The translations under genes were made by a program, and so were the position numbers. DNA of 31,048 nt. It comes from a virus. Positions 1-31,048 of the stretch are shown here, one piece after another. Each line of letters starts with the position of its first letter. The stretch's first letter is position 1. The DNA is taken from the IMG/VR virus record IMGVR_UViG_3300005329_000022, positions 1 through 31,048 of that record; one strand, given 5' to 3'. The notes under the pieces were generated by a model that saw only the letters and a program-made list of their open reading frames with translations, did no database searches and was not told the DNA's origin.

Positions 1-1
1 C

Positions 2-178
2 GGGGACCACAGGGAGGCGCACATCGTCGATGTGTGGTCGTGGGCGCCCAACGCCGTCGACGAGGAGATGAAGCGCTGGGCCTCGTTCACCACCGGCACG
101 CAGAAGTTCGAGGTCTACGAGTGCACGAAGGTGCGCGAGGTCAGCGTCGGTATCTCGCTGAAGGAGTCTCCCAGTTGA
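2..178 (+). CDS. Partial hypothetical protein (C-terminal 58 residues)
   Basis: The reading frame is open from the window edge and ends with TGA at 176-178, so the N-terminus lies upstream. The visible part is hydrophilic, with an HIVDVWSWAP segment followed by a charged helix-like stretch and one Cys. I do not recognise a family. It ends inside the start codon of the next gene (TTGA overlap), so the two are translationally coupled. The overlapping frame-1 reading that starts at 34 is Arg-rich nonsense over this stretch, which supports this frame as the coding one. Confidence 0.6.
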   Translation, partial: GDHREAHIVDVWSWAPNAVDEEMKRWASFTTGTQKFEVYECTKVREVSVGISLKESPS

Positions 179-453
179 GCTGGAAACCGGACGCAGAAGG
201 CAGCGGGCCATATGTCGTCGCCTGCTGGGCGGAGGACTTCGACCGTTTCGTACGTTTCGGTTCGGCCGAGGTCGCTGAGGGCTACGCGCTCGGCTGGGGA
301 GAAGGCGGCAACCAGTACGGAGCAGGCAAGTGCTTCGCTGTCTTTCTTTCGGTCGAGAACCTCAGAGAACTTCGGACCGAAGACCAGGAGTCGTACGACG
401 AGGCGTGCGGATACGCGAAGCTCTGCGAGATTGTGCTGGCGAAACCGCTGTGA
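175..453 (+). CDS. Hypothetical protein, 92 aa
   Basis: The start is TTG at 175, overlapping the previous stop as TTGA. A strong AAGGAG lies at 161-166, eight bases upstream, which decides this start over the ATG at 34 that would give Arg-rich sequence. The protein is acidic with aromatic residues (GPYVVACWAEDFDRFVRF near the N-terminus), a Gly-rich middle and a helical end. It has no signal peptide or membrane segment. No family is recognised. It belongs to a run of overlapping small genes upstream of the terminase and is probably co-transcribed with them. Confidence 0.65.
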   Translation: MSWKPDAEGSGPYVVACWAEDFDRFVRFGSAEVAEGYALGWGEGGNQYGAGKCFAVFLSVENLRELRTEDQESYDEACGYAKLCEIVLAKPL

Positions 454-788
454 GCAAGGGCACCGAGGCGATCAGCATTCTGCAGCGGTACTTCGGGGAG
501 CGCGTCGACCCGGGCAAGGCGCTCGCCCTGATGATGGCGAAGATCCAGTCGCAGAACGAGCTCATCGGCCACCTGAAGAACATGCTCTGCGCCGGCGCCA
601 TGTTCGACGGCATGGTGGCTGGAGCCGGGGAGCGAGCTGCCAGCATGTTCGACCTCGAGCCGCACATCGAGAACTCCACGGGAGCAATGCAGGACATCGA
701 GGAGGTGCTCGCCCTGCCCCGCTGCGAGCTCCGCGCCGAGACCGTCGAGACCACGCAGCAGCCTCCAAGGCTGGTGCGCCTCCAGTGA
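450..788 (+). CDS. Hypothetical helical protein, 112 aa
   Basis: The GTG start at 450 overlaps the preceding TGA (GTGA), the same stacking used by its neighbours. The sequence is almost wholly helix-forming, with a Met- and Ala-rich centre (ALALMMAKIQSQNELIGHL) and an acidic C-terminal half ending in a Gln/Pro tail. No Cys pairs or catalytic motif can be seen. The function is unknown. Its position between other small genes and the terminase suggests an accessory or regulatory role, but nothing in the sequence tests that. Confidence 0.65.
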   Translation: MSKGTEAISILQRYFGERVDPGKALALMMAKIQSQNELIGHLKNMLCAGAMFDGMVAGAGERAASMFDLEPHIENSTGAMQDIEEVLALPRCELRAETVETTQQPPRLVRLQ

Positions 789-1195
789 GGTACTGCGCCT
801 TCGGCGAGTGCTCGAGGGAGGCGTACAAGGGCGATCTGTGCAACGCGCACCGGCAGCAGCGAAAGCGCGGTGCCCCGCTCCGACCGCTGCGTGACGCGCA
901 GGGCGGCCGCTTCCACGGAGACCCGAAAGGGCGCCTGAAGCGAGCAGCTCTCGCCTACGCCGACGCCTGCCTCGAAGACGAGCCGCGCGCATGGAAGAAC
1001 CTAGCCGACGCCGCCCGGTGGTTCGTTCGAGGTGTGCCGAAGTCGGGAAGCAAGAGCGTGGCTGATGCCCTCCAAGGGGTACGAGACGCGGTGAAGCGCC
1101 TCGCAACGGGGCTCGGTCACCCCCCGCGTACCCCTCCCCACCGACGCTCATGGGGTGTCGAAGGCCCCTCAGAACAAGGGCAAAACAAGCCCTGA
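785..1195 (+). CDS. Small zinc-finger-like protein, 136 aa
   Basis: The GTG start at 785 overlaps the previous stop (GTGA). The N-terminus has CAFGECSREAYKGDLCNAH followed by a basic stretch. This Cys-x4-Cys...Cys-x2-His spacing is like the small zinc module seen at the front of many phage HNH-type or DNA-binding proteins. No HNH catalytic motif follows, so I do not call it a nuclease. The rest is basic and helical. Its last 41 bases overlap the small terminase gene in another frame, and the repeated promoter-like element at 1123-1149 lies inside its 3' end, where its own sequence turns Pro/Arg-rich. Confidence 0.6.
   Translation: MRYCAFGECSREAYKGDLCNAHRQQRKRGAPLRPLRDAQGGRFHGDPKGRLKRAALAYADACLEDEPRAWKNLADAARWFVRGVPKSGSKSVADALQGVRDAVKRLATGLGHPPRTPPHRRSWGVEGPSEQGQNKP
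1123..1149 (+). promoter_or_regulatory. Bipartite promoter-like element, copy 1 (before small terminase)
   Basis: Box 1 is CCCGCGTACCCC at 1123-1134 and box 2 is GACGCTC at 1143-1149. GTAC to GACGC start-to-start spacing is 15, and box 2 to the GTG start at 1155 is 12, as in copies 2, 4 and 5. No Shine-Dalgarno sequence lies between the element and the start codon. This copy lies within the end of the upstream reading frame. The promoter role is inferred from recurrence and placement. Confidence 0.55.
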
Positions 1196-1469
1196 CCGAG
1201 ACGCCTCCGGGCGGCTGCTGAAGGGCTCGACGGCAAACCCGGGCGGTCGACCCAAGACGCCGGAGGACATCAAGAAGGCGTTCGAGGCAGCCAACCCGCG
1301 GGCGGTCGAACGGCTGATCGAGCTCCTCGAATCGAAGAACGAGAAGGTCGCGCTCCGGGCCGCTGAAATCATCATCGAGCGCACGCTCGGCAAGGTCTCC
1401 CAGCCCATCGCGCACTCCGGCTCCGTCAGCTACTCGATCATCGACCCGTTCGCGGAGCCGAGGCCTTGA
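1155..1469 (+). CDS. terS: Terminase small subunit (DUF5681-like), 104 aa
   Basis: This is the likely DNA-recognition subunit of the packaging motor, placed directly before the large subunit. The N-terminus is basic and Gly/Pro-rich with GSTANPGGRPKTPEDIK, the G-x-NP-x-GRPk signature of DUF5681-type small terminases. It is followed by helices (AVERLIELL, ALRAAEIIIERTLGK) that resemble the oligomerisation part. The GTG start at 1155 gives MSKAPQN; an ATG five bases upstream is in another frame. There is no clear ribosome site, and the promoter-like element sits 12 bases before the start. The stop overlaps the next start (TTGA). Confidence 0.8.
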   Translation: MSKAPQNKGKTSPDRDASGRLLKGSTANPGGRPKTPEDIKKAFEAANPRAVERLIELLESKNEKVALRAAEIIIERTLGKVSQPIAHSGSVSYSIIDPFAEPRP

Positions 1470-2791
1470 GCGCGCTCGTCCCGCCCGGCGCCATCGACTT
1501 CGGGTTCAAGCCGCGCGCGCACCAGAAGGCGGCGCACGCGCTGAGGCTGACCTGCCGGTTCCTCGTGCTCGTGTGGCACCGCCGGGCCGGCAAAACGCTG
1601 TGGTGCATTCTCGAGCTGATTCTCGCTGCGCTCGCGGCCACGCGCCCCGACGCCCGCTACGGGTACATCGCGCCGCAGCTGAAGCAAGTGAAGGGCATCG
1701 CGTGGGACTACCTGCGCAGGTACGCGCGCATGGTGCCAGGTGCCGTGGTGCATGAGGGCGAGCTCTCGGTCGAGTTCCAGAACGGCGCGCGGATTCGTCT
1801 CTTCGGGGCGGACAACCCCGACAGCTTCCGCGGCCTCTACTTCGACGGCCTGGTGCTCGACGAGAAGGCCGACATGAAGCCGAACCTGTGGGGCGAGATT
1901 CTGCGCCCCGCTCTAGCCGACCGCGGCGGGTGGGCAATCTTCATCGGCACCCCGAAAGGCGTGAACATCTTCAGCGAGCTCTACTACCGGGCGCTGAAGG
2001 GCGAGCCGGGCTGGGCCGCCGACCTCCGCCGCTGGTCGGACACCGACGCGCTGACGGAGGCCGAAGTCGAGCAGATGCGGCGCGAGATGACGCCGTCGCA
2101 GTTCGCGCAGGAGATGGATTGCGACTTCGCAGCGGCCGTCGACGACGCGCTGATCAAGCTCGACCAGGTGCTCGCCGCCCAAGAGCGCACCTTCGGCCGC
2201 AAAGACTACGAGTATGCGCCGAAGGTGCTGGGCGTCGACGTCGCGCGATACGGCGACGACCGCACGGTCATCATCGGCCGGCAGGGACTCGTCTGCTTCT
2301 CGCCGACCATCATTCGTCAAGCCGACACGATGCTCGTTGCCTCGCTGGTCGCGCAGAAGGTGGAGCGCTGGAAGGCAGAGGCGGCGTTCGTCGACGTCGG
2401 GAGCTTCGGTGCCGGCGTCGTTGACCGGCTGAATCAGCTGAAGGTGCCCGGTGTCGTGCCGGTGGACTTCGGCGGCAAGCCCATGAGCCCGCGCTTCGAG
2501 AACAAGCGCGCGGAGATGTGGTGGTCGATGGCGCAGTGGGTGCCGAGCGCGGCTCTGCCGGAGTCGCACGAGCTCACGCAGGACCTGACCGCGCCCCGGT
2601 ACACGTACGCCAACGTTCGCGGAAAACTGCAGCTCGAGTCGAAAGACGACATGCGAGCGCGCGGGCTGCCGTCACCTGACGTGGGCGACGCGCTGGCCTG
2701 CACCTTCGCCGCGCCGGTGACGCCAGCGGCCGACCGCGCTGGTGGCGGCCGCGAAGCCACGACGCCCGACTACGACCCTTACGCAGCCTGA
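1466..2791 (+). CDS. terL: Terminase large subunit (ATPase and nuclease), 441 aa
   Basis: This is the motor that cuts concatemeric DNA and pumps it into the prohead through the portal. The ATPase half shows a Q-motif-like HQ at 19-20, a Walker A variant WHRRAGKT (K43, T44) and a Walker B LVLDE (D132, E133). The RNase H-fold nuclease half shows GVDVARYGDD (D258), AFVDVGS (D310) and SPDVGDAL (D405, D408). These are the acidic residues expected for metal binding in this family. The start is TTG at 1466, overlapping the small-subunit stop. The length is typical. All key residues are present, so it should be active. Confidence 0.95.
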   Translation: MSALVPPGAIDFGFKPRAHQKAAHALRLTCRFLVLVWHRRAGKTLWCILELILAALAATRPDARYGYIAPQLKQVKGIAWDYLRRYARMVPGAVVHEGELSVEFQNGARIRLFGADNPDSFRGLYFDGLVLDEKADMKPNLWGEILRPALADRGGWAIFIGTPKGVNIFSELYYRALKGEPGWAADLRRWSDTDALTEAEVEQMRREMTPSQFAQEMDCDFAAAVDDALIKLDQVLAAQERTFGRKDYEYAPKVLGVDVARYGDDRTVIIGRQGLVCFSPTIIRQADTMLVASLVAQKVERWKAEAAFVDVGSFGAGVVDRLNQLKVPGVVPVDFGGKPMSPRFENKRAEMWWSMAQWVPSAALPESHELTQDLTAPRYTYANVRGKLQLESKDDMRARGLPSPDVGDALACTFAAPVTPAADRAGGGREATTPDYDPYAA

Positions 2792-2801
2792 GGAGAAACC
2801 A

Positions 2802-3104
2802 ATGGGTGGAGTTTTCAACGACATCACCAGGACCGTGAGCAACACCGTGGGCGGCGCACCGAAGGCCGTCGCGGCGCCCCTCGAGAAGGAGATCAAGGCG
2901 ACGTACGACAAGAACACCACCGACTTCGCGAAGGCGAACGCGGAGACCATGGCGCCTGACTTCACGGACCAGGCCGTGCGCGCGCGGCGCATGGCGCAGA
3001 CGCTGCAGTTGATGTCGGGCCGCGGTCGAAAGCAGTCGTTCCTCGGCGGGGACTACGGCGCTGAGACGCTCGGCGGCGGCTCGATGCTCGGGGGCGCGCC
3101 TTGA
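2802..3104 (+). CDS. Hypothetical protein between terminase and portal, 100 aa
   Basis: The ATG at 2802 is preceded by AGGAGA at 2791-2796; the earlier in-frame ATG at 2742 lies inside the terminase and is unlikely. The protein starts with MGGVFNDIT, has a charged helical centre and ends in a Gly-rich tail (GGDYGAETLGGG). Short proteins with a similar Gly-rich end are often found between the terminase and portal genes of BPP-1-like podoviruses, where their role is not well defined. Its stop overlaps the portal start (TTGA). A minor head component is possible but not shown. Confidence 0.75.
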   Translation: MGGVFNDITRTVSNTVGGAPKAVAAPLEKEIKATYDKNTTDFAKANAETMAPDFTDQAVRARRMAQTLQLMSGRGRKQSFLGGDYGAETLGGGSMLGGAP

Positions 3105-4828
3105 GCCAGAACATCATCGCCTCCGCCTACGACAGCGGCGGCTCCTCAAGCAGCGAAGTGCAGCGCATTATCCGCGTGTACGAGGCGCACAAGTCGGAGC
3201 GCTCGACGTGGGACCCGACGCTCCGCGACATCAGCGACTTCATCGCGCCCCGTCGCGGCCGGTTCTTCCTCGAGGACCGCAACAAGGGCGACCGCAAGGA
3301 CCGTCGCATCATCAACAACAGGCCGACGCGGGCGGCGCGCGTGCTCACCGCCGGCCTAATGAGCTACCTTACAAATCCCGCTCAGCCGTGGCTGCGCTTC
3401 ACCACGCCCGACCCAAAGCTGAACGAGTTCGAGCCCGTGAAGGAGTACCTCGCACTGCTCGTCGAGCGCGTGCAGTGGGTGTTTCACCGCAGCAATTTCT
3501 ACCAGGCGCTGCACGGGTTCTATGCCGACCTGCTCTTCGGCACGGCCGCGATGCACATCGACGAGGACCCGGAGCGGATCATCTGCTGCTACCTGTACCC
3601 CATCGGTAGCTACGTCATCGCGAACGGGGCGAACTACAAGGTCAACACCCTGTACCGCGAGTTCCAGATGACCGCGCCCCAGCTCGTCGAGCGGTTCGGC
3701 CCGGACAAGGTGAGCAAGCGGTGCCTCGCCGCACTGAAAGAGAGCCGCAACACCGACTGGTTCACCGTCCTGCACGCGCTCGAGCCGAACGTCGACCTCG
3801 AGACCGGCAAGCTCGGGCACCGCGGCATGCCCTTCAAGAGCCGCTGGCTGGAGCGCGGGCCCGACGAGTCGAAGGGCTTTCTCGCTGAAGGGGGCTTCCA
3901 GGAGTGGCCGGCGCCTGTCGCGCGCTGGGACGCGACGGGCGAGGACGTTTGGGGCAACGGGCCGGGACACGAGGCCATTGGCGACGCGCGGGCGCTGCAG
4001 ACCCTCGAGCGGCGCAAGGCACAGTTCATCGACCACCTGGCGCGGCCGGGCATGCAGTTTCCGTCGACCATGCGACAAGACCCCGTCTCGGGGAGCCCCG
4101 GCTCGCACGTCTTCGTCGACGCCTCGGGCCCGGCGCAGCAGGTGCGGCCCATCTACGAGGCGAACCCGGTAGGCCTGCAGGTTATCGAGGCCAGCATCCG
4201 CGAGCACGAGAAGCGCATCGACCAGGCCATGCGCGCCGACCTCTGGCTCGTGATGGAGCAGCTCGTCGAGGGCAAGATGACCGCGACCGAGGTGGTGCAG
4301 CGGCGCCACGAGAAGGGGCTGCAGATGGGCCCCACGCTGCACCGGCTCGAGATGGAGCTCCTGAACCCGGTCATCGACCGCGTGGTGCCCATCATGTTCC
4401 GGCGCGGGCTGATGCCCCCTCCGCCGGACGAGCTCCAGGGCATGGAGCTTCGCGCGGAGTTCATCAGCGTTCTCGCTCAGGCGCAGAAGCTGGTGGGCAT
4501 CCAGGGCGTGCAGGAGCTCGCGCGCATGGTGGGCCTGTTCGCCCAGATGCAGCTCAGCGGCAAGGGCGCCCCGGTACTCGACAAGTTCGACTTCGACCAG
4601 GCGGTCGACGCGGTCAGCGACATGCTGGCGACGCCACCGGCCATCACCATCAGCGACGACGAGGTCGAGTCGGTGCGAGCCCAGCGCGCGCAGGCGGAGG
4701 CCGCAGCGCAACGGGCTGCGGCCGTGCAGCAGGCGGCCGAGACCGCGAAGACCGCGTCCGAGACGGACCTCGAGGGTGACAACGTGCTGTCCCGCATGCT
4801 GCCGGCAATCGCTGGCGACCGGGCCTGA
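3101..4828 (+). CDS. Portal (head-to-tail connector) protein, 575 aa
   Basis: This is the dodecameric ring at one head vertex through which DNA enters and leaves, and to which the tail attaches. It fits the podovirus head-tail connector family (T7 gp8 type) in length and in typical segments: an N-terminal WDPTLRDISDFIAPRRGRF, then AARVLTAGLMSYLTNP, and FHRSNFYQALHGFYADLLFGTAAM. The C-terminal part (EVVQRRHEKGLQMGP, then an Ala/Gln-rich helix around residues 520-555) matches the barrel and crown region. The start is TTG at 3101, coupled to the previous stop. The promoter-like element begins two bases after its stop. Confidence 0.93.
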   Translation: MSQNIIASAYDSGGSSSSEVQRIIRVYEAHKSERSTWDPTLRDISDFIAPRRGRFFLEDRNKGDRKDRRIINNRPTRAARVLTAGLMSYLTNPAQPWLRFTTPDPKLNEFEPVKEYLALLVERVQWVFHRSNFYQALHGFYADLLFGTAAMHIDEDPERIICCYLYPIGSYVIANGANYKVNTLYREFQMTAPQLVERFGPDKVSKRCLAALKESRNTDWFTVLHALEPNVDLETGKLGHRGMPFKSRWLERGPDESKGFLAEGGFQEWPAPVARWDATGEDVWGNGPGHEAIGDARALQTLERRKAQFIDHLARPGMQFPSTMRQDPVSGSPGSHVFVDASGPAQQVRPIYEANPVGLQVIEASIREHEKRIDQAMRADLWLVMEQLVEGKMTATEVVQRRHEKGLQMGPTLHRLEMELLNPVIDRVVPIMFRRGLMPPPPDELQGMELRAEFISVLAQAQKLVGIQGVQELARMVGLFAQMQLSGKGAPVLDKFDFDQAVDAVSDMLATPPAITISDDEVESVRAQRAQAEAAAQRAAAVQQAAETAKTASETDLEGDNVLSRMLPAIAGDRA

Positions 4829-4829
4829 A

Positions 4830-4861
4830 GCGCCCCCACGTACCTCGCGAGGCAGACGCTT
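4830..4861 (+). promoter_or_regulatory. Bipartite promoter-like element, copy 2 (before exported protein)
   Basis: GCGCCCCCACGTACCTC at 4830-4846 and GACGCTT at 4855-4861 have the 15-base start-to-start spacing seen in the other copies; box 2 to the ATG at 4867 is 12 bases. This copy also holds a perfect 10-base palindrome, CCTCGCGAGG, at 4843-4852. It fills the gap between the portal stop and the next ATG, and there is no Shine-Dalgarno sequence. Confidence 0.6.
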
Positions 4862-4866
4862 TCGGC

Positions 4867-5358
4867 ATGCGAAAGCTCGCCTACGTCCTCCTCGCAGCGC
4901 TGGGTCTGGCCTTCGTTGCGCACGCACAGCAGCGGCGCTCCGATGGGAAAATCCACATCGGCTCGAAGGACACCGACGTGGTGGTCGAGGGCAACATCAT
5001 CTGGACCTCGCCCGACGGCGGCTCCTCGCACACCCCGGCGAGCGGGCTCACGGGCGCCGCGGTGGTGAAGGCCGACGTCCTCGACGCCGGCGTCTCCCGG
5101 TTCAACGGAGACACGCAGTTCTTCGGCAACCCGGTGTGCGGCTCAAGCGCTGTCTGCGGAAGCGTGGCGCTCACGTCTGGGACACCGTCCACTGCTACGG
5201 TGACAGTGCGGTCGGGTGCATCGTGTGCGTGCTGGCCCACCGGTAACACCGCGGCGATCGCCGCAGCGGGCTGCGCGACGAGCGTGAGTTCGACCACACT
5301 GACGCTCACCGGGCCCAACTCGGTCACCACCACGATGCGGTACTTCTGCTGGTACTGA
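4867..5358 (+). CDS. Exported Cys-rich protein, 163 aa (moron-like)
   Basis: It starts with a textbook Sec signal peptide: MRK, a hydrophobic core, and AHA before QQRR, so cleavage is expected near residue 20. The mature part has a GDTQFFGNP segment and a C-terminal domain with several Cys (CACW, AGC, FCWY end). The segment KADVLDAGV and the Cys-bearing, Ser/Thr-rich C-terminus resemble parts of the 478-residue protein at 22739, so the two look related, this one lacking the Gly-rich shaft. It sits oddly between the portal and the Bbp19-like gene with its own promoter-like element, which suggests an inserted cargo gene. It may be exported to the host envelope or be a virion decoration. Confidence 0.8.
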   Translation: MRKLAYVLLAALGLAFVAHAQQRRSDGKIHIGSKDTDVVVEGNIIWTSPDGGSSHTPASGLTGAAVVKADVLDAGVSRFNGDTQFFGNPVCGSSAVCGSVALTSGTPSTATVTVRSGASCACWPTGNTAAIAAAGCATSVSSTTLTLTGPNSVTTTMRYFCWY

Positions 5359-5362
5359 GTCG

Positions 5363-5677
5363 GTGACCGAGAGCGAACTCTCGCTCGAGCAGGACTCCGC
5401 GGCCGCATGGGTGCTGTCGACTCCGCAAGGGCGCGCGTTCTGGTTCCGCATCGTCCACGGCCACGACCTCGGCATGCTGCACCGGAGCTCGCGCGTGCCC
5501 GGCGACCCGGAAGGCACGGCCCGGAACGAAGGGCGGCAAGACCTCGCGCGCGACCTGTTGGCCCTCGCCAGACGTACGAACGAGACGCTCTTCGAGAAGA
5601 TGATGCAGGAGGCCTACGGGCGCAGCCGCAGGGTTGAAAGCGCCCGCGTACCCCCGGACGGTGACGCTTCGCCCTGA
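5363..5677 (+). CDS. Bbp19-like phage protein, 104 aa
   Basis: The sequence WVLSTPQGRAFWFRIV, a Gly/Ser-containing link, then TARNEGRQDLARDLLALA matches the small family typified by Bordetella phage BPP-1 Bbp19, which lies between portal and scaffold genes as here. The exact role is not established; a head assembly function is inferred from position. The GTG start at 5363 comes four bases after the previous stop. The last residues (after MMQEAYGRS) look non-conserved because the third promoter-like element lies inside the 3' end at 5640-5669. Confidence 0.78.
   Translation: MTESELSLEQDSAAAWVLSTPQGRAFWFRIVHGHDLGMLHRSSRVPGDPEGTARNEGRQDLARDLLALARRTNETLFEKMMQEAYGRSRRVESARVPPDGDASP
5640..5669 (+). 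promoter_or_regulatory. Bipartite promoter-like element, copy 3 (before scaffold)
   Basis: GCGCCCGCGTACCCCC at 5640-5655 is identical over 16 bases to copy 4. GACGCTT at 5663-5669 keeps the 15-base spacing. The distance from box 2 to the scaffold ATG at 5680 is 17 rather than 12. The element overlaps the end of the preceding gene. There is no Shine-Dalgarno sequence before the ATG. Confidence 0.6.
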
Positions 5678-5679
5678 CG

Positions 5680-6378
5680 ATGGGCGACGCGACCTCGACC
5701 ACCACCGCGACGGAAACCACCACAGGAGGCGCGCCGCCCGCGTCCATCGTGGGCGGGACCGACGCGAAGGTCGAGGCTACCGCGACCACGACTGCGACCG
5801 CGACGGAGACGAAGACCGCTGCGACCGAGACGAAGAGCGCAGCGGGCGAATCGAAGGACGCCAAGGCCGAGACGAAGACCGACACCAAGCCGGCGCTGGT
5901 CGACGACAAGTGGGAGCCGAAGCAGGCGGAGGGCGTCAAGCGCGACGCGAAGGTGGTCGGCGAGGCGCGCGGGCTCTTCAAGAAGCTCGGGCTCACCTCG
6001 GAGCAGGCGCAAGCGCTCGTCGAGTTCAGCGACGCCCAGGCCAAGACCCTAGCCGATGACGTGAAGGCAGCTGATGACGGTTGGCTCAAGGAGCTGCAGG
6101 ACGACAAGGAAATCGGCGGCCCCAAGCTCGCGGCGACTCGCGAGTCTGTGCGCGAGATGCTGCGCCAGCTGAAGAGCGGGCCGCAGCTCGCGAAGTGGGT
6201 CGACCAGATGGGCATCGGCAACGCGGCGCCGCTTGTGCGCGTGCTCGCCGAGCTCGCCTCGCGCACGCGCGAAGACACCGTGAAGAGCACTGTCGTCGAC
6301 CCCGCTGCGGCGGCGGTCAACGAGCAGGACCGCCGCACCGCCAAGACGTACGGCAACAACACTCGCAAGGAGTCGTAA
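5680..6378 (+). CDS. Scaffolding protein, 232 aa
   Basis: This is the internal scaffold that guides assembly of the capsid shell and then leaves. The evidence is its position immediately before the major capsid gene, its size, and a charged, mostly helical sequence. The first 70 residues are a low-complexity Thr/Ala/Lys/Glu run. A helical core follows with KKLGLTSEQAQALVEFSDAQ, a pattern common in podovirus scaffolds, and it ends with a basic tail (GNNTRKES), the part that usually contacts the capsid protein. The ATG at 5680 is two bases after the previous stop. Confidence 0.85.
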   Translation: MGDATSTTTATETTTGGAPPASIVGGTDAKVEATATTTATATETKTAATETKSAAGESKDAKAETKTDTKPALVDDKWEPKQAEGVKRDAKVVGEARGLFKKLGLTSEQAQALVEFSDAQAKTLADDVKAADDGWLKELQDDKEIGGPKLAATRESVREMLRQLKSGPQLAKWVDQMGIGNAAPLVRVLAELASRTREDTVKSTVVDPAAAAVNEQDRRTAKTYGNNTRKES

Positions 6379-6381
6379 CAA

Positions 6382-7374
6382 ATGCCCACCACCGCCGTAG
6401 GCGCGACGCTCCCCACCTTCCTTGACGTCATGAAGCGCATGCGCCCGGACGGAGGCATCGAGCTCACGATGGCCGAGCTGATGGAGCAGGAGAACGGGCT
6501 CCTGAAAGACATGGTGTGGAAAGAGGGCAACCTCCCCACCGGTCACCGCATCACGCGGCGGTCGAGTGTCCCGACGCCCGAGTTCCGGCAGATCAACCAA
6601 GGTGTCTCGCGCGCGAAGAGCCGCTCGGACCAGGTCGACGAGTCGGTGGGCCTGATGGAGGCCCTTTCGGTGGTCGACGTGCGCCTCGCTCGCCTGAACG
6701 GGAACGACGGTGCGTGGAGGGCCAGCGAGGACATGGCCTTCCGGGTGGGCTTCAACAACACCTTCGAGACCACCATGTGGTACGGCAACACGGAGATCGA
6801 CCCCGAGAAGTGGATGGGGTTCGGTCCGAGGTTCGACCTCACCACCGCGGCGTTCGGCGGACAGATGGTCGCCTCCGGCATCTCGGCCTCGGGTTCCGAC
6901 CAGAACAGCCTCTGGTTCATCGACTGGGGCATGGACACCGTCCACGGCATCTACGCGAAGGGCGGCAAGGGCGGGCTTGACGTCCGCGTACTGCCCGACG
7001 ACCTGGTCACCGACGAGGACGGCAAGGAGTTCGAGGCGCACCGCACGAAGTTCGAGTGGGAGTGCGGCCTCGCGGTGCCTGACCCGCGCCACGTGGTGCG
7101 GGTCTACAACATCGACTCGAGCGCCATCTCGGCCGAGTCGTCGCTGCTCATTCAGGGAATCATCAAGGGGTACCACCAGCTGATGCGCGGCGGCCGTACG
7201 GTCGCGTACTGCAACCCCTTCGTCGCCGGCTACCTGCACCTGCAGGCCCGCTACGGCGCGCTGAACGGGACGCTGACCACCGACAACACGACCGGCCAGC
7301 CGGTGCAGAACATCATGGGCGTGCCGCTGCGCATCAGCCAGGGGCTCACCAAGACCGAAGACGCCCTCAGCTGA
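6382..7374 (+). CDS. Major capsid protein, 330 aa
   Basis: This is the shell-forming protein of the icosahedral head. It resembles the capsid proteins of BPP-1-like podoviruses: an N-terminal TLPTFLDVMKRMRPDG, then MVWKEGNLPTGHRITRRSS, FRVGFNNTFETTMWYGN in the middle, and a C-terminal part with GGRTVAYCNPFVAGYLHLQA. It has an HK97-type fold by family knowledge. AAGGAG at 6367-6372 precedes the ATG by nine bases, the strongest ribosome site in the head cluster and fitting for the most abundant virion protein. The cement protein follows 19 bases later. Confidence 0.93.
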   Translation: MPTTAVGATLPTFLDVMKRMRPDGGIELTMAELMEQENGLLKDMVWKEGNLPTGHRITRRSSVPTPEFRQINQGVSRAKSRSDQVDESVGLMEALSVVDVRLARLNGNDGAWRASEDMAFRVGFNNTFETTMWYGNTEIDPEKWMGFGPRFDLTTAAFGGQMVASGISASGSDQNSLWFIDWGMDTVHGIYAKGGKGGLDVRVLPDDLVTDEDGKEFEAHRTKFEWECGLAVPDPRHVVRVYNIDSSAISAESSLLIQGIIKGYHQLMRGGRTVAYCNPFVAGYLHLQARYGALNGTLTTDNTTGQPVQNIMGVPLRISQGLTKTEDALS

Positions 7375-7393
7375 TCAAGGAGAACGCACCGCC

Positions 7394-7867
7394 ATGCTGC
7401 TCGACAAAGAGAACATGTTCAGCATCGACCAGTCCCTCGCCGTCGCGTCAGGGACGACGACGCTCTGCGACCACTCCATCGACGTCGGAGCGCCCGGCAC
7501 CATCCCCGCGGGGTTCCAGTCGCGAGGCACGGCGCCCCGCGATGTCGGCAAGGGGCGGCCGGTTCAGGTGCTGGTCGAGGTGACCGAGGAGTTCGACTCC
7601 GCCGGCGACGACACCACCCTCGAGGTGGACCTCGTCACGGCTGACAACGAGGGGTTGACCACCAACAAGGTCATCATCGCCAAGACGCCAGCCATCGCTC
7701 AGGCGGCCCTGGTCAAGGGGTACAAGTTCATGGTGCCGGGCATCATCCCGCCGGGCACCGGCGCCGATCAGTTCATCGGCGTGCAGTACGTCACGGGCAC
7801 GTCGACCGCGACCGCCGGCAAGGTGAACGCCGGCCTCGTCTTCGACATGCAGACGGCTGGGACGTAA
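7394..7867 (+). CDS. Capsid cement protein (Bbp16-like), 157 aa
   Basis: This decorates and stabilises the capsid surface. The opening MLLDKENMFSIDQSLA, the IDVGAPGTIPAG stretch and a C-terminal beta-rich part with VKGYKFMVPGIIPPG and QYVTG match the Bbp16 family of BPP-1, whose gene also follows the major capsid gene. AAGGAG at 7379-7384 lies well placed before the ATG at 7394. It is co-transcribed with the capsid gene. Confidence 0.85.
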   Translation: MLLDKENMFSIDQSLAVASGTTTLCDHSIDVGAPGTIPAGFQSRGTAPRDVGKGRPVQVLVEVTEEFDSAGDDTTLEVDLVTADNEGLTTNKVIIAKTPAIAQAALVKGYKFMVPGIIPPGTGADQFIGVQYVTGTSTATAGKVNAGLVFDMQTAGT

Positions 7868-7873
7868 GCCTCG

Positions 7874-8098
7874 ATGGGACGCTACGCCAAAAGGTCGGCC
7901 CCGCCAGTCCCGCCCGAGAGGGCGGGCTTCGAGCGCTGGCTCGTGAAGGAGCCCTTCCGCGGGCCGCTCGGCGAGGAAGCGCTGCCCGGCGACGTCATCG
8001 AGTTGCCGATCAACTACGGCGGGTACCGCGACGGCGAGAAGGCGAAGAAGACGCCGTCGCAGGCCCTCGCCCCATACGAGGACAAGCGCCATGGCTGA
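7874..8098 (+). CDS. Hypothetical protein, 74 aa
   Basis: A short basic protein with an N-terminal Pro-rich stretch (SAPPVPPERAGF) and a middle with LVKEPFRGPLGEEALPGDVIELP, which suggests a small beta-barrel-like fold. There is no clear ribosome site, so translation probably depends on coupling with the cement gene six bases upstream. The stop overlaps the next gene by eight bases. A minor head or neck part is plausible from position; no family is recognised. Confidence 0.65.
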   Translation: MGRYAKRSAPPVPPERAGFERWLVKEPFRGPLGEEALPGDVIELPINYGGYRDGEKAKKTPSQALAPYEDKRHG

Positions 8099-8594
8099 GC
8101 CGACCCTGACCATCTCGAAGGCCGAGTTCGACTCGCTCAAGGCCGAGCTGGAGAAGCTGAAGAACCTCCAGTTCAAGACCGAAGAGCAGAAGCGGCACGA
8201 AGCCGCGATGGCCGAGCACCGCGCGCAGCAGCAGGCCACGCGCAAGAAGGCACTCGAAGCCCAGGGCGCGAACGCATCGACGCTGAAGTACGTCGTCGGG
8301 CCGAGCGGCGCCTACAACAACGGCCAGACGCTGAAGCATGGCCAGATCGCGACAAAGAAGAACGTCGCCGAGCCGGGCCTTGGCGCCCCCGCCAAAGAGG
8401 TCGCGGAGTTCCTCGCGAGCCTGCCGTCGATCGAGTGGAGCGCCTACGACCCCCGCGCGCCGAAGCCCGAGCCTGTGCCCGAGAAGAAGGGCCCGCTGAC
8501 CGCGGCGGAGATGAACAAGGCCGACGCGGAGCGTCCGAAGCACGGCGTGATGGCGCCAAAGAAGAGCGGCCGTCCCTCCGACAACGAGGTCTAA
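8091..8594 (+). CDS. Hypothetical coiled-coil protein, 167 aa
   Basis: The N-terminal 60 residues form a charged heptad-like helix (EFDSLKAELEKLKNLQF and on), followed by a Gly/Asn-rich turn region (GPSGAYNNGQTLKHG) and a Lys/Pro-rich, probably disordered C-terminus. A GAGG at 8080-8083 precedes the ATG. It lies between the capsid genes and the tail tube genes, so a head-tail joining or minor structural role is inferred only from position. It has no signal peptide or membrane segment. Confidence 0.7.
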   Translation: MAEPTLTISKAEFDSLKAELEKLKNLQFKTEEQKRHEAAMAEHRAQQQATRKKALEAQGANASTLKYVVGPSGAYNNGQTLKHGQIATKKNVAEPGLGAPAKEVAEFLASLPSIEWSAYDPRAPKPEPVPEKKGPLTAAEMNKADAERPKHGVMAPKKSGRPSDNEV

Positions 8595-8612
8595 GCGAAG
8601 GAGCCCTGAGCC

Positions 8613-9245
8613 GTGCCCAGCATCGAAGCAGGCATTTGCAACACCGCCCTGCTTCGCGTCGGGCAGCAGCAGGGCATCACCTCGCTGGGCGACAACAGCC
8701 CGCAGGGCAAGGCCTGCAACAAGCTCTGGGACATCGCCCGCGACGCGACCCTCGAGGCCTTCGCGTGGCCGTTCGCCATGCGCCGGCGGGCGCTCAAGGC
8801 CATCACCGACGGGGAGCGCGGGGCATGGGCCTACGCCTACGCCCTGCCCACCGACTGCATCGCGGCGCGGCACCTCGACGTGGCCGACGAAGACAACCCG
8901 CTGGGCGCCTACAACACGAACCCGGGCGAGTCTGAGCAGCTCGTCTTTCGCCTCGAGGGCGACAGCACCTACGGCGTGGTGCTGCTGACGAACGTCGAGA
9001 ACGCGGTGCTCGTCTACACGGCGAAGGTCACCGAGCCGGCCCGGTGGTCGCCGATGTTCCGCGACGCGATGGCCTTCCGCATCGCGGCCGACCTCGGCTT
9101 CGGCCTAGCGAAGAGCGAGCGCAAGGGCTTCGCCATGCTGCAGGCATTCGAGCGCTCGATTCGGCTCGCCGCTGCCTCGGCCTTCAACCAGGAGCGCAAG
9201 GAAGAGGCGCCGGAGTCGGAGCTCATCACCTCGCGGGGCGGGTGA
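8613..9245 (+). CDS. Tail tubular protein A (T7 gp11-like), 210 aa
   Basis: This is the adaptor ring under the portal to which the nozzle attaches. The N-terminus ICNTALLRVGQQQGI and the following CNKLWDIARDATLEAFAWPFA with MRRRALKAI fit the gp11/tail tubular A family closely. Its length is near that of T7 gp11 (196). The start is GTG at 8613, with AAGGAG at 8598-8603 upstream. The next gene encodes the gp12-like nozzle, the usual order. Confidence 0.88.
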   Translation: MPSIEAGICNTALLRVGQQQGITSLGDNSPQGKACNKLWDIARDATLEAFAWPFAMRRRALKAITDGERGAWAYAYALPTDCIAARHLDVADEDNPLGAYNTNPGESEQLVFRLEGDSTYGVVLLTNVENAVLVYTAKVTEPARWSPMFRDAMAFRIAADLGFGLAKSERKGFAMLQAFERSIRLAAASAFNQERKEEAPESELITSRGG

Positions 9246-9248
9246 GCC

Positions 9249-11630
9249 GTGGCCACGCTTCGTCAGACCAGCTTCTCGGCCGGCGAGCTCGACCCGAAGC
9301 TCCAGGGCCGCACCGACCTCCCCATCTACGCGCACGGGCTGAAGACGTGCCGTAACTTCTTCATCAGCCGCGAGGGCGCGGCCGTGTCGCGACCGGGCAC
9401 GCGCTTCGTCAACGAGGCGAAGGTCATTGCAGAGGCCGACTACACCGGCGGCGTCACGCCCGATCGCCCGGTACGCCTCGTGCCGTTCGTCGCTGGCGAC
9501 CGCGCCTCGGCCGTGCTCGAGTTCGGTGAGCAGTACGTGCGCTTCCACACGCTCGGGCAGACGCTCGAGTCAGCGCCGGACACGCCTCTCGAACTGGCGG
9601 CGCCGTACCTCGCGCGCGACCTGGCAAAGCTCCGGTTCGCCCAGGTGGGCGACGTGCTCACCATCGTGGCTGCCGGCTACACGCCATTTCAGCTGCGGCG
9701 AAACAGCGCCACCGACTGGGAGTTCGAGGGTCTCGAGGTCTCGCCGCCCGTTGCGATGTTCGCCGACCCAGTCGGCGGCACGGTGACCTCGAGCCCGTAC
9801 GTCGTAACCGGCACCATCGCCGTGGCCGACCCCACGCACCCGGCGCGCGAGTGGAACTACCTGGTCACCACGCTGTACATCGACCCGGTCACGGGCGCGG
9901 TGCGGGAGACGCTCGGGCAGCGGGTGCTCTTCAAGTACGACGGCACCGACTTCGCGACGCGTGAACTGATCTCCACCGCGAACCCAAAATTCGAGTTCGT
10001 CATCTACCCCGACAAGCCGCTGACTCTGCGGCGCGCCGTCTCTGGGGTGGAAGAGCCGCCGCTCGGCGTGAAGGTGTTGCGGAACATCTATTACCGCGGG
10101 CGCGGCGGCATCTACGGCTACGTCGGCGAGACTGACACCCGGGACTTCATCGACCTCGGCGCTGAGCCCGACTACTCGGTGCAGCCGCCGCTCGGCACCG
10201 ACCCGTTCGCCGTTGCGTACGACGGAGTCGCCGGACGCGAGACGCCGTGGAGCGTCGCCTTCTTCCAAGACAGGTTGATCTTTGGTGGCTCGGGCATCGC
10301 CGGCAGCGCCACGCAGCGCAGGCCCAACACCCTCATCACCTCGAAGACCGGCGACTATTCCAACTTCGACACGCGTCTGTCGATTCACGTGTCCGGCGAG
10401 GCCCTGCTGTTCGACCTCGCCGCCTACCGCCGCGAAGACATCACCCACCTGGTGCAGCGCGATCGGCTCGTAGTGCTCACCAATAGCACCGCGTGGACCT
10501 TCGGTGGCGGCCCCACGGCGCCGCTCGACTTCGACTCGGTCGACGCGCGCATCACCGATGACGTGGGGAGCAGCGACGCCAGGCCCATCGTGGTCGACGG
10601 GTGCGTGCTCTTCGTCCGCACGAAGGGCAGTGGCGCCCGAGCGCTCGTGCCGCAGGCGTCTGACACGCCGTATCAGGGCATCGACGTCTCGAAGAACGCG
10701 AGGCACCTCGTCGTCGGGAAGCAGCGCTCCATCGTCGATTGGGCCTATGCGGAAGACCCGTGGGGCCTCATCTGGGCGGTGCGCGCCGATGGCGGTCTGC
10801 TGTCTCTCACCTTCGACAAGGATGATGGGCTCAGCGCGTGGGCGCGGCACGACACCGACGGCTCGTTCGAAGCGGTGTGCAGCGTGCCGGAGGGCGAGGA
10901 AGACGCGGTCTACGTGGTGGTGAAGCGTGACATCAACGGCAACACGAAGCGCTACATCGAGCGGCTTACCTCCCGCGTGCGCCGCGTGACCGAGGACGAC
11001 GCCGATCCGGAGGTCGTCAGCTCCCCCGGCATCGACGACATCGACTCCCTCTACCCGAGCGACCTCTGCTCCGACTGCTCGTTCACGTACGCTGGCGCGG
11101 TGCCTGCGACGAATGCCATCGAAGGCAGGGGCCTGCAGCGCTTGGTCGGGAAATACGCGTACATCACCGGGCGGAATATGCCGGTGCTCGGCCCATACCT
11201 GGTGAACCAGTTCACGGCGACCACGGGCACCATCGCGCTTCCCGAAGACTTCACCCCGACGCCGAACGCGGTGGACGTGAACGGCACGCCCATCTGGGTC
11301 GCGCACATCGGGCTCGCCTTCACTGCCGACCTCGAGACGCTCTCGGTACGTGGGGACGCGACGCTGCGCCAGAAGACCGTGACCGAGGTGGGTTTCGAAC
11401 TCGACCAGACGAAGGGCCTCAAGGCGGGCCAAGACTTCGACCACCTTTCCGACTGGGAGCAGCGCGAGGTCTCCGACGGGTACGACCCGCCGAGCGCGGC
11501 CGACGTGCTGCTCGTCTCGCCGGTCGAGAACATCTGGGACAGAAACGCGCGCGCGTGCCTGCGCCAGTCGCTGCCGCTCCCTGTCACCGTGCTGGGCATC
11601 AGCCGCGAGGTGGAAGCCGGTGATCGCTGA
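9249..11630 (+). CDS. Tail tubular protein B / nozzle (T7 gp12-like), 793 aa
   Basis: This is the long beta-rich protein that forms the tail nozzle. Its length is almost that of T7 gp12 (794). The N-terminus has TSFSAGELDPKLQGRTDLP, then GLKTCRNFFISREGAAVSRPGTRFV, the hallmark opening of podovirus nozzle and stabilisation proteins. Further typical segments are PWSVAFFQDRLIFGG in the middle and WTFGGGPTAPLDF. The GTG start at 9249 comes three bases after the gp11-like stop. Its last 11 bases overlap the next gene. Confidence 0.88.
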   Translation: MATLRQTSFSAGELDPKLQGRTDLPIYAHGLKTCRNFFISREGAAVSRPGTRFVNEAKVIAEADYTGGVTPDRPVRLVPFVAGDRASAVLEFGEQYVRFHTLGQTLESAPDTPLELAAPYLARDLAKLRFAQVGDVLTIVAAGYTPFQLRRNSATDWEFEGLEVSPPVAMFADPVGGTVTSSPYVVTGTIAVADPTHPAREWNYLVTTLYIDPVTGAVRETLGQRVLFKYDGTDFATRELISTANPKFEFVIYPDKPLTLRRAVSGVEEPPLGVKVLRNIYYRGRGGIYGYVGETDTRDFIDLGAEPDYSVQPPLGTDPFAVAYDGVAGRETPWSVAFFQDRLIFGGSGIAGSATQRRPNTLITSKTGDYSNFDTRLSIHVSGEALLFDLAAYRREDITHLVQRDRLVVLTNSTAWTFGGGPTAPLDFDSVDARITDDVGSSDARPIVVDGCVLFVRTKGSGARALVPQASDTPYQGIDVSKNARHLVVGKQRSIVDWAYAEDPWGLIWAVRADGGLLSLTFDKDDGLSAWARHDTDGSFEAVCSVPEGEEDAVYVVVKRDINGNTKRYIERLTSRVRRVTEDDADPEVVSSPGIDDIDSLYPSDLCSDCSFTYAGAVPATNAIEGRGLQRLVGKYAYITGRNMPVLGPYLVNQFTATTGTIALPEDFTPTPNAVDVNGTPIWVAHIGLAFTADLETLSVRGDATLRQKTVTEVGFELDQTKGLKAGQDFDHLSDWEQREVSDGYDPPSAADVLLVSPVENIWDRNARACLRQSLPLPVTVLGISREVEAGDR

Positions 11631-12072
11631 GGCCGCCATTCGCCCCATGAAGCCGGGCGACATCGACGAGCTCTGCGCGAACCTGCGCCCGGCCGATGCC
11701 GCCGAGCTTGTCGCGAGCGGCGAGGCGGACGGCCCCGCTGGCGTTCGGTTTGCGGTCGAAGCCTCGGAGAGGGTGTGGGCCATCGAGCACGATGGCCACC
11801 TCGGCGCGCTCTTCGGGCTGGCGCCACAGGAGCCAGGGCGGTTCGTGCTGTGGATGCTCACCTCGCGCGTGTTTGGCGAGCAGCCCCGCCCTTTCGTTCG
11901 GGCGATTCGCCACGCCCTGCCGGTGCTGCGAAAGCTGGGCGAGCTCTTCAACTTTATCGACTGCCGCTACACGGGCGCGCTCCGGCTCGCAGCTGCGCTC
12001 GGCGCCACCTTCGACAGTCCAATCGACCACAACGGGCACGTCTTCGTGCCGTTTCACTTCGGGAGGCTCTGA
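11620..12072 (+). CDS. Internal virion protein A (T7 gp13-like, GNAT-like fold), 150 aa
   Basis: It starts IRPMKPGDIDELCANLRPAD, keeps a middle with WAIEHDGHLGALFGLAP and WMLTSRVF, and ends with FNFIDCRYTGALRLAAALGATF and a VFVPFHF strand. This is the pattern of the T7 gp13 / DUF2833 family, which has an acetyltransferase-like fold without proven enzyme activity. Length and order (after gp12, before gp14) agree with T7. The GTG start at 11620 overlaps the end of the nozzle gene. Confidence 0.8.
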   Translation: MIAEAAIRPMKPGDIDELCANLRPADAAELVASGEADGPAGVRFAVEASERVWAIEHDGHLGALFGLAPQEPGRFVLWMLTSRVFGEQPRPFVRAIRHALPVLRKLGELFNFIDCRYTGALRLAAALGATFDSPIDHNGHVFVPFHFGRL

Positions 12073-12521
12073 TGGGAGGCATTCTCGGCGGCATCTACAA
12101 ACCGATCGCCATGGCGGCCGCGGGCACCGGGGCGATGGACGAGGAGCACCGGACCAAGGTCAACGCGGCGGAGCTGGGCGAGCTCGAGGCGAAGGAGCAA
12201 GGGAACTTCGAGGCCGGGAAGCTGCGCGAGCTGGGCAGCCAGATGATTGCCCGTCAGCGCACCGCCTACGCGAACAGCGGAGTCGACACGACCACGGGCA
12301 CGCCGCTGTCGGTGATGGCCGACACCCGCTTGATGAGCGAGACCGATGCGCGCATGGCCGAGAACAACGCGGCCCGGAAGGTCCGCGGCTTCCGAGAGCA
12401 GAAGCGCCAGGCGGACGCGGAGCTTGCGGCCAAGAGAGACCAGCGCACTCAGGACATGGTCGGGTCGCTCGTCTCGGGCTTCGGGAGCATCGTCGGCGGC
12501 GCCGTCGGCATGGGTGGCTGA
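12072..12521 (+). CDS. Internal virion protein B (T7 gp14-like), 149 aa
   Basis: The ATG at 12072 shares one base with the previous TGA. The protein has a short apolar Gly-rich start (MGGILGGIYKPIAMAAAGTG), a long charged helical middle and a Gly-rich apolar tail (SLVSGFGSIVGGAVGMGG). In T7 the gp14 protein is ejected first and lodges in the outer membrane; a similar role is inferred here from order and from the apolar ends. The sequence match to the family is weaker than for the neighbours. Confidence 0.7.
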   Translation: MGGILGGIYKPIAMAAAGTGAMDEEHRTKVNAAELGELEAKEQGNFEAGKLRELGSQMIARQRTAYANSGVDTTTGTPLSVMADTRLMSETDARMAENNAARKVRGFREQKRQADAELAAKRDQRTQDMVGSLVSGFGSIVGGAVGMGG

Positions 12522-12523
12522 CC

Positions 12524-14260
12524 GTGAAAGTCCCCGTCTACGAGCAGCAGCAGGTAGCACCTCAGTCGGTCGGTCTGCCTATTGAGCACCTGCCTAACCC
12601 GAACTTTGGCGAGGTCGACGCGGCAGCGGCAAGTCTCGATCGCGCCGGCTCGACCATCGCCGCATCGGTGCGCCGCGAAGAAGACAAGGCGCGCGCGGCC
12701 GAGATAACCGACAGCGAGACCGAGCTCACCAAGCGAGTGACGGGCGAGCTCCACGGCGACAGCGCCTCCGGCAAGACCGGGTTCATGTCGTTGCAGGGCC
12801 GCGCAGCCGAGGCCGATGGCGCGCCTGTGATGCAGCGCATCGAGAAGCACCGGAAGGACATCGCCGACAGCCTGAAAGACGGCGAGGCGAAGAAGCTCTT
12901 CCTCGCGCGCACCGGCAAGCAGGTCGAGGCGTGGCGCTCGTCGGTGGAGACCTACGTCTCAGGTCAGCGCAAAGTCGCTGACGTCGCATCGCTGAAGGCG
13001 CGCGCCGACGCGGCCAGCGAGGCAATCTACAACTCCGCTCGCATCGGGGACGGCGCCTCGGTGCAGCAGCAGTCGGTCGCGCTCGAAGGGCCCATCCGAG
13101 CACTGGCGGTCTCCCCGGAAGACGCGGAGCACGACGTCGCGATGTGGCGACGGCAGACGGTGAAGGCCCAGCTTGATGCGTTCATGGACGTGAAGCGGCT
13201 CGACGTCGCCGAAGCACTGCTGAACGACACCAAGGATCAGCTCGGGCCCGAGCTCGTGAAGAAGTACCAGACCGAAATCGACAAGCGAAAGCTCGCGGTC
13301 ACCGCCGAGGGCGCGTCGGACGGCATCATCTCGAAGGCGCAGGAGGCGGTGCAGAACCGCGCATATGCCGAGCCCGATCGAGCGACGGCCGAACAGCTGC
13401 TGGCGAAGCTCCCGGCCGACGTTCAGGAGAAGGCCGGGCCCATCGTGCGCGGTCGCCTCGCCATGCTCACCGAGTCGGCCATCGTGCAGAAAAAGGAGTT
13501 CATCAACTCCGCCATCGGCGCCTACAACCGCAATCGCTCCGGGTTCTTCGCCACGCCGATGGCTGACCGGCTGAACGACGTCGACGCGCCGACGTACATG
13601 CAGCTGCGCAACCAGGAAGACCGCGCGCTCGAGCGCGTCGAGCGCAAGCAGCGCGTCCGACAGAACGACGCGGCCGCGCGCCGCGAGCAGGCGAACATCG
13701 ACAAGATCGCGATCAACGAGTGGCAGAAGCTCATCCTCACCGCGCCGAACGAAGCCGACATCGAGCAGTTCAAGGCGACGCACCAGGACATGAGTGCGGT
13801 GGCCGTGAGCCAGCTCGAGCCGATGCGGCTCAAAGCGGCAAAGGTGGTCGACAAGGCGGGCGAGCAGAGCATCAGCGAATTCACCACCTCCGCGATGGCC
13901 GACGCCGACGGGTTCCTGCCGGAGCCCGGCAGCTCGAAGGCCTCGAAGGACGCCGCGAGGAACGCGCGCGACGACTTCAAGACGAAGGCGCAGCGCGCGT
14001 ACATGCAGGCCTTCGAGGAGAACAAGGGCCAGCCGCTCAGCCCAGAGCAGGCGGCGAACCTGCGCGCGGCGCTCGTTCGAGGCCTGCCGGTTAATCCGAA
14101 GCGGCCCGAGACCATTCAGCGGTTCACTGAAGCGGTGAAGCGTGGAGCCGGTGCGCCGGCGACCGCGAAACCGTCGAAGCGAGACCGTGCGCTGCAACTG
14201 CGCGGTCAGGGCAAGAGCAGCCAGCAGATCGCCGACACCCTGAACGCCGAGGGTTACTGA
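12524..14260 (+). CDS. Internal virion / ejection protein C (T7 gp15-like position), 578 aa
   Basis: The GTG at 12524 comes two bases after the preceding stop; the longer upstream frame is Arg-rich shadow. The protein is almost entirely alpha-helical, rich in Ala, Glu, Lys and Asp, with long coiled-coil segments. Examples are a helix near residues 355-400 (YMQLRNQEDRALERVERK) and a C-terminal small helix-turn-helix-like end (LQLRGQGKSSQQIADTLNA). This composition and place before the giant protein fit the gp15-type core protein that lines the ejection channel. No enzyme motif is visible. The stop overlaps the next ATG. Confidence 0.72.
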   Translation: MKVPVYEQQQVAPQSVGLPIEHLPNPNFGEVDAAAASLDRAGSTIAASVRREEDKARAAEITDSETELTKRVTGELHGDSASGKTGFMSLQGRAAEADGAPVMQRIEKHRKDIADSLKDGEAKKLFLARTGKQVEAWRSSVETYVSGQRKVADVASLKARADAASEAIYNSARIGDGASVQQQSVALEGPIRALAVSPEDAEHDVAMWRRQTVKAQLDAFMDVKRLDVAEALLNDTKDQLGPELVKKYQTEIDKRKLAVTAEGASDGIISKAQEAVQNRAYAEPDRATAEQLLAKLPADVQEKAGPIVRGRLAMLTESAIVQKKEFINSAIGAYNRNRSGFFATPMADRLNDVDAPTYMQLRNQEDRALERVERKQRVRQNDAAARREQANIDKIAINEWQKLILTAPNEADIEQFKATHQDMSAVAVSQLEPMRLKAAKVVDKAGEQSISEFTTSAMADADGFLPEPGSSKASKDAARNARDDFKTKAQRAYMQAFEENKGQPLSPEQAANLRAALVRGLPVNPKRPETIQRFTEAVKRGAGAPATAKPSKRDRALQLRGQGKSSQQIADTLNAEGY

Positions 14261-17200
14261 TGCCCGTCACAGCCGATGATGTGGACGCGCTGCTCGCCGA
14301 GCCGGCGCCTACCGCGCCCGCGACAACCGCAGCCGACGTCGATGCCCTGCTCGACGAGGGTGCCCCAGCGACCCAGGCCCCGGCGCCCACCTACAAGTAC
14401 GCCGCCGGCTCGACCGCGGTGCACCTGGTCGCGCCGGGCCAGCAGTACCCTGATCAACCGACCTACGAGCTGAGCGAAGAGGAGGCGACGCGCGCCTCGA
14501 AGATTCGCTCAATCTTCAAGGCCGGGTGGGTCTCGAACCCCGACGAAGAGGCGGCGGTTCTGAACCTCGCGAAGCAGACGGGCATGTCGCGAGACACGGT
14601 GCGGCCACAGCTGAAGCCGCTCGAGCAAACGTGGTTCGAGGCGAACTTCGACGAGGTGAAGTGGATGCGCGCGCACCCCGAACTCGCGCGCTGGATGCTC
14701 GAGAACCCCGAGGTCGGCCCGGTCGTCGTGCGCGACAAGAAGGTCAACGCGCTGATGCGGGCGTGGCGCTGGTGGGACGACGCCACCGCGCAGCCGTGGG
14801 ACTTCGACGCAGACGAGTTCGAAAAGCTCCGCGCGGAAGGGCTGAGCCCGGGCGCAGCGTTCACCGAGCTGAAGGAACAGCGAGCGGCTGTGCGCGACGC
14901 GCCTCAGAAGGAAGTGCTGGTCGACGACGAGAAGGCCAAGGCGCTGCGCGAGCAGGGATGGGTCGACGTCGGCGGAGGCTTCGTCATTCCCAGCGCGTTC
15001 GCCATCGCCGGGGCTCGAGCGGGTGAGGCGTGGGACCGCTTCAAGCTCTCGCGCGCAGGGTACGAGCTCATGCTCGCGAACCAGCGCGGCGACACGGAGG
15101 CGGCGAGCGACCTCGAGGGGCGCATCCACGACCTGCGGGTCACCTCGGTTCGACGCGACTACAACGAGGGCGAAGTCGGCCAGGTGCTCTCGATGATGAC
15201 CGAAGCGGCTGCGTCGACGGCGTACGGGCTGAAGGAAGGGGTGTCGCTCGGTGCCACAGCCGGCGCCGCGGCGGGACTGGGTACCCTGGTCGCCACCCGC
15301 AACCCGAAAGCAGCGCTCGACGCGGGGCTGAAGGTCGGCTCGCTGTTCGGCAAGGCAGGGGCGGTCAAGGGCACGTTCGAGCTCGAGGCCGGCGGCGACT
15401 ACCTCGACCTGCTCGGCTCGAAGCGCGACGACGGGAGCGAAGTCGACGAGCCCACCGCGCGGGCGGCGGCCACCATCTCGGGCGCCATCAAGTCGATGAT
15501 CGAGTTCGCCTCGTGGGGCCCGATGCTCAAGTCGTTCGGTCCTCTCGGCGAGGCGGTGAGGCTCGGCGAGGCGAAGGCCATCGCGCAGGCGCTCGCTCGC
15601 AGCCAGTCGTTCCAGCAGACCTTGCGAACCGTCGGGAAGAACTGGCTCGAGGCAGCGGCCACCGAGGGCGGCGAGGAGTTCCTGCAGGACGCGGTCGAGC
15701 AGGCGGTGAAGTACATCGCCCAATCGAGCGACCCGACGGTGCGCGGGTTCCGCGAGAAGTACAACCCCACGCAGGGCGCCGAGGCGCTGACGACCGGAGC
15801 CATCGGCGGCGTGGGCCTCGCCGGCGCCGGCAGCGTCGCAACGCTGACCTTCGACACCTACGCGATGGCGCGTGCTCGAGCGCGCGGCGAAGACGTGAAG
15901 GCGGTGCTCGCGCTCGCTGATGGGCCAGCGGTCGCCGCAGCGCCGGATGCGGTCGCGAAGCTGATCGAGCAGACCTCGGGCCAGGGCGGCCCGGCCATCA
16001 CCGCGCTGCACGTGGATGCCGGCGCCTTCGTTCGGTACTTCCAGGACGCGAAGGCCGACGTGAACGAGGCGGCGAAGGCGCTCATGGGCGAGGACGGCCC
16101 GCGCCGAGTGCAGGAGGCGGTCGCGACCGGCGGGCGCATCGAGGTGCCCATCGGCGAGTACCTCAAGAGCTGGGGCGGAACGAAGGTGGCCGAGGCGCTG
16201 GCGAAGGACACGGCGACCGACGCCGGCGCGCTCACGGTCGCCCAGCTCGACGCAATGGAGAAGCGGGCCGATGAGCTCGCCAAGGAGAACACGCCGGCGG
16301 AGACCGGGGGCGAGCAGCTGTGGCTCGACGCGGTCGAGGGCCAGCTCGCCGCGGTGCAGGGCGAAGGGAAGGCGGCTGCTCGGAAGCAGGTCGCGCTATT
16401 GCGCGCGTTCGTTCGCACGCAGGCGGAGGTCTTCGGGCGAAGCGCCGACAAGCTGTTCGGCGACCTCGCCTTATCGGTCATGTCGGGCGACGAGACCGCG
16501 CTCGGCGGCACGCGCCTCTTTCAGGAGCAACAGTCGCCCGAGGCCTCGCAGGTGCTGTCAGAGCGGGCGCGCACGCTCTCGCCAGCGGACCGCGCGCGCG
16601 AGCTCTACCGCGACCCGGTGACCGGGCTCGGCAACCGGCGGGCATGGGACGAGACGAAGCACCCGGCCGGCTCTCAGGTCGCGGTCATCACCTCGCCCGA
16701 TGTGAAGGCAATCAACGACGACGTTCAGGGTGGGCACGACACGGCCAACGCGCTGCTGCGCCACATCGGCCAGGCGGTCGGTCAGTTCGACCCGACCGCG
16801 GCGCGCAGCGGGACGAACTTCCTGATTCACGTGAACGGACAGGAGGGGCTGGCGGCCGCGCTCGAGCAGATCCGCTCAGCCTTGCCAGACTCCAGGCTGA
16901 GCGTCGACGGCGCGCTCGGGGAGAACCTCGACAAGGCGTTCGAGAAGCTCGACACCGAGACCGAGGCGAAGCGGAAGGCGGGCGCCCTGCCCGCCCGCGG
17001 GAAGACGAACGTCGACCTCACCAACCTGCCGGAGCTCGAGAAGCGGTTCGCGCAGCAGCCGCTCGAGCTCGGGCTGCCTGAAGACCTGGTGTCGAAGGCA
17101 GGCAACCTCGAGTTGGGCGCGTTCTTCAAGGAGGCGTATCTCGACAAGTCGATGCCCGGGGTGTTGTCGAAGACCGGGTTCGATGCGGTCGGCGATCGAG

Positions 17201-20200
17201 CGTTCGTCGGCAGCCTCGACCTCAAAGGCCTAAAGCTGGTGAACACCACCTTCGGCAAGGCTATCGGCGACAAGCTCCTCGAGAACTTCGCCAGGGTGGC
17301 GATGGAGAGCGGCGGCTCAGCGCTCCACTTCGCTCACCTCTCGGGCGACGAATTCGCGATCAAGGGAGACGACCGCGCGGCCCTCGACGAGTTCATTCAA
17401 GATCTTAGCGATGCGCTGAGGGGTCCGGGGACAGCCCTCTTTGCGCCGCTCGCCGGAAGGTCTTACATTGTGCGCAGTGAATTCCGCTCAGGCATCGGAG
17501 AGAAGAGCTATGGCGCCGCCGATCAAGCCCTCAACCGTGGGAAGCGCGCCGAACCTGGAGGGGGCGGAGGAAGTCTCGCTGGAGCAATTCCACAAACTGG
17601 TGGCCGAGTCGGGGCAGAAACCCGACTCGGTTCAGATGCTGCATCGAGGGCGAGTGCTCTGGAGCAGCGACGAGCCCGCGCTCAAGCCAGGGGAGTACAG
17701 CCGCAGGCGTTCGTTGATCGACCGGCAGATCGAGCTGGAGGAGTCGGACAAGCGCCTGCAGGCAGCACTGGAAGCGCTGGACAACTCCTAGAAGACACGT
17801 CGTTCGAGACCTCCGAGCTCGACGCGCAACTCGAAGCTGATCAGAAGGTCGCAGCGGAGAGCCGCGCTCGGGCCGAAGCTTTCGTCGGCCGGATGAAGAA
17901 CCCGGCGAAGAAGGCGCTCGCCGAGAAAGAGCTACTTTACGCGCTCGGCGAGTCGGAAGAGCGCCCGGTCGGGGCGACTCCCGAAGAGCAGAAGGCGCTC
18001 GACGTGGTGCGGAAGGAGTTGGCGAACCGCTACGGCATCGCCCGCGACTTCTCGTTCGACGAAGGCGGTCGCTCGCTCGAGAAGAAGATGGGCGGCCGCG
18101 GCCGCAAGGCCGGCGGCGACCTCGCTGCACGCATGGCCCAGAAGGCCGGCGTCGGCCTCACCGGCAACGCTGCCGACTTCCACGCCTCGAGGAAGAAGGG
18201 CGGGAAGATGGTCTTCGCTGGCGAGCCCAGCGCGCCCCGCGGGTGGACTGAGCTTTTGAACAAGGCGCAGAAGCGGGTGATCCGCATTGCCCTGACGAAG
18301 AGCCAGGACATGTCGACGTTCCTACACGAGACGGGGCACGTGTTCCTCGAACTGATGGGCGACCTGGCCGACCTCGAGGGCGCGCCCGCTCGCGTGCGTG
18401 ACGACTACTCCACCGCGCTGCAGTGGCTGGGCGCAGAGAACCGCTCGGGCATCACCCGCGAGATGCACGAGAAGTGGGCGCGCGGCTTCGAGCGCTACCT
18501 CATGGAGGGCAAGGCGCCTTCGACGAAGCTGGCCGGGGCATTCGAGCGCTTCAAGCTGTGGCTCCGCGAGGTGTACCGGAACATCAGTGCCCTGAACGTC
18601 GAGCTCAGCGACGACATTCGAGGCGTGTTCGACCGGCTGCTCGCCACCGACCGCGAGCTCGAGCGGGCCCGCGCGAAGATGGGCATCGACCGACCGCTCG
18701 CCCGCGACATCCTCGGCATGACGCTCGAGCAGTTCCAGGAGTACCTAGACCTGCGGGAGAAGGCGGCGACGCACGCGGCCCGGCAGGCCGAGCTCACCGC
18801 CCTGAAAGACCGGCTCCGCGAGAACGAGCAGTGGTGGAAGGACGAGTACAAGAAGGAGCTCGAGGCGGCCGAGGCGGAGTGGGAGGGGTTGCCGGCGCGG
18901 CTTGCGCAGCTGGTGCTCCAGGGCAAGGGCGAACTCTGGGGTGGCACCACGACGGCCGTGGTGCTGCAGCGCGACGAGGTGGTCGCCGCGGTCGGGCCCG
19001 AGAACGCGAAGAAGTTCCGCACGTCGCAAGAAGGAGCGAGCCCCGACGAGGTGGCTGGCGAGCTCTTCCAGACCTTCAAGACCGGCGCGCAGATGCTCGA
19101 CGCCATCGTCCACCTTCCCGACAAAGCGAAGTGGTCGAAGGCCTTCGCGTACGAGCGCATGGCCGAGAAGCACGGCGACATTCTCGCGGAGCGGCTGCGG
19201 CTGGCCGACGAAGTGAGCAAAGGCCTGCACGGCGACATGACGCTGCAGGTGCTCGAGCGCGAGCTCGGTGCGCTCTACGCCCGCGTGCCGGGAGAGTTGG
19301 GCATCACCCGGGCGCCACCGGTGGCCACGCTCCAGCTCGCCGCGCGGAAGATGGTCGAGCGGCGCGCCGTCGGGCGTCTCGACCCAGGCGCTACGCTCAC
19401 CGCCGAGCGACAGGCGGCGCAGGCAGCGATGCGCGCTGCGGCCAAGGGGAACTACGCCGAGGCTCTGCTGCAGAAAGAGCGGCAGCTGCTGAATATGTTC
19501 GCGTGGCGATTCCTCACCGAGGCCCGCGAGGAGCGCGACGCGTTCGTCGAGCTCGCCTCGAAGCTGGCCAGCGACAAGGGGCTCGCGCGGTTGGGCAAGG
19601 GTCGACCGGTGTACCGCGACGGGGTCGCCTCGCTGCTCGCGAAGCTCGGGTTCGCTGATGAGCCCGAGGACGCCCCGTCGCTGGGCGAGGTGGTGCAGGC
19701 CATGGCGACCGACGGTGCGACGGTGATGTTCGACGAGCCCGCGCTGACGAAGCTCCTCGCGAAGCCGATGGACTGGAGGGCCCTCACCGTTGCCCAGATG
19801 CGCCAGGTGGTCGACGCGCTGAAGAACATCAGGGGTGCGGCGAACGCGAAGGCGCAGGTCATCGTCGACGGGAAGCGCTTCGACAAGGCGACCATCGTGG
19901 GCGAAATCGTGATGAACGCCCCGAATCTGCCGCCCCTGCCTCCGATGCCCTCGAGTCGGGAGGCGATGACCGGCGGGGAGAAGGCGAAGAGCTGGGTCGC
20001 CAGCGCCGACGGCAGCCTGCTGCGCATCGAGACGATGATCGATTGGCTCGCCGGCGGCGACATGAAGTCCATCTGGTACCGCGCGCTGATGAAGCCCATG
20101 CAGGAAGCGAAGGCGCGCGAGGCTGACGTTCTGAAGGCGACCATCAAGCCGATCATCGAGGCCTTCGAGAAGGTGCCGGCAAAGGTGCGCAAGCGCTTCA

Positions 20201-22041
20201 TGGAGAAGGTCGACGGGCGCGCGCTCTTCCCCGACCACGAGGTCGCGCTCGACCAGGCGCTCGAGCCTCCCACCCGGCGCTTCGAACTCCTGATGATGGC
20301 GCTCAACGCGGGCAACGAGTCGAACCTCGTGCGCCTGCTCGAGGGGCGGAACATCACCATGCCGCAGTTGCAGGCGGCGATCGACCTGCTGACGAAGGAA
20401 GAGCTCGACTGGGTGCAGAGCATCTGGAACGCCTCTGAGAGCCTGTGGCCTCAAGCGGCTGAGCTCGAGGAACGCGACACCGGCCTCCGCCCGGAGAAGC
20501 TCGAGCTCCGGGCGCTGCACACGAAACATGGCACCTACGTCGGCGGGTACTTCCCGGCGGTGTACGACCGGCGCGTCGAGGCAGCGGGCGAGCGGCAGGC
20601 GGCGAACCAGCTCGCCGACCTGATGGACCCCAGCTTCACCCGGCCCGGCACGGCGCGCAGCCACCTCAAGAGCCGCGTCGACGGCTTCACCGGGGCAATC
20701 AGCCTGTCACCCGGCACCATCGCTCGCTCGCTCGGCCAGGTCGCGCACGACATCGCCTACCGCGAGGCGGTGAAGTCGGTGGGAAATCTGATTCTCGACC
20801 CCGAAGTGCAGGCAGAGCTCGGCCGGCGGCTGGGCGACGAGCGCCGGCAGCAGTTCCTCCAATGGGTGAAGGACATCGGCTCGATGCGCGGGGCGGAAGG
20901 CTCGGCGCACGCCAGCGCCCTGACCTCCCTCGTGAAGGCACTGCGCGGAAACACCATCACTGCGGTGCTCGGCTACTCGGTGCCGACCGCTGCAGGCGAC
21001 CTCGCGAACCTGGTCGCCATTCTCCCGCGCACCGGGCTGAAGGTGAGCCACTGGGCGGCAGGCCTGCTCGAGTTCTTCACCTCGCCAAAGCAGGCCATCG
21101 CCATGGCTGAGGGGCTGTCGGGCGAGCTCCGCACCCGGCGCGACCAGCTACAGCGCGACTTCAAGAACCAGGTGAGAGACCTCACCGCCTCGGGCCCGCT
21201 GTCCCGCGGGCCGCTCGCGTGGCTCAAGGACCACGCCTTTGCGTTCATGGAGTTCACCGACCTGATCACCTCCACGCCCATCTGGATGGGCGCGTACCGA
21301 CAGGCGCTCGCCGAAGGGAAGAGCCAGAAAGACGCGGTGGAGTTCGCTGACGCTCTGGTGCGCCGCAACTTCCCGGGGCACTCGCCCGTCGACCAGGCGG
21401 CGGTGCTGCGGGACCGCGGCTTCATCGGCTCCTCGCTGATGTTCTACGGGTACTTCAACGTGCTCTACAACGGCATGCGCGACCTCGGGCATCAGCTCTC
21501 CATGAGCGACAGCACGCTCGAGCGCGTGAAGCTCGGCGGCCGCATGCTCGCCTTCATGAGCGCGGCGGTGGTGCTGTCGGAGCTGCTCTCGGGCCGCGGG
21601 CGCGAGGACGACGAGGAGTGGTCGCAGTGGTACCTCCGCAAGCTGCTCGTCGGCAGCGCGGCGTCGGTGCCGTTCGGCGGCGACATCGCGACGGCCATCG
21701 AGCAGAAGGCGCTCGGGAAGCACGCGAACCCGCGACAGAGCGGGCTCGTGGCGGCGGCGACCGCGGTGGGCACGAGCGGGTGGGACCTCGCCGAGCAGGT
21801 GGCTGCGGCGCTCAAGGGCGAGGGCGACCTGGCCGAGGCCGAGAAGAAGCTCGACGCCTTCATGCGGAACCTTGGGCCAATTCACGGCCTGCCCGTGTCG
21901 CAGCCGGCGCGCACCGCGGGGTACCTGAAAGACCTGCTCGAGGGCGACGTCCAAGCGGAGAACCCTGGCGACGTGCTCGGCGGACTCCTCTACGGCCAGC
22001 GCGAAAGGCAGCCGGCGAACCTGTTTGCACCGGCCCGGTAA
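14260..22041 (+). CDS. Giant multidomain internal virion / ejection protein (T7 gp16 position), 2593 aa
   Basis: About twice the size of T7 gp16 (1318) and in its place. Seen in order: a repeated DVDALL motif near residues 8 and 26; Gly/Ala-rich helices that could insert in membranes (about 328-347 and 512-530); a degenerate GGDEF-like domain (about 780-905, DPVTGLGNRRAW, SGTNF); a second GGDEF-like domain (about 975-1098, SGDEF at 1028-1032); a low-complexity linker that overlaps another reading frame; a zincin-like domain (HETGH, 1356-1360); long coiled coils (about 1470-1545); and an apolar C-terminal region (from about 2130) resembling the LPD38 part of large phage polyvalent proteins. 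No lytic transglycosylase motif was seen. By family logic it is packaged in the head core and enters the cell before the DNA. Enzyme activities are inference. Confidence 0.85.
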   Translation: MPVTADDVDALLAEPAPTAPATTAADVDALLDEGAPATQAPAPTYKYAAGSTAVHLVAPGQQYPDQPTYELSEEEATRASKIRSIFKAGWVSNPDEEAAVLNLAKQTGMSRDTVRPQLKPLEQTWFEANFDEVKWMRAHPELARWMLENPEVGPVVVRDKKVNALMRAWRWWDDATAQPWDFDADEFEKLRAEGLSPGAAFTELKEQRAAVRDAPQKEVLVDDEKAKALREQGWVDVGGGFVIPSAFAIAGARAGEAWDRFKLSRAGYELMLANQRGDTEAASDLEGRIHDLRVTSVRRDYNEGEVGQVLSMMTEAAASTAYGLKEGVSLGATAGAAAGLGTLVATRNPKAALDAGLKVGSLFGKAGAVKGTFELEAGGDYLDLLGSKRDDGSEVDEPTARAAATISGAIKSMIEFASWGPMLKSFGPLGEAVRLGEAKAIAQALARSQSFQQTLRTVGKNWLEAAATEGGEEFLQDAVEQAVKYIAQSSDPTVRGFREKYNPTQGAEALTTGAIGGVGLAGAGSVATLTFDTYAMARARARGEDVKAVLALADGPAVAAAPDAVAKLIEQTSGQGGPAITALHVDAGAFVRYFQDAKADVNEAAKALMGEDGPRRVQEAVATGGRIEVPIGEYLKSWGGTKVAEALAKDTATDAGALTVAQLDAMEKRADELAKENTPAETGGEQLWLDAVEGQLAAVQGEGKAAARKQVALLRAFVRTQAEVFGRSADKLFGDLALSVMSGDETALGGTRLFQEQQSPEASQVLSERARTLSPADRARELYRDPVTGLGNRRAWDETKHPAGSQVAVITSPDVKAINDDVQGGHDTANALLRHIGQAVGQFDPTAARSGTNFLIHVNGQEGLAAALEQIRSALPDSRLSVDGALGENLDKAFEKLDTETEAKRKAGALPARGKTNVDLTNLPELEKRFAQQPLELGLPEDLVSKAGNLELGAFFKEAYLDKSMPGVLSKTGFDAVGDRAFVGSLDLKGLKLVNTTFGKAIGDKLLENFARVAMESGGSALHFAHLSGDEFAIKGDDRAALDEFIQDLSDALRGPGTALFAPLAGRSYIVRSEFRSGIGEKSYGAADQALNRGKRAEPGGGGGSLAGAIPQTGGRVGAETRLGSDAASRASALEQRRARAQARGVQPQAFVDRPADRAGGVGQAPAGSTGSAGQLLEDTSFETSELDAQLEADQKVAAESRARAEAFVGRMKNPAKKALAEKELLYALGESEERPVGATPEEQKALDVVRKELANRYGIARDFSFDEGGRSLEKKMGGRGRKAGGDLAARMAQKAGVGLTGNAADFHASRKKGGKMVFAGEPSAPRGWTELLNKAQKRVIRIALTKSQDMSTFLHETGHVFLELMGDLADLEGAPARVRDDYSTALQWLGAENRSGITREMHEKWARGFERYLMEGKAPSTKLAGAFERFKLWLREVYRNISALNVELSDDIRGVFDRLLATDRELERARAKMGIDRPLARDILGMTLEQFQEYLDLREKAATHAARQAELTALKDRLRENEQWWKDEYKKELEAAEAEWEGLPARLAQLVLQGKGELWGGTTTAVVLQRDEVVAAVGPENAKKFRTSQEGASPDEVAGELFQTFKTGAQMLDAIVHLPDKAKWSKAFAYERMAEKHGDILAERLRLADEVSKGLHGDMTLQVLERELGALYARVPGELGITRAPPVATLQLAARKMVERRAVGRLDPGATLTAERQAAQAAMRAAAKGNYAEALLQKERQLLNMFAWRFLTEAREERDAFVELASKLASDKGLARLGKGRPVYRDGVASLLAKLGFADEPEDAPSLGEVVQAMATDGATVMFDEPALTKLLAKPMDWRALTVAQMRQVVDALKNIRGAANAKAQVIVDGKRFDKATIVGEIVMNAPNLPPLPPMPSSREAMTGGEKAKSWVASADGSLLRIETMIDWLAGGDMKSIWYRALMKPMQEAKAREADVLKATIKPIIEAFEKVPAKVRKRFMEKVDGRALFPDHEVALDQALEPPTRRFELLMMALNAGNESNLVRLLEGRNITMPQLQAAIDLLTKEELDWVQSIWNASESLWPQAAELEERDTGLRPEKLELRALHTKHGTYVGGYFPAVYDRRVEAAGERQAANQLADLMDPSFTRPGTARSHLKSRVDGFTGAISLSPGTIARSLGQVAHDIAYREAVKSVGNLILDPEVQAELGRRLGDERRQQFLQWVKDIGSMRGAEGSAHASALTSLVKALRGNTITAVLGYSVPTAAGDLANLVAILPRTGLKVSHWAAGLLEFFTSPKQAIAMAEGLSGELRTRRDQLQRDFKNQVRDLTASGPLSRGPLAWLKDHAFAFMEFTDLITSTPIWMGAYRQALAEGKSQKDAVEFADALVRRNFPGHSPVDQAAVLRDRGFIGSSLMFYGYFNVLYNGMRDLGHQLSMSDSTLERVKLGGRMLAFMSAAVVLSELLSGRGREDDEEWSQWYLRKLLVGSAASVPFGGDIATAIEQKALGKHANPRQSGLVAAATAVGTSGWDLAEQVAAALKGEGDLAEAEKKLDAFMRNLGPIHGLPVSQPARTAGYLKDLLEGDVQAENPGDVLGGLLYGQRERQPANLFAPAR
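16597..16980 (+). other. Degenerate GGDEF-like domain 1 (within giant protein)
   Basis: Residues 785-796 read DPVTGLGNRRAW, the classic opening of GGDEF domains. SPDVKAINDDVQGGHDTANALLRHIG follows in two halves (SPDVKAINDD, then GHDTANALLRHIG), matching the metal- and guanine-binding segment, but the first metal Asp is replaced. The signature loop is SGTNF (850-854) instead of GGDEF. The fold is probably kept while cyclase activity is probably lost. Confidence 0.65.
17182..17553 (+). other. GGDEF-like domain 2 with SGDEF signature (within giant protein)
   Basis: The segment SLDLKGLKLVN holds D987 and N995, and GD at 1003-1004 follows; these align with the metal Asp and the two guanine contacts of diguanylate cyclases. 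SGDEF at 1028-1032 keeps the G-D-E-F part of the signature. The closing SGIGEKSYGAADQALNRGKR matches the usual SIG...AD.AL..AK end. There is no RxxD inhibitory site before the signature. Activity is possible but unproven. Confidence 0.7.
17510..17791 (+). CDS. Overprinted gene inside the giant ejection-protein gene, 93 aa (hypothetical)
   Basis: This frame is +1 relative to the giant gene. The ATG at 17510 has GGAG at 17497-17500 with nine bases between, and the stop is TAG at 17789-17791. The protein looks like a normal globular or helical one: EEVSLEQFHKLVAESG, a short beta-like HRGRVLWSS and a charged C-terminal helix (RQIELEESDKRLQAALEAL). By my count about 85% of its codons end in G or C, as in true genes here, whereas the giant frame over the same bases drops to about half and reads as Gly/Ala/Arg/Gln low complexity. 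That pattern points to selection on this frame. No family is recognised and no membrane segment is seen. A TTG at 17441 could extend it. Confidence 0.65.
   Translation: MAPPIKPSTVGSAPNLEGAEEVSLEQFHKLVAESGQKPDSVQMLHRGRVLWSSDEPALKPGEYSRRRSLIDRQIELEESDKRLQAALEALDNS
18289..18660 (+). other. Zincin-like metallopeptidase domain (within giant protein)
   Basis: STFLHETGHVFLE places HETGH at residues 1356-1360, the HExxH zinc motif. About 50 residues later WARGFERYLMEGKAPS (E1411 in FERYL) offers a possible third ligand. The wording closely follows metallopeptidase-like domains common in very large phage and mobile-element proteins. The target is unknown. The alternative is a structural remnant, but the two His and the Glu are intact. 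Confidence 0.65.
20656..22038 (+). other. LPD38-like apolar C-terminal region (within giant protein)
   Basis: From about residue 2133 the sequence becomes richer in apolar helices (for example LAFMSAAVVLSELLSG near 2430), with conserved-looking phrases such as MFYGYFNVLYNGMRDL and VRRNFPGHSPVDQAA. These recall the domain named large polyvalent protein-associated domain 38, found at the ends of such proteins. A membrane-contact role during ejection is inferred. Confidence 0.5.
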
Positions 22042-22071
22042 GCGCCCGCGTACCCCCGCGGACCCACGCTT
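22042..22071 (+). promoter_or_regulatory. Bipartite promoter-like element, copy 4 (before tail fibre anchor)
   Basis: GCGCCCGCGTACCCCC at 22042-22057 begins directly after the giant gene's TAA. CACGCTT at 22065-22071 gives the 15-base spacing, and the GTG start at 22077 lies 12 bases from box 2. There is no Shine-Dalgarno sequence. It fills the whole intergenic gap. Confidence 0.62.
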
Positions 22072-22076
22072 CTTGC

Positions 22077-22730
22077 GTGTCCGTCACCGTCGAGACGAGC
22101 CAGGTCACCTACAACGGCAACGGCTTCGACACGGAGTTCTTCACGCTCTTCCCGTTCCTCGAGTCGGACGACCTGACCGTCGAGCAGCGCACCGGCACCG
22201 GGAACTGGAGCACGAAAACCGAGGGCGTCGACTACGCCGTCGATGGTGCTGGCGAGGACGAGGGCGGCATCGTGACGTTCACCGTCGCCCCGCCGAACGG
22301 CGACTCGGTGCGCATCACCCGCAACACCAACATCACGCAGACCGCCGACTTTCAGCCGCAGGGGCCCTTCCCCGTCGCGCGCCACGAAGACGCTCTCGAC
22401 AAGCTGACGCTCATTGCTCAGGACATCGAGCGAAGGGTTGATGTGCTCGAGGCTGGCGCAGTCGAGGTGACTCTCGCGGCCGCCCAAATCACCGACACCT
22501 TCACCGCGGCGGAGCCCATCGAAGACACCTTCCCACGGGTGGTCAGCTGCACCGGAACGCCTGCGTCGGTCATCCTCACGCGCATCGAGAACCTCTCGAC
22601 GCCGGGCGAGGTGCTCCCTGCGGAAGGGCTGCTCTGGGACACGCCGGCGGCCGGCTCCTTCACGGTGCAGCACCTCGAGGGGCTCACGCCCGGACAGCAG
22701 TACCGCGTTCGCTACCTCGTGCTCACGTAG
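22077..22730 (+). CDS. Tail fibre anchor protein (T7 gp17 N-terminal-like), 217 aa
   Basis: The first 130 residues fit the T7 tail fibre attachment domain: YNGNGFDTEFFTLFPFLESDDLTVEQ, seen as YNGNGFDTEF then TLFPFLESDDLTV, next GVDYAV, GGIVTF, a P-N-G-D turn, and ITRNTNITQTADF. It ends with LDKLTLIAQDIERRVDVLE, the usual coiled coil. A short beta-rich C-terminus with VRYLVLT replaces the long shaft and tip, so receptor binding probably falls to the following proteins that dock on it. The GTG at 22077 is chosen because the conserved domain starts there and the promoter-like element ends just before it. Confidence 0.85.
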   Translation: MSVTVETSQVTYNGNGFDTEFFTLFPFLESDDLTVEQRTGTGNWSTKTEGVDYAVDGAGEDEGGIVTFTVAPPNGDSVRITRNTNITQTADFQPQGPFPVARHEDALDKLTLIAQDIERRVDVLEAGAVEVTLAAAQITDTFTAAEPIEDTFPRVVSCTGTPASVILTRIENLSTPGEVLPAEGLLWDTPAAGSFTVQHLEGLTPGQQYRVRYLVLT

Positions 22731-22738
22731 GAGGCCTC

Positions 22739-24175
22739 ATGCGCCGAGTCGCCACCATCATTGTCTTTCTCATCGCATGCGCTGCCGCCGGCGACGTGCG
22801 ATGGAGGAACGGCGGGTCGACGCTCGGAACCGTCGTCGACGTGAACTGCGTGCGCGACGGCGGTCTGCTCTGCACACGAGACGCAGGCAGCGTCGGAGAC
22901 GTCCGGTGCATGGAGGCGTCGTCGACTGAGACCGGGTGCGTGACGCTCGGAGCTCAGACGTGGCTTGGCGACAAGACCGTCGTGGGCACGGTGAAGGCCA
23001 CGGTGCTCGATGGCGGTGTCGCAGCAGTCGGCTCAATGGACCTGCGGGCCAACACCTTCACTGGCCTGTCGACTTCAAGCTCGCTGACCATTCAGAGCAA
23101 CACCAGCGCCAGCACCACAACCAACACTGTCGCCGCCATGACCTTTAAGCTCGGCGCGAACATCGGCGGAGACCTGGGGTGGCGCTTCGAAGACAGTTCT
23201 GGCACGAAACGATTCGGAGTCACCGGGACGGGCACGGTGTACGCCCGCACGATGGTGACGGACGACGGTGCGGCGACGGCTACCGGCGAGAGCTTCTCAG
23301 TGCTGGTCGGCACCGGCGGCGCGTCGTCAGGAGCGACACCGGCCGGCGCTGGCGGCACTGCGCTCTATAGCTCTGGAGCTGGAGGGTCGTCGGCAGGGAG
23401 CGCGGCTGCTGGTAACGGTGGGCAGCTCACCATTCTTTCGGGCGCAGGAGGAAGCCCGAGCGGCGCCCAACCTGGTGGGTCCGGCGGAAACATTCTGATT
23501 CTCGCCGGCAACAACCGAGCTGGCGCGAGCGCGGCTGGCAACATCACCGTCACGGCCGGACCCGGCGCTCAAGCCACCGCTTCGCTCTCTCCTTCCGCTG
23601 GCGGCGCCGTGTCGATCTCGGGAGGAGCTGGCGGAGCCACCAGCTCCGGCACCGGCGAAGCCGGCGGAGCTGTCACGATTCGCGCAGGCACCGGCGGGAA
23701 CGGGGTCAGCGGCACATCTGGAGTGGGCGGCGATCTCACGCTCACGTCAGGCAACGCCGGAACCGCTGGCGTCTCCGGGGGCGCGAGCGGAAACGTGACG
23801 CTCGACACTGGGGCGGCGACAGGCGCGGCAACCAACGGCACCATGTCGCTCGGCACCACGAGCGCCAACTCCATCACCATTGGACGCTCCGGCAAGGCCG
23901 TAACGGTCAACGGCTACGGAGTCCTCACGACGCACGGCACCACGGTCCTTGCGGTCGAGAGCGGCGCTTCCGCGATGACCGCGAACGAGCTCGCCGTCAC
24001 CTTCGGCACCGCCTTCGGAGCTGCACCCGCCTGCACCTGCACACACGTGAACACGACGAACACCAACCCCTGCAACATCAAGTCAGGCAGCACGCCGACC
24101 ACCACCACCGTGACGTTCGCGGTGGCCTCGGGCGGCACCGACGTCGTCGACTGGATTTGCATCGGGACCCGGTAG
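22739..24175 (+). CDS. Gly-rich fibre-like protein with signal peptide, 478 aa
   Basis: GGAGG at 22730-22734 precedes the ATG. The N-terminus (MRR, apolar core, FLIACAAAG) is a signal peptide with a possible lipobox LIAC. Residues about 188-360 are a Gly/Ala/Ser/Thr shaft with recurring GGxLTI-SGAGG-type units, like polyglycine-helix or beta-helix adhesins. The last 80 residues form a Cys-containing cap (ACTCTH, NPC, WICIGTR) with the AVTFGTAFGAAPAC phrase common at the ends of phage fibre proteins. It follows the fibre anchor gene, so it is probably the receptor-binding fibre, but the export signal is unexpected for a virion protein. Confidence 0.75.
   Translation: MRRVATIIVFLIACAAAGDVRWRNGGSTLGTVVDVNCVRDGGLLCTRDAGSVGDVRCMEASSTETGCVTLGAQTWLGDKTVVGTVKATVLDGGVAAVGSMDLRANTFTGLSTSSSLTIQSNTSASTTTNTVAAMTFKLGANIGGDLGWRFEDSSGTKRFGVTGTGTVYARTMVTDDGAATATGESFSVLVGTGGASSGATPAGAGGTALYSSGAGGSSAGSAAAGNGGQLTILSGAGGSPSGAQPGGSGGNILILAGNNRAGASAAGNITVTAGPGAQATASLSPSAGGAVSISGGAGGATSSGTGEAGGAVTIRAGTGGNGVSGTSGVGGDLTLTSGNAGTAGVSGGASGNVTLDTGAATGAATNGTMSLGTTSANSITIGRSGKAVTVNGYGVLTTHGTTVLAVESGASAMTANELAVTFGTAFGAAPACTCTHVNTTNTNPCNIKSGSTPTTTTVTFAVASGGTDVVDWICIGTR
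23300..23815 (+). repeat. Imperfect Gly-rich coding repeats
   Basis: About 170 codons encode imperfect units of roughly 20-27 residues that alternate a short beta-like piece (QLTILSG, NILILAG, NITVTAG, AVSISGG, AVTIRAG, DLTLTSG, NVTLDTG) with a GG-rich turn. At least seven units can be counted. The DNA is diverged, so this is protein-level repetition rather than a recent tandem duplication. Confidence 0.75.
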
Positions 24176-24204
24176 CGCCCGCGTACCCCACGGGGACGAG
24201 CCTT
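24175..24204 (+). promoter_or_regulatory. Bipartite promoter-like element, copy 5 (before exported protein)
   Basis: GCGCCCGCGTACCCC at 24175-24189 starts on the last base of the previous TAG. Box 2 is the weaker GAGCCTT at 24198-24204, at the same 15-base spacing; the ATG at 24210 lies 12 bases from it. CCCCACGGGG at 24186-24195 is a small inverted repeat. There is no Shine-Dalgarno sequence. Confidence 0.58.
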
Positions 24205-24209
24205 TCCTC

Positions 24210-24575
24210 ATGCGAAGACTCGCCTTGGCTTTCTTCGTCGTCAGCGCGGTGGTGCTCGCTGACGAGTACAACGCCAACGGCACCCTGGTGTCAGGTCAGG
24301 GCATTCAGACCGCCTCGAGCCTGAACAACGACGACACCTATGCGGTGCAGTGTCCGAACCTCGACGGCGGCAGCGGCCAGAAGGTCTGGTACCGGCCGGG
24401 CGGCTGCACTGGGTGCGTGACGGACGCGGGCCAGGGCGACACCCTGCTCGACTTCACGACGAATCAAGACCCGTACCCGGTTCGGCTGCGCCCCGGCATG
24501 ACCAAGATTCACCTGCGCGGCTTCCTCGCCGCCGACGCCATCTGGTGCACGGTCACCCCGAAGTCGCGCCCCTAA
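24210..24575 (+). CDS. Exported hypothetical protein, 121 aa
   Basis: MRRLALAFFVVSAVVLA followed by DEY is a clean Sec signal peptide with likely cleavage after LADA-like VLA. The mature part is small and beta-like, with Cys at QCPNLDGG, GGCTGCVTDAG and IWCTV, so disulphides are plausible in the periplasm. No family is recognised. It has its own promoter-like element and sits in the fibre region, so it may be a fibre chaperone, a virion ornament or a cell-surface modifier made during infection. Confidence 0.72.
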   Translation: MRRLALAFFVVSAVVLADEYNANGTLVSGQGIQTASSLNNDDTYAVQCPNLDGGSGQKVWYRPGGCTGCVTDAGQGDTLLDFTTNQDPYPVRLRPGMTKIHLRGFLAADAIWCTVTPKSRP

Positions 24576-24584
24576 GGAGCCGTC

Positions 24585-25868
24585 GTGCTCGGAGTTCTCC
24601 TTGCGCTGACGCTGTCAGGACCCATCGACCTCCGGCCCGAGTGCGAGCGCGTACGCTGCCCAAGGGTCCGTCAGGTCAGGCCGGACACCTCTGGTACTTC
24701 CACGCCCTTCTTCGAGTTCGCCCCGACGAGCGGGACCGGCATGGGCACCGCGTGCGCGTGCACAACGCCAACAGGCTCAAAGGGTGAGGCGATGACGTTC
24801 AGCCGCGCCAGCTCCGGCACGTGCCTTCGGGGCAACGTCTCGAGCAGCATCGCGAACGGCGACATGACTACGTGCTCGTCGAATCAGCCTCGAGTGATGC
24901 CCGGCGGAGACGGTTCCGGGGCCCTTGGCGTTCTCGTCGAGGGTGCGCGGACGAACTACGCGCTGCGCAGCGAGGCGCTCGACAACGCCGCGTGGAACAG
25001 TTCGCCCGTCGGGGTCTCGGCAATCACGGTCACCGCGGACGCGGCCGTGGCGCCCGATGGCAACACGACCGCCGAGCGGTTGCAGATTCCGGCAACCGCC
25101 GCAGGACAGCAGTCGCTGCTGTACCAGGTGGCCAACTCCGGCAGCGCGACGGCTCACACCGCCTCGTGGTTCGTCAGAGGCAACGGCACGTCCGGCACCA
25201 CGGAAATCTGCATCTTCACCGGCGCCGGGCAGACTTGCGCGGCTTGCCTCTTCTTTTCCACGGCGTGGACCCGCTGCTCGGTGACGGCGACCATCTCCGC
25301 CGGAGGCACGGCGCGCATCGAGCTGGGCAACCAGACCTTGAACAGCGGCGTGGCCCGGAACGCCGCCGACATCTTCGCTTGGGGCGCGGTGATGGAGGAG
25401 GGCGCCTTCGCCAGCAGCTACATTGCGACCGCCGGCGCAGCCGTGGCGCGGGCGGCGGAGACGGCAGACTTCACGATGCCGGCCTCGGTGTTCGACGCAC
25501 GGGGCAGCGCCGCAGCTTCGGCGTACCTCGCCGATTCGCAGAACGGTGGGCTGCTCGCATGGGGTACCAACAACCGAATGCTCTACGTCGGTGCCTCGCA
25601 GACGCGCATGTTCGACTCGACCAACGTCGTGTCGACAGCCAACGGCACATATCCCAACAGCACCACCAACCGGTTCTGGTCGTCGTGGTCTGGCTCATCG
25701 ATGACCGTCACGAATGCGACTCAGGCACTGACGGCTTCCGGCTCCTTTGACGGTTCGATGCAGGCGCTGACGACGCTTCAGGTCGGCTACAACCCGAGCG
25801 GCGCGGGGCCACTGTGGGGTGTCATCAAACAGGTCTGCCTCGATCCGAACCCGTCGAGGTGTCGATGA
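24585..25868 (+). CDS. Tail spike / head-spike-type fibre protein, 427 aa
   Basis: The GTG at 24585 has AAGGAG at 24573-24578. A short apolar start (MLGVLLALTLSG) may be a signal sequence. Cys-bearing N-terminal segments (CACTTP, GTCLRG) are followed by LGVLVEGARTNYALRSEALDN, read as LVEGARTNYALRSE. This is the signature before the jelly-roll domain in many phage spike proteins, where ITVTADAAVAPDGNTTAERL also belongs. The C-terminal half (ASAYLADSQNGGLLAWG, MTVTNATQALTASGS) looks like a concanavalin-type carbohydrate-binding lobe. It probably binds host surface sugars. The stop overlaps the next ATG (ATGA). Confidence 0.78.
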   Translation: MLGVLLALTLSGPIDLRPECERVRCPRVRQVRPDTSGTSTPFFEFAPTSGTGMGTACACTTPTGSKGEAMTFSRASSGTCLRGNVSSSIANGDMTTCSSNQPRVMPGGDGSGALGVLVEGARTNYALRSEALDNAAWNSSPVGVSAITVTADAAVAPDGNTTAERLQIPATAAGQQSLLYQVANSGSATAHTASWFVRGNGTSGTTEICIFTGAGQTCAACLFFSTAWTRCSVTATISAGGTARIELGNQTLNSGVARNAADIFAWGAVMEEGAFASSYIATAGAAVARAAETADFTMPASVFDARGSAAASAYLADSQNGGLLAWGTNNRMLYVGASQTRMFDSTNVVSTANGTYPNSTTNRFWSSWSGSSMTVTNATQALTASGSFDGSMQALTTLQVGYNPSGAGPLWGVIKQVCLDPNPSRCR

Positions 25869-26464
25869 AACAGCGCCTCCTTGCCCTCGCTGCCCTGGTC
25901 GCCGCGGCCGGTGCCGGAACGGTGCTGTTCGTCAACTGGGAAGACGGCACCATCGCGGGCCGTATCGAAGACGTGGGCTCGTGGGAGCTGATCGATCGAG
26001 CCAACGTGACCATGTCGGCGTGCAATTCGGCGCAGTGCACGACGGCGCAGAACATCCTCACCGACGCAGGCTCGAGCTGCATCCCACGCTTCGCCGATGG
26101 CGACTTCCGGGTGTCAGCTCGCATGCGCGCGTGCTTCGCCGACGCCGGCGTCACGATGGGGGCTCAGAAGTACCAGCGCCTTCGGTTGATCGCCCTGCGC
26201 TGTGCTGGCACCGACGGCGGCTTCGCGTTCGGCGTGCCGATGGACGACGCCGGGTGCCCCATCTTTGCGGTGGCCGTCACCACCCCGCGGTGTGTGCGCG
26301 CCCCGCTCGACGGCGGCGCGAACTGCCGGCGCCTGCTTCCTGATGGGGGCACCGTCTTCTTTGGAACCGGCAACGTCTTCCCCGCAGCCGAGGCGGCCGG
26401 CTCTAACTGCGATGCCTGCGGCTGCACCGTGATTTACGGCGACGACCCTTCGGTAGACCTGTGA
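25865..26464 (+). CDS. Cys-rich protein with N-terminal signal or anchor, 199 aa
   Basis: The ATG at 25865 overlaps the spike stop. MKQRLLALAALVAAAGAGTVLFV is a signal peptide or a membrane anchor; no clear cleavage site is seen. The rest has about 13 Cys and several DAG/DGG turns (LTDAGSSC, CFADAGVT, APLDGGANC, LLPDGG), and ends with CDACGCTVIYGDD. The many Cys suggest a disulphide-linked fold in the periplasm or on the surface. No family is recognised. Its coupling to the spike gene suggests that it partners the spike. Confidence 0.7.
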   Translation: MKQRLLALAALVAAAGAGTVLFVNWEDGTIAGRIEDVGSWELIDRANVTMSACNSAQCTTAQNILTDAGSSCIPRFADGDFRVSARMRACFADAGVTMGAQKYQRLRLIALRCAGTDGGFAFGVPMDDAGCPIFAVAVTTPRCVRAPLDGGANCRRLLPDGGTVFFGTGNVFPAAEAAGSNCDACGCTVIYGDDPSVDL

Positions 26465-26784
26465 CGCTCCGTCCTCACCCCTCGCTGTCGGAGTTGTCGG
26501 CGCAGCTCGACGAAGAGCCACTCGAGCCGACGCTGCTGCGCTCCCCGCCGCCTCCCGAGCAGCCGCCGCTCACCGACTTCGAGGTCGAGATGCGGCAGCG
26601 CTTGGCGGAGCTCGCCTCCCACCTGGCGCGCACCGATGCTGTCGTGCTCGGGGTACAGCGCGACGTGCGGCAGCAGATTCGAGAGGCGGAGAAACGCCTC
26701 ACCGCGAAGGTGAGCGGCCTGGGGGTCATGATCAGCAAGCTCGTCGAGCAGGTCTCGAAGCTCGTGGTGAACGGCCATGGCTGA
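26461..26784 (+). CDS. Hypothetical coiled-coil protein, 107 aa
   Basis: The GTG at 26461 overlaps the previous TGA. A Pro-rich acidic N-terminus (TLLRSPPPPEQPP) is followed by a long amphipathic helix from about residue 38 to the end (EMRQRLAELASHLAR, VRQQIREAEKRLTAKV). It has no transmembrane segment. It lies at the start of the lysis region and overlaps the membrane protein gene that follows by eight bases, so the two may work together; no function is assigned. Confidence 0.65.
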   Translation: MTLRPHPSLSELSAQLDEEPLEPTLLRSPPPPEQPPLTDFEVEMRQRLAELASHLARTDAVVLGVQRDVRQQIREAEKRLTAKVSGLGVMISKLVEQVSKLVVNGHG

Positions 26785-27085
26785 CCCGACTGACTTGGTG
26801 CTTGTCGGCGGTGGCGGTGCCACCCTGGGCGGGATCATTGTTGCCGCGGTCAGGTGGCTCGGTGGCCGCAGCATGGCCGCGCTCGATGAGACACTCAAAA
26901 GCCTGCGCACGGCCGTCGAGGAACTGCACAAAGAGGTGCGGCACCTACGCGAGACCGACATCGCCCAAGCGAAGGACATCGGCGCGCTTCAGCAAGAAAT
27001 GAAGGGGCTGAAAGAGCGGGTCGACGGCATGGGCACTCATTGGCGCGAGGAGTTCCGCCGCGTCACGGCTCGAGGGAAGCGATGA
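26777..27085 (+). CDS. Small membrane protein with coiled coil, holin-like candidate, 102 aa
   Basis: One apolar segment near residues 7-27 (VLVGGGGATLGGIIVAAVRWL) is followed by a charged coiled coil (DETLKSLRTAVEELHKEV and on to residue 90) and a basic tail. One membrane span plus a long cytoplasmic coil is seen in some phage lysis-region proteins, including single-span holins and their regulators. Its place immediately before the endolysin gene, with an ATGA overlap, supports a lysis role. Which of this and the protein at 27554 is the holin cannot be told. Confidence 0.6.
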   Translation: MADPTDLVLVGGGGATLGGIIVAAVRWLGGRSMAALDETLKSLRTAVEELHKEVRHLRETDIAQAKDIGALQQEMKGLKERVDGMGTHWREEFRRVTARGKR

Positions 27086-27540
27086 GCCACCGCGACCGTT
27101 TCGTAATTCATGCGCTCGCGCAGACTGGGCAGGTGGTGCTCTTGGGCGACCTCGACTGCTCCGAGCTCGTCGCCCGCGCGTTAAGGGACGCCGGCGGCCC
27201 GGATTGGACGAAGACCCACACCGCGCAGCGCTTTCACGATGAGGCCTCGCGCAAGCTGGTCGATGGCGAAAAGCCCCTGGCCGGCGACCTCACGTTCCAC
27301 GGCTTCACCGGCGAGGCCGACGCCAAGCTGCACGTAGTGCACGTCGGCATCTGGCTCGACGGCGGTGAGGTGCTGTCGGCCGATGGCGCCACCTCGAAGA
27401 TCAAGACGATCGAGGAGGCGATCGCCAACCCGAACTGTCGGGTCCGGCGTCACCCGAGCATCCGCTACCGGAAAGACCTCCCCTACCTCGCCGTGCGCCG
27501 CTTCACCGCGCTCGACAACCTCGACCGTGTTTCCCGCTGA
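27082..27540 (+). CDS. Endolysin-like NlpC/P60-family protein, 152 aa
   Basis: This probably cuts peptide bonds in the host cell wall at lysis. The catalytic Cys is in LDCSELVARAL (C26) and the catalytic His in HVVHVGIWLDGG (H87), the pair and spacing of compact NlpC/P60 (CHAP-like) domains; AGDLTFHG before the His strand also fits. There is no signal peptide, so export needs a holin. The ATG at 27082 overlaps the previous stop. The neighbours are membrane proteins on both sides, the expected lysis layout. An alternative is a virion-linked wall enzyme, but the place argues for lysis. Confidence 0.82.
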   Translation: MSHRDRFVIHALAQTGQVVLLGDLDCSELVARALRDAGGPDWTKTHTAQRFHDEASRKLVDGEKPLAGDLTFHGFTGEADAKLHVVHVGIWLDGGEVLSADGATSKIKTIEEAIANPNCRVRRHPSIRYRKDLPYLAVRRFTALDNLDRVSR

Positions 27541-27553
27541 CCAGGAGAAGCCA

Positions 27554-27898
27554 ATGCCCGATACGCCCGTCGTCGCCCCGTCGCCTGAGCCCATCACCCA
27601 ACCCAACCCGGCGCCGTCGTCGTTCGACAAGACGCTGGCGGTGCTGACCAACCCCACCGTGCGCCGGCTGCTCGTCTTCCTGCTGGGCTTTCTCACCGTC
27701 GCGCTCAACAAGAAGCTCGGGCTCGAGCTCAACCCTGAGTCAATGGTGACTGATGCCCTGCTGGTGCTCGGCTACATCGGCCAGAGTGCCTTTACTGACG
27801 CCAGCAAAGCCCGCAGCGACGCAATGGCCAAGGGGTATGCGGCGGCCGCTGCTGTCACCACCGAGGACCAGGCCGAGGCGGCCCAGAGGAAACCATGA
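27554..27898 (+). CDS. Holin-like membrane protein, 114 aa
   Basis: CAGGAGA at 27542-27548 precedes the ATG at 27554; the longer upstream frame overlaps the endolysin as shadow. After a Pro-rich N-terminus come two apolar segments, VRRLLVFLLGFLTVALNKK and MVTDALLVLGYIGQSAF, then an Ala-rich charged tail. Two spans next to an endolysin gene fit a holin that permeabilises the inner membrane. The stop overlaps the next ATG (ATGA). Confidence 0.68.
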   Translation: MPDTPVVAPSPEPITQPNPAPSSFDKTLAVLTNPTVRRLLVFLLGFLTVALNKKLGLELNPESMVTDALLVLGYIGQSAFTDASKARSDAMAKGYAAAAAVTTEDQAEAAQRKP

Positions 27899-28239
27899 AG
27901 ACGGCTATCGCCTTGCTGCTCCTGTCGTCGGTCGCGTTCGCCGATCCGCCGACGGACTCGTCGACCGTCGAGAACGACTCGCCCGTGCTCGCGCCCGACC
28001 TGCCGGGCGTCTCGGTGCGGCTGCGCCCCGGGGAGCCGGCGCCCTACGACGGCAGGCTCGTTGCCCTCGACGAGAACGTGCGCCGCGGGAAGGCCCTGGT
28101 CGACTGCCGGGCAGAGCTCGAGGCGGGCAAGCAGAACGCCTGGCTCTCGAAGCCGGTGCTGATCACCCTCATCGTCGGCAGCGTGGTGCTCGGCGCTGCC
28201 GCCGGCGCGGGCGTCACGGCGTGGGCGCTCAAGCGCTGA
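27895..28239 (+). CDS. Spanin-like exported protein with C-terminal membrane span, 114 aa
   Basis: An N-terminal signal peptide (MKTAIALLLLSSVAFA before DPP) and a C-terminal span (PVLITLIVGSVVLGAAAGAGVTAWALKR) enclose a periplasmic part with LRPGEPAPYDGRLVALDE and DCRAELE. The GEPAPYDG phrase recurs in small proteins of phage lysis regions. The topology could link membrane and wall or disrupt the outer membrane as spanins do, but it does not match the classical Rz/Rz1 pair. It is the last gene of the clear late operon. Confidence 0.65.
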   Translation: MKTAIALLLLSSVAFADPPTDSSTVENDSPVLAPDLPGVSVRLRPGEPAPYDGRLVALDENVRRGKALVDCRAELEAGKQNAWLSKPVLITLIVGSVVLGAAAGAGVTAWALKR

Positions 28240-28283
28240 CGCGGGGTTGCGACGGCACGCCGCTCGCACAGTGCCGCGCCCCC

Positions 28284-28541
28284 ATGGACGACGAACGGGA
28301 GCGGCTCGCGGCGGATCTCCTCGCCGCTGAGCGGGTGATTCAGTGGAACGCGGTTCGAAACCCGGCACATGCGGCTGCGGCGAAGCGATGGCTGGTCGAG
28401 ATCGAGCACGAAGCCCGGCGGGTCAGCGTGGGTCGAGCCACTCAGCCGCCGTCCGCATTGCGGCGCCGATCGCCTTCTCGCGGCTCTCTCGATACGGGCC
28501 GGTTGCGAGGGTCCCATCCGGCAACCAGATCGTCGCAGTGA
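28284..28541 (+). CDS. Hypothetical protein, 85 aa, overlapping an antisense gene
   Basis: The N-terminal 50 residues (MDDERERLAADLLAAERVIQW and a second helix with KRWLVEIEHEARR) look like a real helical protein. The C-terminal part is Arg/Ser-rich and overlaps the minus-strand gene at 28423-28626 for 119 bases, so it may be read-through rather than selected sequence. No ribosome site is evident. It lies at the meeting point of the late plus-strand and the minus-strand genes. Confidence 0.45.
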   Translation: MDDERERLAADLLAAERVIQWNAVRNPAHAAAAKRWLVEIEHEARRVSVGRATQPPSALRRRSPSRGSLDTGRLRGSHPATRSSQ

Positions 28542-28626
28542 AGCCCTTGCGGCGCTTGAGCACACCGAAGTCGAGCATCCCTCGATCGTCGGGCTTCGGT
28601 GGGCGGCTCGCCTTGCGCGCTGTCAT
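28423..28626 (-). CDS. Hypothetical basic protein, 67 aa
   Basis: The ATG at 28626-28624 (minus) has a strong GGAGGAAGG upstream, which decides this start over a longer reading from 28767 that is Arg/His-rich. The N-terminus is basic (MTARKASRPPKPDD), followed by a beta-like GFTATIWLPDGTLATGPY and a helix (REKAIGAAMRTAAEWLD). It resembles small phage proteins that bind DNA or act as modifiers, but no family is recognised. It is the last minus-strand gene, facing the late genes. Confidence 0.7.
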   Translation of the reverse strand: MTARKASRPPKPDDRGMLDFGVLKRRKGFTATIWLPDGTLATGPYRESREKAIGAAMRTAAEWLDPR

Positions 28627-28644
28627 GGGTGTACCTTCCTCCGC

Positions 28645-28842
28645 ATGTGGTCGGCGCTCAAGTGCCTCGCCGAGGTGCTGCCGGTGAGGCCGATGTCCTC
28701 TGACTGCACGTGCGACTCCCGCCGGCACGACAAGACCCGGCCGATCGTCCACGCCGATGGCTGGCATGTGACGTGTCTCCGGTGTGGCGCCCAGTGGGTG
28801 GAGTGGGCCGGCACTAAGCCCGCTCCGTCCGGTCGGTCGTGA
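28645..28842 (+). CDS. Small zinc-ribbon-like protein, 65 aa
   Basis: It reads MWSALKCLAEVLPVRPM, then CTCDSRR, then WHVTCLRCGAQWVEW, giving CxC and CxxC pairs that could bind zinc. Nearly nine in ten codons end in G or C by my count, as in true genes here, and the minus-strand reading across it is low complexity. It starts 18 bases from, and divergent to, the minus-strand gene at 28626, and its end overlaps the next minus gene by 29 bases. There is no clear ribosome site. It is the only plus-strand gene within the minus cluster. Confidence 0.5.
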   Translation: MWSALKCLAEVLPVRPMSSDCTCDSRRHDKTRPIVHADGWHVTCLRCGAQWVEWAGTKPAPSGRS

Positions 28843-29602
28843 CGGTGAGCGGAAGGAACAGGCCGCACTGCGGGCACATGCGGCTCGCTCCGTCCGAGGC
28901 GACGTAGGGCATGTCGTTGCAGTGCGGGCAGCGGCGCTCTGCGAGCAGTGCGGCGACTGAGTTCAATCGGTTCGCGAACGGCTCGTCGTACGGCGCGCGG
29001 GCAGCAGCCGCGCCACGCATGCCGGCTGCCACCACCTGGCGGGCGAGGCCTCGGCGATTCATTTCGGCGATCACCTCGTCGTCGGTTGCGCTCTTGATGG
29101 TCATCGGCCACGACTCGCTGGGCGCCTTCAGTCCCAGCGCCTCCATCAACTGCCGGTGCGCCGGGGTGATGACTCCGCCGCTCTCGTGGAGCGCGTCGAA
29201 CAGCACGGCCCACGTCCCGCGCGTCTTTTCGCGCTCGGCGTGCAGTTCGGAGGCGGGGACGTAGTCGGGTGGGTTGGGACCCAGGGCGGCGCGTAGCTCA
29301 AGGCAGTGGTTCGCATGGCCGTTCGCGTCCGGCGACTGCCAGCACCAACACGGCTCGCCTTTGTGTTCGGAATGCGCCGATCGCCGCAGCGCCGCGCGCA
29401 GTTTCGCCTCGCGCTGGGCGACGGCGGCGTTCAGGCGTTCGGCGCTCGCGCGCGCGTACGGTTCGCTGTGTTCGGCGGGACTGATGCCGCTCCAGAGCAC
29501 GCGCTCGTCGGCCAGCTGAATGGCCCAGAGGCTCTCGCCGAGCATATCGCGCGAACCGGTTTCAACGGCCACCGCGAACGGCTTCGGCTTTTCGTCGCTC
29601 AC
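28814..29602 (-). CDS. Hypothetical protein with C-terminal zinc ribbon, 262 aa
   Basis: The GTG start at 29602 overlaps the previous gene's stop (GTGA on the minus strand); the upstream extension is Arg/Gly shadow. The N-terminal half has a beta-like AIQLADERVLWSGI and a coiled coil (ARASAERLNAAVAQREAKLRAAL, seen in two parts), then CWCWQS. The centre is helical, and the C-terminus ends with CPHCNDMPY and CPQCGLFLPL, a CxxC-CxxC zinc ribbon. Phage proteins that carry such ribbons often contact nucleic acid. No family is recognised. Confidence 0.65.
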   Translation of the reverse strand: MSDEKPKPFAVAVETGSRDMLGESLWAIQLADERVLWSGISPAEHSEPYARASAERLNAAVAQREAKLRAALRRSAHSEHKGEPCWCWQSPDANGHANHCLELRAALGPNPPDYVPASELHAEREKTRGTWAVLFDALHESGGVITPAHRQLMEALGLKAPSESWPMTIKSATDDEVIAEMNRRGLARQVVAAGMRGAAAARAPYDEPFANRLNSVAALLAERRCPHCNDMPYVASDGASRMCPQCGLFLPLTVTTDRTERA

Positions 29603-29916
29603 CCGCCACCTCGAACCGCGTCGACCACGGCCTCGGCGGTTGGGAGCTGCTCGCCCGCCCATGCGACCTTCACGCATCGCAGCCCAAACTCCCGCAGCGC
29701 CCCGTCACCGGCCGGCGCTGCGAGGGCGGCGCGAGCGGCAAGCGCCTCTGCCTGTCCGTACTGATACGTGCGGAGTCGAACCTCAGCGAGCGCCAGCACC
29801 GAACGCAACGCCACCTCCCGGGCCTCGGCAGCGGCGAGCCGTGCGCGCAGGGTCTTCAGTTCGTCTCGGTCGGCGTCGGTCGTGCCGCAGACGTCGCATG
29901 GTTCGTAGCGGGTCAT
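29599..29916 (-). CDS. Hypothetical protein with CxxC motif and coiled coil, 105 aa
   Basis: The ATG at 29916-29914 (minus) is preceded by GGAGGAAACG. The sequence starts MTRYEPCDVCGTTDADRDEL, a single zinc-knuckle half, then an Arg/Ala/Glu helix of about 45 residues and a short C-terminal domain (LRCVKVAWAGEQLPTAEAV). Its start overlaps the stop of the upstream gene (ATGA). The function is unknown; the coiled coil suggests that it pairs with itself or with a neighbour. Confidence 0.65.
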   Translation of the reverse strand: MTRYEPCDVCGTTDADRDELKTLRARLAAAEAREVALRSVLALAEVRLRTYQYGQAEALAARAALAAPAGDGALREFGLRCVKVAWAGEQLPTAEAVVDAVRGGG

Positions 29917-30116
29917 CTTCGTTTCCTCCGCGAAATGGGTCGGCGCCGCAGGTCGAGCGCGCGAATGGCTGCCACGACGAGAACGGCCGTGTGGAATTGT
30001 CCCGACGAGACGCACTTGAGGTAGCCGCGTGCTTGCTTCACTCGCTTGCGCAGGTCGGCGAGCTGGCAGAGGACGCACGGCTTTCGGAGCGGACACGGTA
30101 GGCGATGGGTGCTCAT
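29913..30116 (-). CDS. Small basic Cys-containing protein, 67 aa
   Basis: It starts at the ATG 30116-30114 (minus), overlapping the upstream stop (ATGA). The N-terminus has CPLRKPCVLCQLADLRKRVKQ, read as CPLRKPCVLC plus a basic helix, and the C-terminus is strongly basic (RRRPISRRKRR). Small, basic and Cys-bearing suggests nucleic-acid contact, but no family is recognised. It is coupled at both ends to its neighbours in the minus-strand operon. Confidence 0.6.
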   Translation of the reverse strand: MSTHRLPCPLRKPCVLCQLADLRKRVKQARGYLKCVSSGQFHTAVLVVAAIRALDLRRRPISRRKRR

Positions 30117-30586
30117 TTCGCCCGCCCGGAGCCGCCGCAGGCCCAGCAGTCCGAATCCAGCCGGCCCTGACCGCTACCCCCGCACGTCTCGCAACGGTCG
30201 CGCGCGGTGGGCTCGGCGGACCCGATGCGCACTCCGGCGAGCGACGGGTCTGCGCCAGCAATCGAGCGCCCGATCTTGAGCGCCTCTCTGACGAGCGGCT
30301 TGCTGCGCTCGAGAGCGTCAGCCACCTTCGCGCTGAGCGCCCTCGCTTCCTGAAGCACCGGGTCGGCGTCCGCGATGGCGCGGCCGATGCGGCGAGCCTC
30401 AGCAACCTGCTCGGGCGTGAGCGGTGGCGCGTAGGTCGCCACCTCGGCCGGCATCGGGGGCTCCAGCGCGCGAATCGCACATGCGAGCGCCTCGCCAAGC
30501 GGCTCACCCAGGCCGGCGGCCTTGACCACATTCGCCGCCGCGTCTCGGCCCGCGCGCCAGGCTTGGGCGTATTCGGCGGGGGTCAA
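30113..30586 (-). CDS. Hypothetical protein with DnaJ-type zinc ribbon end, 157 aa
   Basis: The TTG at 30586 overlaps the upstream TGA (TTGA), the same stacking as the plus-strand genes; the longer reading from 30667 is Arg-rich shadow. The body is helical with two similar stretches (EARRIGRAIADADPVLQEA and EALKIGRSIAGADPSLAGV, an internal duplication). The end is CETCGGSGQG and CWACGGSG, the CxxCxGxG repeat of DnaJ-type zinc ribbons. No J-domain is present, so it is not a DnaJ protein. The function is unknown. Confidence 0.65.
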   Translation of the reverse strand: MTPAEYAQAWRAGRDAAANVVKAAGLGEPLGEALACAIRALEPPMPAEVATYAPPLTPEQVAEARRIGRAIADADPVLQEARALSAKVADALERSKPLVREALKIGRSIAGADPSLAGVRIGSAEPTARDRCETCGGSGQGRLDSDCWACGGSGRAK

Positions 30587-30813
30587 GGCTTCACCACGAC
30601 GGCCGTGCCCGCTTCGGTGTCGATCTCGACGGTCAGGTATTCGCCGTAACGAAACCACCTCGCGCATGCCTTCTGCGCCTTCTCGACGCGCATCTCGCGC
30701 ACGGCTTCGGCTTCATCGTCGGGCAGCAACGTATTGCCCATCTCGTCGGCGACGGCCTCGCGGATGGCGTTGTGCAGGCAGTCTGGGTCTTTCATTGTGA
30801 CTTGGAATTTCAC
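30583..30813 (-). CDS. Hypothetical protein, 76 aa
   Basis: The GTG start at 30813 (minus) has a GGGGGTGAAG stretch upstream. The protein opens MKFQVTMKDPDCLHNAI, has a charged helix (EAEAVREMRVEKAQKACARWF) and ends in beta strands (EYLTVEIDTEAGTAVVV). This alpha/beta pattern is that of a small phage protein often found among early genes, but I cannot name a function. It is coupled to the following gene by TTGA overlap. Confidence 0.7.
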   Translation of the reverse strand: MKFQVTMKDPDCLHNAIREAVADEMGNTLLPDDEAEAVREMRVEKAQKACARWFRYGEYLTVEIDTEAGTAVVVKP

Positions 30814-30829
30814 GTCTTCACCCCCGGCG

Positions 30830-31048
30830 TCACGGTCCGCACCTCGGGCACGTGTCGGAGCTGACCGGATGGCCGCACCGCGCGAAACGGGGTTCGCCGG
30901 CTGACTGTGCGACGAACTGCCGGCACAGACAGACCTGTGCCCCGTCCGTCAGTTCGCATTCGCGGCGCTCCTCGTCGTCCACTGCGTGGTGCTTTGCGTG
31001 GTGGCCACACGTCGCGCAGGTCGCCCCATCGTCGTCGGCGGCTGAGAG
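30830..31048 (-). CDS. Partial zinc-finger protein (C-terminal 72 residues)
   Basis: The frame is open to the window edge, so the N-terminus lies outside. It shows ATCATCGHHAKHH, a CELTDGAQVCLC segment and a closing RCGHPVSSDTCPRCG, in all at least seven Cys and several His arranged as zinc-binding pairs. A competing open frame on the same strand (30810-31010) is Arg/Pro-rich without such pattern and is taken as shadow. The stop at 30830-30832 is 16 bases before the next start. Confidence 0.65.
   Translation of the reverse strand, partial: LSAADDDGATCATCGHHAKHHAVDDEERRECELTDGAQVCLCRQFVAQSAGEPRFARCGHPVSSDTCPRCGP

Follow-up and report, generated by a model that had tools for sequence, protein, structure and literature searches.

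In the middle promoters of phage T4, a phage MotA box replaces the -35, and its distance to the sigma-70 -10 element is fixed; the box is AT-rich, centred at -30, and lies 12 ± 1 bp from an excellent TAtaaT (PMC2988021). In high-GC bacteria, the leaderless genes described as TA-led are marked by a -10-like signal some 12 bp 5' of the start codon (Zheng et al., 2011; PMC3160421). Cluster K mycobacteriophages contain start-associated sequences (SAS) that include AGGAG, the core of the Shine-Dalgarno (SD) sequence, and that lie in the non-structural half of the genome, while the related ESAS have inverted repeats and a -35 and contain putative SigA-like promoters (PMC3203893, PMC11373665). The middle and late promoters of Thermus phage P23-45 are of the extended -10 type (PMC7403470). 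Our literature search on late promoters in epsilon15/BPP-1-type phages found nothing relevant, and late-gene activation in this group seems not to have been described.

The stretch of DNA analyzed here (the window) comprises an entire IMG/VR record (31,048 bases, 68% G+C) and is a fragment, about 31 kb long, of an uncultured epsilon15/BPP-1-type podovirus from which most of the early region is missing. Its gene order is epsilon15/BPP-1-like, running from the small and large terminase subunits (TerS and TerL) through portal, scaffold/protease-like protein and major capsid protein (MCP, GP7 family) to tail tube proteins, a 2593-aa internal protein and a tail fiber. A nucleotide search among annotated phages returned no near relative of the window, and a search for RNA families and tRNAs found none. 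The genes and the open reading frame (ORF) discussed below are as follows:

785..1195, plus strand: zinc-finger-like ORF with CX4C...CX2H and an HNH-type match (phrog_19978), in synteny in four of the five phages
1155..1469, plus strand: small terminase subunit gene (DUF5681-like), GTG start, without SD, adjoining TerL, with TerS similarity to relatives
4867..5358, plus strand: post-portal gene, ATG start, without SD, signal-peptide-like N terminus, zero family matches
5680..6378, plus strand: scaffold/protease-like gene (phrog_458), ATG start
22077..22730, plus strand: tail fiber N-terminal/adaptor gene, GTG start, without SD
24210..24575, plus strand: small gene with a signal-peptide-like N terminus, ATG start, without SD, matching in position a gene at 7119 of the relative G002

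Elsewhere in the window, the giant internal protein (14260-22041) has a GGDEF domain match (E 1e-7, residues ~985-1095) and reads ...LSGDEFAIKG..., an SGDEF-type signature in what is presumably a virion protein; an LPD22-like match lies at its N terminus as well. We considered this protein as a virion RNA polymerase and rejected the idea, as the DxDGD motif is absent and PDB sequence matches were zero. An NlpC/P60-family protein, possibly a lysis enzyme, is encoded 3' of the tail genes (27082-27540).

A two-part element, comprising a left box (box 1) and a right box (box 2), precedes five genes of the window:

1120..1134, plus strand: copy 1 box 1 (CCCCCCGCGTACCCC), before the small terminase gene and within the 3' end of ORF 785-1195
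1143..1148, plus strand: copy 1 box 2, proposed -10 GACGCT, predicted RNA start ~1155
4830..4846, plus strand: copy 2 box 1 (GCGCCCCCACGTACCTC), before the post-portal gene
4855..4860, plus strand: copy 2 box 2, proposed -10 GACGCT, predicted RNA start ~4867
5640..5654, plus strand: copy 3 box 1 (GCGCCCGCGTACCCC), before the scaffold gene
5663..5668, plus strand: copy 3 box 2, proposed -10 GACGCT, predicted RNA start ~5675, giving a 5-nt leader
22042..22056, plus strand: copy 4 box 1 (GCGCCCGCGTACCCC), before the tail fiber gene
22065..22070, plus strand: copy 4 box 2, proposed -10 CACGCT, predicted RNA start ~22077
24175..24189, plus strand: copy 5 box 1 (GCGCCCGCGTACCCC), before the small signal-peptide-like gene
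24198..24203, plus strand: copy 5 box 2, proposed -10 GAGCCT, predicted RNA start ~24210

An earlier note, made from the sequence alone, had described five such copies with a rigid geometry, and our measurements bear it out. GTAC begins at 1128, 4840, 5648, 22050 and 24183, and box 2 begins exactly 15 nt later in all five copies (1143, 4855, 5663, 22065 and 24198). The start codon follows 12 nt past the beginning of box 2 in four copies (1155, 4867, 22077 and 24210) and 17 nt past it in the scaffold copy (5680). The description of the boxes themselves held in part. A GACGCTT-like box 2 is present in all five copies but varies (GACGCTC, GACGCTT, GACGCTT, CACGCTT and GAGCCTT), and the shared box 1 is an exact 15-mer common to copies 3, 4 and 5, whereas copy 1 is without the GCG lead and copy 2 has two extra bases there. 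With up to three mismatches allowed, the bipartite pattern occurs at exactly five sites in the window, a count reached in 0 of 100 shuffles; box 1 alone, as a degenerate pattern in the window, is not significant, while the pair is. A weight matrix gives the five copies on which it was trained 26.6-30.0 bits, and the next-best window site on either strand 8.3. Among viral contigs, the exact 15-mer returned 27 unrelated single matches. Two of the five elements sit before small genes with signal-peptide-like N termini, MRKLAYVLLA (4867-5358) and MRRLALAFFV (24210-24575), and comparable genes occur in two relatives (L082 7494-7850; the G002 gene at 7119).

All five copies lie on one strand, the coding strand, directly 5' of genes. 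Four directly follow the stop codon of the preceding gene, and copy 1 is within the 3' end of the open zinc-finger-like ORF, which overlaps the small terminase gene; the TerS copy of another relative, L188, likewise lies within the 3' end of an upstream ORF. Because pairs of copies flank gene blocks that may be exchanged (4830/5640 and 22042/24175), the element could be a recombination or boundary sequence marking exchangeable modules. We give this idea hardly any credence, as one copy overlaps a coding ORF, the spacing to the start codon is constrained, and, as described next, orthologous positions in relatives hold diverged, phage-specific boxes in place of a shared exchangeable sequence.

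Close relatives were found with TerL as the query; portal, MCP and tail-tube queries returned only distant relatives, ~28-39% identical. Four further phages, with TerL 60-88% identical, hold two to four copies each, bringing the total to 16 with the window, and in all 16 the geometry is fixed as GTNCNC - 9 nt - (G/C)ANNNT, with 16 nt from GT to A. In the closest, L082 (TerL 88%), the element occurs three times, 5' of the orthologous TerS, post-portal and scaffold genes, and box 1 carries the same change in all three (GCGTACCCC to CGTCCAC) while box 2 and the spacing are unchanged. G002 (the record of L083, 43,466 bases, near-complete; TerL 60%) has four copies of the box GGAAAGGGTCCGCGC, preceding the fiber gene, a small secreted gene, TerS and the scaffold gene. 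G004 (the record of L085, 38,773 bases; TerL 61%) has two copies of CAACGGAGTGCACAC, before TerS and the fiber gene, and L188/G011 (TerL 60%) carries its own box, GAGTTTGTCCAC, in two exact copies, one 5' of TerS and one 5' of the scaffold gene. The element thus precedes TerS in all five phages, the scaffold gene in four and the fiber gene in three, with the small secreted protein and the post-portal gene also among its genes across phages. Copies of box 1 hardly differ within a phage but do differ from one phage to the next. The existence of the element, its geometry and placement, its conservation in five phages, the co-divergence of box 1 and, as detailed below, the lack of SD sequences at its genes are shown by this analysis.

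We scanned 89 loci (the window, L082, two whole relatives and 85 loci found through TerL) for at least two similar 15-mers fitting GT - 16 nt - A - 3 nt - T, followed 10-17 nt later by a start codon. At the 16-nt spacing only the window, L082, G002 and G004 respond, none on the opposite strand, and other spacings gave few or none. Across the 16 copies G-27, T-26, C-24, A-11 and T-7 are invariant and C-22 is nearly so. Four of these (G-27, T-26, A-11 and T-7) are scan criteria, and for them invariance is informative only in G002 and G004, which were searched by box alone; there the chance of finding A...T at the offset is ~0.024^6, roughly 2e-10; the conservation of C-24 (100%) and C-22 (96%) lies outside the criterion. 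Taking the copies of each phage's own box, A...T stands at a constant offset in 5 (among 13 degenerate matches), 3/3, 4/4, 2/2 and 2/2. An all-pairs comparison of upstream regions was not used as a test, its null being contaminated by overlapping windows, and an unfiltered listing of 15-mer pairs was too noisy for use. The class was absent from 79 relatives selected by portal, mostly isolate prophages, suggesting that it is confined to a small clade.

The earlier note had held that its reading would fall if a genome-wide search found the pair equally often inside genes at random spacing. In G002 such a search by box found four sites on the late strand and none on the other, each directly 5' of a gene. 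G002 also encodes an integrase, so the phage group includes temperate members, and short repeats before the genes of such phages could be operators for a repressor or other regulator, resembling stoperators. That the elements are operators and not promoters strikes us as very improbable, given their single orientation, their fixed position relative to start codons and the location of box 2 at the -10 position; moreover, an arrangement in which box 1 serves a regulator and box 2 the polymerase merges into the explanation that we prefer.

That explanation, which on sequence evidence we consider probable and the best available, is that the elements are activator-dependent late promoters of T4-middle-like build that produce leaderless or near-leaderless mRNAs. 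If RNA begins at the start codon, box 2 spans -12 to -7, the place of the -10 element recognized by sigma factors. A-11 and T-7 are the most important positions for that recognition. Box 2, (G/C)ANNNT, would therefore serve as the -10, its A and T falling at -11 and -7 relative to the start codon, and box 1 would be the putative binding site of an activator, its core (GTNCNC) spanning -27 to -22 and its flank, particular to each phage, reaching to about -35. The activator, probably a phage-encoded protein, would replace the missing -35 contact, and host RNA polymerase would begin transcription at the first base of the start codon or a few bases 5' of it. The small terminase, the post-portal gene, the scaffold, the tail fiber and the small secreted protein would then be made from leaderless or near-leaderless mRNAs, and genes further downstream on those RNAs translated through ordinary SD sites or coupling. 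We infer late timing from gene content. The earlier note also suggested that the elements split the late genes into separately tuned modules; terminator-like sites were not found beside the elements, and RNAs begun at promoters further upstream probably read through them. The fixed geometry at orthologous genes of relatives, the co-divergence of box 1, the placement of the -10 and the pattern of SD sequences all support the promoter class that the earlier note had proposed.

The pattern of SD sequences had been described there as an absence at all five genes, and pairing with the anti-SD is indeed weak or missing (0.4, -5.9, -2.8, -3.2 and -5.7, against a mean of -6.8 for other genes). In four phages together, 14 element genes average -3.3 kcal/mol versus -6.7 kcal/mol for 99 others (p=2e-5). 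An element directly 5' of start codons at genes without SD might act in the RNA, as a 5'-leader signal for translation comparable to the cluster K SAS. The spacings speak otherwise, as the distance between the boxes is constant while that from the -10 A to the start codon ranges from A+10 to A+36, with A+16 and A+36 the exceptions to the usual placement. By this geometry, copy 2 of L188 and the scaffold copy of the window are not strictly leaderless. SD-like sequences occur only at copies whose start codon lies further off: GGGAG at the L188 scaffold gene, 36 nt after the -10 A, and GGAGG in the leader of a tail-tube-A copy in the more distant relative G014. This fits a promoter and not a ribosome-binding element. 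Furthermore, the elements share no RNA fold (mean z -0.16), and box 1 changes between phages without a matching change in box 2, leaving an RNA-level signal a slim prospect.

The promoter reading requires a source of binding energy other than the usual sigma-70 contacts. TTGACA-like -35 elements with a 15-19 bp spacer were not found in the 16 copies (1-3 of 6 bases match), the TGn of an extended -10 occurs in 0/16, and a promoter scanner returned zero sigma-70 -35/-10 promoters in the two regions scanned. Against the TA-led hexamer TANNNT, all 16 copies have A-11 and T-7, and most share its placement, but -12 is G or C and never T. With these contacts missing, and a base other than T at -12, the energy must come from box 1. 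By the sigma-70 standard the -10 is poor, and it may either need strong activation or be the site of an alternative sigma factor. In the latter case, the two boxes would be the -35-like and -10-like parts of a site for such a factor, either the host's or one of the phage's that escaped recognition, and no phage activator would be involved. The rigid spacing and orientation suit a sigma factor, as do the missing T at -12 and the missing match to TTGACA. Nevertheless, box 1 varies between phages while box 2 is kept, although differences between hosts could still explain the former, and at ~15 bp box 1 extends beyond the reach of one sigma region. A Sigma70_r4 profile gave zero matches in G000, G001, G002, G004 and G011, with positive controls, a result that applies to records that are mostly fragments and leaves a very divergent factor aside. 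On balance we regard an alternative sigma factor as unlikely.

Under the activator-dependent reading, near-identity of box 1 within each phage and difference between phages is what joint evolution of a factor and its sites would produce, and this co-divergence is why the element can be called phage-specific. The best candidate for the activator, weak and tentative, is the zinc-finger-like protein encoded beside TerS. It is 90-136 aa long, has conserved C4, C9, C19 and H22, and is encoded directly 5' of TerS in the window, L082, L188 and G002. The position directly upstream of TerS is where lambda Q or Mu C would lie. However, the protein resembles HNH proteins common near terminases, and it has zero similarity matches in G004, though that phage has the element. 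An AlphaFold model (pLDDT 63, pTM 0.36) was too weak for a fold search. A T7-type RNA polymerase profile (PF00940) gave zero matches, yet its controls were equally silent; the largest ORF of G002 outside the structural genes encodes 569 aa.

Three more distant relatives (TerL 46-55%) have other boxes repeated before the same kinds of genes: G013 (the record of L194) has five copies of CCGTACCCTTGAC, G014 (the record of L189) five of GTGTCCGTGACG, and G015 (the record of L178) four, counted by eye, of AAAATCCACTTG. The distance from box to -10 is the same in all five copies of G014 and in four of five in G013 and varies by one base in G015, where the -11 A is missing in one of four copies. The boxes of G013 and G014 lie ~10-11 bp further upstream than in the window class, and the -10s of these two are often near-canonical (TAAGGT, TAGTCT and TAGACT). 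G013 seemingly comes from an isolate genome. Among relatives of ~40% G+C (L015, L017 and L019-L022), a AAAAACTTTATTAGGATA-like stretch is repeated immediately 5' of two start codons (in L021, for example, near 9247 and 9919), perhaps as another start-associated signal. Limnohabitans phage DC33 (PQ492659, L079) is classed in Inoviridae; its 39-kb genome, with many genes of structural size, and its epsilon15-type portal homologue make that taxonomy look wrong.

We speculate, as a possibility that we would not yet favor, that this podovirus lineage expresses its structural genes from several dispersed leaderless-mRNA promoters under a rapidly evolving phage activator of a novel type, perhaps the zinc-finger-like protein. 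The specificity of box 1 would then have been reset phage by phage, and in the distant relatives the box would sit farther upstream by about one helical turn. The element yields exact predicted RNA starts in five phages, and the set of co-diverged boxes is a natural resource for finding the activator. Leaderless translation, if it occurs, would drive capsid and tail genes. The search rule, a repeated box plus a -10 at the start codon, has already found the comparable systems in more distant relatives.

Like the SAS and ESAS of cluster K, the elements are repeated signals just 5' of phage start codons, but they stand at structural genes and have neither SD nor -35; the 13-bp SAS GGGATAGGAGCCC was not found beside their start codons, and no element contains an SD core. 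With P23-45 they would share the character of promoters without a -35 for host polymerase, whose preference is shifted by phage proteins in P23-45, but TGn is at the extended -10 place in 0/16 copies. The TA-led leaderless genes likewise lack SD, and their -10-like signal, ~12 bp 5' of the start codon, has the placement seen at most copies of the element; box 2 begins with G or C instead of T, and a repeated upstream box is added. Finally, unlike T4 middle promoters, with the MotA box consensus TGCTT 12 ± 1 bp from the -10, the element has GTNCNC in a box 1 that ends ~9 bp from a poor (G/C)ANNNT, would drive structural genes and is predicted to give leaderless messages. The likeness to T4 lies in the build: a phage-specific box for the -35, a fixed distance to a proposed -10 at -12 to -7, and several copies in the genome.
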